DNA of 64,000 nucleotides from Bacteroidota bacterium. Lineage in GTDB: Bacteria; Bacteroidota; Bacteroidia; Chitinophagales; Saprospiraceae. This document shows, piece by piece, positions 1 through 64,000 of the stretch. How positions within the stretch are numbered: position 1 is the first letter of the stretch; each line of letters begins with the position of its first letter. The stretch spans positions 124,001 through 188,000 of the forward strand of contig WGNL01000014.1 in NCBI GenBank assembly GCA_016124585.1, written 5' to 3'. The position numbers and the translations under genes are program-made. The notes beneath the pieces are model-generated. The model saw nothing but the letters and a program-made list of their open reading frames with translations, ran no database searches and had not been told where the DNA came from.

Positions 1-528
1 CATGCCTTCCCGGGAGAAGTTTTTCCAGTTGGTAGTGCGCATCAAGCCAACACCGACGCCACTTTCCGATACCTGGGTGTAGGTCAGGTGATAAACGCCA
101 TCGATGAGGCTGACCCGACAATCCTCGATGCCGAAAGTCTCGAGCGGACCATTGCCGAAAATCTTGGTCGGCTGGCCTTCTGGCTCATAAAAATTCACGC
201 CATCATCGCTGCAAACAAGCCGCAGATGTGAAATCGTGGTCAAATAAGTATTACCCTTGTAGTTTACCATCCTCGCATCTGACAAATCCAAATCAGGGTC
301 AGATTTGTCAAATTCCATGATGGTATAACCACCGTCCATTTTCATCACAGGGAATGAAATCATGCCATCTTTTTGAACGGGCCTTTCGGCCACCCGCAAT
401 AGTAGCCATGTTTTTCCATTATAGGAAAACACGCCGGGATTGAGCACACATTCCACCACCAAACTGGGCTGACTGGGGACAATATCTTTTGTGCTTAGGA
501 TTGGGTTTTGTGTAAATCTAGTTGGCAT
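1..528 (-). CDS. GH130 family glycoside phosphorylase/hydrolase, C-terminal part outside window
   Basis: The leftward frame opens at an ATG at 528 and stays open for 176 codons to the window edge, so only the N-terminal half is visible. GH130 enzymes are five-bladed beta-propellers that phosphorolyse or hydrolyse beta-mannosidic bonds. Family-like features are the early stretch LNPGVF (about residues 29-34), the conserved arginine in LLLRVAER (about 42-49), and GIEDCRVSLIDG (about 133-144). The last corresponds to the family's EDPR segment carrying the catalytic aspartate, here with Cys in place of Pro. There is no signal peptide, so it is probably cytoplasmic. It lies downstream of a LamG surface protein in a Sus-type locus, consistent with processing mannose-containing oligosaccharides after import. 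The exact substrate cannot be told. Confidence 0.85.
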   Translation of the reverse strand, partial: MPTRFTQNPILSTKDIVPSQPSLVVECVLNPGVFSYNGKTWLLLRVAERPVQKDGMISFPVMKMDGGYTIMEFDKSDPDLDLSDARMVNYKGNTYLTTISHLRLVCSDDGVNFYEPEGQPTKIFGNGPLETFGIEDCRVSLIDGVYHLTYTQVSESGVGVGLMRTTNWKNFSREGM

Positions 529-543
529 AACGATTTTGATTGG

Positions 544-629
544 GTTAATAAAATGATAGAGTTGATAAAGGCTCGTGCCGAAGTACTGACCCTTACCAAC
601 TTATCAACCTTATTTACCAACTTATTTTA
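544..629. repeat. Inverted arrays of 8-bp units before the GH130 gene
   Basis: The left arm has GTTAATAA (544-551) and GTTGATAA (561-568). The right arm has TTACCAAC (593-600), TTATCAAC (601-608) and TTACCAAC again (614-621). The two TTACCAACTTAT copies start exactly 21 bp apart. The arms are complementary (GTTGATAA pairs with TTATCAAC), so a hairpin can form. It sits between the stop codon of the LamG protein and the start of the GH130 gene, both read leftwards, so it could act as a terminator, an attenuator or a processing site. Its function is inferred only from position and symmetry. Confidence 0.6.
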
Positions 630-3600
630 CTGCTTGTCAAATTTCACGGAGCCGAGGTTTTTACCACCCAATACGAAATTGAGGAAGTAAGAACCAGTAG
701 CATATTTGCTCACGTCCACGTTGAACTGTCCGCTAGACAATTCTCCTTTTTCAAAACGGAGGTCGCCTACTTGCCTGCCTTCCACATCGAAAACCCGCAC
801 GAGCAGTGGCTGTAGGTTGTTGAAACTATGTTTCACCAAAAGCTCTGACGTCGTCGGGTTTGGATAAACCGCTTTCACCACGCTGCCCAAGTAAGCGCTC
901 AACTCCTCCGTACCTGTGGTCGTACCTGCATTGAAAAGATTGGAAACCTCCGCAGGTGTCAGCGCTTTATTGTAAAATTTCACCTCATCCAGTGCGCCAT
1001 TGAAGTATTGGCCGCCCTCAATTGGGTTGTTGCCCATGCCCAGCGGATAGCTGGTGCTGTTCAGCGTTCCAGCCGCTGGCAGGTTGTTCACTTCTTCACC
1101 GTCGAGGTAGATGATGTCGTTCGTGCCATCGTGTACCATCGTCACGTACCACCAGTTGCCGACCACCAATTCATTGCCATCCTTCGAGTCCATGTCGTGG
1201 ATAAAATTGTCGGAAACAGCATTGTGGCTGTTTGTTGTCCAAACGATTTTCTGGTGCTGCGGCAAGGAGATTTTGCAGCGCTGGCTCCAGTGGCCAAAAT
1301 CAATGACGTAAGCTTCGGCGTCCGTACTTACCGCATCTGGACGGATCCAAAAACTGATGGTCGCATAATCTGAAATCAACTGCACGGCATTGGGTGCCAA
1401 TACGGAATCCTGCATCCCATCAAATTTGATGGCCTGATTGCCAGTGCCGTTCGGGTGCGTGACTGGAATATAGGTTGGATTACCACCTGCTATGCCGTGG
1501 TTGGCGTATGGTGTGGCGTCATTGGCGTTTCCGTCAAATTTGTACCAAGCCACCAAGCCCGGTTCGGAAGTAGCGATTTCAGCATCCGTACCAACGGTGA
1601 TTTCTGAAATAGTCGAATTATTGCCGGCAAGGTCAAAGGCATAGATTTCAAAAGTATAATCCGTTTCAGCATCCAAGCCATTTACCAACACCGAAGTTGC
1701 CGTGCCGGGGAGGCTGTCAAAGTAAACGCCATCTACCGAAACCACATAGCCAGCTACAATCACATCATCCGTAGAAGCATCCCAAGAAAGCAACACAGAG
1801 TGCGAGCCAGTCGTAGCCGAGAGGTTGCCTGGTGCAGTCGGTGGGGTAACATCTGGCGTCTGGTCTGGACCAGTCGTCACGAACAAAGAAGACCAAAGCG
1901 ACTCATTGCCTTCTTCGTCAACAGCAGATACAGCGAACTCAAACTGCGTCAGTGGCGTGAGTGCCAACAGGTCAGCGGATGTATTAGCAGTGGTAAGCAC
2001 TTTGTCGCCATCTTGGTAAACATTGTAGCCAGTCACACCTACGTTATCCGAAGCGGCCAACCAGCTCAGGTTGACATTGTTGAAAAACACTGTCGCTGCC
2101 AAATTCAGCGGAGCCGTAGGTGCTTCTGTATCCGTCACCGCAGGTGGGGTGGATTGTGCCAAGTAGAGGGCAGCCACTTCCGCTGCGCTCAAAGCCACTT
2201 TGTAAATCTGCACTTCATCCATTGAGCCTTTGAAATAGCTGCCATTATCAATCGGATCGTAACCGATGCCGAGCGGGTAGGTCGTGGCATCCAACGCGCC
2301 AGTCACTGCTTTGGTAGCTACTTCCACACCATTGAAATAGATTTTATCGTTCGTGCCGTCGTGCGTCATCGTCACCATCGTCCAAGTGCCAATGGTCAGC
2401 GGAGTGCCGGAGTCCATGTCGGAGCAGCAAGCACCGCCAGCATGAGTGGTGAAAACTGGTTTGCCGTGGTTCGGCAACGAAATTTTCCAGCGCTCCTGCC
2501 AGCCACCATTTGACAAAAGGAACACCTCGCCAGAAGCTGGGAATTCCGCAGGATTTACCCAAAAGCTGATGGTCGTGTTGGCGGAATTTTGCTGTGGGGA
2601 ATTGGACGCCTGCAAGCCATCACTCACGCCGTTGAAAGCGTAGGCTTTGTTGGCCCTGCCAAAACGGTCAGTGGTCAATTGTGCACCCGAAGCATTGGCA
2701 TCGTTGTGGTAGTCGGTCGCATCGTTGGCGTTTCCGCTGAACGGATAGTCAGCGATGAGGTCGCCGCCCACCGTCGGAACAGGGTTTTGCGCAGCAAACA
2801 AAGCGGTAATTTCCGCTGCGCTCAATGCCACGTTGTAAATCTGGATGTCGTCAAGCGAGCCATCGAAAAAACTGCCGTTGTCAATCGGGTCGTAGCCAAT
2901 GCCCAGCGGGTACTTGGTTTTATCAAGGGCGCCAGCCGTTGCCTTGTTGGCCACTTCTGCACCGTTGAAGTAGATTTTGTCATTCGTGCCGTCATGAACC
3001 ATCGTTACCATCGTCCAAGTGCCAATCGTCAGTGGGGTGCCGGAGTCCATATCGGAGCAGCAAACGCCGCCAGAGTGAGTGGTGAAAACGGGCTTGCCGT
3101 GGTTCGGCAGCGATATTTTCCAACGCTCCTGCCAGCCGCCATTTGACAAAATAAATGCCTCGCCAGAAGTAGGGAAGGCATCGGGTTTTACCCAAAAATT
3201 AATCGTCGTGTAATCAGACTGCAGCGCAACGGAATTGGCCGCAGTAGCAGCTCCTTGCAGCGCATTTCCGCCCCAACCATGACGATTTGGTACGGCCACG
3301 GCACTTGCGTCGAGGATGGCGTTGTTGGCAAATTGTGTGGCGTCAATGCCGTTTCCATTCAAACTGTAGTTCGCTACGAGGGTAGTCGGTGTGCCAGGGA
3401 AAGTGGTCTGTGCCGCATACGCCGCAGCCACTTGAATATCGGTCAAGGCCACGTTGGCAATTTGAATTTCATCCAAAACACCATCGAACCAGCTGCCGCC
3501 GTCCACGGCATTGTAACCGATACCGAGCGGGTAGGTGGTGCTGTTCATCGTGCCTGAAACGGCTTTTGAATTGGCCAAAACGCCGTTGATGAAAATCTTG

Positions 3601-4727
3601 TCGTTGGTGCCATCGTGAACAGCTACAACATTGGTCCATTTTCCAACTACGAGCTCGTTGCCGTCGCCAGCGTCCATGTCGGAGATGCCGGAGGAGTTGT
3701 TGGTCGTCCAGACGACCTTGCCGTGGCTCGGCACGGAGATTTTGAACCGCTCCTGCCAGCCGCCGAACGACAGCAGGAATGCCTCACCAGTAGCTGGCAG
3801 TGAGTTTGGTTTTACCCAAAAACTGACAGTTGTGTATGGCGAATTCAGTTGAGCGGAGTTGGCCGCTGTGATTTCCGAAGAAGTACCATTGAATTCGTAA
3901 GCGCTGTTGCCAAAGCCGAAGCGGTCGGTGGTAGGCGTCACGTCTGAAGCCGTGGCGTGGTTGGCAAAGGGTGTTGCATCCAAAGTATTTTTTGAAAAAG
4001 AGTAGGAGGCAACGATGCCGGGCGTTACTGTTGGGGCCGTGTTTTGCGCTGTGTAAAGCGCCATGATTTGGCCAGCCGTTAGGGCAGTCCCGAAAATCTG
4101 GATTTCATCCAAATCCCCGTTGAAATAATTGCCCACATCAATCGGATTGTAGCCGATGCCCAGTGGTTTGGTCGTGCTGTTCATGGTGCCGGACACTGCT
4201 TTTTGGGCGATTTGAACACCGTTTATATAAATCAAATCGTTCGTGCCATCGTGTACAAATGCCACGTGTTTCCAAACGCCAGTGGTCAGCTCGTTGCCAC
4301 CGCCAGCGTCCATGTCGGAGATGCCGGAGGAGTTGTTGGTCGTCCAGACAAGTTTTCCGTGATCAGGCAGGGAGATTTTCCAGCGCTCCTGCCAGCCACC
4401 AAATGATAGCAGGAATGCCTCGCCCGATGCGGGCAGAGCGTTCACTTTGACCCAAAAAGCGACCGTCGTGTAATTGGTGTTGAGCGCCGCATTGTTTGGG
4501 GCCTCAAGGTAGCTTTGTGTTCCATCAAATTCGAAGGCATTGTTGGCCCATCCGAAGCGGTCTTGGGTAAGAATGGCGCCGTGTACCGAGGCGGTGTTGC
4601 CTGTAGCGGAGACGTCTTTGGCGTTCCCCGCAAAGGTGTAATTGGCCACTGGTGTCTGTGCCTGCAAGCTGAGCGCCAGCAGCCAACATCCTACCAGTAT
4701 TGGTAAGGTTTGTAAATTCAGTTTCAT
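627..4727 (-). CDS. Secreted five-LamG, two-FN3 protein with T9SS sorting domain
   Basis: This is a 1366-residue protein with an N-terminal signal peptide ending near LSLQAQ. Four LamG/concanavalin-like jelly-roll repeats of about 210 residues start near 27, 239, 450 and 657. Two fibronectin type III modules lie at about 872-1055, a fifth LamG at about 1057-1275, and a type A T9SS sorting domain (YPNPTTSE...) from about 1285. Each LamG carries a variant of WQERWKISLP followed by a strand with WTT or FTT. Repeats 3 and 4 also share a CCSDMD variant. No catalytic domain is visible, so it is probably a surface glycan-binding or adhesive protein exported by T9SS. The preceding operon ends in a terminator and an AraC-type site lies upstream, which suggests its own promoter within the same regulon. 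LamG-only function remains an inference. Confidence 0.85.
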   Translation of the reverse strand: MKLNLQTLPILVGCWLLALSLQAQTPVANYTFAGNAKDVSATGNTASVHGAILTQDRFGWANNAFEFDGTQSYLEAPNNAALNTNYTTVAFWVKVNALPASGEAFLLSFGGWQERWKISLPDHGKLVWTTNNSSGISDMDAGGGNELTTGVWKHVAFVHDGTNDLIYINGVQIAQKAVSGTMNSTTKPLGIGYNPIDVGNYFNGDLDEIQIFGTALTAGQIMALYTAQNTAPTVTPGIVASYSFSKNTLDATPFANHATASDVTPTTDRFGFGNSAYEFNGTSSEITAANSAQLNSPYTTVSFWVKPNSLPATGEAFLLSFGGWQERFKISVPSHGKVVWTTNNSSGISDMDAGDGNELVVGKWTNVVAVHDGTNDKIFINGVLANSKAVSGTMNSTTYPLGIGYNAVDGGSWFDGVLDEIQIANVALTDIQVAAAYAAQTTFPGTPTTLVANYSLNGNGIDATQFANNAILDASAVAVPNRHGWGGNALQGAATAANSVALQSDYTTINFWVKPDAFPTSGEAFILSNGGWQERWKISLPNHGKPVFTTHSGGVCCSDMDSGTPLTIGTWTMVTMVHDGTNDKIYFNGAEVANKATAGALDKTKYPLGIGYDPIDNGSFFDGSLDDIQIYNVALSAAEITALFAAQNPVPTVGGDLIADYPFSGNANDATDYHNDANASGAQLTTDRFGRANKAYAFNGVSDGLQASNSPQQNSANTTISFWVNPAEFPASGEVFLLSNGGWQERWKISLPNHGKPVFTTHAGGACCSDMDSGTPLTIGTWTMVTMTHDGTNDKIYFNGVEVATKAVTGALDATTYPLGIGYDPIDNGSYFKGSMDEVQIYKVALSAAEVAALYLAQSTPPAVTDTEAPTAPLNLAATVFFNNVNLSWLAASDNVGVTGYNVYQDGDKVLTTANTSADLLALTPLTQFEFAVSAVDEEGNESLWSSLFVTTGPDQTPDVTPPTAPGNLSATTGSHSVLLSWDASTDDVIVAGYVVSVDGVYFDSLPGTATSVLVNGLDAETDYTFEIYAFDLAGNNSTISEITVGTDAEIATSEPGLVAWYKFDGNANDATPYANHGIAGGNPTYIPVTHPNGTGNQAIKFDGMQDSVLAPNAVQLISDYATISFWIRPDAVSTDAEAYVIDFGHWSQRCKISLPQHQKIVWTTNSHNAVSDNFIHDMDSKDGNELVVGNWWYVTMVHDGTNDIIYLDGEEVNNLPAAGTLNSTSYPLGMGNNPIEGGQYFNGALDEVKFYNKALTPAEVSNLFNAGTTTGTEELSAYLGSVVKAVYPNPTTSELLVKHSFNNLQPLLVRVFDVEGRQVGDLRFEKGELSSGQFNVDVSKYATGSYFLNFVLGGKNLGSVKFDKQ

Positions 4728-4870
4728 GTTTCAATGATTTTGTAAAAAATGTGAAATTGTTCAAACAGCGTACGCAGCGTGGGCATTCCGGTCAGTTTTA
4801 TCTTGCGAAAGGGCCTATTGCTAAAATTAGCTGCTTCGCAAAAATCCGTCTTAGGTGAGGTGGCTTCTGG

Positions 4871-4901
4871 TACAATTATGCAGAATGATGGTACTTTGAT
4901 G
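4871..4901 (-). promoter_or_regulatory. Candidate AraC-family operator upstream of the LamG protein gene
   Basis: This 31-bp stretch matches the site at 12921-12951 at 24 of 31 positions by hand alignment. The half-sites are TACAATTATG (4871-4880) and TACTTTGATG (4892-4901), 21 bp apart. It is about 145 bp upstream of the LamG gene start and just beyond the terminator of the preceding operon. AraC-family proteins commonly bind direct repeats spaced by two helical turns. The match to the araC/susC intergenic site is seen directly; binding is inferred. Confidence 0.5.
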
Positions 4902-4925
4902 AAAAACCGGAAAATCTTTTGGAAT

Positions 4926-4957
4926 AAAAAAAGCTGCGACGTTGTCACATCGCAGCT
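4926..4957 (-). terminator. Rho-independent terminator after the Sus-type operon
   Basis: AGCTGCGA (4932-4939) pairs perfectly with TCGCAGCT (4950-4957) around a 10-base loop. Read leftwards it is followed by a run of T (plus-strand A run at 4926-4932). It lies 50 bp past the stop codon of the gene ending at 5007 and separates that operon from the LamG gene. Confidence 0.8.
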
Positions 4958-5006
4958 GCTAAGAATTTATGTTGAAAATGGTAATACTTTGAAACCTTGA
5001 TTTCGA

Positions 5007-8000
5007 TTACTGCTTCGCAAACCGCCCGCTCGCCAACATTTTTTCCGACTTAAAAACAATGGTGTAAATGCCGGGCACCCAACCCTCGATGGGCAACTGC
5101 AATTTGCTGGCAGTTCCCGTTGACAGCGTTTTCACTAGTTGGCCGCTGCTGTTGTAAATGCTCAGGGTACCGCTCTCCAAACTGTTTTCTGGTAAAAAAA
5201 CATGGAGCAAATCGCCCACTGGGTTAGGGGAAATGGCCAGCATTTGCAGCGGTTTTCTAGCTTCTCCAGTCGCTGTCACACTGTTTTCATACAGCGTATG
5301 CACCGCCTCAGGTGTGAGTGCGTAATCGAAAATTTTCACCTCGTCGGTGATTCCTTTGAAATTGAAATCGGTGTTGTCGGGCAACATCTGCGAGAAGAGC
5401 AGCGGCAGGGTGGTGGTGCGGATGTTTCCGGTCAAAGGCTTGTAGCTGTTCAGTTTTCCGTTGACGTAAAGCGCCATCCACTCGCCGTCGTAGGTGACGG
5501 TCAGGTGGTAAAAACTATCCTGTGCGACGGCGAAATCCGAGTCAAGGTCGCCCACGTCGTTCAGGGTGTTCACCGTCCAGCGGATTTTTTTCTCCGGGAT
5601 GATGGAGACCTTCCAGCGGTTCTGCCAACTGCCGTGCGAGATGATGAATATTTCGTTGTCGGGCAATGCCGTCGCCTTGAACCATGCACTCACCGTGATG
5701 GCATTTTGGAAATTCAGCAGGGGGTTGTTGTCTATCGTTACCCGGTCGTTGAAGCCATCAGTGGAAAGAGCGCTGGCAGCATTCCCAAAATAGTCGTTCC
5801 CGTAAATGGCCCCGAAGACCGTGCCGTGGAGTTGGTTGCCGCTGATGTCGTTGCCACTGGCGGAGAACGGATACCAGGCGATGATGTCGCCGCTGGTCGG
5901 GGTAAAATCTTTTACCAGTACCGAGGTAGTTTTCGAAGTGGAAAGACCGCCGTCGTCCTGCACGGTCACAGTGATTTGATAGACACCAACCGCAGTCGGC
6001 GCAGCCCACGCAACCGTACTGCCACTCCCGGAAATACTGCCGCCCGTACTCGACCAAGTGTAGGTGAGTGGGTCGCCGTTTTCGTCAATAGCATTGGCTG
6101 TGATGTCCAAGCTGCCGCCAGGACTGACGTACTGGGCGCTTTTCACCAAATCCAAAATCTCTGGGGCGACATTGATTTCCAACACCACGCTCAAGTCAAG
6201 AGTGGCTGTGTCCGCATTCCCCGTTTCATCGGTGACGATGAGCGTGATTTGCTGGTTGCTCAAGGTTGCTGGCGCATGGTATTTCACCGTCGAACCCGAA
6301 CCTGTAATACTGCCACCCGTTACGCTCCAGTTATAATTTAAAACACCAGAATCTTTGTCAAATGCTTTGGCGTATATGTTGATGGAATCGCCTAATTCCA
6401 CTTCATATTTTTCGGCTGCCAGCGCTTGAATTCTTGGGGCATATTTAAAAGGATTTACCGTCTGCATATAATCCACGACGATGCCATTTACCAGCATTTT
6501 ATTTTTGTCAAAACTCATAGTACCATTTGTTGGTACGATGGTTAAAAGCACGGCTTCATTGGCTGGTATATCTATATTTATTGTGCCGCTAACCCCTTGC
6601 ATGACAAAGGTTTCTGAAATGGCATCATAAATATCGGAGGTGTTTACCCCCGCATCAAAAGCAATGGTTTTTGATGTAGAATATGGATTAAACAATAAAT
6701 AAGTCGGATATGCAGCTTCGTGAAAAAAATCAGTTTTCAATAAATCTATTTTCAGGATTTTAGGGTCATTTGTTTTTTCCAAAATAGCCCCCAAATAACC
6801 AATGGAAGAAGTGCCATATAATGCCAAATTCGTCCCAGCCCAACCAGCGCCGAGGGCGTCGCCCGTGGAGTAGGGTGAATTGCCTTGCCATACCTCCCGA
6901 AGCGCTTCATAACCAATCACCCGGTCAGGGTCATGGGCATTCGACCAAGTGGAAGCATCTTGCAAGGAACTAGGCAGGTAGTTGGGGTAAAACAGCCGGG
7001 TAGCATTGGCCAAATTGAGCATCCATTTGCCGATGGCCCGTGCAAAACGCTTGTCGTAGCGCACCATCGGCGCCAGCGTGGCCGCCTGTTGCAGCCCGTT
7101 CATCTGGAAGGCGTAATCATTGCCGCCATCGTTCGCCTCGCCGATCAGACCGTCCACATCGAAGCTGCCCCAAGTACCGACAATCGAGCCCCAACCCCGC
7201 AGCGGGCCTCTATCGAAAGTCCAGTTGACCATCTTTTCAAGGTCATAATCCGTGTTGATTTCAGCGTTCATTTTCGCTGCCATGTACACCCCATAACTCA
7301 GTTGCAGCTCATAAGATGGGTTGGAATTCAGACTGTTAAGGAATTCCATGCTCCACTCGGCAGCCTTGAGGTATTCGGGGTTGCCCGTTTCCTTCCAAGC
7401 ATTGTACAGCACCCAAGCATAAGCGCCAGCGGCTTCGGGTTCCTTCACGCCATTGTCGTTGGGCAGCATTTGAAGGAAACTCCATGCCCGGTGGTTCATA
7501 TCGGCCTGTTGCCAAGGTGCATCATGGCCGCCCATCGCCCGCACTGCTTGCGTGAAACGGTCGGCTATCGTGGTGAATTGATAATCCTCGTCCCCACCCA
7601 AATTTGGATATAAATCATAGAGTTGATAGAAGTAAATATTGGGTATCATATCATACCACCAATCCCCGCCACTGTTGGCGCCGGGATTATTGCCATATAT
7701 CAGTTCGCCATTGTTTTTATTAAAAAAATCCTGGCTCATCAATACCCAGTTCCGTCCATATTGGTTGGTTTTATCAATGCCATTTAATGTCGCACCGACA
7801 AGGGACGGCAATATATTCACCGCTTCCTTCCCATTTGGGCTGTTCGTTCCAACATAGGTATGCAGCCCAAAAGCCGGATTTTGCGGATAATTCACCCCCG
7901 CTGTTTGCAGCGTAACAAGCGGAAGATATTGCCCCGTTTTATTGATGTCATAAACGAAAGAGTCATATTTCATGGCCACGACGTCCCAGTCCCGCACATT

Positions 8001-8123
8001 GAAGGGGGAGGGTTCGTTGGGCATTTGCTCAATGCGGGGGATGGTGATTTGTGGGGTTTGGGCGTTGGTGGCAATAAAAAAAGCCACCAGTAAAACAGAT
8101 AATGTGTATTTCAAAATTGTCAT
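5007..8123 (-). CDS. Secreted multidomain protein: unassigned helical domain, two PKD-like, LamG, T9SS tail
   Basis: This is a 1038-residue protein with a signal peptide ending near IATNAQ. Residues about 25-540 form a domain rich in W, Y and N with helical-looking stretches (for example WSFLQMLPNDNG, AAGAYAWVLYNAWKETGNPEY). This looks like an alpha/alpha-barrel carbohydrate-active enzyme, but I cannot assign a family. Two PKD/Ig-like modules follow (about 555-650 and 654-745), then one LamG (about 748-945) with the variant WQNRWKVSIIP, and a T9SS type A tail from about 959. It follows SusC and SusD in the same direction and shares its LamG type with the next gene, so it is probably the surface enzyme or binding protein of the locus. 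Catalytic activity is an inference from context. Confidence 0.75.
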   Translation of the reverse strand: MTILKYTLSVLLVAFFIATNAQTPQITIPRIEQMPNEPSPFNVRDWDVVAMKYDSFVYDINKTGQYLPLVTLQTAGVNYPQNPAFGLHTYVGTNSPNGKEAVNILPSLVGATLNGIDKTNQYGRNWVLMSQDFFNKNNGELIYGNNPGANSGGDWWYDMIPNIYFYQLYDLYPNLGGDEDYQFTTIADRFTQAVRAMGGHDAPWQQADMNHRAWSFLQMLPNDNGVKEPEAAGAYAWVLYNAWKETGNPEYLKAAEWSMEFLNSLNSNPSYELQLSYGVYMAAKMNAEINTDYDLEKMVNWTFDRGPLRGWGSIVGTWGSFDVDGLIGEANDGGNDYAFQMNGLQQAATLAPMVRYDKRFARAIGKWMLNLANATRLFYPNYLPSSLQDASTWSNAHDPDRVIGYEALREVWQGNSPYSTGDALGAGWAGTNLALYGTSSIGYLGAILEKTNDPKILKIDLLKTDFFHEAAYPTYLLFNPYSTSKTIAFDAGVNTSDIYDAISETFVMQGVSGTINIDIPANEAVLLTIVPTNGTMSFDKNKMLVNGIVVDYMQTVNPFKYAPRIQALAAEKYEVELGDSINIYAKAFDKDSGVLNYNWSVTGGSITGSGSTVKYHAPATLSNQQITLIVTDETGNADTATLDLSVVLEINVAPEILDLVKSAQYVSPGGSLDITANAIDENGDPLTYTWSSTGGSISGSGSTVAWAAPTAVGVYQITVTVQDDGGLSTSKTTSVLVKDFTPTSGDIIAWYPFSASGNDISGNQLHGTVFGAIYGNDYFGNAASALSTDGFNDRVTIDNNPLLNFQNAITVSAWFKATALPDNEIFIISHGSWQNRWKVSIIPEKKIRWTVNTLNDVGDLDSDFAVAQDSFYHLTVTYDGEWMALYVNGKLNSYKPLTGNIRTTTLPLLFSQMLPDNTDFNFKGITDEVKIFDYALTPEAVHTLYENSVTATGEARKPLQMLAISPNPVGDLLHVFLPENSLESGTLSIYNSSGQLVKTLSTGTASKLQLPIEGWVPGIYTIVFKSEKMLASGRFAKQ

Positions 8124-8142
8124 TTTTTTAGTTGAGATACCC

Positions 8143-8210
8143 TTCCTACGGAACGGGAAATCCGATTTTCATTGGGTTTTGCTACAGAGATTTCGTTCCT
8201 ACGGAACGAA
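8143..8210. repeat. Palindromic interspersed-type repeat in the susD intergenic gap
   Basis: A perfect palindrome TTCGTTCCTACGGAACGAA (8192-8210) and a second copy of its core, TTCCTACGGAACG (8143-8155), bracket about 36 bp. Together they almost fill the 110-bp gap between susD and the downstream gene. The shape resembles short REP/MITE-like sequences found between bacterial genes. No second copy was noticed in this window. It could form a hairpin in the susCD message and lower readthrough. Confidence 0.55.
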
Positions 8211-8233
8211 GGAGGGTGACTTACAGCACTAAC

Positions 8234-9664
8234 TCAATATCCCGGATTCTGCACCAGCGCCGGATTCAAATCCAATTCCGTTTGCGGCAGCGGGAAAACT
8301 TCATGTTTCCCAACCTGGAAATCAGGCAGTTTTTCCTTCGCAATGCCCCATCGGACGAGGTCGAAAAAGCGGTGCATTTCGAAGCCCAATTCCACTTGCC
8401 GCTCATGGCGGATGGCTTCAATCATTTCCGCTTTATCGGTTGTGGTAATCATCGGGAGCGGGTCAACGGCAGTGCTGTCCGCCTGCGCCCTCGCCCTTGC
8501 CCGCACTTCCTCCAGCGGCACTTGTGCCTCTGCTACTTTACCAGATTCGGCCAGTGCTTCGGCTTCCCAAAGCAGCACTTCGGCATAGCGAATGGCCGTG
8601 TAATTGATGTCGCCATCGGCGGGCTGCGTGACGGTCGTATCCTGTAAATATTTCCGCACACTGAAATGGGTGGAGGAATAGGAGTTTTTATAAATGAAGC
8701 CGAAATAATCCTCGTTGTTCATTGCCACAGTGAACTTGCGCCGAGGGTCGCCCGGCTCGAAAGCTGCGACAAACTCTGGTGTCACTTCCGCAAAGCCGTA
8801 GCCCTGCACTTTCTTCGAACGCCACCATTGATTAAGGGAATTTCCAACACCCAACTCAAGGTTGGCGTGCTGGATTTCCCAAACCGATTCGTTGTTGTTT
8901 TGCGTTCCCTTTCGAAAGTTATCTTCATAGTCGGGCATGAGCGAATACACGCCCAACGCCTTTACTTTATTGATGTATTCCAATGCCTTGTCCCAATTTT
9001 TTTCATACAAAAAGGTCTTGGCAGCGAGGGCGTAGGCGGCACCCGAAGTCGCCCTGCCCACGTCGCTGCCCGTCTGCTGGGCAGGCAGTAAATTGGCAGC
9101 TTTGTCACAGTCCGCCACGATTTGGGCATAAATTTCCGACTTGGGGGTTTTTGCCACTTTCAGTTCGTCCGGCGGGGTGAGTTTCAAGAACATCGGCACG
9201 TCGCCAAACACCTGCGTCAACTGAAAATAGTAAAACGCCCGTAGAAAATGCGCCTCGCCGAGAATGCGGTTTTGCAGCGTCTCATCCATTTTGATGCTCG
9301 GTACTTTGTCGAGCACCGTATTGCACTGGTTGGTGCCGTTGTACTGCAATTTCCAGAAATCGTTGAACTCCGTGGTGCGGGGGGTGTGGGTCAAAAAATC
9401 CAACTCGATGATGCCCGGCCTGGAGCCGTCCCCGCCCGCAATCGCTTCATCGGAAGTCACTTCGCCAAATGCCCAATAAAAATTATTGTTTCCGTTGCTG
9501 AAAAGCAGTGGCTGGTAGGCTGCATTGATGGCCTGCTCGGCGTCGTCGGCAGTTTGGAAAAACGAGCCTGCGTCCAGCGTACCCAGTGGGTCTTTGTCCA
9601 GAATATCTTGGCAGGATGCAAGCGTGAAAAGGGTGATTATCAAAAAATATAAGGATGATTTCAT
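8234..9664 (-). CDS. SusD/RagB family outer-membrane glycan-binding lipoprotein
   Basis: The protein is about 476 residues with a lipoprotein signal, MKSSLYFLIITLFTLASCQD, in which the lipobox Cys follows LAS. Met4 of the longer frame (9664) is chosen because it starts this signal cleanly. SusD proteins sit on the outer surface and deliver oligosaccharides to the partner SusC barrel. Family features include the N-terminal DPLGTLDAGSFFQTADDAEQAINAAYQPL, TPR-like helices in the middle (EAHFLRAFYYFQL), and the C-terminal ETMIEAIRHERQVELGFEMHRFFDLVRWG-type signature (RHERQVELGFE, FFDLVRWG). It is 52 bp downstream of susC and co-directional. Confidence 0.95.
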   Translation of the reverse strand: MKSSLYFLIITLFTLASCQDILDKDPLGTLDAGSFFQTADDAEQAINAAYQPLLFSNGNNNFYWAFGEVTSDEAIAGGDGSRPGIIELDFLTHTPRTTEFNDFWKLQYNGTNQCNTVLDKVPSIKMDETLQNRILGEAHFLRAFYYFQLTQVFGDVPMFLKLTPPDELKVAKTPKSEIYAQIVADCDKAANLLPAQQTGSDVGRATSGAAYALAAKTFLYEKNWDKALEYINKVKALGVYSLMPDYEDNFRKGTQNNNESVWEIQHANLELGVGNSLNQWWRSKKVQGYGFAEVTPEFVAAFEPGDPRRKFTVAMNNEDYFGFIYKNSYSSTHFSVRKYLQDTTVTQPADGDINYTAIRYAEVLLWEAEALAESGKVAEAQVPLEEVRARARAQADSTAVDPLPMITTTDKAEMIEAIRHERQVELGFEMHRFFDLVRWGIAKEKLPDFQVGKHEVFPLPQTELDLNPALVQNPGY

Positions 9665-9716
9665 GTTTACCAATTTTGAAAATTAACGACTCAATTCAGT
9701 TGAAACGTTTTTTAAC

Positions 9717-12700
9717 CTAAAAATCAATCTGCACCCCGCCAATCCAAGTCCTTGGCGCTGGCACCGTTCCCCAGTCAATTCCGACGGCGAGGTCGGAAGA
9801 GATGCCGAGGCCCCTCGTGTCATTTGTATTCGCCTGAATCTCCGGGTCGAGGCCGGGGTATTTCGTGAAAGTAAAGGCGTTTTGCACGGTGAAATACACC
9901 CGCAGGTTGCCAATGCTCTCCGTTTTCACCAGGTCCTTGAAATTGTAGCCCAATGTGATGTTGCGGATGCGCAGGTATGAGCCATCCTCCAGCCAGCGGG
10001 TGGAGATGCGGCGGTTGCCGTTGCGGTCGTCGAGGCTCACTTTCGGGATGTCGGTGTCGGTGTTCGTGGGCGTCCAGCGGTTCAGGATGTCGTTGTAGGA
10101 ATTGAAACCACGGGCCTGCACTTCGTAGGCAAAATTGCCGTAGAGGAAATAAATATCGTTGCCACGGACGCCTTGCGCCAGCGCCGAAAGGTCAAAATTC
10201 TTGTAGGAAATACTGGCGTTCAAGCCGAACATGAGGTCCGGGAAGGGGTTGCCGAGGTGCGCCCGGTCTTTGTCGTCAATCACGTTGTCGCCGTTCAAAT
10301 CTGCGAATTTCACGTCGCCGGGGCGGGTGTCATCTGACTGAAAAGGACTAGCATCAATTTCCTCCTGCGTCTGGAAAATGCCTTCCATTTTCCAGAGGTA
10401 AAACGAGCCGATGGGGTAGCCGACTTCCGTCCTTGTAATCGCCCCATCGGAGAGGCCAAAGCCGCCGGAAATCGGTTCGCTGTCGGCGAGGGAAACCACT
10501 TTGTTGTGCACGGTGGCGATGTTGGCGCCGACGGTGTAGCTCAGGCCGTTCTTGCCGCCCCGTAGTGTTGCGCCCAGTTCAAAGCCCTTGTTTTCCACTT
10601 TGCCTGCGTTCACGTAAGGCGGGTTTTGCGAGCCGCCAGCCTGCGGAATCGGCACTCTGACGAGCACATCATCCGTGATTTTTTTATAATAATCCGCTAC
10701 GAAGGAAAGGCGGTCTTTCCACAGTCCCAGCTCCACGCCGTAGTCGGTTTGGGTGGTCGTTTCCCAGCGGATATTGCTGTTGCCAGCTTCCACGAGGCGG
10801 GCACCGGTGACGCTTTGGTCGCCAAAATCATAGACCCGAATGCCCGTTTCGATGAGCGAGCTGTAGGGGTAAACACCGATTTCTTGGTTGCCGAGCCTGC
10901 CCCAGCTTGCCCGGAGTTTGAAAGTGGAAACGACGGGGACATGTTCAAAAAAACGCTCGTTCGATACATTCCATGCGCCCGAAACCGAAGGGAAGACGCC
11001 CCAACGGTTGGCCGGGCCGAACCGGGACGAACCATCCCGCCGCACCGAGGCATTCAACACGTAGCGGTTGGCGTAGCTGAGGCCACCTTGTGCAAAATAG
11101 GACAGCAGCGCCCACTCTGTCTCAATGCCGGAAGCGCCGACGTTGCCGATGGCCGCTGGCACACTATTGTTTATGTAGCGGAACAAGGGGTCAGTTCTGG
11201 AAAAATTATTGGAAGAAGCGGAGAGGTAATTGGTTTTATTGGCAATCGCCTCCATGCCGACTAACCCCGAAGCACGCAATTTGCCGAAGGAATGCTCATA
11301 ATCTATCGTGTTGTTCCAAACGAGGTTTTGGTCAAAAACCCGGCTTTCATTCAACGAAGATGGGTCGTAGATAGCCTGCGACAACCGCTGCTTGAAGAGT
11401 TTTCCGTTTTCAAAAAGCAGGTCGCCACCGAGGGTGGTGCGCAGGCGCAACCCTTCGAGCGGAGTCAGTTCCGCAAACACATTTCCGAAAATCCGGTATC
11501 GCTTGATGGTCCAATCGGTGGCATCAATAAGAGCCAGTGGGTTGGCGTTTCCGTCGCCGTAAAGCGTCGGGTCGCCCAGTTCGGAGGTGACTTTCACGTA
11601 GGAACCATCGGCGTTGTAAACCGGAACCACCGGCGCTGCAATCAGGGCGTAACGGATGGCGTTCAGCTCATTTCCCCCACCAAACCCATCGCCGGAAGAG
11701 TTGATGACCTTGCGGTCGGTAACGGCAAAGGAGAGGTTGTTGCCGATTTTGAAATACTTGCTCCCCGCCTCACCGTTGAAGCGGAGCGAGTATTTTTTGA
11801 AACCTTGCCCTCTGAAAATGCCGTCCTGGTCCTGGTATTCGCCCTGCACAAAAAAGTTGCTGTTCTCGCTGCCGCCCGTAGCGCTCAGGGAGTAGCGTTG
11901 GATGGGCGCATTGCTGAAAACCTGGCTCATCCAGTCAGTGTCAGGTAGCGTGTCGAGGATTGCCATGTCGTACAGCGGCAGGCGGCGGACGGGGTCACGC
12001 AGTTCGTTGGCATTGGTGATGGCCTCGTTGCGAATGGTCAAGTAGTCCCGTGCGTTGAGCAGTTTCGGCAAGCGGTTGGCCTCCTGCGTACCTGCCGAGG
12101 CATCGAAACTGAAGCGGGCCTTGCCTGCCTTGCCCCGTTTGGTGGTGATGAGGATGACACCGTTGGCTGCCCGTGCGCCGTAGATGGCCGCCGAGGCCCC
12201 ATCTTTCAGCACCTCGATGGACTCAATGTCGTTGGTGGAAAACATATTGATATTGCCCGTCGTCGGCACGCCGTCGATGACGTAGAGTGGGTTGTTGTTC
12301 CCAATCGTGCCAGCTCCCCGGATGCGCACGGCGATGTCGTCGCCGGGAGCCCCCGTCGTTTGCGTCACCATGACGCCCGCTGCTTGGCCTTGCAGCGCTT
12401 GGTCAATGCCGTTGATGACCAGCTTTTCAATATCCTTCGATTTGATGGAAGAAATGGCGGTCGCCACGTCGGATTTGATTTCCCGCTTGTAGCCCGTCAC
12501 GAGGACTTCGTTGAGCAATTTGGCGCCTTCGCCGAGCACCACGTCGATTTTTGACCTGCCGCCTACGGCAATTTCCTGGTCTTCGAAACCGATGTAGGAA
12601 AAAACGAGTACGGCGTCTGCCGCTACAGAGAGGCTGTAAGTGCCATCCACTTCAGTGACGGTGCCATTGGTCGTTCCTTTTTCGAGGATATTGACACCGA

Positions 12701-12845
12701 TGAGGCTTTGATGGTCTTCCGCAGAAGTGACGGTTCCTGTGACCAGCAGATTGGGCTGCTGCGCAAAAATGGCGGTCTGTAAAAGTAGCAGCAACAAGGT
12801 GAGCAAGTGGCTGCCAGATTTGTGGTGTGTTTGTCCTGTCATCAT
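9717..12845 (-). CDS. SusC/RagA TonB-linked outer-membrane receptor
   Basis: This is a TonB-dependent importer of about 1042 residues, forming the barrel that pairs with the downstream SusD. After the signal peptide (ending LQTAIFAQQ) come a carboxypeptidase-regulatory-like domain (TGTVTSAEDHQSLIGVNI, then DGTYSLSV), the plug (NEVLVTGYKRE; IRGAGTIGNNNPLYVIDG) and the SusC/RagA signature (LKDGASAAIYGARAANGVI). The barrel ends in an aromatic terminal strand, GGVQIDF. I chose the ATG at 12845 because the signal peptide follows it closely and a promoter-like pair fits just upstream. An ATG at 12905 preceded by GGGAGGAG would add 20 residues. It is divergent from araC with an operator-like repeat between. 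Confidence 0.95.
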   Translation of the reverse strand: MMTGQTHHKSGSHLLTLLLLLLQTAIFAQQPNLLVTGTVTSAEDHQSLIGVNILEKGTTNGTVTEVDGTYSLSVAADAVLVFSYIGFEDQEIAVGGRSKIDVVLGEGAKLLNEVLVTGYKREIKSDVATAISSIKSKDIEKLVINGIDQALQGQAAGVMVTQTTGAPGDDIAVRIRGAGTIGNNNPLYVIDGVPTTGNINMFSTNDIESIEVLKDGASAAIYGARAANGVILITTKRGKAGKARFSFDASAGTQEANRLPKLLNARDYLTIRNEAITNANELRDPVRRLPLYDMAILDTLPDTDWMSQVFSNAPIQRYSLSATGGSENSNFFVQGEYQDQDGIFRGQGFKKYSLRFNGEAGSKYFKIGNNLSFAVTDRKVINSSGDGFGGGNELNAIRYALIAAPVVPVYNADGSYVKVTSELGDPTLYGDGNANPLALIDATDWTIKRYRIFGNVFAELTPLEGLRLRTTLGGDLLFENGKLFKQRLSQAIYDPSSLNESRVFDQNLVWNNTIDYEHSFGKLRASGLVGMEAIANKTNYLSASSNNFSRTDPLFRYINNSVPAAIGNVGASGIETEWALLSYFAQGGLSYANRYVLNASVRRDGSSRFGPANRWGVFPSVSGAWNVSNERFFEHVPVVSTFKLRASWGRLGNQEIGVYPYSSLIETGIRVYDFGDQSVTGARLVEAGNSNIRWETTTQTDYGVELGLWKDRLSFVADYYKKITDDVLVRVPIPQAGGSQNPPYVNAGKVENKGFELGATLRGGKNGLSYTVGANIATVHNKVVSLADSEPISGGFGLSDGAITRTEVGYPIGSFYLWKMEGIFQTQEEIDASPFQSDDTRPGDVKFADLNGDNVIDDKDRAHLGNPFPDLMFGLNASISYKNFDLSALAQGVRGNDIYFLYGNFAYEVQARGFNSYNDILNRWTPTNTDTDIPKVSLDDRNGNRRISTRWLEDGSYLRIRNITLGYNFKDLVKTESIGNLRVYFTVQNAFTFTKYPGLDPEIQANTNDTRGLGISSDLAVGIDWGTVPAPRTWIGGVQIDF

Positions 12846-12858
12846 ACCGATTGATTTG

Positions 12859-12892
12859 CAAAACGTGGTTAGGAAGTAATCTGTATTGCAAA
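12859..12892 (-). promoter_or_regulatory. Bacteroidota-type promoter candidate for susC
   Basis: Read leftwards, TTTG (12892-12889) is followed after 22 bp by ACGTTTTG (12866-12859), resembling the TTTG and TAnnTTTG elements known for Bacteroidota sigma factor. Transcription would start about 10 bp before the chosen ATG. The AraC-type repeat ends 28 bp upstream of the TTTG element, a plausible activator position. The second element lacks the consensus TA. Confidence 0.35.
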
Positions 12893-12920
12893 AGTCAATA
12901 ATCATACTCCTCCCAATTGA

Positions 12921-12951
12921 TACTATTCTGCAAAATTATGGTACTATTGTG
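12921..12951. promoter_or_regulatory. AraC-type direct repeat between araC and susC
   Basis: TACTATTCTG (12921-12930) and TACTATTGTG (12942-12951) differ at one position and start 21 bp apart, two turns of the helix. This is the usual geometry for AraC-family operators. The site lies in the gap between the divergent araC and susC genes, and a related copy precedes the LamG gene at 4871-4901. The regulator encoded at 12998 is the obvious candidate ligand-controlled binder; this is inferred. Confidence 0.6.
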
Positions 12952-12997
12952 AGGACTAATTTGGTGGGTAATACAAACAGAAACTTAAAATTTCGAC

Positions 12998-13978
12998 ATG
13001 CAGGTTTATCGTGAAATCACACCTTTGAAAGAACCCGATGTATTTGTCATCCTCGATTCTTGGAACAACGGCTTCGATTATCCGGTGCACAATCACCCGG
13101 AGTTTGAGCTGAACTTGGTGGTGGGCATTTCAGGCAACCGCATCGTGGGCGACTCCAACGAACGCTACCATAATATCGACCTCGTACTCTTGGGGCCGTA
13201 CCTTTATCATAAATGGGACGGCGACGAAGCCATGCAGCAAAGCGGGCAGCCCTACCGGGTCATCACCATCCAGTTCGGGATGGACCTGTTCAACTCACAG
13301 CTTTTGCAAAAAGACCGTCTGTACAAAATCCGGAAACTGCTGACAGCCGCTTCGAGGGGCATCAAATTTCATGGGAACACCGTCGAGATGGTGATGGAAA
13401 AAATGGTGGAACTTACGCAGGACAATGGTTTTTCGAGCATTATCGTCTTCCTTCAACTTCTGGATTTATTGTCGAAGAGTACCGAAACCAGCTTCTTGGC
13501 GAGCGAAGGATTCACCCCGCAGGCCCTCCGCTCAGACAGTAACCGCATCCAGATAGCTTACGGCTATATTCTGAAAAACTTCCACAATCCGAACTTGAAA
13601 ATCGGGGATTTGGCGGCCTTGGTGAACATGAGCAATTCCACGTTCAGCCATTTTTTCCAGAAATACACCAATAAAAACTTCACGGAATTCCTTATTGACG
13701 TGCGCATCGGCAACGTGTGCAAGCTCCTGCTGAACACCGACGAGAACATTGGTCAGATTTCCTACCGCTCCGGCTTCAACAACATGGCCAACTTTAACCG
13801 CCTTTTCAAAAAATACCGCTCCTGCACCCCCGCAGAGTATCGCCGCCGGAACAAAGAAAACGTCGCCTTCGATTGGGAAAAACAGATTACCCCGTGGCAG
13901 TTTTTACCTTCCGATGCCGAAGTGTTGGAAGTTTTTAAACCGGATAAATACACGACTACGAGGGTGTTGCACAATTAA
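12998..13978 (+). CDS. AraC-family transcriptional regulator with cupin sensor domain
   Basis: The protein has 326 residues. The N-terminal half is a cupin-type sensor, with HNHPEFELNLVVGISGNRIVGD at about 26-47 matching the usual His-rich strand pair. The C-terminal part, about 185-285, contains two helix-turn-helix motifs: LKIGDLAALVNMSNSTFSHFFQKYTNKNF, then ENIGQISYRSGFNNMANFNRLFKKYRSCTPAEYR (short parts quoted separately in the family profile). It is transcribed away from susC, starts 47 bp past the direct repeat, and ends in a strong terminator. Such regulators in polysaccharide loci usually sense a sugar and activate the adjacent susCD genes. The effector is unknown. Confidence 0.95.
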   Translation: MQVYREITPLKEPDVFVILDSWNNGFDYPVHNHPEFELNLVVGISGNRIVGDSNERYHNIDLVLLGPYLYHKWDGDEAMQQSGQPYRVITIQFGMDLFNSQLLQKDRLYKIRKLLTAASRGIKFHGNTVEMVMEKMVELTQDNGFSSIIVFLQLLDLLSKSTETSFLASEGFTPQALRSDSNRIQIAYGYILKNFHNPNLKIGDLAALVNMSNSTFSHFFQKYTNKNFTEFLIDVRIGNVCKLLLNTDENIGQISYRSGFNNMANFNRLFKKYRSCTPAEYRRRNKENVAFDWEKQITPWQFLPSDAEVLEVFKPDKYTTTRVLHN

Positions 13979-13996
13979 GCCGGATTTCAGAAAAGC

Positions 13997-14032
13997 AAAG
14001 GCCGAATGCAATTGCTTGATTCGGCCTTTATT
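13997..14032 (+). terminator. Terminator after araC, possibly bidirectional
   Basis: AAAGGCCGAA (13997-14006) pairs perfectly with TTCGGCCTTT (14020-14029) across a 13-base loop, 20 bp after the araC stop codon. The stem has A and T runs on its outer sides, so it could also terminate leftward transcription from the small gene at 14058. Confidence 0.8.
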
Positions 14033-14057
14033 GATTCATATTCGGACTGCAAGCTTG

Positions 14058-14378
14058 TCAGGCTGCTAAGCCATTCGTGCTTGCAACTTGGATATCGTTC
14101 AGTACAGCGGAAAGTGGTTCGGCGGCCTCCTTCGATTGTACAGCCGTCATTTCTTCCGGTTGCCCGTGGCGCTCGCCGAGTGAATAGTTGCGGCGGGAAT
14201 TTTTGTATTGTAGGTAAAAATCTGGGTTTTTCATTTGCATGACCTTCATGCTATTGTCAATCTTGAACCGCAGCATATTATTCAGCTCCTTGATTTTGGC
14301 CTTTAGTTGCTGTAGTAGCGTCTTGTTGTCCACTTTCACCGCCCTCACCTTGGGATTCAACAGCTTAAACTTATCCAC
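14058..14378 (-). CDS. Small hypothetical protein with helical N-terminal half
   Basis: This is a 106-residue frame I do not recognise. The N-terminal half is charged and helix-prone with a leucine-rich run (LLQQLKAKIKELNNML, about 21-36). A more polar tail follows. No signal peptide or metal-binding motif is visible. It is bounded on one side by the araC terminator and on the other by a hairpin (14404-14422) beside a transposase remnant, so it may belong to mobile DNA. Coding status is likely but not certain. Confidence 0.45.
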   Translation of the reverse strand: MDKFKLLNPKVRAVKVDNKTLLQQLKAKIKELNNMLRFKIDNSMKVMQMKNPDFYLQYKNSRRNYSLGERHGQPEEMTAVQSKEAAEPLSAVLNDIQVASTNGLAA

Positions 14379-14403
14379 TTTGCTTTTAATTCAAATTAGA
14401 AAT

Positions 14404-14547
14404 CCACCTGCTTTGCAGGTGGTCATGTTCTTTTGGCTTTGCCTTCAAAATGTGTAAGTCTTGAGTGCAGTGTTGTTAGGAAAGCTGAGCCTTGTGCGAA
14501 GGAGGGCTTTGCCCGACAGCCTTTAAATCCACCTGCTTTGCAGGTGG
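14404..14547. repeat. Two identical hairpins, 125 bp apart
   Basis: The 19-nt perfect hairpin CCACCTGCTTTGCAGGTGG occurs at 14404-14422 and 14529-14547, each preceded by AAAT. An 8-bp stem closes a TTT loop. Paired hairpins of this size are typical of REP-like or small non-autonomous elements mobilised by Y1 transposases, but none is seen nearby. The 106 bp between them has no coding frame I can support. Confidence 0.65.
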
Positions 14548-14596
14548 TGGGTTAAAACTAGCTCTAAATCTGTAAGGTTTTTTTAGGAAGGTTTAG

Positions 14597-14800
14597 GGTC
14601 ACTGTTTGACGGACGAACAAAAGGCAGAGAACAAGGAATTTGCCAAAGAACGTATCAGAGTCGAACACAGCTTGTCGGGGTTGAAACGATTCAGAATACT
14701 ATCCGATAGGTTGAGTATGCACGATATAAATCAATATCATGAAATAATTGGGCTTTGTGCTGGCCTTTGGAACCACAGCCTAATTTGCCCAAATAATTGA
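14597..14800 (+). pseudogene. C-terminal remnant of an IS5-type DDE transposase
   Basis: About 67 codons remain after an in-frame TAG at 14594. The peptide has EQKAENKEFAKERIRVEHS, then LKRFRILSDRL, then EIIGLCAGLWNH. This is the usual C-terminus of IS5/DDE_Tnp_4 transposases, including the catalytic glutamate in RVEH. No ATG starts it and the N-terminal two thirds with the DD residues are absent, so it is inactive. The truncation point lies about 45 bp past the second hairpin of the repeat at 14404-14547. Confidence 0.8.
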
Positions 14801-15276
14801 TTATCATGTCAAAACAACTCTAATATATGTTGGCTGGATACATTATGATAAATATTCAATGTGCTGTAAAATATTAATGAGATATACCTACCAGCATAAT
14901 TATTAATACAATGATATTCCAAGTCTAAATCCTCCTGAAAACCAACCTTTTCAATATACGATTTAGAAACTAAAATGCCATTTATTTCAATGCGCAAAAA
15001 CCTGAATTGATAAAGTTAGATATTGTTTACGGAAAAAGAAGATGTTCGAATGCACATCTAAGACCATATTGGCAATTAAGATGAAATAGAGTTAACTCAA
15101 CTTTACCTGGGAATTTGGTAACATCTATTTGGAAAATGGAATATTGAGAAGCGGGTAGAAATGAAATTGTTGATTAATGCATTTCTTTAAGGCTATTAAT
15201 TAAAACTAGATTGGTATTTCAGACCTTGAAGTAATTTAGTTGAAGGAAAACCCATCCTATTGAACTTCTCACCTCC
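14801..15276. other. AT-rich gap without a supported gene
   Basis: About 480 bp, more AT-rich than its surroundings. A 62-codon leftward frame (14809-14997) contains ILVSKSYIEKVGFQEDLDLEY, faintly like a glycosyltransferase family 2 fragment, but it is too short to call. The gap directly follows the transposase remnant and is probably decayed mobile DNA. Confidence 0.5.
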
Positions 15277-15280
15277 TAAC

Positions 15281-15311
15281 TTTGTCTTTTAACCTCGCAA
15301 TTTTATCTTCG
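15281..15311 (+). promoter_or_regulatory. Bacteroidota-type promoter of uvrB
   Basis: TTTG (15281-15284) is followed after exactly 19 bp by TATCTTCG (15304-15311), a one-mismatch fit to TAnnTTTG. The predicted start of transcription falls at about 15316-15318, on the uvrB ATG at 15317, so the message may be leaderless or nearly so. Confidence 0.5.
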
Positions 15312-15316
15312 CTACC

Positions 15317-17332
15317 ATGTCCATCTTCCACCTCGATAGCAATTACAAACCCACCGGGGACCAGCCGCAGGCCATCCGCCAACTCGTAGAAGGCGTGAAA
15401 AACCATGAGCGGTCACAGGTGCTGCTTGGCGTCACGGGTTCCGGCAAGACCTTCACCATCGCCAACGTCATTGCGAAGCTAGACCGCCCCGTGCTCGTGC
15501 TCACGCACAACAAAACCTTGACCGCACAACTCTACGGCGAGTTCCGGGAATTCTTCCCCGACAATGCGGTAGAGTATTTCGTGAGCTATTACGACTACTA
15601 CCAGCCTGAGGCGTACATCTCAGTCACCGATACCTTCATCGAAAAGGACATGAACATCAACGAGGAGGTGGACAAACTCCGGCTGCGGGCCACGTCCTCG
15701 CTGCTCAGCGGTCGGCGGGACATCATCATCGTCGCCTCCGTCTCTTGCATTTACGGTATGGGCAACCCAGAAGACCTCAGCACGAGTATTATCCGCATTC
15801 AGGAAGGCATGAAAATGACGAGGAACATGTTCCTCCTGAAACTCGTCGAAAGCCTTTACTCCCGCACGGAGATGGACTTCCGGCGGGCCACTTTTCGGGT
15901 GCGTGGCGATACGGTGGACGTCAATTTACCTTACGTGGACTATGGTTATCGTATCATCTTTTTTGGGGATGAAATCGAGGCCATCGAACGGCTCGAAATC
16001 GAGAGTGGAAAGCGTATTGAGAAGCTTAGCACCGCTGCCATTTTTCCCGCTAACCTCTACGTGCCGCCCAAGGAACGCATGGGCGACATCATCCGGGATA
16101 TTCAGGACGAGCTTTGGGAGCAGGTCAAATATTTTGAAAAAGAGCAGCGATACGTGGAGGCCAAGCGCATCAAAGAGCGCACCGAATTTGACCTCGAAAT
16201 GATCAAGGAACTCGGTTACTGCAACGGCGTGGAGAACTATTCCCGCTTCTTCGATGGCCGGATTCCGGGTACACGCCCCTTTTGCCTGCTCGATTATTTT
16301 CCCGATGATTACCTGATGGTGATTGACGAAAGCCACGTGACCATCCCGCAGGTTCGGGGCATGTGGGGCGGCGACCGTGCCCGCAAAATGAACCTTGTAA
16401 ACTGGGGTTTCCGTTTGCCTTCGGCAATTGATAACCGTCCGCTCAGTTTCACCGAATTTGAGAGCTTGCAAAACCAGATCATCTATGTCAGCGCCACACC
16501 CGGCGACTTTGAAATGGAGCAAACAGGTGGCCTCATCGTCGAGCAGCTCATCCGCCCAACCGGGTTGGTGGACCCGCCCATCGAAGTGCGGCCTAGCCTG
16601 AACCAAGTGGACGACCTGCTGCACGAAATCCAACTCCGCATTGAAAAAAACGAGCGGATACTCGTCACCACGCTCACCAAGCGCATGGCCGAGGAACTGG
16701 CGAAATACATGGCCAAGCTCGACATCAAAGTGCGCTACATCCACTCCGAAGTGGAGACGCTGGAGCGGGTGGAAATCCTGCGGGACTTGCGCCTCGGTGA
16801 TTTCGATGTGCTCATTGGTGTAAACCTGCTGCGGGAAGGGCTTGACCTGCCGGAAGTTAGCCTCGTCGCCATCCTTGATGCCGATAAGGAGGGCTTTCTT
16901 CGCAACGACCGCTCCCTCACCCAGACGGCTGGCCGGGCCGCTCGGAACGTGAACGGCCTCGTCATTTTCTACGCCGATAGCATCACCGACTCCATGCAGC
17001 GCACGATTGACGAGACGAACCGCCGCCGTAGCATCCAGATGGCTTACAACGAGGAGCATGGCATCACCCCAAAAACACTCGCCAAGAGCAGGGAGGAAAT
17101 TCTCGCTCGCAGTTCAGTGCTTGACATTCGAGGCAAACGAGAGTATTACATCGAACCGGAAACGCCGAGCATTGCCGCCGACCCCATCGTCAGCCACATG
17201 ACCCGTGACCAAGTGGAGCGCCTCATCGCCGAGACGGAAAGTAAGATGAAGAAAGCAGCGAAGGATTTGGATTTTATTACTGCTGCGCAATACAGGGATG
17301 AGATGCTGGCGCTGAAGGAGCGGTTGAAATAA
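15317..17332 (+). CDS. uvrB: Excinuclease ABC subunit B
   Basis: This 671-residue protein matches the usual UvrB length. UvrB is the damage-verifying helicase-like subunit of nucleotide excision repair; it receives DNA from UvrA and recruits UvrC. Visible features are Walker A GVTGSGKTF (about 39-47), the beta-hairpin segment YYDYYQPEAYI that clamps DNA (about 95-105), the DEAD-like VIDESH, the SATPGDFE motif, motifs V and VI (GVNLLREGLDLPEV; QTAGRAARN), and the C-terminal UVR domain that binds UvrC (KAAKDLDFITAAQYRDEM). It appears to be a single-gene unit with its own promoter. Confidence 0.99.
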   Translation: MSIFHLDSNYKPTGDQPQAIRQLVEGVKNHERSQVLLGVTGSGKTFTIANVIAKLDRPVLVLTHNKTLTAQLYGEFREFFPDNAVEYFVSYYDYYQPEAYISVTDTFIEKDMNINEEVDKLRLRATSSLLSGRRDIIIVASVSCIYGMGNPEDLSTSIIRIQEGMKMTRNMFLLKLVESLYSRTEMDFRRATFRVRGDTVDVNLPYVDYGYRIIFFGDEIEAIERLEIESGKRIEKLSTAAIFPANLYVPPKERMGDIIRDIQDELWEQVKYFEKEQRYVEAKRIKERTEFDLEMIKELGYCNGVENYSRFFDGRIPGTRPFCLLDYFPDDYLMVIDESHVTIPQVRGMWGGDRARKMNLVNWGFRLPSAIDNRPLSFTEFESLQNQIIYVSATPGDFEMEQTGGLIVEQLIRPTGLVDPPIEVRPSLNQVDDLLHEIQLRIEKNERILVTTLTKRMAEELAKYMAKLDIKVRYIHSEVETLERVEILRDLRLGDFDVLIGVNLLREGLDLPEVSLVAILDADKEGFLRNDRSLTQTAGRAARNVNGLVIFYADSITDSMQRTIDETNRRRSIQMAYNEEHGITPKTLAKSREEILARSSVLDIRGKREYYIEPETPSIAADPIVSHMTRDQVERLIAETESKMKKAAKDLDFITAAQYRDEMLALKERLK

Positions 17333-17453
17333 GCATGGAATTAAAATATGAACTGCCAAATTATTTTGCAAATGCATGCAGGATATGAGGCTACATAATT
17401 TTTATTGCCATCCCTCAAGAAAAATGTGAGATAGGGATTTCCGGAAAATTGTA

Positions 17454-17918
17454 TCAATACTTACCCTGTTTGTCTACATATTGCCAAGCATCACTCTCCC
17501 ACCTGCTATGCTCGCCTTCTTTGATGGTTTTACACTGGTTACTGACTTTGGCTTTTCCATTTTCAAAAGGGAAGGCACAATCGAACTGCGGTTCGATGAC
17601 AATGGCGTAGGTCTTGGCATCTGCATAACCGATTTTGCCATTTTTCATCACCCGAATTAGCCCCTCTGATTCATAATCAGGGCCGTTGTCGTAAATAAAC
17701 ACTTCATAAAGCACCTTTTTTTGACTGTCCATGATGACCCATTTTCCATCGGTGGTCTGTTCCATGTTCAGTGCTATGGAAGTGGTAGTATCTGCAAGGG
17801 GTTCGGGATTGTTTTCCTCTTTCGCCGAATCGCTTGAGGCTTGTTTGCATGCAACACCAACAAATAACAAAACAAGTAGGCAGAGGAGTAGGAAGTGATT
17901 TTTGTTGTAAGAATTCAC
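17454..17918 (-). CDS. WG-repeat lipoprotein
   Basis: The protein has 154 residues with a lipoprotein signal; the lipobox Cys is in VGVACKQ (about residue 24). After a Ser/Glu-rich linker comes a WG-repeat-like region: GLIRVMKNGKIGYADAK, then IEPQFDCAFPFENGKAKV, ending at YVDKQGKY. WG repeats are common in envelope proteins of Bacteroidota and have no fixed biochemical role. It is an isolated leftward gene convergent with uvrB. Confidence 0.75.
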   Translation of the reverse strand: MNSYNKNHFLLLCLLVLLFVGVACKQASSDSAKEENNPEPLADTTTSIALNMEQTTDGKWVIMDSQKKVLYEVFIYDNGPDYESEGLIRVMKNGKIGYADAKTYAIVIEPQFDCAFPFENGKAKVSNQCKTIKEGEHSRWESDAWQYVDKQGKY

Positions 17919-18198
17919 AGGTAACAGTAATTTTTCGACGATGAATTATGAATGATACAAATTAAACCTTTAACGTTTTAGAAATATTTCCCATGCTTGG
18001 AAAATGAGTTTGGAAGCGACAATATCTTCATTTTTCCTTGAAAGCCTACTTATTTGGAGGTAACAGCCAGAAGAAATGGAAATAATACTGGAAATCTGAT
18101 TTTTATAAAATATTTTTTCAAGTATTTGAACTGAATCAGCTATCCCGTATTTTCGTCCAACAAAATGAATTCGGCACAAAATTCAAATCAAAATCCCC

Positions 18199-19506
18199 TT
18201 GAAAAAACTCCATCTCTCCCCGCCTTCACTGGCGCATTTAAACGGTCAGCACGAAGCCCGGCAATTGCTGGCGGCTCTGCTTCGCATCCTCGGCCTGCAT
18301 CGGCTGGAATTGGCCCTCGAAATCGTAGCAGAGAGTTTTGAAGAGGCGGCACAGCAGCCCTATTTTCGTCAGCCATCGAATCCATTGAATTTTCTCCTGT
18401 CAATTGCGCAGCAAAAAGCACTGGACGCCGTGAGGGTGCAAAATCTTGCAGGTCGTCTATCAAGGGAAGTAAATTTTGCCATCGAAACAGGGAATCCATT
18501 GGAGGAGATTTTTCAAGGAATTTTCGAAGAAAAAACACTAGAGGATAACCGCTTGGCGCTGCTTTTCGCTTGCTGCCACCCGTTGTTGCCGTTGTCGCTG
18601 CGCAAGGCATTGGTGCTCAAGACCAATTTTACCTTCTCCGAAAAAGACATCCAGCAGTTCCGGCATTCCGATGATTTGAGATTGCTCAAGGAACTTGAAA
18701 CGGCGTCCGAGCTAATTCTACAAAACGGCGTGCAGAGCGGAGTGCCGCCGCCCGGGCAGCTCCCTTCTAGGCTTGCTTCAGTTCAGGGAACATTATTGGC
18801 GCTTTTCATGGAGGGCTACGAACACAGCGAGTTGACCATTTTTGCCCGACGCTCCTTCTGCGACACCGCCTTTCAAATGGGCAGCTTGCTTTTGTCAAAT
18901 CCAGTAACGGAATTGCCCACCAGCCTTGCTCTGATGTCAGTGCTGTGCCTCTTGTCCGCCCGTTTCGAGCCACGGCGGGGCAGGCCACCTTCTTTTTTGA
19001 TTTTGGATGAAAAAAACCGGGCAAAATGGAACCCGCAACTCATTGACCAAGGCGTGGCATTCTACGAAAAAGCAGGTGACCCCAACGACGCTGATGAATA
19101 CCACCTACTGTCCCGTGTATTGATGGAACACACGCTTGCTCCCCATCCCCGCTTCACCAACTGGGAGCGGATTCAGGAACATCTACAACTGATGCTGGAA
19201 GTCTGCCCCACTTACCGCTACCAGCTTTGCTATGCTTATACCTTAGGGAAAAATGGACAGTCGGATATGGCCATCCAACACCTGTTTGCCGTGCCCAATT
19301 TTGCGGAGCACCTACCTGACGACTGGCTCACAAATGGGCTACTAGGCGAATTTTACCGACAGGTGAAGAACTTGCGGGAATGCGCCCGCTACTACCAAAT
19401 TGCGCAGCAAAAAGCTCCAACTACAGCGCTGAAAAAGCTCATCCACCGGAAGATGTTGTCGCTGACTTCCAACAAAAAAGGAAGCAAGAAGAAGGTGAAA
19501 TGGTAG
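18199..19506 (+). CDS. ECF42-like sigma factor homologue with degenerate DNA-binding part
   Basis: This 435-residue protein has the layout of ECF42 sigma factors (a sigma core plus a long TPR-bearing extension). A region-2-like segment is LELALEIVAESFEEA with FLLSIAQQKALDAVR (about 35-85). The family hallmark appears as DNRLALLFACCHP (about 116-128). The extension has LFMEGYEHSE, then LMSVLCLLSARFEPRRG, then LILDEKNRAKWNPQLIDQG (about 200-285). The helix-turn-helix of region 4, normally after the CCHP segment, is replaced by a shorter sequence (FTFSEKDIQQFRHSDD) and region 2 is weak. It may no longer act as a normal sigma factor. The tail is rich in lysine. Confidence 0.75.
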   Translation: MKKLHLSPPSLAHLNGQHEARQLLAALLRILGLHRLELALEIVAESFEEAAQQPYFRQPSNPLNFLLSIAQQKALDAVRVQNLAGRLSREVNFAIETGNPLEEIFQGIFEEKTLEDNRLALLFACCHPLLPLSLRKALVLKTNFTFSEKDIQQFRHSDDLRLLKELETASELILQNGVQSGVPPPGQLPSRLASVQGTLLALFMEGYEHSELTIFARRSFCDTAFQMGSLLLSNPVTELPTSLALMSVLCLLSARFEPRRGRPPSFLILDEKNRAKWNPQLIDQGVAFYEKAGDPNDADEYHLLSRVLMEHTLAPHPRFTNWERIQEHLQLMLEVCPTYRYQLCYAYTLGKNGQSDMAIQHLFAVPNFAEHLPDDWLTNGLLGEFYRQVKNLRECARYYQIAQQKAPTTALKKLIHRKMLSLTSNKKGSKKKVKW

Positions 19507-19510
19507 GTGG

Positions 19511-19588
19511 ATTGCTTTATTGTTGGATTGTTACATTGTTCACATTCGTTATGCGGGCAACAATATAACAATCCAACAATTCAACAAT
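19511..19588. repeat. Inverted pair of 8-bp tandem arrays between convergent genes
   Basis: Left arm: four units of the form ATTGNNNN, mostly ATTGTTNN, with starts at 19511, 19519, 19527 and 19535. Right arm: four units of the form NNAACAAT starting at 19557, 19565, 19573 and 19581. The arms are nearly complementary and 14 bp apart, so a long hairpin can form. It fills the gap between the sigma-like gene and fabF, both ending here, and may terminate both. The same octamer design occurs at 43800-43862 and 60646-60719. Confidence 0.7.
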
Positions 19589-20832
19589 TATTGGTATTTC
19601 TTCAGAATCACCGAACCATTGTGACCGCCAAACCCGAAGGTATTGCTCAGCACGGACTTAACATCCCGCTGCTGCGCTTCGTTAAAGGTCAGGTTGATGC
19701 GAGAATCGAGCTCTGGGTCGTCGGTGAAGTGGTTGATGGTAGGTGGCACAAAACTGTGCTGAATGGATAGTACCCCAGCGATAGCCTCAATCGCCCCGGC
19801 TGCACCAAGCAAATGCCCAGTCATGGACTTGGTGGAGCTGACATTCAGTTTAAAAATATTGTCACCAAAAACCTGTTGGATGGCCTTCACTTCAGCAATG
19901 TCACCAAGTGGAGTGGAGGTGCCGTGGACGTTGATATAATCTACTTCGTCAGCGTTCATTTTTGCATCGGCGAGGGCAGCTCTCATCACATTGGCAGCAC
20001 CAAGTCCCTCTGGGTGTGGGGCGGTTATGTGATAAGCATCAGCCGTGGCACCAGCACCAACAAGCTCACAAAGGATATTTGCGCCACGCTTTTTAGCGTG
20101 TTCTAAATCTTCCAGTACGAGTATGCCAGCACCTTCACCGAGTACGAAGCCCTCCCGGTCGAGGTCGAAGGGGCGAGAAGCTGTTGCGGGATCGTCATTG
20201 CGGGTGGAAAGAGCCTTCATGGCGCCAAAGCCACCGACTGCAACCTTCACGATGGTTGCTTCTGTTCCGCCAGTTATCACTACGTCGTTGCGTCCCAAAC
20301 GGATATTGTCAAAAGCGTTCATGATGGCATGTGAAGAGGATGCACAAGCGGAAACGATGGCATAGTTGATACCTCGGAAACCATATTTCATTGACACATG
20401 TCCGGAGGCAATGTCAATGATCATTTTAGGAATAAGAAAAGGATTGTAACGGGGAATGCCGTTGCCAGTGATGAAGTCTTCCACCTCTTTTTCCAAAGTG
20501 GAGAGACCACCGATACCGGATGAAATGACCACGCCTACTCGGTCGCAATCAAGTTTTTCGGGGTCAAGGCCAGCTTGTGCTATGGCTTCGTCCGCAGCCA
20601 CCATGGCGTAAACGGTGAAGTCGTCAAGGCGGCGGACTTCTTTTTTATCAATAAAATCCTCAGCGGTGAAGTTTTTGACCTCGCAGGCAAATTGGGTCTT
20701 GAAATTGGTAGCGTCGAAATGTGTGATGGGGCCAGCGCCGCTGATGCCGTTCTGCAAACCATCGAGGTATTCCTTGATATTGTTGCCGATGGGGGTCAAA
20801 GCGCCAATGCCAGTGATGACAACCCTTCTCAT
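19588..20832 (-). CDS. fabF: Beta-ketoacyl-ACP synthase II
   Basis: The protein has 414 residues from the ATG at 20832 (MRRVVITGIG), the usual FabF start; an upstream ATG at 20853 would add seven residues. FabF condenses malonyl-ACP with acyl-ACP in fatty-acid elongation. The Cys-His-His catalytic set is visible: VSACASSS (about 160-167), NVHGTSTPLGD (about 300-310) and KSMTGHLLGAAG (about 332-343). It lies downstream of acpP in the same direction, the standard arrangement, with a hairpin between them. Confidence 0.98.
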   Translation of the reverse strand: MRRVVITGIGALTPIGNNIKEYLDGLQNGISGAGPITHFDATNFKTQFACEVKNFTAEDFIDKKEVRRLDDFTVYAMVAADEAIAQAGLDPEKLDCDRVGVVISSGIGGLSTLEKEVEDFITGNGIPRYNPFLIPKMIIDIASGHVSMKYGFRGINYAIVSACASSSHAIMNAFDNIRLGRNDVVITGGTEATIVKVAVGGFGAMKALSTRNDDPATASRPFDLDREGFVLGEGAGILVLEDLEHAKKRGANILCELVGAGATADAYHITAPHPEGLGAANVMRAALADAKMNADEVDYINVHGTSTPLGDIAEVKAIQQVFGDNIFKLNVSSTKSMTGHLLGAAGAIEAIAGVLSIQHSFVPPTINHFTDDPELDSRINLTFNEAQQRDVKSVLSNTFGFGGHNGSVILKKYQ

Positions 20833-20935
20833 AAGTTTAGTTTTAAATGGCAAAAACAGGAGGCAGACGGAGAATTAGGGCGAAGTCAACTGCCAAGACC
20901 TGCGCTGCATGAATGAATGTAAGTGCAAGAAGAGA

Positions 20936-20973
20936 GAAGCCAAAAACCCGCACAGGGCGAGGTTTTTGGCTTC
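20936..20973 (-). terminator. Hairpin between acpP and fabF
   Basis: GAAGCCAAAAACC (20936-20948) pairs perfectly with GGTTTTTGGCTTC (20961-20973) around a 12-base loop, 28 bp after the acpP stop. There is no clear T tract after it on the leftward strand, so it may be a partial terminator that makes acpP message more abundant than fabF message. Confidence 0.6.
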
Positions 20974-21000
20974 GGCTAGTAATCTATTCGGACGGGCTTT

Positions 21001-21234
21001 TTACGAATTGGCTTCGATGTACTCGATTGCCTGTCCTACAGTTTGGATTTTTTCAGCCTGCTCGTCTGGGATGGAGATATCGAATTCTTTCTCCAATTCC
21101 ATGATGAGTTCTACGGTGTCGAGTGAATCGGCACCAAGGTCGTTGGTGAAGCTTGCCTCTGGGGTAACTTCTGATTCTTCAACGCCCAGTTTCTCTACGA
21201 TAAGACTTTTTACGCGATCTGCAATGCTAGACAT
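21001..21234 (-). CDS. acpP: Acyl carrier protein
   Basis: The protein has 77 residues from the ATG at 21234 ([11 protein letters not shown]); an upstream in-frame ATG at 21243 would add three residues. ACP carries growing acyl chains on a 4'-phosphopantetheine attached to the serine of the DSL motif, seen here in [14 protein letters not shown] (about residues 33-46). It is strongly acidic, as expected for ACP. It precedes fabF in a fatty-acid synthesis pair. Confidence 0.98.
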
Positions 21235-21627
21235 ATCAAACACTGTTTAAGTGGAAAAAAAGCTTTTTGGATATTGGACCCAGGCCCTTGCATCGGTGCC
21301 GATTTCTTGCCAGCAAAACTCGATGCAACCGGATTTCCTTTGTCCTTTGCTCCAAAAGGGTTTTGAAATTTCGTGCAAAGAAAGGCAAAGTCGGGCGATT
21401 GGAAAAATTTTTTTGGAAAAGCAACAGAACATTGGAAGTGCTGGACTCTTTTCCGAAAAATTATCAACTTAGATTTGCCAAGTTTGCAGAGCGGTGTACA
21501 TTTGGCGGCCAATGAATTTTGTCAAAAATACACTTAGCCTCCATCTCCCATAATTTTTAGGGCTTTTAGCTGGTTTTGTTTTTGAAAAATAGGAACCCTA
21601 CTAGGCTCACCTTTAATAAAAAAATAA
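21235..21627. other. Divergent intergenic region of acpP and pyk
   Basis: About 390 bp between the divergent acpP and pyk genes. Several short overlapping frames exist on both strands but none resembles a protein. It should hold both promoters; the pyk one is listed separately. No riboswitch or stable RNA fold was recognised. Confidence 0.5.
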
Positions 21628-21657
21628 TTTGAATCTGGCAGATTCTAAGCAAATTTG
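21628..21657 (+). promoter_or_regulatory. Bacteroidota-type promoter candidate for pyk
   Basis: TTTG (21628-21631) is followed after 18 bp by CAAATTTG (21650-21657), one mismatch from TAnnTTTG. The predicted transcript would begin roughly 37 bp before the pyk start codon. Confidence 0.4.
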
Positions 21658-21699
21658 CACGTTTAGTGCGCCCAAAACACCCTTCAATTTTGCAAACCT

Positions 21700-23133
21700 A
21701 TGATGAGCAAGGACGAAAATAGTACAAAGATTGTCGCCACTGTTGGGCCTGCAAGCAGCAATTATGAAATGCTGAAAGAGCTTGCCATTGCTGGCGTTGA
21801 CATCTTTCGCCTCAATTTTTCACACGGTAAACACGAGGCCCATAAAGAAGTTATCAACCACATCATGCGGCTCAACGAGGAACTGGACGCCCATGTGGGT
21901 ATCCTCGCCGACTTGCAAGGCCCAAAGCTTCGGGTCGGCACCATCAAAAATGAGCCGTTGATGTTGGACAAGGGCGATGTCATCACCTTCGTGAACACGC
22001 CATGCGAAGGCACCAAGGAGGCAATCTACATGAGTTACCAAGCGCTGGCGGAGGATGTAAACCCTGGCGAGACAATACTCGTTGATGATGGCAAGATAAG
22101 GCTGAAAGTGCTTGAGACTAACCGACAAGACACCGTTAAGCTGGAAGTTACCCACGGCGGCCCGATCCGCTCCAATAAGGGGGTAAACCTACCCAACACG
22201 AAGGTCAAATTGCCTGCGCTCACTGAAAAAGACATCCGAGACCTTGATTTCATACTCACGCAGCCCGTCAACTGGATTGCGCTCTCCTTTGTGCGTAGTG
22301 CACAAGACCTTGACGAACTTTGGCGACGGATCACTGCTAAAGGACACCCTGCCAAGGTCATTTCAAAGATAGAAAAACCGGAGGCACTGGAAAATATCGA
22401 TGAAATCATCAAAAACTCAAACGGCATCATGATAGCCCGTGGCGACTTGGGAATCGAGACGCCCATTGAAGGGTTGGCCATGACCCAGAAAAGTATCATT
22501 GCGAAGTGCATCAAACGCTCAAGGCCCGTAATCGTGGCCACGCAGATGATGGAGTCCATGATGGAAAACCCGACACCTACTCGCCCAGAGGTGACGGATG
22601 TTGCCAATGCTGTGCTCGATGGCTGTGATGCCGTCATGTGTTCTGGCGAAACGGCCATGGGAAAGTTTCCCGTTGAGGTAATTGAGACGATGGGACGCAT
22701 CATCAGTGAGGTAGAGTCCAATGACCTCTACCAATTGCGCTTTCCGGAGCCATCCCCAAACTCATCTACTTTCCACAGTGATGTGGTTTGCTACGGTGCG
22801 GTGGACGTTGCTGAACGCATTGATGCCAAATGCATCACGGGTATGACGGTTTCAGGCTACACGGCTTTCAAGGTTTCAAGCCGAAGGCCGAAACGCAAAA
22901 TCTGCATCTTTTCAGGTCAAGTGCATATCCTCGCCACCCTAAACCTCGTTTGGGGAGTAAAAGGCTTTTACTATGATAAATTCACGACCACAGATGAAAC
23001 CATCGAGGATACCCTCGCCATCTTAAAAGCGGCAGGTGAAGTAGCTGCTGGGGATGTGGTTGTCAATATTGGCTCAATGCCTTTGCAAAAACGCCTCCGC
23101 ACAAACATGATGCGTGTGACGGTGGTGGAATAA
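21700..23133 (+). CDS. pyk: Pyruvate kinase
   Basis: This 477-residue protein matches the normal bacterial length. It converts phosphoenolpyruvate and ADP to pyruvate and ATP, the last step of glycolysis. N-terminal TKIVATVGPAS and FRLNFSHG form the start of the barrel. The active-site signature ISKIEKPEALENIDEI (about 220-235) carries the catalytic lysine, followed by GIMIARGDLGIE for metal and substrate binding. A B-domain and a C-terminal regulatory-type domain are present. A second ATG is at 21703. The dut gene begins 9 bp after the stop, suggesting cotranscription. Confidence 0.98.
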   Translation: MMSKDENSTKIVATVGPASSNYEMLKELAIAGVDIFRLNFSHGKHEAHKEVINHIMRLNEELDAHVGILADLQGPKLRVGTIKNEPLMLDKGDVITFVNTPCEGTKEAIYMSYQALAEDVNPGETILVDDGKIRLKVLETNRQDTVKLEVTHGGPIRSNKGVNLPNTKVKLPALTEKDIRDLDFILTQPVNWIALSFVRSAQDLDELWRRITAKGHPAKVISKIEKPEALENIDEIIKNSNGIMIARGDLGIETPIEGLAMTQKSIIAKCIKRSRPVIVATQMMESMMENPTPTRPEVTDVANAVLDGCDAVMCSGETAMGKFPVEVIETMGRIISEVESNDLYQLRFPEPSPNSSTFHSDVVCYGAVDVAERIDAKCITGMTVSGYTAFKVSSRRPKRKICIFSGQVHILATLNLVWGVKGFYYDKFTTTDETIEDTLAILKAAGEVAAGDVVVNIGSMPLQKRLRTNMMRVTVVE

Positions 23134-23142
23134 ATTTTTTTC

Positions 23143-23574
23143 ATGCGCGTAAATATCATTAACCGGTCACCTTTTCAGCTCCCGCAATACGAAACTACGG
23201 GCAGCGCTGGCCTTGATCTTCGGGCAAATATTTCGGAGCCAATTTCCCTAGATTCATTGGAAAGAACTTTGATACCAACCGGACTTTTCATGGAACTGCC
23301 CTTAGGGTACGAAGCGCAAGTCCGGCCCCGCAGCGGGCTTTCCATCAAAAAAGGCCTTAGCCTTGTGAACTCACCAGGCACCATTGATTCAGATTATCGT
23401 GGCGAAATCAAAATCGTCCTCGTAAATCTTTCCAACCAAACGCAGACCGTGGAACCCGGCGAACGCATTGCCCAAATGGTTATTGCGAAGTACGAGCAAA
23501 TCGAATGGCAGGAAGTTGAAGTGCTTTCAGAAACGGACAGGGGAGCAGGTGGATTTGGCAGTACTGGGGCATGA
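23143..23574 (+). CDS. dut: dUTP diphosphatase
   Basis: This 143-residue trimeric-type dUTPase hydrolyses dUTP to dUMP, keeping uracil out of DNA and supplying thymidylate synthesis. All five conserved motifs are visible: [39 protein letters not shown], and the C-terminal arm [10 protein letters not shown]. It begins 9 bp after pyk and is probably cotranscribed with it. Confidence 0.98.
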
Positions 23575-23733
23575 GGTATGAAATTTGCCACATAGAAGGA
23601 GCTTAGTTTATGGGATTGTTTTTTAAGATTGCACAAAATTCAAAACCTTCTACCTGAAATCATAAATCAAAACCTACCGTACAAGTAACGAAAACGTGCA
23701 ACTTCCCGCATCCTAAACTTGAAACTGCTTCTT

Positions 23734-24741
23734 ATGAAAATCATTATCCCAATGGCAGGCCGGGGAACTCGCCTTCGCCCACACACACTCACACTCCCAA
23801 AGCCGCTCATTCCAATAGCTGGTAAGCCGATGGTACAACGCATCGTCGAAGACTTGACTGCTGGATATAGCGGCAAAATCGAGGAAATTGCCTTCATCAC
23901 CGGGGACTTCGGCAAGGAGGTAGAGCAAGAATTGGTCAGTATCGCCAACAGCTTCGGAGCAGAGGGACGCATTTACCACCAAACACAACCTCGTGGCGTG
24001 GCGCATGCTATCGGCTGTGCTAGCGAAAGCTTGAATGGCAATGTATTCATCGCATTCAGCGACACACTATTCCGGGCAGATTTTCATTTTGACACCAATG
24101 AGGAGGGTATTATTTGGGTAAAAAAAGTGGAAGACCCCTCGTCGTTTGGTGTAGTGAAAACCAACGAAAAGAGCATCATCACCGACTTTGTTGAGAAATC
24201 GCCAGTGTTCGTTTCCGACTTGGCAATCGTGGGGCTTTACTACATTCGGGAAGGTGAATTGCTGCGTGACCAAATCAAGTTTTTGATAGATAACAACATC
24301 AAGGACAAAGGTGAATTTCAAATAACTTCCGTGCTGGAAAACATGAAGGCGGGCGGTTACCAGTTCCGGGCCAGCGGCATTGATGAGTGGTTGGACTGCG
24401 GGAACAAGTTGAACATCGTGGATACTAACCGCCGAATGTTGGAGATAAAAAACCCAATGGAGCAGCTTATTTCGCCACTGGCGGCTATTGAAAACTCTAT
24501 TGTCATCGAACCTTGCTTTGTGGGCGCTGGTGCCAAAATCGTGAACTCGGTTGTAGGACCGCACGTTTCTGTTGGCAATAATTCGGTCATTACAAACTCT
24601 ATCCTCAAAAACAGCGTTATTCAAGGTGATACGTTTGTCACCGATGCTCTTTTACAAGATTCGATGGTGGGCAACCACGTAAATTACGAAGGTCATGTAT
24701 CGGATGTCAGCATTGGTGATTACACAAGTTTTAAAGCGTGA
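23734..24741 (+). CDS. Sugar-1-phosphate nucleotidyltransferase family protein
   Basis: The protein has 335 residues from the ATG at 23734 (MKIIIPMAGRGTRLRPHTLT); a farther ATG at 23719 is less likely. The Rossmann-like N-terminal domain has the nucleotide-binding G-x-G-T-R-L-R-P signature and KPLIPIAGKPM. Such enzymes make NDP-sugars from sugar-1-phosphate and NTP. The C-terminal part (about 250-335) has hexapeptide repeats typical of a left-handed beta-helix (IENSIVIEPCFVGAGAKI, GNNSVITNSILKNSVI). The sugar and base specificity cannot be told. No sugar-biosynthesis gene adjoins it. Confidence 0.85.
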   Translation: MKIIIPMAGRGTRLRPHTLTLPKPLIPIAGKPMVQRIVEDLTAGYSGKIEEIAFITGDFGKEVEQELVSIANSFGAEGRIYHQTQPRGVAHAIGCASESLNGNVFIAFSDTLFRADFHFDTNEEGIIWVKKVEDPSSFGVVKTNEKSIITDFVEKSPVFVSDLAIVGLYYIREGELLRDQIKFLIDNNIKDKGEFQITSVLENMKAGGYQFRASGIDEWLDCGNKLNIVDTNRRMLEIKNPMEQLISPLAAIENSIVIEPCFVGAGAKIVNSVVGPHVSVGNNSVITNSILKNSVIQGDTFVTDALLQDSMVGNHVNYEGHVSDVSIGDYTSFKA

Positions 24742-24763
24742 GCGTTCAAATATTTGAGTATTT

Positions 24764-24796
24764 GAGGCTAATTTTGGCGCAAGCCTCTAGTTTTTA
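24764..24796 (+). terminator. Terminator after the nucleotidyltransferase gene
   Basis: GAGGCT (24764-24769) pairs with AGCCTC (24782-24787) across a 12-base loop, followed by TAGTTTTTAG. It lies 22 bp past the stop codon. Two copies of TATTTGAG precede it. Confidence 0.55.
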
Positions 24797-24827
24797 GCGC
24801 TCCAAATGTCCAAACCCTAAGCATTAA

Positions 24828-26330
24828 ATGTCCAAAAAAATCATACTTCCTTTATTTCTTCTAGCTTGCTTGTCGATTCAAGCGCAGCATGACGCCGCCT
24901 TGGCATCCATGTCGGAATCAGAATCAAAGGTCGAAGCAACTTTCATTGAGGGGAATCTGGAAAAGCTGCTTGGCAACTGGGACAAAGCCGTCACGAAATT
25001 TAAAGAGGTGCTGGAAAAAGACCCAAAAAATGCTGCTGCATCTTATGAACTCGCCCGTGCCTATGAGGCACTGAAAGATACCGATAAGGCCGTTGCCGCT
25101 GGAAAAAACGCTGTGGAATGGGATCCAGCCAATCCTTGGTTCAAATACTACCTCGCTGACCTTTACCAAAAAATAGACAGAGACAAAGACGCTGCAGAGC
25201 TCTATTCCCAACTTGTGAAATTAGACCCTCATAATGAAGGTTACTATTTCAAATGGGCTTATTACTTGGTGCGGGCCAGCCAACCAGCTGATGCTATTAA
25301 GGTATATGATCAGTTGGAGAAAATGATTGGTATAAATGAGGAAACGACCCGACATAAGCAAACGCTTTATCTTGGGATGGGGGAATACAAAAAGGCAGGG
25401 AAAGAGTTAAAGGAACTGATTGACAGGTTTCCAAATAACATTGAGTATCGCTACCTTCTTGCTAATTTTTATGACCAGACAGGCGAAAAGGAAAAAGCTA
25501 CTGCTGCCTATCAAGAAATCTTGAAAATTAACCCCAATGATGCCCGTGCGAAAATTGCTCTTGCTGACGACAATAAGGGCTCAGACGATATTAAATTCTT
25601 AAATGCTCTTCGCACGGTTTTTGAAGACCCCAACACAGACATTGACACTAAGATTAAGGAAATCATTCCTTATGTAGCCCGCCTCGCCGAGACCGGCGAC
25701 AAAAACCTCGGGAACTCGCTCCTGGCGTTGACATCGCTGCTGGAAACCGTTCATCCGAACGTTGCGAAATCACATTCTGTGCTCGGTGATGTGCTTTTTT
25801 ACAACGACCAACCTGATCGTGCGCTGGAACAATACAAAAAATGCCTTGAACTCGACCATAATGTATGGGCAGTTTGGGAGCAAGTATTGTTTATTTATTC
25901 TGATAAAAAAGACTATCAAAATCTCGTTAAAACTTCGGAAGAAGCACTTGACCTCTTCCCGAACCAAGCCACAGCGCACTACTTCAACGGACTTGGCTAT
26001 AATGGCCTACGAAAGCCCAACGATGCACTAACTTCTTTCCAACAAGCGCTTATCATGAGCGCCAAAAACCCACCACTCCGCTTCAACGTACTACGAGAAA
26101 CTGCCGAATCCTACTATCAGTTGAAAAAGTACACACAAGCTGAAAATTCACTTGCGGAAGCCATGAAGCTTAATGCAAAAGACCCCGCCGTTCTTGAACG
26201 GATGGGCGATGTGCAGTACCAGCTTGGCAAGCCCAATGATGCCGTCCAGTTTTGGCAAAAAGCGATGGAGTTCGGAGGGAAATCTGAACTCTTGCAGCGG
26301 AAATTCTTGGAAGGTAAGTTAGTGGAATGA
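24828..26330 (+). CDS. Secreted or periplasmic TPR-repeat protein
   Basis: This 500-residue protein has a signal peptide (MSKKIILPLFLLACLSIQAQ). The mature part is made of at least eight tetratricopeptide repeats, such as GNWDKAVTKFKEVLEKDPKN, TAAYQEILKINPNDARAKIA and PDRALEQYKKCLELDHN. TPR proteins form superhelical scaffolds for protein-protein contacts. No catalytic domain is visible. Similar proteins occur widely in Bacteroidota without a defined role. It stands alone between the nucleotidyltransferase gene and a long gap. Confidence 0.85.
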   Translation: MSKKIILPLFLLACLSIQAQHDAALASMSESESKVEATFIEGNLEKLLGNWDKAVTKFKEVLEKDPKNAAASYELARAYEALKDTDKAVAAGKNAVEWDPANPWFKYYLADLYQKIDRDKDAAELYSQLVKLDPHNEGYYFKWAYYLVRASQPADAIKVYDQLEKMIGINEETTRHKQTLYLGMGEYKKAGKELKELIDRFPNNIEYRYLLANFYDQTGEKEKATAAYQEILKINPNDARAKIALADDNKGSDDIKFLNALRTVFEDPNTDIDTKIKEIIPYVARLAETGDKNLGNSLLALTSLLETVHPNVAKSHSVLGDVLFYNDQPDRALEQYKKCLELDHNVWAVWEQVLFIYSDKKDYQNLVKTSEEALDLFPNQATAHYFNGLGYNGLRKPNDALTSFQQALIMSAKNPPLRFNVLRETAESYYQLKKYTQAENSLAEAMKLNAKDPAVLERMGDVQYQLGKPNDAVQFWQKAMEFGGKSELLQRKFLEGKLVE

Positions 26331-26831
26331 TGGTGCTTTCCCCAAACCTTGCGAGTAATTTGTGTTAAACCTGCCAAAGCGATTCACGTAAAATCAATTT
26401 TGCAACTGCCTCTGTCTGCTAACACCTGCAACGTAATTCATTGATTCCTGTCTTTTCAATACGCCTTGTCCAAATAATGAAACCAACAAAACTTTGGCGT
26501 AGAAAGCATCTTAGCAGACAAACTTTTCATGAATTTATGAAATGAGCTAAAATGTTTTGGATATTCAAATGCTTGTTTGATATTCGCTTTGCCTTTTCTT
26601 TTAAACCCGAGCATTCTGCCGGTTAGCGTCACAGGGGAAATTCAACCCTTGTTTGGGAAATAATCCAATGCATGTCCAAAGTGCTGTTGTTGCCATGATT
26701 GGTAATCTATAACAGCAAGCTTCACTTGTTGCAGCAAAAGCAACAGAAATATATAGTTATTTCCTAAGTGCGACTCACTATACACTCAGATTAAATTCTC
26801 ACAATTGATTTGATAACTAAATTTTTTAAGC
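26331..26831. other. 500-bp upstream region of the second susC, no gene seen
   Basis: No coding frame or RNA gene could be supported. A weak dyad, CAGCAAG and CTTGTTG, lies near 26713-26731. The region should hold the promoter and any operator for the second susCD pair. No sequence like the 21-bp-spaced repeat of the first locus was found, and no regulator gene is adjacent. Confidence 0.45.
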
Positions 26832-29810
26832 ATGAAAAGAAAAATTATCCAACAGTTACTACCTGTACTGTTTTGCATGGCTTCATCGGGGCTATTTGCA
26901 CAGTACACAGTTAGCGGTACAGTCCAAGATGAGGCTGGGGCACCACTTTTTGGTGTCAACATTCTTATTAAAGGGGCCACAGGTGGCACCATCTCGGAAA
27001 TCGACGGGAAGTTCAGCCTACAAGTGCCCGACGAGGCAACGGAACTTGAATTCTCCTACATAGGATTCTTAACAAGAACTGTAGAAGTCTCTCGTTCCAA
27101 TAATGTCCAAACGGTTGTGCTGTCGGAAGATATAAACAGCCTAGAAGAAGTTGTAGTGACAGGCTTGGCAACCAGTGTGAAGCGGTCAAATTTGGCCAAT
27201 TCGGTAGAACGAGTAGATGCTTCGGAACTAACCGGCATCGCTTCCCAGTCCACTGTTGACGGTGCACTTTATGGCAAATTTAAAGGTGCTGAAATCCGTG
27301 CGAACTCAGGAGCGCCGGGTGGTGGTTTGTCTTTCCGCTTGCGGGGTACTACCTCCATCAGTGGATCTTCCCAGCCACTTATCATCCTGGATGGTGTTTA
27401 TATTGACAATTCTTCCATCAAGGGTGGCTTGAATACTGTTTCTGCGGCCCAGGCTGGTGGTAGTACTCGTAACCAGGACAACCCTTCCAATCGTTTGGCC
27501 GATATAGATCCTAGCGACATTGAGTCTATCGAAATCCTGAAAGGTGCATCCACGGCGGCCATCTACGGCTCACGGGCTGCTGGTGGGGTTGTCATCATTA
27601 CGACGAAAAAGGGTGAGGCAGGAAAGACAAAGGTAAATTTTTCCCAATCGTTTGGTCAAACTCAAATGTTGAACCCATTGGGTGTTAGGCAATGGACTGA
27701 GGAGCGAGTGTTGGGTTCTGCCTTTGCAAGTGACATTGATGCTTTCAGGGCGGCCCAATCTAGCGGTACCCTTCACAATTACGAAGACGAACTCTACGGT
27801 AACAAAGGGCTTTTGACCAACACCCGTCTCAGCATCAGTGGTGGAAATGACAAAACCAAGTTTTACATTGGCGGTAGCTACAAGAATGAGGAAGGAATCG
27901 TGAAGAATACAGGCTATGAAAAAGCCTCTATGCGGATAAACATTGACCAAAAGGTGTCCAAGAATTTCGATATCAACATGACCTCAAATTTTATCCATTC
28001 TTCTTCCGACCGGGGTTTTTTCAACAACGATAACTCTGGAACGACCATGGGTGTCGCTTTTACCTCCACACCTTCTTGGGCACAGTTGCAACCCAACGAA
28101 AATGGCGTTTACCCATCCAACCCTTACGCGCCATCCAACTTCTTGGAAACAGCGGCACTGATGACCAACAATGAGTCTGTTAACCGTTTTATCGGTGGCG
28201 GTACAGCAACCTATAAGCTTTTTACGACTGATAATTCCTCGTTGAAGGCTATAGCAAGGGGTGGTGTAGATTTCTACAACTTGTACACCCGGGCGATATT
28301 TCCAAATACACTCCAATTCGAACGTGACGGCAATGGCTTGAACGGTGTGTCTGTTCAGGGTTTTACAAGAAACCTGAATACCAATTTGGCAGCTTTCTTG
28401 GTTCATAACCAATATTTGAATAATGGTATGTCATTTAGCACTTCATTCGGGGTGACTCAAGAGAATTTTGACCAAAACACCATCCTTGGAACTTCGACTA
28501 ACCTAATCGGGGTGCAAACCAACTTAGACCAAGCCGGTTCACGTACTACGGAGCAGTTCAGGAGGCCACAAACCGACAAAGGCTTTTTTGCACAAGAGGA
28601 AATCAACTTCCGGGACATGGTGGTGGCGACGGTTGGTATTCGTGGCGACAAGTCTTCGAACAATGGTGATGTAAACAAACTCTACTACTACCCGAAAGCA
28701 AACATTGCTTTCAATATTCACAATTTTGATTTTTGGAACAAAAGCGGGTTCGTCTCTTTGCTCAAGCTGCGTGGAGCTTACGGGGAGTCTGGTAACTTTG
28801 CTGGGTTTGGCGCCAAGTCCACCATTATGAATTCGACGATTGTAAATGGTGTGGCTGGTGTAAATGTTCCGTTTTTGCTCGGCAATACCAAGGTAGGCCC
28901 CGAACGCCAAAAGGAATTAGAACTTGGCTTTGATTTGGGCTTAGGCAAAAAGGTTGGCTTGGATCTCACCTACTACATCAAGTCAGTGGAGGATTTGTTG
29001 CTCAATGCAGAAATCCCAACCTCTTCGGGCTTCTCACAACAAGTGACGAATGCCGCCGAACTCCAAAACAAAGGTTGGGAAATCGGTTTGAACCTCAATG
29101 TGCTCAATACCCGTGATCTTAAATGGGATGCACGTTTTGGTTGGTGGAAAAATAATGCAGAAGTGACTAGGCTCGATGTACCTGCCTTTACGAGCGGTGG
29201 TTTTGCTGATTTCTTGGGCAATTTCATGATTAAAAAAGGGTACAGCCCGACCACAATCATTGGCGTAGGACCAAATCCAGATGTAACCTTGAATGGTACT
29301 GGGGAGCCTACTTTACAAGTGTTTGGCAATGCCGAACCAGATTTCCAATTGTCTTGGTCAAATATGATTTCTTGGAAAAACTTCGATTTTTCTATGGTTT
29401 GGCATTGGAAACAGGGTGGGAAAAACATTAACCTATCCGCCTTGCTTTTTGACCTCAACGAAAACACATATGATTTTGACGACAAAGGGCTCGATCCGAG
29501 CGGTCAAATGACCAATGGTGAATACCGCCTAAACCAAATTGGTGCAAATACAGGACCTTATGTAGAAGATTCAGGTTACATCCGGTTGCGTGAAGTTGGA
29601 CTTTACTACACGATTCCGCTCCCAAATGTGAATTCAATTGAAAAAGTGCGGATTGGGTTCTCGGGCAACAACCTGATTAACATTTTTGACTACAGCAGCT
29701 ATGATCCAGAGGTTTCCAATTTCGGAGCCAACGAATTCTCTACTGGTGTTGAGGTAACTCCATTCCCTTCCTCCAAGCGCTGGGACGTCCACTTCAACAT
29801 TACTTTTTAA
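26832..29810 (+). CDS. SusC/RagA TonB-linked outer-membrane receptor (second locus)
   Basis: This 992-residue protein has a signal peptide ending GLFAQ. The N-terminal carboxypeptidase-regulatory-like domain is YTVSGTVQDEAGAPLFGVNI with DGKFSLQV. The plug has EEVVVTGLATSVKRSNLA and FRLRGTTSIS with PLIILDGVYID, and the SusC signature LKGASTAAIYGSRAAGGVVI. The C-terminal strand RWDVHFNITF fits an outer-membrane barrel. It imports an unknown ligand with the downstream SusD, whose gene starts 25 bp after this stop. The absence of glycosidases nearby means the cargo may not be a polysaccharide. Confidence 0.95.
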   Translation: MKRKIIQQLLPVLFCMASSGLFAQYTVSGTVQDEAGAPLFGVNILIKGATGGTISEIDGKFSLQVPDEATELEFSYIGFLTRTVEVSRSNNVQTVVLSEDINSLEEVVVTGLATSVKRSNLANSVERVDASELTGIASQSTVDGALYGKFKGAEIRANSGAPGGGLSFRLRGTTSISGSSQPLIILDGVYIDNSSIKGGLNTVSAAQAGGSTRNQDNPSNRLADIDPSDIESIEILKGASTAAIYGSRAAGGVVIITTKKGEAGKTKVNFSQSFGQTQMLNPLGVRQWTEERVLGSAFASDIDAFRAAQSSGTLHNYEDELYGNKGLLTNTRLSISGGNDKTKFYIGGSYKNEEGIVKNTGYEKASMRINIDQKVSKNFDINMTSNFIHSSSDRGFFNNDNSGTTMGVAFTSTPSWAQLQPNENGVYPSNPYAPSNFLETAALMTNNESVNRFIGGGTATYKLFTTDNSSLKAIARGGVDFYNLYTRAIFPNTLQFERDGNGLNGVSVQGFTRNLNTNLAAFLVHNQYLNNGMSFSTSFGVTQENFDQNTILGTSTNLIGVQTNLDQAGSRTTEQFRRPQTDKGFFAQEEINFRDMVVATVGIRGDKSSNNGDVNKLYYYPKANIAFNIHNFDFWNKSGFVSLLKLRGAYGESGNFAGFGAKSTIMNSTIVNGVAGVNVPFLLGNTKVGPERQKELELGFDLGLGKKVGLDLTYYIKSVEDLLLNAEIPTSSGFSQQVTNAAELQNKGWEIGLNLNVLNTRDLKWDARFGWWKNNAEVTRLDVPAFTSGGFADFLGNFMIKKGYSPTTIIGVGPNPDVTLNGTGEPTLQVFGNAEPDFQLSWSNMISWKNFDFSMVWHWKQGGKNINLSALLFDLNENTYDFDDKGLDPSGQMTNGEYRLNQIGANTGPYVEDSGYIRLREVGLYYTIPLPNVNSIEKVRIGFSGNNLINIFDYSSYDPEVSNFGANEFSTGVEVTPFPSSKRWDVHFNITF

Positions 29811-29835
29811 CTTGAACTAAAAAATTAATTGAGAT

Positions 29836-31137
29836 ATGAAATTGACAAAATTTATCTTCATAAGCGTCCTTTTCTTGGCTATTGGCGGTTGTGAAATTGA
29901 CGACAACCCAAACCCGAACGGATCTAGTATCGGGGGGTTCAACCAAAATGCATCAAAGAGTGAACTACAGACCCTAGTGACAGGAATCGAGGATTTGGTT
30001 CGCCAAGATTTTGGGTTCTACTACGATGTCACTGCTATCATTGGCAGGGAGTACTATTTTTTCACTGGCTCTGATCCTCGTTATACTGGTGAGATACTGG
30101 GAAAGGGTGATTCCCAATTGGACAATGCTGGCTTTTATGGCACTCGCCCCTATCAAGGGCGCTACCGTACCATCAAAAACGCCAACGTGTTGATTGATGC
30201 CGTTTCCAATTCTGAGCAGATTACCGCCGAAGAGGCCAATGGCTATTTGGGATTCGCAAAAACAATACAAGCGCATGAATACCTTCTGGCGCTTAATTTA
30301 CAATACCAAAATGGTATCCGAATTGACGTTTCCGACCCTGATAATCTTGGGCCATTCGTTGATTATGATGCTGCGCTTACCGCTATTCTTGCCTTGCTTG
30401 ACGAGGCAGCAGGCCATCTGACAAGTGCGGGTAGTAATTTTCCTTTCAAACTATCGGCAGCAATGGCAGGTTTTGACACACCTGAAACTTTTCTGAAATT
30501 CAACAAGGCGCTCGGTGCTCGTGTTGCTTTGTACCAAGGCGATAATGGGGAGGCCAACAAGCGCCTTTCCGACTCGTTCATGGACATGAACGGCGACTTG
30601 AACGTCGGCCCTGCTCGCTACTACTCAACTTCAGGTGGTGATTTTGCAAACAACCTCTTCCGTCCATTGGACCAAGCCGACGCCATTATTGCCCACCCCT
30701 CCATGGTGACAGACCTAATACCAGGCGATGACCGTGCCTCCAAAATGGTGGAGCGCCCTAGTGGTTCACTCAGCCTTGATGGGCTTACGGGCACACATGA
30801 TGTTTATGTCTTCAAATCCTTGGAAGATTATGTGCCGTTTATTAGAAACGAAGAGTTGATACTCATTTTCGCTGAGGCAAATGTTGGCACAGACAATTCG
30901 GCTGCCGTAAATGCCATCAATAAAATCAGGAACGACCACGGTATCGGCGACTATGCTGGTGGCACTTCCGACTCGGAGTTGATGGACGAAATCATGTATG
31001 AGCGCCGCTACTCGCTCTTTGGTGAAGGCCACCGCTGGGTGGATATGCGTCGTTGGGGCCGATTAAGTGAACTGCCTGTCGACCGCCCTGATGATGACGT
31101 TTGGGTACAGCTGCCACGGCCAGTTTCAGAGAATTGA
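29836..31137 (+). CDS. SusD/RagB family lipoprotein (second locus)
   Basis: This 433-residue protein has a lipoprotein signal, MKLTKFIFISVLFLAIGGC, with the Cys at about 19. SusD features include YRTIKNANVLIDAV, helices with FAKTIQAHEYLLALNLQY, and the C-terminal EIMYERRYSLFGEGHRWVDMRRWG, a clear SusD tail motif. It is slightly shorter than most SusD proteins and its N-terminal region diverges from that of the first locus. It is the surface lid of the SusC barrel encoded 25 bp upstream. A strong terminator follows. Confidence 0.93.
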   Translation: MKLTKFIFISVLFLAIGGCEIDDNPNPNGSSIGGFNQNASKSELQTLVTGIEDLVRQDFGFYYDVTAIIGREYYFFTGSDPRYTGEILGKGDSQLDNAGFYGTRPYQGRYRTIKNANVLIDAVSNSEQITAEEANGYLGFAKTIQAHEYLLALNLQYQNGIRIDVSDPDNLGPFVDYDAALTAILALLDEAAGHLTSAGSNFPFKLSAAMAGFDTPETFLKFNKALGARVALYQGDNGEANKRLSDSFMDMNGDLNVGPARYYSTSGGDFANNLFRPLDQADAIIAHPSMVTDLIPGDDRASKMVERPSGSLSLDGLTGTHDVYVFKSLEDYVPFIRNEELILIFAEANVGTDNSAAVNAINKIRNDHGIGDYAGGTSDSELMDEIMYERRYSLFGEGHRWVDMRRWGRLSELPVDRPDDDVWVQLPRPVSEN

Positions 31138-31142
31138 TGTTT

Positions 31143-31198
31143 TTTTCAAAATAAAAAGGCTGCCCCTGTTTGCAGGGGCAGCCTTTTTATTTTGAAAA
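31143..31198. terminator. Bidirectional terminator with 26-bp perfect stem
   Basis: The arms 31143-31168 and 31173-31198 are perfectly complementary over 26 bp around a TTTG tetraloop. The core is GGCTGCCCCTG pairing with CAGGGGCAGCC, with A-rich and T-rich outer parts on both sides. It lies between the convergent susD (stop at 31137) and the haloperoxidase-type gene (stop at 31211) and should stop transcription from both sides. Confidence 0.9.
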
Positions 31199-31210
31199 AT
31201 GTGAAGTGAC

Positions 31211-33394
31211 TCAGTACCGAACCACCTTTTCCTCAAATACCTTCTTGCCTTCCTTGCCATAGCGTCCTACCACCACATACACACCAGCGGTCAAATCCAT
31301 CACATCCAGCAGTGTGCGGTTGTTGCTGAAGTCCAGGTCCATCGATTTTACGAATCGGCCATCCCTCGTGTAAACGTCAACAGGCATTTTGCCCTCCCAG
31401 ACATATTCCACTTGCATCAAACAGTTTGCTGGGTTTGGGTAAATATTGAGCCCACCCACATAGCCTGACGTAGTATCTGTTTTAGTGAAAAATTGCTCCG
31501 CAAATGCTACTGCTTCTGGCCCAATTTCCATTCCGATAAAACGCCCCGGCATATCGTCCATTGGTGGATGGATGCCGCCCCAGATACGACTCAAGCTGCA
31601 CTGGTCGCTGGCATCCCGATAGGTGGCCCACTGAAGTGTCAAGCTTTCGCTGGGGCCATCCTCAAAAACTAGGTATTCGTTCTTTGGACAGCTGAAAGTG
31701 CCCATCCCTCCAGGAAAATATGGGTCGCCTGTGATGGCAGTGAGTACCTCGGCGCCTGCACGGCTATAAGTGCTATGCCCTGAGATGTATCCGGCAAACG
31801 GCGGGGACACAAACGTAGGCCGTTGGTACGACCACCAATATTTTGCACGGATCCAACCCACGCCAGCGTCGTCTGTGGCAGGGTTGGAAATATAGTTTGG
31901 GCCCCGCCACGCCAGTAGTTTTACCTCTCCGATATACTCTCCTTGAGCACCCGCTAAGGTGTCACCTGCATCAATCATTTCGATAAAACCGGGAATAAGT
32001 GGCAGGCCACCGGGGTGGTAATTCGGCAGATTGGGGTCTGAACTTTGACCCAACTCCGCCATGCCTCTTATTGATGTCACGGGGCGGCTGCTATCGTACC
32101 AGCCCTTGATGCCCCAAGCAGTGATTGCTACATCATGCATGGCACCTCCAAGGGCGAGGTAGGACTTTACGTCCCACTGCAGCGCATCAAGTTCAGGGCC
32201 TTCGCCCCGCCATTTTCGAACTAGGCTTGGTTGATCGTTGACATAGTTCCAAATCTCGAACCAGTGGCCCGGTGGTGTGGCCGAAGTTGGCCCATCGGCC
32301 CAGAATTCGGCAAGCACTCTGGCATAGTCGCCACGAGGAACAATTTGCGGAGTGTATGGAAGTCCTGTTTTGGGGTTCAATGGGCGACCGTGGCTATTGT
32401 CGCCGCCGTTTTCCAAATCATAAAAATTGTGATAATCCGCAAAATTGTCGGGGTAACTTTGAATATTGCCAATGGAGGCCGGAGAAATATCCCACAGAAC
32501 GCCATCCTTGGGGTCGAGCATAGACGACCAAACGGCCACTAGTTCATGGTTCCATTTGAATTCTTCGGAAATGGGGTTGATGCTAGAGGTGTCTAAATAA
32601 GCGGGCGGGCCTGGGTCATGGTAAACGATATAGTCGTGTCCATCCCGATTATAAACCGTTGCCTCGCTAGGCTGTAGGGAAAAAGGAGCCACATTGCCCC
32701 ACTCTGGGCTGAGGAAGGGCTGTACGCCTCCAGCAATTGGATTACCGCTCTGGTCAATGATTTGTTCAATTTGCAGCGGTTGCCAGCGGTTCAGGTCTAC
32801 AAAGGTGGCATTGCCGGGTATTGACACGGGCATAGGCGGGTTCACGGGCTCGTAGTATTGGTTTTTATAACCGTTGGCTTCGTTGGAACCATCTTGTAAG
32901 CCGTAGTCAATAATGGTTTGGGCGATGAAATTTCCCATAGCGGCAGGGCTGCATACGTAATTGGTAGAAGTGTAGCTTGGGTCGTAACCCAGCGAAACCA
33001 TCAGGTTGTCAATGTCTTCGAAGAGCAGTTCGGCCCGGGGTGATTTTGCGAAGCGGTACTTTAGCAACCGATAAACAGCATAGCTTATAGCTTCTTCCTG
33101 TGCTGCCTTCACATTGGTAGGATGCGGCACGGCAGCTATTGTGCTGCTAAAACCGTGTATTTTCTTGCCTATCAAGTAGGTGTCGGCCGTGCCATTGTAC
33201 AAGGCCCAAGCATCATACATGGCCACGCTTGTATGGAAGAGATTGCGGGCATGTACCGTGGGGCGAGCAAAATCGCCACTAATAGCTTCCAAAACCATCT
33301 CGTTCCATTGCCGTGCCACGGAGTGCTGAGACTGACCAAATGATTGATGAAGCGTAAAAATTAATGCGAGAGTTATAGTAAATCTTGTCATCAT
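31211..33394 (-). CDS. Vanadium-dependent haloperoxidase family protein with T9SS tail
   Basis: This 727-residue protein has a signal peptide ending QSFGQ. The vanadate/phosphate-binding set of the haloperoxidase-PAP2 superfamily is complete: KYWWSYQRP (K-x6-RP, about 519), ISGHS (about 538) and SRIWGGIH (SR-x5-H, about 603). Earlier helices such as WNEMVLEAISGDFARPTVHARN match the secreted bacterial family. A T9SS type A domain (IYPNPANC..., from about 651) shows surface delivery. Family members oxidise halides with peroxide or act as phosphatases; which applies here is unknown. It stands alone and is convergent with susD. Confidence 0.88.
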   Translation of the reverse strand: MMTRFTITLALIFTLHQSFGQSQHSVARQWNEMVLEAISGDFARPTVHARNLFHTSVAMYDAWALYNGTADTYLIGKKIHGFSSTIAAVPHPTNVKAAQEEAISYAVYRLLKYRFAKSPRAELLFEDIDNLMVSLGYDPSYTSTNYVCSPAAMGNFIAQTIIDYGLQDGSNEANGYKNQYYEPVNPPMPVSIPGNATFVDLNRWQPLQIEQIIDQSGNPIAGGVQPFLSPEWGNVAPFSLQPSEATVYNRDGHDYIVYHDPGPPAYLDTSSINPISEEFKWNHELVAVWSSMLDPKDGVLWDISPASIGNIQSYPDNFADYHNFYDLENGGDNSHGRPLNPKTGLPYTPQIVPRGDYARVLAEFWADGPTSATPPGHWFEIWNYVNDQPSLVRKWRGEGPELDALQWDVKSYLALGGAMHDVAITAWGIKGWYDSSRPVTSIRGMAELGQSSDPNLPNYHPGGLPLIPGFIEMIDAGDTLAGAQGEYIGEVKLLAWRGPNYISNPATDDAGVGWIRAKYWWSYQRPTFVSPPFAGYISGHSTYSRAGAEVLTAITGDPYFPGGMGTFSCPKNEYLVFEDGPSESLTLQWATYRDASDQCSLSRIWGGIHPPMDDMPGRFIGMEIGPEAVAFAEQFFTKTDTTSGYVGGLNIYPNPANCLMQVEYVWEGKMPVDVYTRDGRFVKSMDLDFSNNRTLLDVMDLTAGVYVVVGRYGKEGKKVFEEKVVRY

Positions 33395-33411
33395 GCCGAG
33401 TTTCTTTTGCT

Positions 33412-33419
33412 CAAAGATA
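33412..33419 (-). promoter_or_regulatory. TAnnTTTG element upstream of the haloperoxidase-type gene
   Basis: Read leftwards the sequence TATCTTTG is a perfect TAnnTTTG element, ending 17 bp before the ATG at 33394. No clear TTTG element at the usual distance upstream was found, so the call rests on one element. Confidence 0.4.
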
Positions 33420-33496
33420 CAGGCACAAGGCTCTTCATGGTTGGGGCGTTGGACTTAAATATTCGTTAGAAAATGAAAGAAAGGGTTTTGGTTGAG

Positions 33497-34246
33497 CTAC
33501 CGCTGGACGATCATCCGTTTCATGATTGACACCTGCCCGACTTGTAACTTCAAGAAATATAGCCCATTTGGCAAGTCAGAGATTGGGAGCGGATGTTTGG
33601 TCTCTCCAATAACCCTTTCCTTAACTAAGGTTTGTCCAGCTACATTAACGAGGGTGTAATCATAGTCAAATCTAATTGGGGTATAGATATTCGCTACATC
33701 GGAAGCAGGTACAGGGAATATAGAGACGGAATTTTCCAATTCATCCTTTTCAAAAGTACGGGTAAAATTGGTACAGGTGCCAAGGTTGTCCTTTAAGATT
33801 TCATAAGACTGCATTTCGTACTCGTCCTTAATGAAGCCAGTGACAATGCCATTTTCTAACGACAGGAATGCTTCATTGCACGCATTGTCAAACTCAAAAG
33901 TGTACCAGTTTGTTGGCCCATTTGTAATAGCCTCTCCTTCCTGAACAATGAGGTGTCCGCCAATTTTGAACAATGAAAAATCAGGGTCACAACTACTTCC
34001 ATAACTGGCAAGGATAGTCATTGTATCATGCTCAACTATACCCAGAAGATTGTCTTCCACCACTACATCTATCCAAAGTACTTCTGAAAATTGCCACGGC
34101 GAAACATAAGTATTAATGATGCGCACATTGGCCACTTTAGAAGAGGACTTTACATGTTCGCAAAATGAGGAGCTATAAATACAAGAGCAAGCCATCATAA
34201 AACTTGGCAAAAGAAACAAAGCGAAAATAGGTAGGAATTTTTTCAT
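33497..34246 (-). CDS. Secreted Cys-containing protein with T9SS sorting domain
   Basis: The protein has 249 residues from the ATG at 34246 (MKKFLPIFALFLLPSFMMAC). The N-terminus could be a signal peptide or a lipoprotein signal with Cys after MMA, and CSCIYSSSFCEHV follows. The central part (about 30-165) has a beta-rich look and is not recognised, although the CSC start and beta strands recall tissue-inhibitor-like folds in bacterial proteins. The last 80 residues are a T9SS tail (SIFPVPASDVANIYTP; LPNGLYFLKLQVG). Exported to the cell surface, function unknown. A longer frame from 34273 is less likely. Confidence 0.75.
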   Translation of the reverse strand: MKKFLPIFALFLLPSFMMACSCIYSSSFCEHVKSSSKVANVRIINTYVSPWQFSEVLWIDVVVEDNLLGIVEHDTMTILASYGSSCDPDFSLFKIGGHLIVQEGEAITNGPTNWYTFEFDNACNEAFLSLENGIVTGFIKDEYEMQSYEILKDNLGTCTNFTRTFEKDELENSVSIFPVPASDVANIYTPIRFDYDYTLVNVAGQTLVKERVIGETKHPLPISDLPNGLYFLKLQVGQVSIMKRMIVQR

Positions 34247-34591
34247 TACGTGTTTTTTACAAACATAATGCATTGAAAATTTGCCTGCAATAATTTTAAC
34301 TGCACGATGCCAATGGGCGACAAGTTTGTTTAGGAATTTTTAAATAAATGTCTTGTGAAAAAAATAATCACACCCAACGTTTTGCCTAGTTAATACGTAA
34401 TGATTATTGGGACGATATTATCATAGGTGTTAAAAGATAGGATGCTAATTTTTGAAACGCATTTCAAATTGAATTGGGCATACGGCAACTGCCAATATCA
34501 CCTGTGTAATTAATCAAAGTCGACTATATTTGTCTACAAGTTTTAAAGTCCATAGTTTCGATTTTATTCACCTACTTTAAAATTATACAAC
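34247..34591. other. Divergent intergenic region with a TATATTTG element
   Basis: This 345-bp AT-rich gap lies between two divergent T9SS cargo genes. TATATTTG at 34525-34532 fits the TAnnTTTG promoter element for the rightward gene, giving a leader of about 55 bp. No matching TTTG element at 19-23 bp was found. Nothing else was recognised. Confidence 0.45.
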
Positions 34592-35785
34592 ATGAGTTCA
34601 CGCTTAAAATCTATCGCTGCATTTCTCTTGCTCTCTTTAATCTGCTTTACCGCTGATGCCGCCCATATTATAGGTGGATACATGAGCTACCAATGCTTGG
34701 GCGGTGAGAACTATCGTTTCACAATGATATTGTATCGGGATTGCTACGGCGGAGGGTCAGCCTTTGACTCTGATGGTGCCAGTGGTGCCCCATTTTCCGC
34801 TACCGTCACCTTTTTTACAGGCAGCAGCACCGTGCCACTATCAAGCATTGAACTTAACACCCCAACGATTGACATGGTGCAACCACTGCCCGATTGTTTT
34901 TCGCAGTCGGTATCCTGCGTTGAGCGAGGAATCTATGTGTTTGAGGCCACACTGCCCGCTGGAAACGAACCAATCCATGTCGTATATCAACGCTGCTGCC
35001 GGAATGCAACCATTTCGAATATAGCTGAACCTGGCGCAACGGGCGCCACTTGGACCATCACCATTACTCCAGAAGCAAGAGCTGTCTGCAATACCAGCCC
35101 TGTATTTGGTTTAGTGCCAATGCTTTGCGCTGTAGTAAACGAACCATACAGCTATGACCATGCTGCCACAGATGCCGATGGTGACGAGCTGACCTACGAA
35201 TTTTGCGCCCCTTTGCTGGGTGGTGGCACTGACCAAATCAATCCAACTATTAGCACTGGCGTGGCACCCGACCCTGACATGCCCCCGCCATACGATATGG
35301 TCAATTATTTGAACCCACCTTCCACAGTGGTTCAGCCCATACCAGGCGCTCCAGCTTATGTCATTGACCCAAACACAGGTGTAGTAAATGGCACACCCAA
35401 TGTGCAAGGCCGATACCTTTATGCAGTTTGTGTAAACGAATTCAGAAACGGTCAGTTGCTCAGCGTGACCCGCTATGAGTTTGAACACGATGCCGGATTT
35501 CTCACGGGAATTGACGAAATCGCCAGCGGCAACCGCCTCAAGATTTTTCCCAACCCCACCAACGGAGTTTTCAACGTTGAAATGCCGAAAAGCAGTAATG
35601 TAAAGAATTTTGAGGTGAAACTATACGATATGAACGGCCGAAAAGTAGCCAATCAAAGCGAGGCGGATGGTTCGAATCTCAAGGTCACCATACCCGAGCT
35701 ACTGCCCGGTGTCTATCAGTTGGTGCTGTGCAATGGGCAGGAAATCTATCATGAAAAAATTGTAGTAAAACCCAGCAATCGCTAG
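34592..35785 (+). CDS. Secreted AHIIGG-type surface protein with T9SS sorting domain
   Basis: This 397-residue protein has a signal peptide (ending TADA) followed at once by AHIIGGYMSYQCLGGENYRF and MILYRDCYGG. That opening occurs at the N-terminus of many very large surface proteins of Saprospiria and relatives. Here the protein is short: the N-terminal module (to about 300, with cysteine pairs such as RCCRN and an Ig-like DADGDELTYEF segment) is joined directly to a T9SS type A tail (IFPNPTNGVFNVEM; LLPGVYQLVLCNG). It is probably a surface or matrix component; no enzyme domain is seen. Confidence 0.8.
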   Translation: MSSRLKSIAAFLLLSLICFTADAAHIIGGYMSYQCLGGENYRFTMILYRDCYGGGSAFDSDGASGAPFSATVTFFTGSSTVPLSSIELNTPTIDMVQPLPDCFSQSVSCVERGIYVFEATLPAGNEPIHVVYQRCCRNATISNIAEPGATGATWTITITPEARAVCNTSPVFGLVPMLCAVVNEPYSYDHAATDADGDELTYEFCAPLLGGGTDQINPTISTGVAPDPDMPPPYDMVNYLNPPSTVVQPIPGAPAYVIDPNTGVVNGTPNVQGRYLYAVCVNEFRNGQLLSVTRYEFEHDAGFLTGIDEIASGNRLKIFPNPTNGVFNVEMPKSSNVKNFEVKLYDMNGRKVANQSEADGSNLKVTIPELLPGVYQLVLCNGQEIYHEKIVVKPSNR

Positions 35786-35905
35786 GTGTTTTCATAAGCC
35801 CCCTCTCGTTTTATCGAACTAAGCGACGGAACCCTCGCTTGCTTGGTTATTTTGATAAATTTGCGTTTCAAACAATCTAAAATTAAACGAGAAAACCACC
35901 CACTT

Positions 35906-36694
35906 ATGAGAACCTTGCGCTTCGTAAGTTTGCTGATTTGCATCGCTATAGCTGCCTGTACTAATAATAACAATCAGGCCACCACCAATGAAATATCGGT
36001 AGTTGACACAACCACTACGGCCACGGTGGAAGAGTCAGCAACAACTGAAGATGAACCTGCAGCTGAAGAGTCAGGAACAGCGCCAGCGCCAGTGGAAACT
36101 GAGAACATCCCAACGCCAAAAGGCTTCGAGGTGATTGGAGCTGCAAAAGGCGATTTGGATAAGGACGGTACGCCAGAAAAGGTCATCGTGTATGATACAC
36201 CCCACCAGACGGATTTCGGGACGGAGCGTGAGCTTCATATTTTTAAGCAAAAAGGCAGTGCTTGGGAGCTTTGGCACAAGTCTGTGGGCGCTGTTTTGCC
36301 AAGCCAGCAAGGTGGCGTGATGGGCGATCCATTCGAGGAAGTGAAGGTCGAAAACGGCAGTTTGGTCATTTCGCATTTTGGCGGCAGTCGGGAAAAATGG
36401 CACTACACCCACCGCTTCCGTTTACAGAATAACGACTGGCAATTAATCGGCGCTACTGCCAACAGTGGTGCCCCTTGCGACTATTTCGAAGACTTCGATT
36501 ATAATCTTTCGACTGGTAAAATAAATTATTCGAAGACGACGGAGGATTGTGAGAAAAGCGAGGAACACCCAGTTACTAAAACGGAGAAAAAAGACTTTAT
36601 GGTAAAGCTAAAAAGCCTGCCCAAAATGGATGGATTTCATCCGGGTGAAAATAAAGTTGCTCTGCCGAAGACGGATATTGAGTTTTATTATTGA
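35906..36694 (+). CDS. Lipoprotein of unknown function
   Basis: The protein has 262 residues from the ATG at 35906 (MRTLRFVSLLICIAIAACTN), with the lipobox Cys near residue 18. A Thr/Glu/Ala-rich linker of about 50 residues spaces the folded part from the membrane. The folded domain begins FEVIGAAKGDLDKDGTPEKVIVYD, an FG-GAP/VCBS-like D-x-D-x-D-G calcium-binding pattern, then a beta-rich region with HFGGSREKWHYTHRFRLQNNDW. Family not recognised. An upstream in-frame ATG at 35843 would bury the lipoprotein signal and is rejected. Confidence 0.8.
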   Translation: MRTLRFVSLLICIAIAACTNNNNQATTNEISVVDTTTTATVEESATTEDEPAAEESGTAPAPVETENIPTPKGFEVIGAAKGDLDKDGTPEKVIVYDTPHQTDFGTERELHIFKQKGSAWELWHKSVGAVLPSQQGGVMGDPFEEVKVENGSLVISHFGGSREKWHYTHRFRLQNNDWQLIGATANSGAPCDYFEDFDYNLSTGKINYSKTTEDCEKSEEHPVTKTEKKDFMVKLKSLPKMDGFHPGENKVALPKTDIEFYY

Positions 36695-36793
36695 GGTATA
36701 ATTTATTGGAAAGGGTAAAAATTGTTGAATAAAGGTAATTGTCTAAAATATGAAAATGAAGCGGAGTAATGAATAATTAATTTTTTAGACGTC

Positions 36794-37309
36794 ATGTTTA
36801 AGCCATCGAACTCAAAGAATAGATTTTGGAATTTGATTAAAACTTATTTTCAGACGGCCATATTCTGGGCAATATTTCTATATGCCATCCCATATGGAAT
36901 CATTAAAATCGAAAAAATATACAATGTAATTGGGTTCCATCCGTCAGGAAAGGTAGGCTGGGTATTATTTATAATCTTTAGTTTGTTAGGCGTTTATAGT
37001 GGCTATTCAATGAGTTGGTATGGAAAGGGTACGCCATTGCCTTTGAATTGTCCGAATAAATTAGTTATTGAAGGGCCATATAAATTCGTTAGAAATCCGA
37101 TGGCTATTGCTGGAATTGGTCAGGGTGTTAGTATTGGAATTATTAATGGCTCTTTTTTGATAGTAATTTATTCATTAATTGGTGCGGTGTTGTGGCACTT
37201 ATTGGTTCGCCCTATTGAAGAAAAAGACCTTGAAGATAGATTTAAAGAAGCTTATATTAATTATAAAGCATCAACAAAATGTTGGGTACCTAAATTGGTG
37301 TTTAGATAG
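36794..37309 (+). CDS. Isoprenylcysteine/phospholipid methyltransferase-like membrane protein
   Basis: This 171-residue protein has about four membrane segments. The C-terminal half has the family pattern: LVIEGPYKFVRNPMAIAGIGQG (short core RNPMA), a hydrophobic span, then RPIEEKDLEDRFKEAYINYK (core EEKDLEDRFKEAY). This is the ICMT/PEMT fold that uses S-adenosylmethionine at the membrane. The substrate is unknown. The gene is visibly more AT-rich than its neighbours, especially in third codon positions, which suggests recent acquisition. It has no operon partner. Confidence 0.8.
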   Translation: MFKPSNSKNRFWNLIKTYFQTAIFWAIFLYAIPYGIIKIEKIYNVIGFHPSGKVGWVLFIIFSLLGVYSGYSMSWYGKGTPLPLNCPNKLVIEGPYKFVRNPMAIAGIGQGVSIGIINGSFLIVIYSLIGAVLWHLLVRPIEEKDLEDRFKEAYINYKASTKCWVPKLVFR

Positions 37310-37366
37310 AGCCATTTGAATAAGTTGTATTTCATCAGGTTTACATACTTTGTACATCGCAAATTA

Positions 37367-38449
37367 TTACTCGTATATACCTCCACCTATGGCATCCTTC
37401 CTCGCCCCCGTCACACTTGACATACAGTTAGGGACGCTTTCTATCCGCATTACACCCAGCAATGCCATAAGTAATGCTTCCTTGAACTTCACCACATTTC
37501 CTGTAGGTATGACTATTTCAATATCGGGTAAGCGCTGTTGAATGCAATGCACTAAGTAACTGTTGAAAACTCCGCCACCCGTAGCCAATAGCCGATATTT
37601 ATCTTTCTTTGTATGTGCATCTTCCAACACTCGTCGTATGGATTTAGCTAATTGAAAGCCTACATGTTCACATACTGTGTGCAATCGGTCAGGTACAGAC
37701 GAATGAGCTTCAAGGCATGTTTTGGTTAAATTTTGCTGGACCCACTGGTTTGAAAGTGATTTAGGATAAGGCAGGTCAAAGAAGTCTTGACCATTTATGT
37801 TTTCCCACAGTTGGAGGTCTAGCTTCCCACTGGCAGCGAGTTGGCCTCCGGCATCAAAAGGTTGGCCGAGGAGCTTAGCAAGGGCGTTCAATGCCTGGTT
37901 TGCTCCACAAACATCAAAAGCGATGAACCGACTGGAAGCGTTACGGTAGGTGATATTCGCAATGCCACCTAAATTGAGATAAAAATCATAGTCTGGAAAG
38001 AGCATCTTGTCAGCCATAGGGGCAAGTGGGGCGCCTTGGCCTCCAAGCGCCACATCGGCAGTGCGGAAGTCACAAACCACCTTGCAACCAGTGGCCGATG
38101 CCAGTGCTGCGCCATCTCCAATCTGGACAGTGAAGCCTTGGGCTGGTTCGTGAAAAATGGTATGGCCATGCGAGGCAATTATATCTACTGTTGCTTTATC
38201 TAGCTTGTTTTTTTCGAAAAACTGATTGACAAGTTTTCCCAAATAATGGCCAAATGTCGCATGAACCCTACAAAAATCCGATGCTGAGGCAGAAGGTAAA
38301 TGCTCTATCTGATGTTGCCACGCCACTGTGAAGGGCAGCGTGTCGGCAAAGAGTAATTCCCAGTTTTTTACATAAAAAACGCCACCTTCCCAAGCCAAGT
38401 CAAGCTGGCAATAGGCAATATCAAGACCATCGAGCGAGCTACCCGACAT
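37367..38449 (-). CDS. anmK: Anhydro-N-acetylmuramic acid kinase
   Basis: AnmK phosphorylates 1,6-anhydro-MurNAc in cell-wall recycling. From the ATG at 38449 the protein has 360 residues. Kinase features are MSGSSLDGLDIA for ATP binding at the N-terminus, ASHGHTIFHEP, VCDFRTADVALGGQGAPLAPMAD (core GGQGAPL), FLNLGGIANITY-like FYLNLGGIANITY, DVCGANQALN and TGGGVFNSYL. The frame is open upstream of this ATG and encodes YHAIGL just before MSG, which is the normal first beta strand of the family. No ATG, GTG or TTG lies upstream before the stop, so the true start is unclear. Confidence 0.93.
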   Translation of the reverse strand: MSGSSLDGLDIAYCQLDLAWEGGVFYVKNWELLFADTLPFTVAWQHQIEHLPSASASDFCRVHATFGHYLGKLVNQFFEKNKLDKATVDIIASHGHTIFHEPAQGFTVQIGDGAALASATGCKVVCDFRTADVALGGQGAPLAPMADKMLFPDYDFYLNLGGIANITYRNASSRFIAFDVCGANQALNALAKLLGQPFDAGGQLAASGKLDLQLWENINGQDFFDLPYPKSLSNQWVQQNLTKTCLEAHSSVPDRLHTVCEHVGFQLAKSIRRVLEDAHTKKDKYRLLATGGGVFNSYLVHCIQQRLPDIEIVIPTGNVVKFKEALLMALLGVMRIESVPNCMSSVTGARKDAIGGGIYE

Positions 38450-38572
38450 AAGGCCGATGGCATGGTAGGTTTTGATTTGGTTGATATTGCTGCTATTTGC
38501 AAACGGTAGACTGATATAAACTGAGCATGAGTTGGTATTTTGGCCAAGTTAAGTATGCTAGGCCATCCTAGA

Positions 38573-38914
38573 CTATTTTTTCAGTGTCATCGTGTATTCC
38601 GCTACCGCTTTGATTTTGTCTTCAGAAAGCAATTCTTTGAATGGTGTCATGGCTTTGCGGCCATTGGTGATGACATTGATGCGTTCCTCAACCGGCAAGG
38701 TAGAAACTTGGAGGTTGAAAGCGCCACTAGCGCCCATGTCACCATACAAGCCGTGACATGTTACGCAATATGTTTTGTAAATTTTTTCGCCATCAGCACT
38801 TGGGGCGGCTGTGGTGGATTCGCTGCTGCTTTTTTCGCTCCCGTTTTCGCTCCCGGATTGGCTGCAAGCGTAAATCAAAGTGGCAAACAAGGTAAAAATC
38901 AATAGTTTTTTCAT
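38573..38914 (-). CDS. Class I cytochrome c lipoprotein
   Basis: This 113-residue protein has a lipoprotein signal (MKKLLIFTLFATLIYACSQ) and a Ser/Glu-rich linker. The haem-binding CVTCH motif lies near residue 50 in KTYCVTCHGLYGDMG. The distal methionine ligand is probably in RKAMTPFKELL (about 86). It should be a small membrane-anchored electron carrier facing the periplasm. The gene is 124 bp downstream of nothing obvious and not in an operon with an oxidase, so its partners are unknown. Confidence 0.92.
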   Translation of the reverse strand: MKKLLIFTLFATLIYACSQSGSENGSEKSSSESTTAAPSADGEKIYKTYCVTCHGLYGDMGASGAFNLQVSTLPVEERINVITNGRKAMTPFKELLSEDKIKAVAEYTMTLKK

Positions 38915-39223
38915 GTTTGAAAAGTGTTTTTATTAGCGGCGAAGTTAATTGCTACACTGGAATTTTAACCTAAAACTTCCCGTTCAGCTTATTCATTTAA
39001 ACAATAGTGTTATTTTACCTGAAAGAAATTACATTTGCGCCAACCAAACGAATAGTTGCATTTTTATTTTTTAGATTTTTAGACTAGAGACTAAAGGCCT
39101 TAGACATTGGCATGTATAGCCAGTTTCAAAACTTGTCCTTTTAAATCAAAGCGTAGCATAGACAACCCCGCCTATCATAACCCGTCTATTGGCTGATGTC
39201 CAAGGTCTAAGTGAGTTACAACT
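38915..39223. other. Gap upstream of the SNF2 gene with TTTAGAC-type repeats
   Basis: This 309-bp gap holds a run at 39061-39088 in which TTTTAGAT, TTTTAGAC and TAGAGACT follow at 8-bp steps. CTTAGACATTGG (39099-39110) is matched in inverted form, with one mismatch, by CCAAGGTCTAAG (39200-39211) just before the SNF2 start. No gene is visible. Confidence 0.45.
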
Positions 39224-42200
39224 ATGGCAAAAAAATATGGCGTTACGTGGTGGGGGCAACAGTGGCTTCAATCGCTTACCCTGATAGATTACAACAACCG
39301 CCTACCACGAGGGAGAGCACTTGCCAGTACTGGCAAAGTTCGTTCGATGGACATTAAAGGGAACCAAATTATTGCGCGAGTGCAAGGTGCACGAACGGAT
39401 ACTGTGCGTGTTAGCATCAGTGTGCCACTCTTCACGGATAACGAAAAAGAAAAATTCATCGAAGCGCTGGCCAAGCAAGATGCGATGATCATGCGGCTCA
39501 TCAAACAAGAATTGCCCAATGAATTAAAAGCACTGGCTGAAAAACAAGGCATCAGGTTGTTCCCAGAGTCATGGAAAGATTTTTCCATGCAATGTTCGTG
39601 CGACGATTTTTCAACACCATGCGAACATCTAGCTGCCGTCATTTTTGAGTTGGCAGAAGAGATAGATAAAAACCAGTTCATGGTGTTCGAGATGCACGAG
39701 ATGAATCTGATGAAGGAACTGGAGGCTCACTATCAACGGGAAGAAGCCAAAAAATCGGAGGAAGTGGCTAAGGTGAGTAACTTGCTTGATCCACCACCTT
39801 CTAAAGAGGGTTTTATCAGTGTAAATAGCGGCAAGGAGTCAAAACCGTTGAAACCTCATGTACTTGATTTCACGACGATACCCGAGGCGGGCACACAGGT
39901 TTTGATGCTATACCGGGCCAACCAGTTTTTTAGCGGCATTGAAATCAAAGAAGTGCTGCACCAATGCTTCGCTGACGCATCCGAAGCTGCCGATCAACTG
40001 CTGAGCGGCAACGTGGAACGGAAGATAATGCCTTTCAGAATATTTCCCGAAGACCACCTGCAACTGGTTTTTGATGAAAACCTGCGTTTCCAGCAATTGC
40101 TGCTCCGGGATATCAGCGGTAGGGTGCGCCCGCTCTCAAATTTCCACCCCAACGACCTCATCCAACTGCTCTACACCTACGACTTCGGTACGCTAAACCG
40201 CACCCATCCCAACACTGAGGTGCTGCTCCACGTATTTTCCTATGCACTCAATTTGGCAAAAAACGGGGCCATCATGCCACAGCTTCTGGAATGCGCTCCC
40301 GGAAAATACCGGGTACGTTGGGTGCCTGCCCAAGCAGTTGTAGAAGTACGGGAGTTTTTCGAAAAATTGGCACCTAGCCTCGCTCCCGACTTGATTTTTG
40401 TGGAGAAAAAAGGCATTCGTCGCACCCAACCCGCCGCCGAAATGCTCAATTCCATCTGTTCGTTTTTCATCGGATATTGCGTAGCAACAAATGCCGAAAA
40501 CGACTCACAACCACTTGTACGGCTTTTTCAGAGCACAGACAACTCTTTGCAAAGCTTGGAGGGGCAAGATACTGCACAGCAAATACACCGCTGGCTGAAT
40601 AATTTTTTCATCAACAAGAAAGACTATGTGCCGGCAGTAAAGATAGATGAGGCGAATGGCCAGTATGCTGTTGACTTGGTGGTGGAGTACCGTCCTACAC
40701 CGCTAATGCCGCCCATCCCTTTGGGCTTTTTTCTGAACCAAAAAAAGTATGAAACGGTAAAAGACGAGGTGTTGAAGGATATGTCACTGCTCCTCGAATT
40801 CTTCCCACAGCTCAGTAAAGTCCTCGAATCAGAAGGTAAAAAACCTTTGGTTTACAACCCCACCCGGTTCATGCCAGTCTTGCTCAAAAACTTGCCAGCC
40901 ATTGAGATTTTCGGTATAAAGACCTTGCTTCCAACAGGCATGAAGGACGCTGTGAAGCCCAAGCTTTCATTAAGTGTGGGCAAACTCGCTCGTAAAAAAA
41001 GTGACTTGAGCCTGCCGTTTGAACAACAGTTTTCGTTTGACTGGCAAATTGCCCTGGGCGATTCACTGCTTTCCACCGATGAGTTTGAAAAACTAGTGAG
41101 CAGCGTAAACGGTGTGGTAAAGTTGGACGGGCGTTACATCCTCGTGGATGAAGATCAGCTCATCAGCTTGTTCGATAAATTGGAAGAACCACCCCAACTC
41201 GACTACGTGGAGGCATTGCAAGTGTTATTCACCAAGCGTTTTCACGGTTCAAAAATCAGCCTTACGGAAGAGGCGGAGGCACACCTGCAAAGCTTCCTGA
41301 ACCCAAGGGAGGTCATGTTGCCCAAGCGTCTGAATGCCGATTTGCTCGCACACCAGCTTACTGGCTATGATTGGCTGATGAAAAATGCCCGACATGGATT
41401 TGGCAGCTTGCTCGCTGACGATGTAGGGCTAGGTAAAACTGTTCAAGTCATTGCTGTCCTGCTAAAATTTAAAGAAGAAGGCCTGCTGGACTTGGACAAG
41501 ATACTTGTCATAGCACCGGCGGCTTTGCTGGCAAATTGGCAAATCAAGATGCGCCAGCTTGCCCCCACACTTGTAACCGCTCTTTACCGAGGAAAACGGC
41601 AACCATTGGGCGTTGCCACGCCTGATGTCATCATCACCTCCTATGAAACGGCCAATGCAGAGGTGGAACTGCTTTCAATAATGCCTTGGTATTGCATTGT
41701 GACCGATGAAGCGCAGTGGGTCAGTGATGCCGGGATCGAGGAGGAGGGCATCAAAATGATACCTGCAGCGGTACGCATCGGCATGATTGGGAGGTTTATC
41801 GAGCATCGTCTGAACGAGCTCTGGAGCATCATGGACTTCCTGAACCCTAATTACCTCGGTTCGCCGAAACAGTTCATGGACCGTTTCGAGCACCCTATCC
41901 TGCGGGAACACGACCAGCGGAGGGCAGCACTTCTGAGCAAAATAACTTCTCCATTCATGCTCCGTCGCATGAAAACAGACAAGGACGTGTTGCCTGAACT
42001 CCCGCAGCCAATTCGTGCCGATGTATACGCCACCTTGGCACCTGAGCAAGAAGACATGTATGCCCGCTTGGTTCAACGTGACATAAAATTGATGTTGGAG
42101 GAGAAAGAGGCCAATCGTCGGCAAACAATCGTATTAGCTCTGATGCGGGACTTGCGCAAAATATGCAATCACCCTTACCAATATTCTAGGGCTGGCTCCA

Positions 42201-42730
42201 AGGAGCCAAGGCAGTCGGGCAAGACGCAACTGCTCCTCAGTTTGTTGGAAAACAATTATGAAAATGGGGAAAAGACACTGATTTTGACCCAATTCCCTGA
42301 AACAGGCGAGATACTTACGAAGGCGATTAAAGATGCATTTGGCAAAGAACCACTTTTCATACACGACGCCTTGGGCATGGTGCAACGTGACGAAATGGTT
42401 TTTTCCTTTCAGAAAAATCCGGTTTTCGATACCCTCGTTCAGGTTGCGACGCCATCGCATCCGGGGCAAAGTTTGTCGGCAGCGACGAGCATCATCCTGT
42501 TTGACCGCTTCTGGAATCCCGCTTTGGAAACGCAATGGGTGGAACGAGCCAGTCGAATTAGCCAGTCGAGAACTGCGCTGCTTTGGAGACTGACTACAGC
42601 CTTCACTTTCGAGGAACGGCTGGATGAGTTGTTGCGGAGCAACAAAGAACTCCAACAACTCACGGTCGCCGCAGGAGAAAATTGGATTGGTGAACTACCC
42701 GTACAGGAGTTGGAGTGGGTCTTTGGGTAA
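39224..42730 (+). CDS. SWIM zinc-finger and SNF2-type helicase-like protein
   Basis: This 1168-residue protein has an N-terminal SWIM finger, CSCDDFSTPCEH (C-x-C-x6-C-x-H, about 124-135), a long middle region, then a SNF2 ATPase core. Walker A region is LLADDVGLGKTVQVIAVL (about 729-746) and motif II is DEAQ (about 828). Bacterial SNF2 proteins move along duplex DNA or displace RNA polymerase. Several motifs differ from the family: the usual TGTP of motif III reads IGRF before FIEHRLNELWSIMDFLNP, and motif VI reads RASRISQ instead of RAHRIGQ. ATP binding looks possible, but remodelling activity may be altered. It is a single gene with no adjacent defence partners. Confidence 0.9.
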   Translation: MAKKYGVTWWGQQWLQSLTLIDYNNRLPRGRALASTGKVRSMDIKGNQIIARVQGARTDTVRVSISVPLFTDNEKEKFIEALAKQDAMIMRLIKQELPNELKALAEKQGIRLFPESWKDFSMQCSCDDFSTPCEHLAAVIFELAEEIDKNQFMVFEMHEMNLMKELEAHYQREEAKKSEEVAKVSNLLDPPPSKEGFISVNSGKESKPLKPHVLDFTTIPEAGTQVLMLYRANQFFSGIEIKEVLHQCFADASEAADQLLSGNVERKIMPFRIFPEDHLQLVFDENLRFQQLLLRDISGRVRPLSNFHPNDLIQLLYTYDFGTLNRTHPNTEVLLHVFSYALNLAKNGAIMPQLLECAPGKYRVRWVPAQAVVEVREFFEKLAPSLAPDLIFVEKKGIRRTQPAAEMLNSICSFFIGYCVATNAENDSQPLVRLFQSTDNSLQSLEGQDTAQQIHRWLNNFFINKKDYVPAVKIDEANGQYAVDLVVEYRPTPLMPPIPLGFFLNQKKYETVKDEVLKDMSLLLEFFPQLSKVLESEGKKPLVYNPTRFMPVLLKNLPAIEIFGIKTLLPTGMKDAVKPKLSLSVGKLARKKSDLSLPFEQQFSFDWQIALGDSLLSTDEFEKLVSSVNGVVKLDGRYILVDEDQLISLFDKLEEPPQLDYVEALQVLFTKRFHGSKISLTEEAEAHLQSFLNPREVMLPKRLNADLLAHQLTGYDWLMKNARHGFGSLLADDVGLGKTVQVIAVLLKFKEEGLLDLDKILVIAPAALLANWQIKMRQLAPTLVTALYRGKRQPLGVATPDVIITSYETANAEVELLSIMPWYCIVTDEAQWVSDAGIEEEGIKMIPAAVRIGMIGRFIEHRLNELWSIMDFLNPNYLGSPKQFMDRFEHPILREHDQRRAALLSKITSPFMLRRMKTDKDVLPELPQPIRADVYATLAPEQEDMYARLVQRDIKLMLEEKEANRRQTIVLALMRDLRKICNHPYQYSRAGSKEPRQSGKTQLLLSLLENNYENGEKTLILTQFPETGEILTKAIKDAFGKEPLFIHDALGMVQRDEMVFSFQKNPVFDTLVQVATPSHPGQSLSAATSIILFDRFWNPALETQWVERASRISQSRTALLWRLTTAFTFEERLDELLRSNKELQQLTVAAGENWIGELPVQELEWVFG

Positions 42731-42753
42731 TGTGAATTTCGGATTGGGGCAAC

Positions 42754-43797
42754 CTATTTTTTCGGTTTGTACTTTGACTTATCCATGATAAACTGTGCAT
42801 CCGTTATCGCCAACAATTGCTCCATTGTGGTCTTCGGGTTTTTCTCCATAAACGCTTTCACGATTTGCCAACCCAGCCAATTGGCAGTACGACCGGGCGC
42901 ACCTTCCGGCATGCCGGGTGAGTCCGGGCTGGGCTCCACGAACTTTCGGTAGGTATTGTAATCAGTAGAGTACAATAGTTTTTCCGAGAAAAAATAGGCC
43001 CAGATATTCGCCTCATTTTCATTACACCATGTCACTTGTTTTTGGGAATATTCCAACCTTACGCTGTCAGGCGTATTCGGCAGCAGGTGGTCGAGGATAT
43101 AAAGTTTTTTGCCATTTTGAATCATGTAGTCGATCATCCGGTTACCTTTTGCAGGGCCTGTTATGTCATCCACTAACAATTGCATTGATTTTGAGACAAT
43201 GTGGTCCTTGTTGAAAGTTCGAACGAGGTACTGCGAGAAATTGGGGTTTTCAGGGTTGATGGATTGGTATGGGTAGGTTTCACCAAGGTAAAAATCGAGA
43301 CCCACACCGATGGAGTTTTCACCATACAGGAAACCACCAATGGTGTACTCCGAAATATAGGTGACCACTTCGCCTGATAGTGGCTGCGTTGGGAAATAAT
43401 ATTTGAAAAACTGGAACGCCTGCCTGAAGTCTTTTTCCAGCCTCTTTGAATCTGGTAAAACGACCTGACAAGTATCGTAGAGCTTGCGCACGGCTGGGTG
43501 GGTTATGAAGCCCTTCACGTATTTCGTTGGGCCTTCCGGGGCAATGGTCGAGTCAGTGGAACCGAGCACTTGGCCGAAAAAAATGGGTGCAAATTCTGGG
43601 TATTTTCCTTCCAAAGCCGCTAAACCTGAGGCCACGTCGTTGGTATCAAGTGCAAAGAGATCTTGGTCGAAGCGCCTAATTTTGACATCCACCTGGATGT
43701 CGGAAACATTCGGAATATCTTTACCTTTGCCGCATTCGCAAGCGTTTACACAGAGAAAAATTGCGAAGAGAAGAAATAAGCCGTTTCTAACGTTCAT
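42754..43797 (-). CDS. gldB: Gliding motility lipoprotein GldB-like
   Basis: This 347-residue protein has a lipoprotein-type signal (LLFAIFLCVNAC). IPNVSDIQVDVKIRRFDQDLFALD near the N-terminus is the GldB hallmark, with YTIGGFLYGENSIGVGLDFYLGETYPYQSINPENPNFSQYLVRTFNKDH-type segments in the middle (cores ENSIGVGLDFYLG and SQYLVRTFNKDHI). GldB is needed for gliding in Flavobacterium and occurs in Bacteroidota with T9SS. Its presence agrees with the many T9SS cargo proteins in this window. It is convergent with the SNF2 gene and divergent from the next membrane-protein gene. Confidence 0.88.
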   Translation of the reverse strand: MNVRNGLFLLFAIFLCVNACECGKGKDIPNVSDIQVDVKIRRFDQDLFALDTNDVASGLAALEGKYPEFAPIFFGQVLGSTDSTIAPEGPTKYVKGFITHPAVRKLYDTCQVVLPDSKRLEKDFRQAFQFFKYYFPTQPLSGEVVTYISEYTIGGFLYGENSIGVGLDFYLGETYPYQSINPENPNFSQYLVRTFNKDHIVSKSMQLLVDDITGPAKGNRMIDYMIQNGKKLYILDHLLPNTPDSVRLEYSQKQVTWCNENEANIWAYFFSEKLLYSTDYNTYRKFVEPSPDSPGMPEGAPGRTANWLGWQIVKAFMEKNPKTTMEQLLAITDAQFIMDKSKYKPKK

Positions 43798-43799
43798 AG

Positions 43800-43862
43800 A
43801 TTGTATTGTTGAAATTGCGGAATTGTTTTATTGTTAAAAGCGCCAAAAAACAGTTCAACAAT
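43800..43862. repeat. Octamer array in the gldB/barrel-protein divergent region
   Basis: ATTG occurs at 43805, 43814, 43822 and 43830, mostly at 8-bp steps in units like ATTGTTNN. One inverted unit, TCAACAAT, is at 43855-43862. The design is the same as at 19511-19588 and 60646-60719 but the right arm is reduced. It lies immediately upstream of both divergent start codons and could overlap their promoters. Confidence 0.55.
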
Positions 43863-43890
43863 TTTAAAAGCAAACCAAAAACAAAAGTAG

Positions 43891-44589
43891 ATGAAAAAAA
43901 TTGTTGCAATCGCCGCCTTTTTTGCGCTCCTGCATAGCGCTGCCAATGCTCAAGAGACTGACCTTAGGCTAGGTTTTCAGGTCAGCCCGACCTTCTCTTG
44001 GATGACGACCGACGATAGTGAAGTAAACAATAACGGAACAAACCTTGGGTTAAAACTCGGGGCCCGGGGCGAAGTTTTTTTTCGGGATAACTATGCCTTC
44101 ATCATTGGTTTGGGCTTTGCCTTCAATACCGGTGGGCAGTTGCGCCATAACCAGTTTTCCAATGCTTGGCAGCGCTCGAAAATTCCAAACGGTGTCATTG
44201 TCCCCTTCCCTGCTGGTACCGACCTCCGGTACAATTTGCAATACGTGGAAATTCCTTTTGGTTTGAAATTCCGCACGAACGAAATTGGTTACCTCCGGTA
44301 TTACGCCGAGTTGCCAGTCCTAACACTTGGCTTCAAGTCGCAGGCGCATGGGCAGGTGGAATATACGAGCATCAAGGAAGACCAGATTGACATCAAAAAA
44401 GAGGTTACACCACTTACGCTTTCGTGGGGTGTGGGCGGTGGCATCGAATACAGCGTGAGCCAAGGCACCTCACTTATTGGCGGTATCAGCTACCAGCGGG
44501 GCTTTACCGATGTGACTAAAAATTACGATGGAGCGAATGAGAAAGCTACTATTAGCAGCATTATCATCCACCTGGGCGTGATGTTTTAG
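43891..44589 (+). CDS. Outer-membrane beta-barrel protein (PorT-like family)
   Basis: This 232-residue protein has a signal peptide ending SAANAQ. The mature part has alternating beta strands and ends in an aromatic residue (IIIHLGVMF), as in small 8-stranded outer-membrane barrels of the PorT/OMP_b-brl_2 type. PorT is a T9SS component in Porphyromonas, but the same fold is shared by many unrelated proteins, so that role is only possible. Its neighbour gldB is linked to T9SS and gliding. A terminator follows the gene. Confidence 0.75.
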   Translation: MKKIVAIAAFFALLHSAANAQETDLRLGFQVSPTFSWMTTDDSEVNNNGTNLGLKLGARGEVFFRDNYAFIIGLGFAFNTGGQLRHNQFSNAWQRSKIPNGVIVPFPAGTDLRYNLQYVEIPFGLKFRTNEIGYLRYYAELPVLTLGFKSQAHGQVEYTSIKEDQIDIKKEVTPLTLSWGVGGGIEYSVSQGTSLIGGISYQRGFTDVTKNYDGANEKATISSIIIHLGVMF

Positions 44590-44608
44590 GTAAAAATAAT
44601 TTCCCTAA

Positions 44609-44642
44609 AAAGGCCCTCGGCGAGCAATTGACGAGGGCCTTT
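44609..44642 (+). terminator. Terminator after the barrel-protein gene
   Basis: AAAGGCCCTCG (44609-44619) pairs perfectly with CGAGGGCCTTT (44632-44642) across a 12-base loop, 20 bp after the stop codon and just before the mechanosensitive channel gene. Confidence 0.85.
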
Positions 44643-44673
44643 CTTCATTCGAGAACAATTTTTTGCAAACACA

Positions 44674-45498
44674 ATGAACGAAGAAAAACTCACCTTCTAC
44701 TACGACAAAATCATAGACTTTGCTGTCACCTTTGTTCCCAAATTGGCCATGGCAATCCTGATCATCGTTATTGGGTTTTGGTTGGTAAAAAAACTAACGG
44801 CGCTCTTCTCCCTCTCCCTCGAAAAAGCGAATTTCAGTAAAGAAGTAGCGCCGTTCCTAGTTTCATTTGCAGGCATTGCGTTTAAAATAATCGTACTGCT
44901 GGCAGCGGCCGGCATTGTTGGCATTGAAACGACCTCCATTTTTGGGATACTGGCAGCGGCGGGTTTTGCGGTTGGTTTTGCCTTGCAAGGCAGCCTCAGC
45001 AATTTTGCGGCAGGCATTCTTCTCATGGTGTTCAAGCCCTATAAAATTGGTGACATGGTGGAGGTGAACGGAAAATTCGGCAAGGTGGATGGCATTCATA
45101 TTTTCAATACCTTCCTCACCACGCCGGGTCTTAAAACACTCATCATCCCAAACGGAAAAGTGATTGACGACACCATCACCAATTTCTCCGCCAAAGGCGC
45201 CATCCGCATCGAACTGAACGTTACAATGCCCTACGTTGAGAGTTTTCCGAAGGTAAAACAAGTGGTATTGGATGCTTTGGAAACCGTGCCGTTAGTATTA
45301 AAAACGCCAGCCCCGGAAATTGGAATTGAGCGCTTTGAAAGCCACAGTGTGCTGTTGGCGGTGCGTCCCTACGTGAGCCCAGATGATTATTGGGAAGGCA
45401 TTTTCGAAGTACACAAAGCAGTGAAATCTGCCTTTCATAACCACAATATCCAAGTGGCTTACTCGGAGGGAATCGAGATAGGAGCTATTGGAGAATAA
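44674..45498 (+). CDS. MscS-type small-conductance mechanosensitive channel
   Basis: This 274-residue protein is close to E. coli MscS in length. Three membrane segments occupy about 15-125. The pore helix is GFALQGSLSNFAAGILLMVFKPY (core LQGSLSNFAAGIL), followed by the MscS beta domain (KIGDMVEVNGKFGKVDGIHIFNT; LIIPNGKVIDDTITNFS) and a C-terminal cytosolic domain. It opens under membrane tension to release solutes after osmotic downshock. It begins 31 bp past the preceding terminator. Confidence 0.96.
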   Translation: MNEEKLTFYYDKIIDFAVTFVPKLAMAILIIVIGFWLVKKLTALFSLSLEKANFSKEVAPFLVSFAGIAFKIIVLLAAAGIVGIETTSIFGILAAAGFAVGFALQGSLSNFAAGILLMVFKPYKIGDMVEVNGKFGKVDGIHIFNTFLTTPGLKTLIIPNGKVIDDTITNFSAKGAIRIELNVTMPYVESFPKVKQVVLDALETVPLVLKTPAPEIGIERFESHSVLLAVRPYVSPDDYWEGIFEVHKAVKSAFHNHNIQVAYSEGIEIGAIGE

Positions 45499-45506
45499 AA
45501 AATCGG

Positions 45507-45968
45507 TTACTCGAAAAGCTGGTCGTACTCACCTTTCTTGGCGGGTTGTTTGATTTTTGGCAAATCAAGCGGTTTTTCCCGGCTAGGCTTGCTTTCGATT
45601 TCTTCAAAATCCACCAGTTCTCCCTGTGTCCGGTTTTCGTACTGTTGCTTAGCGTCTTTGAATTTCTTTTTCAAAATTGCCTTGCCGAACAGAAATGGGA
45701 ACACAAACATGTACCCAAAAATGGTGAACAAAATGGCCCCAACCCCCAGCAACGGATTGCTTTTCAAGGTGCTACCGATCCATTTTACATAGTTGATAAC
45801 GACGGAGCGGTCAATAATGAGGGTAGCGATGAGCATCAGTGGGGCAGCGATTGCAAGCACAATCAACATGCCTTTAACGATGAAATACATGGCCACCAGA
45901 AAGGCGACCAAAATGAGAACGCCCGTGATGCCGTCAAATCTAAACCCCGATGTCTTGCGATATGTCAT
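45507..45968 (-). CDS. Hypothetical membrane protein
   Basis: This 153-residue protein has two or three membrane segments in the first 100 residues (GVLILVAFLVAMYFIVKGML; LIVLAIAAPLMLIATLII; GAILFTIFGYMFVFPFLFG). A charged cytoplasmic-looking tail of about 50 residues follows, with KKKFKDAKQQYENRTQ. No family recognised. Its 3' end lies 8 bp from the convergent MscS gene. Confidence 0.7.
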   Translation of the reverse strand: MTYRKTSGFRFDGITGVLILVAFLVAMYFIVKGMLIVLAIAAPLMLIATLIIDRSVVINYVKWIGSTLKSNPLLGVGAILFTIFGYMFVFPFLFGKAILKKKFKDAKQQYENRTQGELVDFEEIESKPSREKPLDLPKIKQPAKKGEYDQLFE

Positions 45969-46099
45969 GCTTTTTTAATTTGAATTACGATTGTCTTCTT
46001 GACTTAAACAACTGCGAAAAGTAATGACTTGTTTTGCCAAAACTGCTTTAAATAGTGGGTTTCCAACGTTTTCGTGGATATTGTGTAGGAAAAAATAGA

Positions 46100-46735
46100 C
46101 TAATCGTCGGCCAGTATCTGCAACAATTCGTTGAGCATCATGGCGGTGGCGCCCCACAGCACCCGGCCATAAAGGTCAAAATACGGCACGTTTTTCAAAA
46201 AGATTTGAGGGGTGATGCGGATATCTGTCACCTGCCTGACGCCCTGCTGCTGGAAATGCGACAACGGAACCTCCAGCACGGCGTTCACTTCCTCCACTTG
46301 CACCTGATAAGTCGGCGCAGCCTCCAGATAACCCAAAAACGGATGCACCTGAAAATTGCTGACGGGGATGTACAAATCCGTCAGCCCGCCCAAGATTTTC
46401 ACCTGTTCCCGTGAAATGCCAATTTCTTCTTCGGCCTCTCGCAGTGCCGTGTTCAGCATGGAACCGTCTTGCGGTTCGGCCTTGCCGCCGGGGAAGCTGA
46501 TCTGGCCGCCATGCTGGTCACGGTCGTTGGCGTTCCGCTCGATGAATACGATGCTCCATTCCTCATTTTTTGGGAACAAAGCCAACAACACTGCGGCCTG
46601 ACGGGCTGCCGTCGGTGCTTCCAAGTACTGCCGTCGGGTGGCATGTGCCATCTGCAATTGGGCTTCCCGACCGGGTAGCGGCGCTTGCATCCGCCGCTCG
46701 ATTTTCTGTATCATCTCAATCATAATTTTCCACAA
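46100..46735 (-). CDS. NUDIX hydrolase, CoA pyrophosphatase type
   Basis: The protein has 211 residues. The NUDIX box reads GGKAEPQDGSMLNTALREAEEEIG (core REAEEEIG), preceded by QISFPGG, the pattern of the CoA-diphosphatase branch (family of Nudt7/YeaB). These enzymes split CoA or its oxidised forms into 4'-phosphopantetheine and 3',5'-ADP. ATGs at 46735, 46723 and 46714 are all possible. The first overlaps the upstream serine-hydrolase gene by 20 bp, so the two are probably translated from one message. Confidence 0.9.
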   Translation of the reverse strand: MWKIMIEMIQKIERRMQAPLPGREAQLQMAHATRRQYLEAPTAARQAAVLLALFPKNEEWSIVFIERNANDRDQHGGQISFPGGKAEPQDGSMLNTALREAEEEIGISREQVKILGGLTDLYIPVSNFQVHPFLGYLEAAPTYQVQVEEVNAVLEVPLSHFQQQGVRQVTDIRITPQIFLKNVPYFDLYGRVLWGATAMMLNELLQILADD

Positions 46736-47960
46736 CGAATTTGCTTAGATCCGGTTTATGTTTCCGCTTCCGCTTTTTTTCAAAATCATAGACCACTTGG
46801 CCGAGATGGCTAAAAAACGGCAGCCCCACCGTCTCGTATTCGTAATGGTCGTCGTTGTAAACGCCATCTGCATTCACATGGATGGTGGCAGCTAAGAAAA
46901 ACTCAACGCCTGCCTCAAAATCCACGATGTACGAAACGTCGGTCAAGAAGCCATAAGCCCAACCTACTTTGTTGAAAATGCGGACATTTGGTGGCATTCG
47001 AACAGAATCAGCATTCGCCCCATAAATAAAAAATTTGCCGTAATGGTCAGGTTCTTTGTTGTACCTCGGAAAGCGGCTCTCCCTCGGCCGTTCCGACATA
47101 ACTTGGTACAAAAAGCGGTAATCGTCCTCGCTCAAATCGAAGCGGCGAACGGGCGACACAGCCTCTGGAAACATCACCGCTTGGAGCATGTCATGAAAAC
47201 ATTGGAGCGAAACGTAGTTTTTCTCAGAAAAATCAAATGGGCGGTTCACCAGCGAGTCGCCATCGTAGTAGCCCTTGCCCCGCTGTGTTTTTTTTAGGGT
47301 AAAATGAGTATCAGCTAGGCTGTTCACTTCACCTTGGTAGTACAGCATTTTTTCATTTTTAAAAAATCCGACGGGGTTAGTGAGGCGGTTGGCCGCTGCA
47401 TCAAAACCGCTGACACTGAGCCGATGAACGATGCGCAGGTCTTCGTAACCCTTCCGCCAAAGCCGCTGGTTAAGCGACTGCTGACCAAGGAACTCGTAGA
47501 GGCGGTTGTAGGCATCGTTGTCGCTGACAAGGAAGATTTTTTTGACGTACTGCGCCACAGAAGGCAGGCCGTTGGCGGCAGTGGAATCCGTTTCTGCGGC
47601 GGTTTGCGGTGGAGGCCCAGCCTCCGTTTTCATCACTGAATTTTTATCCAAACCACTGATTTTCAATTGGTTCAGTTTTTCCAATGCCAAAAAAGCCGTT
47701 GGCATCTTCACCGTGCTGGCGGGGTAGTAGTAGCTGTTTTTATCCAACTGAAAGCTGTGCTGCCGGAAGTGCGGAAAATTGTTTTCGTCCCGGTCAATTT
47801 GCGTGTAAATGATTTGGATGTCGTACTCATCCGGTTGGTCGAGCAGCGCCTGAAATGCATCGGGCTGGGATTTCATCAGCTTGAGCAGCAGGTTTTTTTG
47901 CGCCAGTATCGGAAGGAAATTTGCGAAGAAAACTAAAAGCGTAAGGCCAATGCGGTTCAT
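46716..47960 (-). CDS. Secreted class-A beta-lactamase-like serine hydrolase
   Basis: This 414-residue protein has a signal peptide ending LPILAQ. Penicillin-binding/class-A fold motifs are visible: STVK (S-x-x-K, in PASTVKMPTAFLALEKL, about 82-85), SDN (VSDNDAYNRLYEFLG, about 146-148) and KVG (NKVGWAYGFLTDVSYIVD) in place of KTG. The order and spacing fit the family but the third motif is altered and the protein is longer than true class A enzymes. Substrate and lactamase activity are unknown. It overlaps the NUDIX gene downstream. Confidence 0.82.
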   Translation of the reverse strand: MNRIGLTLLVFFANFLPILAQKNLLLKLMKSQPDAFQALLDQPDEYDIQIIYTQIDRDENNFPHFRQHSFQLDKNSYYYPASTVKMPTAFLALEKLNQLKISGLDKNSVMKTEAGPPPQTAAETDSTAANGLPSVAQYVKKIFLVSDNDAYNRLYEFLGQQSLNQRLWRKGYEDLRIVHRLSVSGFDAAANRLTNPVGFFKNEKMLYYQGEVNSLADTHFTLKKTQRGKGYYDGDSLVNRPFDFSEKNYVSLQCFHDMLQAVMFPEAVSPVRRFDLSEDDYRFLYQVMSERPRESRFPRYNKEPDHYGKFFIYGANADSVRMPPNVRIFNKVGWAYGFLTDVSYIVDFEAGVEFFLAATIHVNADGVYNDDHYEYETVGLPFFSHLGQVVYDFEKKRKRKHKPDLSKFVVENYD

Positions 47961-47994
47961 TCTGTTTTTGCCGCAAGTTAGCAGAATGAAAATG

Positions 47995-48081
47995 GGAAAT
48001 TGAAAATTAGAAATTGAGAATTGAAAATTGGTTCCAGCTTACCCGCTCACATCTCACACTCTCACCCGCTCACGCTCTCAC
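47995..48081. repeat. Two adjacent short tandem arrays (7-bp A/T-rich and 7-8-bp CTCAC)
   Basis: AATT recurs at 47998, 48005, 48012, 48019 and 48026, giving a strict 7-bp period with units like GAAAATT. After a short spacer, CTCAC recurs at 48046, 48053, 48061, 48069 and 48077 with 7- then 8-bp steps. The two arrays almost fill the gap between the serine-hydrolase start and the small gene ending at 48086. Neither has an inverted partner. Confidence 0.65.
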
Positions 48082-48085
48082 CCCT

Positions 48086-48370
48086 CTAGAAAAGCTTCAC
48101 CCCCTGCAATTGCCAATCGCCACGGGGCACGAAATTGGCCAGTTGAACCTGAACGGAAAATTGCTCATAATCGAACTGGTATTCGTTGAGTTGAAGGTCA
48201 CTGCCGAGCGATTTTTTATATTCGCTGCTGCCAGTGAGTTGGCCCAATTCACTGCTGTATTCGAGAAGCACATCTTGCACCCGGCTCAGCAACTCGTCTT
48301 GGGACATGGGCTGGCCATTTGTTTCTAAGGCGATTTTTGATAATTCGATGGATAAGTTCAGCGACTTCAT
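48086..48370 (-). CDS. Small conserved-looking hypothetical protein
   Basis: This 94-residue protein has no signal peptide or membrane segment. An N-terminal helix-like part (SKIALETNGQPMSQDELLSRVQDVLLEYSSELGQL) is followed by a beta-like tail (QFDYEQFSVQVQLANF). I do not recognise the family. It lies between tandem repeats and the divergent rlmD gene. Codon use resembles the neighbours, so it is probably real. Confidence 0.6.
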   Translation of the reverse strand: MKSLNLSIELSKIALETNGQPMSQDELLSRVQDVLLEYSSELGQLTGSSEYKKSLGSDLQLNEYQFDYEQFSVQVQLANFVPRGDWQLQGVKLF

Positions 48371-48516
48371 TTTCGTTTCGGATTTAGAAAGAGACGGTTT
48401 TGCAATAACCCATTCCTTTTTTTGGAAAATGAGTAACCCATTTCTAGCTTAATTTCGTTCTCTTTGCTCTTTCTTTTTTTAGATACGCAAAAACGAGTCG
48501 CTCAGATTTTTGAAAA

Positions 48517-49926
48517 ATGGCAAGAAAAGTAAAAAAGGCAATCATCGTTGAAAACGTGGAGATAACCGGCATGGCCGACAAAGGCCGGGGCATTGGCCGG
48601 GATGCCGGTGGACGGGTGATTTTTAGTGAGCATGTAGCACCTGGTGATGTGGTGGACGTTCATGTTACGAAGAAAAAACCGGAATACGTGGACGGTTACG
48701 CCATCCACTACCATCGGCTTTCGCCGGACAGGGTGGAACCGTTTTGCGAGCATTTCACGCTCTGCGGTGGCTGTCGTTGGCAGCACTTGAGCTATGAAGC
48801 GCAGATTCGGCACAAGGAGCAGGTCGTCGTGGATGCCATCCGCCGCATCGGGCGGGTGAAGGAGGGGGAATTCCTGCCCATCGTGCCCTGCGAAGACACG
48901 GTCTATTACCGAAACAAATTGGAATACGCTTTTTCCAATAAAACCTGGATTCCGAGGGAGCAAATCGAGGCGGGCATCTCCAACCGCCAGAACGTGTTGG
49001 GCTTCCACCGCCCCGGGGCTTTTGATAAAATCGTGGACATCAAGCACTGCTGGCTGCAAGCCGACCCCTCCAACGACTTACGCCTGACCGTTAAGGCCGT
49101 GGCCGACGAAATGGGCCTGAGCTACTACGACCTCATGGCCAATCAGGGCTTCATGCGGCACATCCTCATCCGCATCACGACGCTCGGCGAGCTGATGCTC
49201 ATTGTCAGTTTTCATGACAACAGCAAGAAGAAAATCAAGCAGTTCCTCGATACGGTCATCGAGCGGATGCCGCAGATTACCAGCCTTTTCTACTGCATCA
49301 ATCCCAAACTGAACGACTACGTGGGCGACCTCGACATGATAAACTACTACGGAAAGCCCTTCATCGAGGAGCAACTGGGGCATGTGCGGTTCAAGATTGG
49401 CCCGAAATCGTTTTTCCAGACCAATTCCAAGCAGGCGAAAGTGCTCTACGATAAAGTGGTGGAATTCGCTGGACTGACGGGAAGCGAGAATGTCTATGAC
49501 CTATACACGGGCGTGGGCAGCATTGCGTTGTATGTCGCCAAATTTGCGAAGCAAGTAGTGGGCATCGAAGAAGTGCCGGAAGCCATCGTGGATGCAGGCG
49601 AAAATGCCAAAATGAACGCCACAGAGAACTGCATTTTCTATGCTGGTGATGTGAAAAATATCCTCACCGCTGAGTTTGCGGAGCAACACGGCAAACCTGA
49701 CCTCGTCATCACCGACCCGCCCCGTGCGGGTATGCATGTGGATGTGGTGAAGATGTTTCTGGAATTGGAGGCGCCGAAAATCGTGTATGTGAGCTGCAAT
49801 CCCGCCACGCAGGCCCGGGACTTGAATTTACTGAAGGAAAAATACCGCTTGGTGAAAATACAGCCGGTGGATATGTTCCCGCATACGCACCATGTGGAGA
49901 CGGTGGCGTTGTTGGAGTTGCGATGA
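48517..49926 (+). CDS. rlmD: 23S rRNA (uracil-5-)-methyltransferase RlmD-type
   Basis: This 469-residue TrmA/RumA-family enzyme forms m5U in RNA using S-adenosylmethionine. An N-terminal TRAM domain (VEITGMADKGRGIGRDAGG...) is followed by the iron-sulfur cysteines in CEHFTLCGGC (about 77-86), probably completed by DIKHC. The methyltransferase core has YDLYTGVGSIALYVA, DPPRAGMH, and the catalytic Cys in VYVSCNPATQARDL (about 427). The target base (U1939-type in 23S) is inferred from the presence of the cluster and TRAM domain. Its 3' end faces the res gene. Confidence 0.9.
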   Translation: MARKVKKAIIVENVEITGMADKGRGIGRDAGGRVIFSEHVAPGDVVDVHVTKKKPEYVDGYAIHYHRLSPDRVEPFCEHFTLCGGCRWQHLSYEAQIRHKEQVVVDAIRRIGRVKEGEFLPIVPCEDTVYYRNKLEYAFSNKTWIPREQIEAGISNRQNVLGFHRPGAFDKIVDIKHCWLQADPSNDLRLTVKAVADEMGLSYYDLMANQGFMRHILIRITTLGELMLIVSFHDNSKKKIKQFLDTVIERMPQITSLFYCINPKLNDYVGDLDMINYYGKPFIEEQLGHVRFKIGPKSFFQTNSKQAKVLYDKVVEFAGLTGSENVYDLYTGVGSIALYVAKFAKQVVGIEEVPEAIVDAGENAKMNATENCIFYAGDVKNILTAEFAEQHGKPDLVITDPPRAGMHVDVVKMFLELEAPKIVYVSCNPATQARDLNLLKEKYRLVKIQPVDMFPHTHHVETVALLELR

Positions 49927-49951
49927 AGGAATATGAATATGTGTTATGGTC

Positions 49952-52486
49952 CTAGGTAGGAACTGGCAACTGAAAAGCGCTGCTTATCATCTGCTCATAT
50001 TCATCTTGATAAATCATCTGGAAAGTAAATTTCTTGTCAGGGAAGCCCTCGCTCAAATGCTCCCAAGTATCACGGTTGCAGAACTCCAATAGCTCTCTTT
50101 TATAAATGGTATCTTCGTTATCCTTTAAATGCTTGCCTTTATATTCAAGGACAAACACTTCGCCAACCAAAGAATCATCTTCCGGGTGTTTCTTTCCGGT
50201 AAAAAAATCTGGGTAGAACTTTCTGGGCTGCCAGCCTTTAATATAATAATTTTTTCCACCAACGCCATTCCTGCTCCACCATTCAAGCAATTCGCCCTGA
50301 TTATCTAAAAACAGTGCTACTGCTTTCTCTTCTTCATTAAAATCATCTTCAGGCACATGGTCGAAAAGGCTTTTCTGCACCACTTGTGTGTTTGTGCCGT
50401 GGTGAAGCATATTGCCTCCCCTCACCGTCATACGGCTTGGGATATAATAATAGCCTTCATCCTTGAACAACAGGAACAGCAGCTTCTTTTCATCAATCAA
50501 CTGCTCAAAAGCGACTTTAGCTTTATCTCCCAATTGCTTCTCAAATTTGTACTTTGTCCATTGAATGAGTTTCACAAAATTGGCAGCAACCACTTTCTCA
50601 TTGTATTTCTCAATAAGCGCATCTGTGATTCTTTTGACATAATCATACCCCACCCAAGGGTTGATAATCACATCGCCCAATTGCCGAGTCATCATCACCA
50701 AATCTATTTCCGCAAATTCGGAAAGCTCCGCCGCAGTCTTGACAGCGAGTTGTTCAAAACCCTCTCCATAGCCTACTTCTGCATCAACGACAACGCCGCC
50801 TTTGTTTGGGTCGCCGGGGTTGAATTCCAAAACAGGCTCAATGTCAAAGCTTTCCCAATCAATGATGGGCAATATATCGGCCTCGTACATGAAATCCCGA
50901 TAACCTTTGCCATCGGCGGTGGGCACGACGAACTTTGGCAAATAAATCTGCCCTTCAAACTTCCTGAACTGCTCCCTAAATTTCGCTTCCCTCGTTTGGT
51001 TGGCTTGCTTTGAATCTTCGCTGACCACACTGCCCGCAATATCACCAAGCCCTTCTTTTTCCAAATTGCCCTTGATGCTATTGGCCAATTGCAGGGAACT
51101 TTGCCGGAAGGCATAGACATAGCTTTCGTCCAATGCTTTGATGCCCGTTTTTTGGGCATAAGGCTGTCGGAGTATGCGGCCAATCAATTGCGTCAGCCCC
51201 GTCTCGGAACCGCTATTGCTCAAAACAGCCAACACGTAAGCAAAAGGACAGTCCCACCCTTCCTGCAATGCCTGCTTGGTGATGATATACCTGATTTGGC
51301 AATCTTCCGCCAATAGGTCAATGCCCTCTAACCCATCGTTGTCACTGGTCTTTACGGCGATGTGTTCTGGTGGTACGCCGCATTGCTTTATCAGATAATC
51401 CCGTGCATGGAGGGCGTGTATGCGGCTATGGTCGTTGACGAGTTTTTGCCCAGTCTGTTCGGTCTGTATGAGGCAGATGGGGCGGATGTAATTCCCGCCA
51501 TCCATGCGGTACGCCAATGCCTCTTTCTCCAATGTCCGCCGACGGTCAACCGCCGAAAGCAGCGTGTCCTTCCAGTCGGGGTTGTTCACCTTGTTGTGCA
51601 GGTGGATGTCCAGCTTTATCATCTGCTCCCGGTCGAGGTCTCGCCCGGTGACTTCCACCAGTTTATTGGCCTGCGTGGGTGGTGTGGCACTCAGTTGCAG
51701 GATGAAGCGGGGGTTCAGGTTGGCGATGGTGTCCCTTGCCCGTTCGCTGTATGCCCTGTGCCCTTCATCCAAAATGATGATGGGCTTGCAGTAACGGAGC
51801 GCATTGCCGAGCGAGGTCATGATTTGACGGTTGAGTGCGCCCTCGCCCTCGAAGCAGTCCAGATTAGGGATTTCCTTTAGTACGGCTTGTTGCGCTGCCC
51901 ATTGGTCTTCGGGCGGGAAAAAGCCGTCGAAGCCCCCGGCATCCCGGAAGATGCGCAGGCTCTGCTTGTTTTCCCGATTGGCGCTGGGCAGCATGAGCAA
52001 CAGGATGACGAGGCTCTGCCCCACATCGGCAGGCGTAAATTTCTCGTCCTTTTCCACGATGCGCACCCGATTGCCCGTGGCCACATCCAACACTTGGCGA
52101 TAGGGATGGCGGCGGTCTTTGAGGGCACGGGCTGTTTGGCGGTAAATCTCTGTGCCGGGCACTACCCAAAGCACCAGCCCAGTTTGGCGGGTGTAAAGAA
52201 TGCGCTGTATGAGGTCTATGCTGTGGCAGGCGAGCAGGGTCTTGCCGCCGCCCGTTGGTACTTTGAAATAAATATCGGGGATGCGCTCGTTCAGGCCGTT
52301 GCGGCGCTCGTGGTAGGAAATCTTGCCAGTGGCCTTTTCCCAAGCGGAGCGGGGAACATCAATGGAAAGGGCCAGCCGCTCGCTCACCTTGCGAACCTGC
52401 TCGAACTCCGTCTGGTGCTCCTTGAGCGATTCCAGATACAATTTGAGTTCGTCGAGTACCCGTGCCTGATAGTTCTTTAGTTTCAT
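49952..52486 (-). CDS. res: Type III restriction enzyme Res subunit
   Basis: This 844-residue protein has a superfamily 2 ATPase core, with Walker A VPTGGGKTLLACHS (about 77-90), DEGH (about 240) and QLIGRILRQPYA in the C-terminal helicase part. A PD-(D/E)xK-type nuclease near the end reads YPDFFTG...VFVLEYKGKH (about 760-785). In type III systems Res and Mod form a complex that translocates and cuts near unmodified sites. The res ATG shares one base with the mod stop (TAATG), so translation is coupled. The protein is intact. Confidence 0.95.
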   Translation of the reverse strand: MKLKNYQARVLDELKLYLESLKEHQTEFEQVRKVSERLALSIDVPRSAWEKATGKISYHERRNGLNERIPDIYFKVPTGGGKTLLACHSIDLIQRILYTRQTGLVLWVVPGTEIYRQTARALKDRRHPYRQVLDVATGNRVRIVEKDEKFTPADVGQSLVILLLMLPSANRENKQSLRIFRDAGGFDGFFPPEDQWAAQQAVLKEIPNLDCFEGEGALNRQIMTSLGNALRYCKPIIILDEGHRAYSERARDTIANLNPRFILQLSATPPTQANKLVEVTGRDLDREQMIKLDIHLHNKVNNPDWKDTLLSAVDRRRTLEKEALAYRMDGGNYIRPICLIQTEQTGQKLVNDHSRIHALHARDYLIKQCGVPPEHIAVKTSDNDGLEGIDLLAEDCQIRYIITKQALQEGWDCPFAYVLAVLSNSGSETGLTQLIGRILRQPYAQKTGIKALDESYVYAFRQSSLQLANSIKGNLEKEGLGDIAGSVVSEDSKQANQTREAKFREQFRKFEGQIYLPKFVVPTADGKGYRDFMYEADILPIIDWESFDIEPVLEFNPGDPNKGGVVVDAEVGYGEGFEQLAVKTAAELSEFAEIDLVMMTRQLGDVIINPWVGYDYVKRITDALIEKYNEKVVAANFVKLIQWTKYKFEKQLGDKAKVAFEQLIDEKKLLFLLFKDEGYYYIPSRMTVRGGNMLHHGTNTQVVQKSLFDHVPEDDFNEEEKAVALFLDNQGELLEWWSRNGVGGKNYYIKGWQPRKFYPDFFTGKKHPEDDSLVGEVFVLEYKGKHLKDNEDTIYKRELLEFCNRDTWEHLSEGFPDKKFTFQMIYQDEYEQMISSAFQLPVPT

Positions 52487-54108
52487 TATTCTCCTATCCG
52501 ATAAATCTCGTAAGGCAATTGCAAAAAGTCAATCTTAATCTCCTGTAACGACTCGTCGTCCATGAACTTCATGGGGGCGAACACCAAGTGCCGCTTCCCG
52601 GCGGGCGGCTTTGGCAGCGCCAGCGCATCGGCCATCGTGAAGCCTGTGCGGCGCAGCACCTCCACATCCGGCTCATACCAGAGCCAAACCGAACGGCGGC
52701 TGCTTTCACCCACGTAGTGCTTTTCTTTTACGACGCCTGCCGGGTCGAGTTGCTCACCCTCGGCGGTGAAGAACAAGTGACGGGCCAGTTCTTCGTAGCT
52801 AGGCATGGAAGTCTTGGTGAGCAAGCGGCCTTCGTCCACTTCTTCGCCCAGTTCGAAATAGGAGAAGCTGCCGCCCAATCCCTCTTTCAGTTTTTCATTC
52901 TTGGCGGTGGGGATGCCCTCTATCACCCGCTTCACCCTTTCCCTTGTGAGCGTTTCGGCGTAGTCCTCGCACTCCACCAATACAAAGCGGCGGTTGCCGC
53001 CGTCTTCATTGTTCAAATCCAGTACGGCTTGGGCGGTGGTGCCGCTGCCCGCGTAGCTGTCGAGGATGATGGAGTCTTCGTCGGTGGCGATTTCGAGGAT
53101 GCGTTTGATTAGACTGCTTGGTTTTGGTGTGATAAAAACATCTTCTGAGTTATCAAAATCTAAAATGGATAGAAGTTCTTTTTTGGCGTCTTGGGTATGA
53201 CCAACATCTTTGTAATGCCATAAGGTTTGAGGAACTCTTCCCTGCATAACTTCAGTTAAAAAAATTTTTGGCGCTGGAATATTATTGCCGTTTTCACCCC
53301 ACCATATTCTTCCATCCTTATCTAATTGCCAAAACTTTTCCTCTGACAACCTCCAATAGCTACCTTTTGGTGGACCATCAATTATTCTACCGCCGGGGCA
53401 TTTTATTGAGTAGGTTCCTTTACTGTAATAATTTCTTGCAGCAAGATTATTAGGCCTCCAGCGTCCACGAGGGTCATTATCAAGATTTTTATAAATTTTA
53501 TCTTGCTCTTCAGTTCTTGCTAATAGATTCGGCACCCATTCATCAATATTTTTTGCATAACAAATGATGAAATCGTGGTCTTCTGAAAAGAATTTAGCGC
53601 TGCTCTTTGGAGCATAATTCTTTTGCCAAATAATATTGGTGACAAAATTCTGCTCCCCAAACACCTCATCCATCAAGCAGCGCAAATTGTGCTGCTCATT
53701 GTCATCAATGGAAATGAAAATAGCGCCATCCTCCCGCAGCATTTCATGCAGCAATTTCAGGCGGGGCATCATCATGCAGAGCCATTTGTCGTGGCGGGTG
53801 AGGTCTTCCTTGTCCACCACCTGCCCCAGCCAGCTTTTTATCATCGGGGAGTTCACGTTGTCATTGTACACCCAGCCTTCATTTCCGGTATTGTACGGTG
53901 GGTCAATGTAGATACACTTCACCTGCCCGGCGAGGGTGGGCAGCAGGGCCTTGAGGGCCAGCAGGTTGTCGCCCCGCACGATGAGGTTGTCGTGCAGTGA
54001 ATGGCGGTCAGTGATGCTGAGGTCGGGCCGTGCCTTCAACTGGTGGTACTTCACCGCCAAGTGGTGGTGCTGTACGAAGGTCTTTCCTTTGAAGTGCAAC
54101 GTGGGCAT
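52486..54108 (-). CDS. mod: Type III DNA methyltransferase Mod subunit
   Basis: This 540-residue N6-adenine methyltransferase has beta-class motif order. DPPYNTGNEGWVYND (about 68-82) precedes the FxGxG-like SAM site, LDSYAGSGTTAQAVLDLN (about 345-362). The region between is the target-recognition domain. GDNLLALKAL and IFISIDDNEQHNLRCLMDE are also typical. Many type III mod genes carry simple repeats that switch expression; none is visible here. It is the first gene of the mod-res operon, and a nested dyad lies about 90 bp upstream. Confidence 0.96.
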   Translation of the reverse strand: MPTLHFKGKTFVQHHHLAVKYHQLKARPDLSITDRHSLHDNLIVRGDNLLALKALLPTLAGQVKCIYIDPPYNTGNEGWVYNDNVNSPMIKSWLGQVVDKEDLTRHDKWLCMMMPRLKLLHEMLREDGAIFISIDDNEQHNLRCLMDEVFGEQNFVTNIIWQKNYAPKSSAKFFSEDHDFIICYAKNIDEWVPNLLARTEEQDKIYKNLDNDPRGRWRPNNLAARNYYSKGTYSIKCPGGRIIDGPPKGSYWRLSEEKFWQLDKDGRIWWGENGNNIPAPKIFLTEVMQGRVPQTLWHYKDVGHTQDAKKELLSILDFDNSEDVFITPKPSSLIKRILEIATDEDSIILDSYAGSGTTAQAVLDLNNEDGGNRRFVLVECEDYAETLTRERVKRVIEGIPTAKNEKLKEGLGGSFSYFELGEEVDEGRLLTKTSMPSYEELARHLFFTAEGEQLDPAGVVKEKHYVGESSRRSVWLWYEPDVEVLRRTGFTMADALALPKPPAGKRHLVFAPMKFMDDESLQEIKIDFLQLPYEIYRIGE

Positions 54109-54192
54109 GGAGTAAGTTGATTAGTCTCAAGTGTTCTGGTGCGCTGGGCAGATGCCTGCCCGAAAATTCGGGCAAAAGTCGGAATTTTGGTA

Positions 54193-54234
54193 ACAACGAC
54201 GTAAGAGATTCTTACGTAAGGGGAATGTCGTTGT
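54193..54234. promoter_or_regulatory. Nested dyad upstream of mod, possible operator
   Basis: The inner dyad is ACGTAAGA (54199-54206), GAT, TCTTACGT (54210-54217). The outer dyad is ACAACGAC (54193-54200) with GTCGTTGT (54227-54234). Both are perfect and share a rough centre. They lie 85-126 bp upstream of the mod ATG. Such symmetry suggests a protein-binding site or a structured leader; no controller gene is adjacent. Confidence 0.5.
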
Positions 54235-54458
54235 GTTAGAAGCTGATTTTCAACTTAAACGGTTCTTGAAAAACATGTATCCAAGAAAAAAAAATTACAA
54301 ACTCAAAGAGGGAACCAAAATATTTCATCAGTTTATTTCAGAATTAACAATTTTAAAATAAAGAGCTTATATTTTTCAATATTTTGCAATAAATTGTTTC
54401 AAAGTCTCCTTGTTTCACCCTCGCTATCCCCTTTATGCCAACGAAACCCCATTTTCCT

Positions 54459-54672
54459 TCAATCAAACTTGACGCATCTTTAATCAGGGCTCATTTTTCC
54501 TCAATTCAAGCTAACAATATGTGTCTGTTGCTACATTTTTTGGCGACAAGACGGGCGGCATCATTGCTGAAAATGGTATTTTTTGAAACAAAAATGGGTA
54601 TTTATAAAACACGGCTGTAATATTGATTGACGAAAAATCAGCTTTAATTGACGAATAATGAACTTTGATTGA
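54459..54672. repeat. Oppositely oriented 21-bp repeat arrays in the mod upstream gap
   Basis: Two and a partial third 21-bp units run rightwards from 54459 (unit boundaries 54459, 54480, 54501), and two and a partial third run leftwards from 54672 (units 54652-54672, 54631-54651, then 54613-54630). Units begin TCAATCAAA or TCAATTAAA and end ATTCG or TTTCG. The facing arrays are about 100 bp apart. The surrounding gap, 54109-54829, has no supported gene. In frame, units would encode S-I-K-x-x-x-S heptads, but no open frame spans them usefully. Confidence 0.55.
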
Positions 54673-54829
54673 AGGGTTTTCAAATATGGATTTACTGAAC
54701 GGAGCCAGTGGGGTTGACCGAAAAATTTTCCCTAACAAACACTTGATAAAAAGAAACAATGTCACCACATTTGACAAGAATTAATACGATAGCGACGAAA
54801 GAATATTTTTAACATAAAACCTTATTCCA

Positions 54830-55603
54830 ATGGCCAGACGCAATTTCTCCGTTGACATTCCGAAAAATCCAGACGATGTCAACAAGCTTGGAAACAACAT
54901 CGTGACCAAGCACACCACCGACGGGGCGGCAAGCCCCATATCTGCCGACCTTATTACTGCACTTACCACAAAACTGACCGAAGGCGACTACCAGTACACA
55001 TTGCAGAAAAACCTCGAACGTGACCGTGAGCAACTTATCGAAGAACGCAACCAGATTCTGGGACTTCTCCCCACGCAGACAACCGTGACCACAGGCACTG
55101 TGCTCTTCCAACTAACCTCCATCCGTGACTTCCTACTTGGCCAGTTCCGTGGCTCGGAGCGCAGGCTTGGCGAATGGGGTTTCATCGTCAACTCGCCCAA
55201 GGGCAATGTACAGGTCGTCATCCCCCGCAACCCCGACAAGATGGTGAAGCTCGTAATTGATATTATTAAAAAACACCAAGACGACGGTGCGGCCAGTATC
55301 CTTTCGGTGTTCGATATGACGGCCCTGCAGAACGCCAACAATACCGCCGCCGCCAAACTTGCGCAAGCGGAGGCTGCCAATCGCAACAAGGAGACGGCTA
55401 CGCAGGCCCGCAACAACGCACTGGGCGCTGCCAAGGGGCAATCTTCGAAGGTGCCCGGCACGGTGTCGTACATCATTCGCTCCATCCGTGACATCCTGCT
55501 CGGCATCTACCGGGGTCAGGAGCAGAAGTTGGGTGATTGGGGCTTCGAAGTGAACTTCAACAATTCATCAAGCGGGGCCACTGTCCCAGTGCCTATCGCC
55601 TGA
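54830..55603 (+). CDS. Internally duplicated hypothetical protein
   Basis: This 257-residue protein is made of two related halves of about 125 residues. Shared landmarks are IPKNPDDVNKLG / IPRNPDKMVKLV near each start, then DGAAS, a long charged or alanine-rich helical stretch, SIRDFLLGQFRGSERRLGEWGF / SIRDILLGIYRGQEQKLGDWGF (cores IRDxLLG, LGxWGF) at each end. There is no signal peptide or catalytic motif. Similar one- or two-unit proteins seem to occur in Bacteroidota, with unknown role. It has its own terminator and lies between the type III operon and a lipoprotein gene. Confidence 0.8.
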   Translation: MARRNFSVDIPKNPDDVNKLGNNIVTKHTTDGAASPISADLITALTTKLTEGDYQYTLQKNLERDREQLIEERNQILGLLPTQTTVTTGTVLFQLTSIRDFLLGQFRGSERRLGEWGFIVNSPKGNVQVVIPRNPDKMVKLVIDIIKKHQDDGAASILSVFDMTALQNANNTAAAKLAQAEAANRNKETATQARNNALGAAKGQSSKVPGTVSYIIRSIRDILLGIYRGQEQKLGDWGFEVNFNNSSSGATVPVPIA

Positions 55604-55623
55604 TTTCAGTTTTGGGAAATAGT

Positions 55624-55660
55624 AAAGGCCGGATGGTATTTGCACCATCCGGCCTTTTTT
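55624..55660 (+). terminator. Terminator after the duplicated protein
   Basis: GGCCGGATGG (55627-55636) pairs perfectly with CCATCCGGCC (55645-55654) across an 8-base loop and is followed by six T residues. It lies 20 bp past the stop. Confidence 0.92.
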
Positions 55661-55719
55661 GGTTTCACAAATAGCTGACATAACCGGCAGTACCAGACTG
55701 CCAAGTGTCGAACTGCCAA

Positions 55720-56265
55720 CTACCCCCCAACTTTCCGTCCCTTCGCCACCCGTGAATTCACGTCCACTTTGTTGATTTTGCGCAAATCCACCAGCAGTGC
55801 GGCATAAGCATTGTCGGAGGAGACTTTCCAGGTCTTGTTGTCGTAAGTGACTTCGCCATTGCGGCGGTCCCAGTTGGAGGCGAGCAGCACAAAGCGGTCG
55901 CTGTACTTTGGGCTTGGCCCAAAAATCAGGTAACGTTCGTTGCTCTCTTCAAAGCCGATGGCAAAGCGGTCTACCTTCGGGCTGAAGAGAAAAGCGCCAG
56001 GAGTCCCTTTTTTGATGACCACCTCCTCAATTTGGCGGCCATCCTCGATTTTGATCTTGCCAGAGACCACCTCCCGGTCACCACCAGAGATTTCCCTTTT
56101 CATCACAATATCCTGTGAAACGTAGAACTGGATTTTCTTCAACTCGTCGTCCGTCCAGCGGTAGCGGTCGTTGAGGTCGTCGGTGAAATAGCTGAGTTTG
56201 TTGCTGCAAGCACCAAGAAAAAGTACACTAAATAGGGCCAAAACTGCCAGGTTTTGTGTTTTCAT
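55720..56265 (-). CDS. Lipoprotein of unknown function
   Basis: The protein has 181 residues from the ATG at 56265 (MKTQNLAVLALFSVLFLGAC), with the lipobox Cys at about 20. The mature part has YFTDDLNDRYRWTDDELKKIQFYVSQDIVM, then a beta-rich domain with VVIKKGTPGAFLF and RFAIGFEESNERYLIFGPSP. I do not recognise the family; comparable lipoproteins are common in Saprospiria. A longer frame from 56301 would bury the signal. Confidence 0.78.
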   Translation of the reverse strand: MKTQNLAVLALFSVLFLGACSNKLSYFTDDLNDRYRWTDDELKKIQFYVSQDIVMKREISGGDREVVSGKIKIEDGRQIEEVVIKKGTPGAFLFSPKVDRFAIGFEESNERYLIFGPSPKYSDRFVLLASNWDRRNGEVTYDNKTWKVSSDNAYAALLVDLRKINKVDVNSRVAKGRKVGG

Positions 56266-56301
56266 AAATTTGACTTTAGATTTTTTTTGAAAAAGATGCA
56301 C

Positions 56302-56591
56302 TGGGAAGCGATTTACCCCTATGCAAATTCACCGGAAAATATACACGGATTTAGGGCAGCTATGCCAGCAAATTAAGGATGTTTAACCGCAGATTAACGG
56401 ACTTTAACGTCACAGAAATTAAAGAATGGCTATTTTACTGTCCTCTTCATTGCCGACATTTGTCCTGTGTTTGTTAAGGATTTTGGTCTCACAGAAGAAT
56501 TTATTTAGGTCTCACAAAATTAGGTCTCACAAAACTAAGCATCCCTAATTTAGGAGTTTAAAAGAAAGAACAAAAAACAACCAGATTAGGG
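56302..56591. repeat. Gap with three GGTCTCACA direct repeats
   Basis: GGTCTCACA occurs at 56485-56493, 56508-56516 and 56523-56531, spaced 23 and 15 bp. The last two share the longer core TTAGGTCTCACAAAA in part. The rest of the gap, upstream of a leftward lipoprotein gene, holds nothing recognised. The repeats could be a regulator-binding cluster for the lipoprotein gene, about 220 bp away, or debris of a short repeat. Confidence 0.4.
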
Positions 56592-56624
56592 AAAAGCGGC
56601 GGCTGTGCAAGCAGCGCCGCTTTT
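56592..56624 (-). terminator. Terminator after the lamin-tail protein gene
   Basis: AAAAGCGGCG (56592-56601) pairs with CGCCGCTTTT (56615-56624) across a 13-base loop. Read leftwards it ends in a TTTT run about 60 bp after the stop at 56675. It would also work in the opposite direction. Confidence 0.75.
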
Positions 56625-56674
56625 TGATTTTGGGCATTGGGCATCCTGTTGTTATCATTTCGATTTCCAAATGA

Positions 56675-59320
56675 CTAGTGACCAAGCTGCCCCGCTACCA
56701 CACAAGTTTTCTTGAATTTCCGCACCGAGCCATCCGTGTTGAATAATTCCAAAGCCACCACATAAATTCCGATTCGGGCCTTTTCCCCATCGTCCGTGTC
56801 GCCATCCCATCGAAGAAAACCTTCTGTGCCCAACAGCTCGTTGTTCGCCAGTGATTTCACCAGCCTGCCGTCCGAGTCGAAAAAACGGACTTTTGCCAAA
56901 TAGCCCGGCTTGTCCACAGTGTAGTTGATGACCAAAAAATCCTTGTAGCCGTCGCCGTCCGGCGAAAAAGTCGGCTCCGCAATGGTGAAAATTCCGTCCC
57001 CAACTACTTGGTTTTCAAAGTATTGGGAATTGCGGTATGTCGGTGTGGCCCAACCAGCACTTTGCGAAGCGGAGTGCCAATTGGCAGCGTCCTGCGTGGT
57101 GCCATCTGGGTGGAGGCGCTCCAGCGAGACCCCATTTTGGTCGTCAAGCAGTGGATTGTGCATGTCAGAATTATAATCGAATGCATCAACAATAACGGCT
57201 TCGGTCTGACCAGCCCGGAAAATGGTCACATTTCCTGCATCATCGTTAAAGGAGGGGAGGTCGTTTTTGAGAAGGGCACTCGGCGTCTGCACCGTGTAGC
57301 GGCTCTGGACGTCGGTTGGGTTCTCGGTAAAAACAGCGTATTCGTCCGGAAAGATGAGGCGGTCGCCTTCCACATTGGAAAGCGTGGTGTCAATCCCCAC
57401 CCGCAGGTTGCCGATGATGAGGTCGCCGAGATTCAGCACTTTTGTGGAGCGGTTGTAAACTTCCACGAAATCCACGCCACCAGTGCTTGGGTTGAACAGT
57501 ATTTCGTTGATAATCAGGTCGTTGGGTTCAATTGTCGCTGGTAGGGCAAATGACAAGGTAGCACTGCCAGAGAGTGCATTGCCGGAGCAATCGGCTACGT
57601 TTTGCACCGTCACTTCGTATAGAACACTGGCTTGTAGGGGGCCGCTTAATTGCACCGTAACCGAATATTTAAATGGGGGAATAAAGCTCACAGAAACCAC
57701 GCTCAAGCCGCCACTAATGCTGTAGTTGGCAGGGTCGAGGCCACTGGCATCATCAAGCCTTTCATCAAAAAAAAGTTGCACCTCGTTAGGCGAGGTAGGG
57801 GTGGCAAATACGGAGGTCAATACTGGGGCAGTCTCATCAGGCAAGGGGTCGAGCACGGAATTGGGTTGGCCGGGAGTGCCGCCCAGTAGGTTTTCGCTGG
57901 CCCGCCAGTTGGAGGAGCCACGGCAAGGTGCATACGGGCTGATTTGTTCCAGCGTCCAGCCACCATCCTGTTTTTGACTGTCACCGTACCAAAACAACTG
58001 GTAGCTCACCTGGTGAATGATGTTGCCGTTGGCATCGGTTAGCGTTAGGTCGTCGCCATCGTTGGTAAGAGCGGGAAAAGTGGTTAGTGCTACCACGTTG
58101 CCGAAGGCAGCAAAAGAATCCACCTTGGAATCGTCGCAGACAATAAGGTAGGTGCCGGGCAGCATTTGATAGCTTGGAAAATGCTGTGGCGTGCTGCCGC
58201 TTGAAAAGCCGTAACCAGCAAGGTCCAGCACCTTGTTTGAACGGTTGTACAATTCGATGAACTCGGCGTTGGGCAGTGCAACTTGGGGCGAAGGGTCTGC
58301 CATTATTTCGTTGATTAAAATATCGTATTCGACTGGCTGTGCCAGTTCTACATAACTAAAATTAGTGGTTTGGGCTTGCGAAATGTTTCCCGCCATATCG
58401 GCTAACCCGCTGGTTGTGAGCGTGTAAGTTGTCAAACTCATCAGTGGCGTGGCTAGCGACAAGTGTACGAGTGTTTTGTTTACCCCATCCAAAAATGCGG
58501 CAGCGGGCTGCCCGATGCCGTTGTCGATATTGTAATTGGCAGGGTCGGTAGCAGTCGTTTCATCTAGGTTTTCGTTGAAAAAGACATCTACTTCAGTAGC
58601 GGAAATCGGCGAAGCTGATACTAGATTTGGTGCTTGGGTGTCGGGCAAAAGCTGTTGGACATTGATGTCATCGAAGAAAAATTTGTCCTTGCGGGTGGAG
58701 GTGTAGAGGCAATGGAATCCGAAATAAAAATTGCCAGCTCCGTAAGTGGCTTCTGTTGTTTCAAATTCCGGGGCGATATTTTGGCCGCCGTTGTAATCAG
58801 CATAAAGCTTCCAAAGGCTGCCAAGTTCACGGGTCATGCGCAGGCGAACCGTGGGAGAAGAGGCAACGCCAGCAACAGTGGCGGTCGCCAAAAGTGTGGG
58901 AACGCCGGCATCTTGCCGATAAAATTGGAGCGCATCGGTGCTGCCATCCGCTCCAGCAAGTAAGTAGTAACCACTACCCGTGAGCAAGTCGGGCGAGTCA
59001 GATTGGAGATAAATGCGCAGTCGGTTGCCATTGCTAGGGTCAAATTCGAGGCGAAAGTACAGCTCCCACACAGCGCTGTCGGAGATGGCAGTCGGAACAT
59101 ACAGCGTTGAACTGCCAGCGCCAAGCGCATTGAGTTGGAGTTCCTTGGCTGCATTTACTTGGAAATTGGCGGCATCGCCCTGCCAAGCTGGATTAGCGCT
59201 TAGGTCGCCGTCAGAGAAGTTATCGAAAATCTGCGCTCCTGCGGGCATGGCTGTAAATAACAGGGAAAATAGGCCAATATAGTTTAATGCCTTTAAGTAA
59301 GCATGGTTGTAAAATCGCAT
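56675..59320 (-). CDS. Large secreted protein with Ig-like, lamin-tail and FlgD-like domains
   Basis: The protein has 881 residues from the ATG at 59320 (MRFYNHAYLKALNYIG), giving a signal peptide that ends MPAGAQ; a start at 59440 would add 40 residues before it. A beta-sandwich domain with lectin-like look (FDNFSDGDLSANPAW...) comes first. Two SbsA-type Ig-like modules (SPISATEVDVFFNENLDETTATDPANYNI; TSPNEVQLFFDERLDD) alternate with two lamin-tail domains (ILINEIMADPSP...EFIELYNRS; LIINEILFNPST...DFVEVYNRS). It ends in a FlgD-like module (FSPDGDGYKDFLVINY, GIYVVALELF). It is probably a surface or matrix structural protein. Confidence 0.82.
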   Translation of the reverse strand: MRFYNHAYLKALNYIGLFSLLFTAMPAGAQIFDNFSDGDLSANPAWQGDAANFQVNAAKELQLNALGAGSSTLYVPTAISDSAVWELYFRLEFDPSNGNRLRIYLQSDSPDLLTGSGYYLLAGADGSTDALQFYRQDAGVPTLLATATVAGVASSPTVRLRMTRELGSLWKLYADYNGGQNIAPEFETTEATYGAGNFYFGFHCLYTSTRKDKFFFDDINVQQLLPDTQAPNLVSASPISATEVDVFFNENLDETTATDPANYNIDNGIGQPAAAFLDGVNKTLVHLSLATPLMSLTTYTLTTSGLADMAGNISQAQTTNFSYVELAQPVEYDILINEIMADPSPQVALPNAEFIELYNRSNKVLDLAGYGFSSGSTPQHFPSYQMLPGTYLIVCDDSKVDSFAAFGNVVALTTFPALTNDGDDLTLTDANGNIIHQVSYQLFWYGDSQKQDGGWTLEQISPYAPCRGSSNWRASENLLGGTPGQPNSVLDPLPDETAPVLTSVFATPTSPNEVQLFFDERLDDASGLDPANYSISGGLSVVSVSFIPPFKYSVTVQLSGPLQASVLYEVTVQNVADCSGNALSGSATLSFALPATIEPNDLIINEILFNPSTGGVDFVEVYNRSTKVLNLGDLIIGNLRVGIDTTLSNVEGDRLIFPDEYAVFTENPTDVQSRYTVQTPSALLKNDLPSFNDDAGNVTIFRAGQTEAVIVDAFDYNSDMHNPLLDDQNGVSLERLHPDGTTQDAANWHSASQSAGWATPTYRNSQYFENQVVGDGIFTIAEPTFSPDGDGYKDFLVINYTVDKPGYLAKVRFFDSDGRLVKSLANNELLGTEGFLRWDGDTDDGEKARIGIYVVALELFNTDGSVRKFKKTCVVAGQLGH

Positions 59321-59432
59321 GTCGGATTTGTTTAGCGAAGCAAGGTAAATGCTTTTGTGAAAAACGGGGGAAAATGGAGTAGGCTTGCCGCAGGGTTTAC
59401 AAAGGTTTAACATGGCTGGGGCGGCTCCAAAG

Positions 59433-59441
59433 TTATCCACA
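59433..59441 (+). promoter_or_regulatory. Perfect DnaA box upstream of dnaN
   Basis: TTATCCACA matches the E. coli DnaA-box consensus at all nine positions and lies 78 bp upstream of the dnaN start. No cluster of further boxes was seen, so it is more likely a regulatory site than an origin. Confidence 0.55.
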
Positions 59442-59455
59442 AACTGTTAATTATT

Positions 59456-59490
59456 TTTGTCACCATATTCTATATCAAAGATTACTTTTG
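59456..59490 (+). promoter_or_regulatory. Bacteroidota-type promoter candidate for dnaN
   Basis: TTTG (59456-59459) is followed after 23 bp by TACTTTTG (59483-59490), a perfect TAnnTTTG element. The transcript would start about 25 bp before the dnaN ATG. The DnaA box lies just upstream of the TTTG element. Confidence 0.5.
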
Positions 59491-59518
59491 CGCAAATTCA
59501 AGACAATCAACCAGTTTT

Positions 59519-60634
59519 ATGAAATTCAGTGTATCCTCATCCGAACTGCTTAAGCATCTCCAAATCGCCAGCGGTGCCATTGCCAGCAGTCCTGTATTGC
59601 CCATCCTCGATGATTTTTTGTTTACCATTGCCAAAAATCAATTGACCATCGCTGCTACCGACTTGGAGACTTCGATTACGAACCAATTGGAGGTCATGTC
59701 TGACGGAGACGGTGCTGTGGCAATCCCAGCAAAGATTTTGCTAGATACACTGAAGGCGCTCCCCGACCAGCCCATCACCATTGCTGTGGATGAGGAGACT
59801 TACGGAATCACGATTACTTCTGCTTATGGAAAATATCGTTTGGCAGGCGAAAACGGACAGGACTATCCCCGCATTCCTGAGTCAGATAAAGTGGATTCGG
59901 TGAATGTGCCTGCAGCAACGCTTGTCAAAGCGATCAACAAAACCCTTTTTGCGACCAGCAACGACGAACTGCGACCAGCCATGACGGGTGTTTACGTCAC
60001 GTTGGATTTCAACAAATTAACTTTTGTAGCGACGGATGCGCACAAATTGGTGAAGTATAGTTTTCAAGGCATTGCCGGTGAGGTGGCTACATCGTTCATT
60101 ATCCCGAAAAAAGCGCTTAATCTGCTGAAAAATGCACTGCCTGCCGATGTGGACGTTAAAATGGCCTTTGACAAAGCCAACGCTTTTTTCACCTTCGGCA
60201 ATACGCACCTAGTATGCCGTCTGATTGATGCCCGCTACCCAGACTACAATGCCGTTATTCCGGTAGACAACCCGAACACCCTCAGCATTAAGCGCAGCGA
60301 TCTGCAAAGTTCGCTCAAGCGCATTGCTATTTACGCCAATAAAACGACCAACCAAGTCATCCTTGATATTGCGCCGGACAGCCTGACTGTATCTGCTCAA
60401 GACCTTGATTTCTCCAACGAAGCCAACGAGCAACTGCCTTGTACCTACGACGGCAATCCCCTCACCATTGGGTTCAATGCCAAGTTCCTCGTGGAAATGC
60501 TTGGTGTTTTAGAAGCAGACGAGGTTAAAATGGAGCTTTCCACCCCTAGCCGTGCTGGCATCCTGCTTCCTGTCGAACCCACGGAAGGCGAGGAAATCCT
60601 GATGCTGGTAATGCCAGTGATGTTGAGCAATTAA
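59519..60634 (+). CDS. dnaN: DNA polymerase III beta subunit (sliding clamp)
   Basis: This 371-residue protein has the normal clamp length and three-domain layout. It starts MKFSVSSSELLKHLQIASGAI, a common DnaN opening. ILDDFLFTI, TDLETSI, GKYRLAGENGQDYPRIPE and FVATDAHKLVKYS are clear family segments, and it ends near EEILMLVMPVML. The ring-shaped dimer tethers the replicative polymerase to DNA. No dnaA, recF or gyrB is adjacent, so this is not the classic origin cluster. The ABC exporter gene follows after an octamer hairpin. Confidence 0.98.
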   Translation: MKFSVSSSELLKHLQIASGAIASSPVLPILDDFLFTIAKNQLTIAATDLETSITNQLEVMSDGDGAVAIPAKILLDTLKALPDQPITIAVDEETYGITITSAYGKYRLAGENGQDYPRIPESDKVDSVNVPAATLVKAINKTLFATSNDELRPAMTGVYVTLDFNKLTFVATDAHKLVKYSFQGIAGEVATSFIIPKKALNLLKNALPADVDVKMAFDKANAFFTFGNTHLVCRLIDARYPDYNAVIPVDNPNTLSIKRSDLQSSLKRIAIYANKTTNQVILDIAPDSLTVSAQDLDFSNEANEQLPCTYDGNPLTIGFNAKFLVEMLGVLEADEVKMELSTPSRAGILLPVEPTEGEEILMLVMPVMLSN

Positions 60635-60645
60635 AAAATGGCTTT

Positions 60646-60719
60646 ATTGTTTTATTGTTTAATTGCTCTCGATTCACCAACCAGGGTCAGACAATTCAAC
60701 AATACAGCAATGAAACAAT
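60646..60719. repeat. Inverted octamer arrays overlapping the ABC exporter start codon
   Basis: Left arm: ATTG at 60646, 60654 and 60662, units ATTGTTTT, ATTGTTTA and ATTGCTCT. Right arm: CAAT ends at 60695, 60703, 60711 and 60719, units of the form NNAACAAT or close. The arms are separated by 18 bp. The right arm runs into the ATG at 60718, so a hairpin in a dnaN readthrough transcript would enclose the start codon. Same design as 19511-19588. Confidence 0.65.
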
Positions 60720-62532
60720 GAATCCCTTCCTCCGCTTAGTTTCGCACCTTAAAAACTACAAGCCGTTGCTTGTAGGAACACTGGTTTGCAACCTACTCAT
60801 GGTGGCGTTTTCAGTAGTGAGTATTCCGGCGATCATCCCGTTCCTTAACATCCTGCTCGACCAGCAGCCGATGGTCACGCAAGCACCGAGTAGCATCACA
60901 CTGGACAATATTAAGGACCACGTCAACTTTCTTTTGAGCCAAATCATCCAAGAAAGTGGAAAGCGCACGGCCCTTGCCTATGCACTCGGCCTCGTACTGG
61001 TGTTATATTTTTTGAAAAACTTCTTCCGTTACCTCTCCCAGTTCTTCCTCTCTCCCGTCCGCAACGGTGTGGTGCGGGACATCCGGCAGCAGCTCTACGA
61101 CAAAATGTTGGCACTGCCACTGGCCTATTTTTCCGAAGAAAGAAAAGGGGACCTGCTCTCCCGCATGTCGGTGGATGTGCAGGAGGTGGAGTGGAGCATC
61201 CTCAATGTGCTGGAATCCATCATCCGGGAGCCGTTCCTTATCATTGGGGCATTTGTTTTCATGGTGTATGTGAGCCCAAGCATGACGTTGGCAGTACTTG
61301 GGCTTTTGGTCTTCACGGGGCTGGTCATTGGTCGCATCGGCAAGGTGCTCAAGCGCCAATCGAAAGATGTTCAGGAACGGCTGGGCAACCTTGTATCCAT
61401 GATGGAGGAGGGTATCGGTGGTTTGCGCATCATCAAAGGCTTCAACGCTGAACCATTCCAGTCTGCACATTTCCGAAGGGAGAACAACGACTACCGACGG
61501 ATGCTGGTACGACTGCTTTGGCGGCGTGACCTCTCCTCCCCGCTCACCGAGTTCCTTGGAGTAGCGACAGTGGCTGTGCTAATTTGGTACGGCTACAACG
61601 AAGTGGAACGTGGGCTGCTCACTGTGCCGACTTTCTTTGCGTTGTTGCTGGCGTTTTTCAGCATGATTGAGCCAGCGAAAAAGTTTGCTTCGGCTTATTA
61701 TAATATTCAAAAAGGCATGGCAGCTATGGAACGAATCGACTCGATACGGGATGCTGACCTGCGGATTTTTGAGAAAAAGAATGCGAAATCTATCGCTGTT
61801 TTTGAGGATAAATTAGAGTTGCGCAATATAGATTTTGCTTACGCAAATAGCAACCGACCTGCCTTGGAGAGCATCAACTTAGTTATTCCTAAAGGAAAAA
61901 TCGTGGCGCTCATCGGCACTTCCGGCGCTGGCAAGAGTACCCTCGCCGACCTGCTTCCCCGCTTCCATGATGTGACTTCTGGTGAAATTCTACTTGATGG
62001 AACGGATATCCGGGACTACCGTCTGCACGACCTCCGCTCGCTGATGGGCATCGTGACGCAGGAGCCCGTACTCTTCAACGACACCATTTTTAACAATATC
62101 GCCTTCGGCATTACAGGTGCTACGCAAACAGATGTGGAACAAGCTGCCCGCATTGCCCATGCCCATGATTTCATTCTCGCTACCCCTGAGGGCTACCAGA
62201 CGAACATCGGCGACCGGGGTGTGAAACTCAGCGGTGGGCAGCGACAGCGACTCACTATCGCAAGGGCCGTACTTGCCAACCCACCGATTTTGATTTTGGA
62301 TGAAGCCACTTCCGCACTTGATTCCGAGTCGGAAAAATTGGTACAAGATGCGCTTGATGTTTTGATGAAAAACCGAACGAGCATTGTCATCGCCCACCGT
62401 CTCAGCACGGTGCAGCACGCTGATGAAATCGTGGTGATGCGGGATGGGAAAATTATCGAGCAAGGCTCCCATGAGGAATTGATGCAGCGGGGTGGTGAGT
62501 ATGGGAAATTGGTGGAGTTGCAGTCGTTTTGA
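60718..62532 (+). CDS. MsbA-like ABC exporter (fused membrane and ATPase domains)
   Basis: The protein has 604 residues from the ATG at 60718 (MNPFLRLVSHLKNYKPLL); an earlier frame start at 60655 lies inside the repeat and is unlikely. Six membrane segments occupy about 20-320. The ATPase has Walker A GTSGAGKST (about 399-407), signature LSGGQRQRL (about 504), Walker B ILILDEATSALD (about 523) and the H-loop IAHRLST. Homodimers of this class export lipids, such as lipid A core in E. coli, or drugs. Substrate is not known here. It is 83 bp past dnaN and ends 1 bp from the convergent OmpA-type gene. Confidence 0.95.
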   Translation: MNPFLRLVSHLKNYKPLLVGTLVCNLLMVAFSVVSIPAIIPFLNILLDQQPMVTQAPSSITLDNIKDHVNFLLSQIIQESGKRTALAYALGLVLVLYFLKNFFRYLSQFFLSPVRNGVVRDIRQQLYDKMLALPLAYFSEERKGDLLSRMSVDVQEVEWSILNVLESIIREPFLIIGAFVFMVYVSPSMTLAVLGLLVFTGLVIGRIGKVLKRQSKDVQERLGNLVSMMEEGIGGLRIIKGFNAEPFQSAHFRRENNDYRRMLVRLLWRRDLSSPLTEFLGVATVAVLIWYGYNEVERGLLTVPTFFALLLAFFSMIEPAKKFASAYYNIQKGMAAMERIDSIRDADLRIFEKKNAKSIAVFEDKLELRNIDFAYANSNRPALESINLVIPKGKIVALIGTSGAGKSTLADLLPRFHDVTSGEILLDGTDIRDYRLHDLRSLMGIVTQEPVLFNDTIFNNIAFGITGATQTDVEQAARIAHAHDFILATPEGYQTNIGDRGVKLSGGQRQRLTIARAVLANPPILILDEATSALDSESEKLVQDALDVLMKNRTSIVIAHRLSTVQHADEIVVMRDGKIIEQGSHEELMQRGGEYGKLVELQSF

Positions 62533-62533
62533 C

Positions 62534-64000
62534 TTATTTCAAAATCTCATATTCTGTTCTCCGGTTCTGCTTTCGGCCTTCCTCAGTCTCATTGCTGGCA
62601 GCCGGCACTGTTTCGCCGAATCCCTTATATTTTAGTCGGTTGGCATCAATTCCATTTTGGGTCAAATAATCGTAAACTGACTTCGCCCGGTCGTTGGAGA
62701 GTTTGAGGTTGTCAGCGTCGGAGCCAACGTTGTCGGTGTGGCCATTGATTTGGATTTTCAATTCTGGGTTTTCAACCAATAGTGATTTCAACCTGGCCAA
62801 TTCAACAAGGCTCTCCTTGCGAAGCGCCGCCGAACCTGTTTCGAAGAAGACGTTTTTTAAGACGATTGGCTTCGCAGAGGCACCCAATGGTTCCAGTTCG
62901 ATGTTCAGTTTAAAGGGCTTATCTAAAGTGCCGGGCTGGTCAAGTGCGAAATTGTCTGAATAAAAAAGGTATTTTTCCTTGGAAACATTGAGGGCATAAT
63001 TTCCGCCAGCAGGCAGGGTGACGAGGAACTTTCCGTCTGCCTCGGTTAAAGCCGTTGTGTAAATTTTGCCTGTTTCCAACTCCACGATTTCGAGTTTGGC
63101 AATGAGCGGTTTTTTAGAAACTGCGTCCACGATAGTAGCTTGGACATAAGTAGCTGGGGTTGGGCGATTGATTTCTGAAAGTTCAAAACTGAAAAGGTCA
63201 GTTGTACTGCCTGTCTGCGGATTGTCGAAAGCTGAAACGCCATCTTTGGTAGTCAACTTATCTGTTGCAAAGTAGGCCGTCTTTCCATCCAAACTCACGG
63301 TCAATGCCCCCTCGTTACCTGAAGTATTGATAGGGTAGCCAAGGTTTTTGGGTTCGCCCCACTTACCGTCAGGCTGCATTCTTGAAACATACAGGTCAAA
63401 ACCGCCCATTCCCGGTAGTCCATTGGACATGAAGTAAAGCGTTTTGCCATCTGCATGTACGAATGGTGATTGTTCGTCTCCGATGGTATTGATTGGAGCT
63501 CCGATATTGGTTGGTACGCTCCACTTCCCGTCCGTCTGGCGTCGGCTCATCCAGATATCTTTGCCGCCTATCCCACCTTTACGCTCCGCCGTAAAGAAAA
63601 GGGTTTTGCCATCGCCTGAAAGGCTTGGTTGGGATTCCCATCCCGGAGTATTTACAGGCGCACCGAGGTTGCGTACTTTTGTCCATTGACCATCCTTTAA
63701 TTCTGTATAAAAGAGGTCACACCCCCCAAGTCCATCCCGTCGATGGCAGGCCGTGAAAACCAAGAGTTTACCATCCGCACTGATGCTTTGAGCCCCTTCG
63801 TTATCCGGGGTGTTCACCGCTTCGATGGGCTCTCCCGGCTGCCAAACACCATCTACTTTTTCGCTCCGATAAAAGTCCTCTTGCCCTCTTCGAACTGCGG
63901 TGTAAATGAGTACTTCTCCATTAGCAGTAAGGCTTGGGAGGTACTCAGCTTCTGGTGTATTAATGTTGGGGCCTAAATTTTGGGGTTGGAACGGAACAGG
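62534..64000 (-). CDS. PD40-repeat protein with OmpA C-terminal domain, N-terminus outside window
   Basis: The leftward frame is open from the right edge, so the start is missing; 488 codons are visible. The N-terminal part consists of WD40-like PD40 beta-propeller repeats (AEYLPSLTANGEVLIYTAVRRGQEDFYRS; SQPSLSGDGKTLFFTAERKGGIGGKDIW and similar). A carboxypeptidase-regulatory-like domain follows (VDAVSKKPLIAKLEIVE...). The C-terminus is an OmpA peptidoglycan-binding domain (INGHTDNVGSDADNLKLSNDRAKSV, GFGETVPAASNETEEGRKQNRRTEY). Such proteins anchor the outer membrane to the wall; PorE of the T9SS has the same layout, so a T9SS link is possible but unproven. Confidence 0.92.
   Translation of the reverse strand, partial: PVPFQPQNLGPNINTPEAEYLPSLTANGEVLIYTAVRRGQEDFYRSEKVDGVWQPGEPIEAVNTPDNEGAQSISADGKLLVFTACHRRDGLGGCDLFYTELKDGQWTKVRNLGAPVNTPGWESQPSLSGDGKTLFFTAERKGGIGGKDIWMSRRQTDGKWSVPTNIGAPINTIGDEQSPFVHADGKTLYFMSNGLPGMGGFDLYVSRMQPDGKWGEPKNLGYPINTSGNEGALTVSLDGKTAYFATDKLTTKDGVSAFDNPQTGSTTDLFSFELSEINRPTPATYVQATIVDAVSKKPLIAKLEIVELETGKIYTTALTEADGKFLVTLPAGGNYALNVSKEKYLFYSDNFALDQPGTLDKPFKLNIELEPLGASAKPIVLKNVFFETGSAALRKESLVELARLKSLLVENPELKIQINGHTDNVGSDADNLKLSNDRAKSVYDYLTQNGIDANRLKYKGFGETVPAASNETEEGRKQNRRTEYEILK

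Follow-up and report, generated by a model that had tools for sequence, protein, structure and literature searches.

Intergenic hairpins with tandem-unit arms in a Bacteroidota genome and their likeness to the surroundings of PF05635 genes

Three gaps between protein genes of a Saprospiraceae-type Bacteroidota genome contain short tandem arrays that face each other as inverted pairs. What kind of element are these hairpins, and why do they lie where they do? The window, that is, the whole 64,000-nt stretch of contig WGNL01000014.1 that was analysed, is best explained as holding three members of one unit family (ATTGTTNN/NNAACAAT) within a class of intergenic palindromic elements.

Anatomy and abundance

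The first hairpin lies between a gene for a DUF6596 (PF20239) protein (18199..19506, + strand) and the gene on which it converges, fabF, encoding beta-ketoacyl-ACP synthase II (19588..20853, - strand). Its left arm (19511..19540) has the units ATTGCT, ATTGTT, ATTGTT and ATTGTT, separated by TT, GG and AC; its right arm (19559..19588) has four AACAAT units separated by AT, CC and TC, and ends on the fabF stop codon. The four ATTG(C/T)T units keep an 8-bp step opposite the four AACAAT units. Both arms are 30 nt long, 87% complementary and 18 nt apart; the loop (19541..19558) has an inverted orthologue in genome G001.

The third hairpin separates dnaN, the gene for the DNA polymerase III beta subunit (59519..60634, + strand), from a gene for an MsbA-like ABC exporter (60718..62532, + strand) that scores below the NCBIfam MsbA cut-off. 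Its left arm (60638..60667; units ATGGCT, ATTGTT, ATTGTT and ATTGCT, spacers TT, TT and TA) directly follows the dnaN stop codon. After a loop at 60668..60689 comes the right arm (60690..60719; units GACAAT, AACAAT, AGCAAT and AACAAT, spacers TC, AC and GA), the last unit of which overlaps the ATG at 60718, with which the msbA-like gene is taken to begin.

A first-pass annotation had described arrays of ATTGTTNN opposite arrays of NNAACAAT, and these can be read directly in the sequence at 19511-19588 and 60638-60719. It had also placed a reduced copy at 43800-43862. This degraded copy is present near 43805-43862, between the divergent genes for a gldB-like lipoprotein (42754..43797, - strand) and an outer-membrane beta-barrel protein (43891..44589, + strand): four left units, one of them ATTGCG, start at 43805, 43814, 43822 and 43830 (steps of 9, 8 and 8), and the right side is down to AACAGT and AACAAT. 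It is much weaker than the other two. RNA folding z-scores for the + and - strands are -6.2/-8.9 at 19.5 kb, -4.7/-1.0 at 60.6 kb and -3.2/-2.8 at 43.8 kb. No Rfam family matches in the window.

The unit is far more frequent than expected. AACAATNNAACAAT occurs 7 times in the window, compared to 0.01 expected from 100 dinucleotide shuffles, and a three-unit pattern with up to three mismatches occurs 9 times (0.18 expected). Across the 45 contigs (6.63 Mb) of the host genome, with overlapping matches included, a two-unit pattern has 141 matches against 9 for the reversed control. A genome-wide count of three or more consecutive units and of inverted pairs had been proposed as a check; it supports the family, with 51 three-unit matches against 0 for the reversed control, and 16 matches at 11 distinct places, against 0, for a strict hairpin pattern that reads identically on both strands. 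Numerous unrelated loci of the host genome carry the ATTGTTNN unit, as do, among the matches listed, distant phyla; the cross-taxon hairpin scan yields at least 113 stretches, from a list of taxa that is a sample, and includes one AACAATNN hairpin (L087) in Sediminibacterium soli WSJ-3. The strict AACAATNN hairpin is found in 2 of 296 genomes of the phylum.

The anatomy extends beyond any one unit. All elements of the class have in common an array of 7-9-bp units that is followed by a short loop and an inverted array; the unit varies among them. Ten such palindromes, built between them from at least seven units, are present in 464 kb of the own genome (the window and 20 other stretches), compared to 0 in three shuffles; two are window hairpins and eight lie in the 400 kb outside the window. 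Seven other genomes of the genus contain 12 in 400 kb, one of them with ATTGTTNN units. Twenty other Bacteroidota genomes, sampled over 326 kb, yielded three, all in one genome, and 100 kb of E. coli K-12 contains one marginal case, a REP pair. The suggestion that no named element has this design fits literature searches within one open-access library; an exact-string search for AACAATTCAACAAT in this library gave no match.

Placement and turnover

The placement of the hairpins at gene ends is real. None of 163 hairpins is spanned by a called ORF; the set counts a site more than once in a few cases of overlapping readings (L210, L056), and 24 of its members are unclassified, having no called ORF on one side. 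Divergent gaps, which contain promoters, hold only 3 of 32 classified hairpins from the own genome and genus and 7 of 107 elsewhere, compared to 50 of 202 background gaps of the own genome.

The data lend no support to intrinsic termination or to strand-specific pairing of RNA. T-runs follow 56 of 323 stem ends and 166 of 1010 random intergenic positions, so that they are not commoner after stems, and terminator scans list no site at the first and third hairpins; the intrinsic terminator was rejected on these grounds. Selection on the RNA strand through tolerance of G-U pairs, hinted at by the window copies, is absent over 101 same-direction gaps, with no pairing bias toward the transcribed strand (55 vs 44, p = 0.75).

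The site downstream of fabF carries a strong hairpin (z <= -3 on both strands) in 9 of 13 genomes of the genus, the own genome included, with several unrelated sequences; the other 4 of 13 have no such hairpin. G013 has no readable 3' flank for this comparison, and G010 has no orthologue for that of msbA. At one site the unit itself has been exchanged: it is AACAATNN in G005 and G011 and GTGATTN in G006. The expectation that inverted pairing is kept in relatives is supported for the fabF site, with differing units. The support is at the level of the site, where pairing outlasts changes of sequence; single bases give a mixed picture of covariation. In the own genome, complementarity of spacers across the arms falls short of significance (34/88; 59 of 500 permutations as high). 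It reaches 46/90 in the genus set and 220/498 in the set from elsewhere, both above all 500 permutations, and in the latter set it is equally high out of register. Pairs of same-variant units are weakly enriched (15/183; 13 of 300 permutations as high), and covariation of unit variants was set aside as weak.

Local copying of units, also proposed at the outset, is supported: of 578 adjacent pairs of spacer dinucleotides 175 are identical, compared to 7.9% expected, and orthologous hairpins differ in both the number and the identity of their units.

Fourteen loop pairs in which both members have one type of unit could be compared side by side; one of the pairs (L138/L171) consists of two copies inside one assembly. 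Loops are inverted at two clear orthologous sites (0 of 300 shuffles as good) and, less clearly, at a third (6 of 300). A conserved loop core was considered and rejected. Only 6 of 39 loops from the own genome and genus resemble TCGTTATGCGGGC beyond 100 shuffles each, and a genome-wide search with the 13-mer core and one mismatch gives 4 matches against 11 for the reversed control; the core is therefore a loose likeness of a subset. Loops from other phyla show on average no likeness to it.

PF05635 genes and their flanks

PF05635 is the family of the 23S rRNA intervening-sequence (IVS) protein, a relative of Avd from diversity-generating retroelements. Matches are found in 14 of 14 genomes of the genus (2-16 each) and in 232 of 296 Bacteroidota genomes sampled, in 220 of them over the cut-off; most genomes with a match thus have no strict AACAATNN hairpin, which speaks against a link between the two. 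These genes sit inside or beside inverted arrays of 7-9-bp units. Among 41 distinct loci with usable flanks, flank complementarity exceeds 50 shuffles in 34, tandem repetition in 34, and both in 30. Measured against 523 control ORFs, complementarity passes the 95th percentile at 30 of the 41 and repetition at only 10, the controls being rich in arrays. This control is conservative because its ORFs were taken from hairpin-bearing loci.

The 41 loci derive from 47 profile matches after removal of two with a flank under 60 nt and four duplicate views of one gene, and they count both pieces of one broken gene (L179). Seven were chosen for carrying a AACAATNN hairpin, of which four pass the complementarity test; the other 34 come from PF05635 searches, of which 30 pass. 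Thirty high-scoring loci from Bacteroidota outside the genus show complementarity in 14, tandem repetition in 16 and both in 9, leaving 16 of 30 with no significant flank pairing.

Arrays of AACAATNN surround a PF05635 gene in three other bacteria (L070, L091 and L165). L165 is the plainest case of a gene between facing arrays, and its flank complementarity failed to beat shuffles. In the own genome, AACAATNN flanks none of the PF05635 genes. A 14-mer that also occurs in a PF05635 flank is present in six of 20 palindromes (0.5 expected), or in 5 of 19 when the one with ATTGTTNN is omitted. Only 13- and 14-mers exceed expectation; 11- and 12-mers are near it, and 10-mers are shared at a random level, 3 of 20 palindromes lying above the 95th percentile. 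With a profile that had itself been checked, neither the window nor any of 40 sampled stretches of the own genome and genus showed a PF05635-like frame, and the palindromes there are therefore gene-less. The window copies may belong with the PF05635-flank arrays, to judge by a common anatomy and some 13-14-mers that palindromes share with such flanks, but they contain no such gene.

The IVS of Coxiella has terminal inverted repeats that form a 28 bp stem, with the S23p ORF in the loop, and RNase III cleaves IVSs (PMC4990558). In CPR bacteria, PF05635 is also present in insertions within rRNA genes (PMC11270868). The window hairpins likewise have complementary, stem-forming ends. They differ in lying between protein genes and not within a 23S rRNA helix, in arms built as arrays of 7-9-bp units, and, unlike the ORF-bearing IVS with PF05635 in its loop, in the absence of this gene from the sampled palindromes. 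No description of such arrays around PF05635 genes was found in the titles and abstract openings that searches of one open-access library gave; one paper lists four-helix-bundle genes among strain-unique genes (PMC8700078).

Other known repeats are similar in part. Cyanobacterial STRRs are short intergenic tandem repeats, and the P6b stem of the Nostoc tRNA-Leu intron has 7-bp units but at one locus within an intron, unlike the dispersed intergenic hairpins here. The TAACTGA arrays, patchily distributed in Cyanobacteria, Bacteroidetes and Beggiatoaceae, are likewise short intergenic tandem units whose intergenic indels are mostly 7-nt steps; the parts of that paper covered here do not mention a link to PF05635 (MacGregor 2015, PMC4679880). 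Units of 5-11 nt in intergenic tandem arrays are found here as well (8 bp in the window, 7-9 bp in sister palindromes); however, TAACTGA and other long simple sequence repeat arrays are in direct orientation, whereas those described here face each other as inverted pairs.

Origin and significance

Because PF05635 genes adjoin or lie within arrays of the same anatomy, the gene-less hairpins can be read as small stem-loop elements akin to IVSs, which are tolerated where genes end and whose arms are renewed by local copying; we give this reading an even chance. Transcribed stem-loops would be tolerated since they lie at gene ends and could be cut out of the message or ignored in it. Arms may grow by slippage and stay alike through copying of one from the other, the loop would flip when arms recombine or the polymerase switches template, and RNase III could cut the transcribed stem. 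The PF05635 protein may aid the spreading of the elements. A bolder and doubtful version joins PF05635 genes and gene-less palindromes of Bacteroidota and Patescibacteria in one mobile intergenic IVS-like superfamily. What is recognised would be the inverted arrangement of 7-9-bp units, with no fixed sequence; an Avd-like protein, perhaps with a reverse transcriptase, would act in trans, and arms would be rebuilt at each site.

Alternatively, the hairpins could be host parts selected at gene ends, for example as two-way transcription barriers or as protection of mRNA 3' ends. Any sequence with a long stem would then suffice, and the unit could therefore be swapped, as the unrelated fabF hairpins in 9 of 13 genomes and the scarcity in divergent gaps would suggest. 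This is doubtful: T-runs are at background level, terminator scans are empty at two window hairpins, sense and antisense show no asymmetry, 4 of 13 genomes do without a hairpin at fabF, and one window copy overlaps the next gene's start codon. The identical neighbouring spacers and the varying unit number would also be expected of functionless, immobile simple-sequence arrays that arise through replication slippage and template switching alone, their short units escaping selection at gene ends; Cyanobacteria and Bacteroidetes are known to have direct heptamer repeats between genes (PMC4679880). Such an origin is unlikely, since local slippage is inadequate for a ATTGTTNN unit that recurs at unrelated loci and, among the matches listed, in distant phyla, and the arrays face each other in the counted palindromes.

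REP, BIME and REPIN elements are also dispersed intergenic palindromes; to our knowledge they have no tandem-unit arms, which only the hairpins here possess. Movement of REP/REPIN-type elements by a REP-associated Y1 transposase (RAYT) would fit hairpins that are intergenic, palindromic, dispersed and present in many copies, but it is very improbable. A single Y1_Tnp match of the genome is free of inner stops (C35:60968-61183); it falls just short of the family cut-off and has a different, CACGGACTGCCAGTCCGTG-like palindrome on its flanks. RAYT as the mover is not supported. The CACGGACTGCCAGTCCGTG-like palindrome occurs at four places in the C35 stretch; the host genome thus has a separate REP-like family beside its Y1_Tnp frame.

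The IVS-type reading bears on a family termed functionally uncharacterised (PMC11270868) and on elements of origin termed unclear (PMC4990558). PF05635 is widespread in the Bacteroidota genomes sampled (232 of 296), often in several copies. Tandem-armed hairpins and the similarly designed surroundings of PF05635 genes may represent a kind of genomic passenger, possibly an undescribed one. The ends of PF05635 genes show a constant architecture but a changing sequence, and gene-less palindromes have the same design. Together these offer a practical way in, since one can count the elements, follow their turnover in collections of strains and test what the protein does.

Window hairpins, their copy number and their range

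The first-pass annotation placed facing arrays of 8-bp units in three intergenic gaps, and direct reading of the sequence bears out these positions. Hairpin 1 (19511-19588) takes up the space between fabF and a convergent DUF6596 gene. Hairpin 3 (60638-60719) likewise fills the interval from dnaN to an msbA-like gene; its last unit overlaps the likely start codon of the latter. Hairpin 2 is degraded and lies near 43805-43862, between the divergent genes gldB and an outer-membrane barrel gene. A two-unit pattern matches seven times in the window against 0.01 expected, which excludes chance; in the host genome it matches 141 times against 9 for the reversed pattern. The annotation also proposed searching the genome for runs of three units and counting inverted pairs. 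Both counts exceed the control: the three-unit pattern gives 51 matches (0 reversed), and strict hairpins, in which the arrays face each other, are found at 11 places (16 nested matches; control, 0).

Complementarity between the arms at spacer positions is not significant in the host genome (34/88, 0.320 expected; 59/500 permutations as high). It is 46/90 in the genus set, which also includes a few family-level genomes, and 220/498 in the other set, with 0/500 permutations as high in each. Neighbouring registers are equally good in the other set; array homogeneity therefore accounts for much of the complementarity. Unit variants match weakly from arm to arm (15/183 against 5.5%).

The strict hairpin is present in 13 of the 148 genomes searched, the host included. 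It occurs in 9/14 genomes of the genus, 4/76 of the rest of the family and 0/58 of other families of the same order. Two of 296 genomes in a phylum-wide sample contain it, one being the host. A scan of named genomes yields at least 113 stretches with the hairpin; among the matches listed, many are from Saprospiraceae, other Bacteroidota, Ignavibacteria/Chlorobiota-type lineages and Patescibacteria, and fewer from Nitrospinota, Nitrospirae, Omnitrophica, one spirochaete, 'Candidatus Hatepunaea' and one actinomycete. No description of this hairpin class was found in the open-access literature searched. Nearest to it come direct repeats of heptamers (PMC4679880) and, in Nostoc, the heptanucleotide hairpin P6b (PMC3488679).

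Palindromes with tandem arms

The ATTGTTNN hairpins are one family within a class of palindromes with tandem arms. A detector for such inverted repeats was applied to the window and 20 host-genome stretches of 20 kb at round coordinates (464 kb). It finds 42 inverted repeats against 0.33 per shuffle, and 10 with tandem arms against 0 (three shuffles). The ten include hairpins 1 and 3; the other eight lie outside the window, and periodicity is faint in two of the ten. Arm units beyond ATTGTTNN are GGATTGAA, TTATGAG, ATTGGGTT-like, TAGACTT, ATCCGTGAA-like and GGTTTAGAA. Seven genus mates (400 kb) yield 12 tandem-arm palindromes, of which one is ATTGTTNN and the others are built of different units; the sampled stretches of two of these genomes have none. 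Twenty other Bacteroidota genomes (326 kb) yield three, all from one genome, and 100 kb of E. coli K-12 a single marginal REP pair.

Several other features were seen. The intergenic palindrome at 54456-54675 has 50-nt arms (74% complementary) separated by 120 nt, with a 21-bp tandem period in the right arm; the region folds to -61.8 kcal/mol, and it is possibly a further class member with a long loop. One gap (47987-48083) holds two adjoining tandem arrays, 7-bp TGAAAAT-like and 8-bp CTCACACT-like, with no evident inverted partners; the genus mate G001 has a full palindrome of the GAGAGTGA unit (L275 2461-2546), which resembles a unit of these arrays. Elsewhere in the host genome, a Y1_Tnp frame (G000:C35:60968-61183; loci L335 and L253) lies between GTAACACGGACTGCCAGTCCGTGC-like palindromes, four within ~5.5 kb. 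This looks like a REP/RAYT-type system distinct from the tandem-unit hairpins. The minus strand of the window at 627-4727 encodes a large secreted protein that has a Por secretion tail and, ~630 bp apart, five laminin-G-like repeats; such a protein is ordinary for Bacteroidota.

Placement and change at fixed sites

None of 163 hairpins is spanned by an ORF called with a simple caller. The 139 hairpins that have ORFs on each side lie a median of 18 and 12 nt from the nearest ORF on the two sides. In the host genome (n=16, overlaps with called starts included), the left gap is <=13 nt in 13 and the right gap <=10 nt in 15. Divergent gaps are rare: 3/32 in host and genus (chi-square p = 0.048) and 7/107 elsewhere, against 50/202 in a background of host-genome gaps of 40-400 nt.

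The hairpins are not ordinary intrinsic terminators, since T-runs after stem ends (56/323) are no commoner than at random intergenic positions (166/1010). Sense-strand pairing is not favoured across 101 same-direction gaps. The main rival to reading the hairpins as small intervening sequences (IVSs) is that the stem serves a host function, which is rather unlikely. The 3' site of fabF is readable in 13 genus genomes, and the folding z-score there is <= -3 on both strands in nine, the host included. At 31142-31199, a 27-bp inverted repeat without mismatches, its ends rich in T and in A, looks like an ordinary two-way terminator.

At the fabF site, the host and G001 have both neighbours and the arms in common, and the loop is inverted (score 3 direct, 14 inverted; 0/300 shuffles as good). 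In G005 and G011, which have a different neighbour in common, the loop is again inverted (3 direct, 12 inverted; 0/300 shuffles); G006, with the same neighbour as these two, carries a GTGATTN-unit hairpin there. A Peribacteria pair (L119/L154) shows a weaker inversion (6/300 shuffles as good). Loop orientation is kept in four pairs (0/300 shuffles as good), one being two copies within one assembly; one further pair has the same orientation without significance, and six others are unalignable. Upstream of msbA, a hairpin is found in all four genomes that keep dnaN there: the host, G008, G001 and G013 (shortened). Nine other genomes with an msbA orthologue have different upstream sequence and, by eye, no AACAATNN hairpin. 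At a second G001 locus (C74:23711-23872), a 30-residue match to the FabF end (70% identity) lies beside a AACAATNN hairpin, as though the hairpin and the coding end next to it had been duplicated as one.

PF05635 genes and the small-IVS reading

Orphan 'four helix bundle' genes are often found among short repeats. PF05635, the 23S rRNA IVS protein family, has seven matches in the host genome, of which the last two are adjoining pieces and are taken for one broken gene; the 14 genus genomes have 2-16 each. Flanks are mostly inverted arrays of short units, which differ between loci. Both flanks are available at 41 distinct loci; complementarity exceeds all 50 shuffles at 34 of them, tandem repetition at 34 and both at 30. 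A second count with 30 shuffles gives complementarity across the gene at 34/41, with a palindrome upstream at 14 and downstream at 13. Against 523 control ORFs drawn from array-bearing loci, flanks exceed the 95th percentile for complementarity at 30/41 and for tandem repetition at just 10/41. The pattern is weaker outside the genus, as the 30 top-scoring loci of other Bacteroidota give 14, 16 and 9 (16/30 across the gene with 30 shuffles). A PF05635 gene seemingly occupies one identical gap in six other Bacteroidota genomes (L307, L308, L311, L313, L315, L326); judged by eye, neighbour sequence is alike on both sides and flanking units differ.

Sampled palindromes and PF05635 flanks share 14-mers in 6/20 cases against 0.5 expected (5/19 with the ATTGTTNN palindrome removed); 10-mers give no signal. 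A PF05635 gene is flanked on both sides by AACAATNN arrays in L070 (Melioribacteraceae), L091 (Bacteroidales) and L165 (Bacteroidetes MAG); in L165 the arrays face each other, yet pairing is not above shuffles. No PF05635-like frame is present in the window or in 40 host and genus stretches. The AACAATNN hairpin is missing from most PF05635-bearing genomes, which counts against the small-IVS reading. One host protein (L175) has a further match to the family bAvd (PF22296, E 1.9e-13), and relatives have solved structures (2rld, 2gsc). Kinship of PF05635 with Avd is noted in an excerpt of a retroelement paper (PMC10053308).

The Coxiella IVS has an ORF in the loop of a long stem, and RNase III cuts IVSs, according to excerpts of one paper (PMC4990558). 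The window copies are outside rRNA and have no ORF, and so do not belong to the 23S IVS family. The hairpins would act as small IVSs, with a long stem and a free loop. Arrays would grow by slippage, and copying from arm to arm may underlie the likeness of the arms; the loops may flip. RNase III may cut the stem, and PF05635 may help the hairpins to spread. Their positions would be those at which a broken or locally folded message is least harmful.
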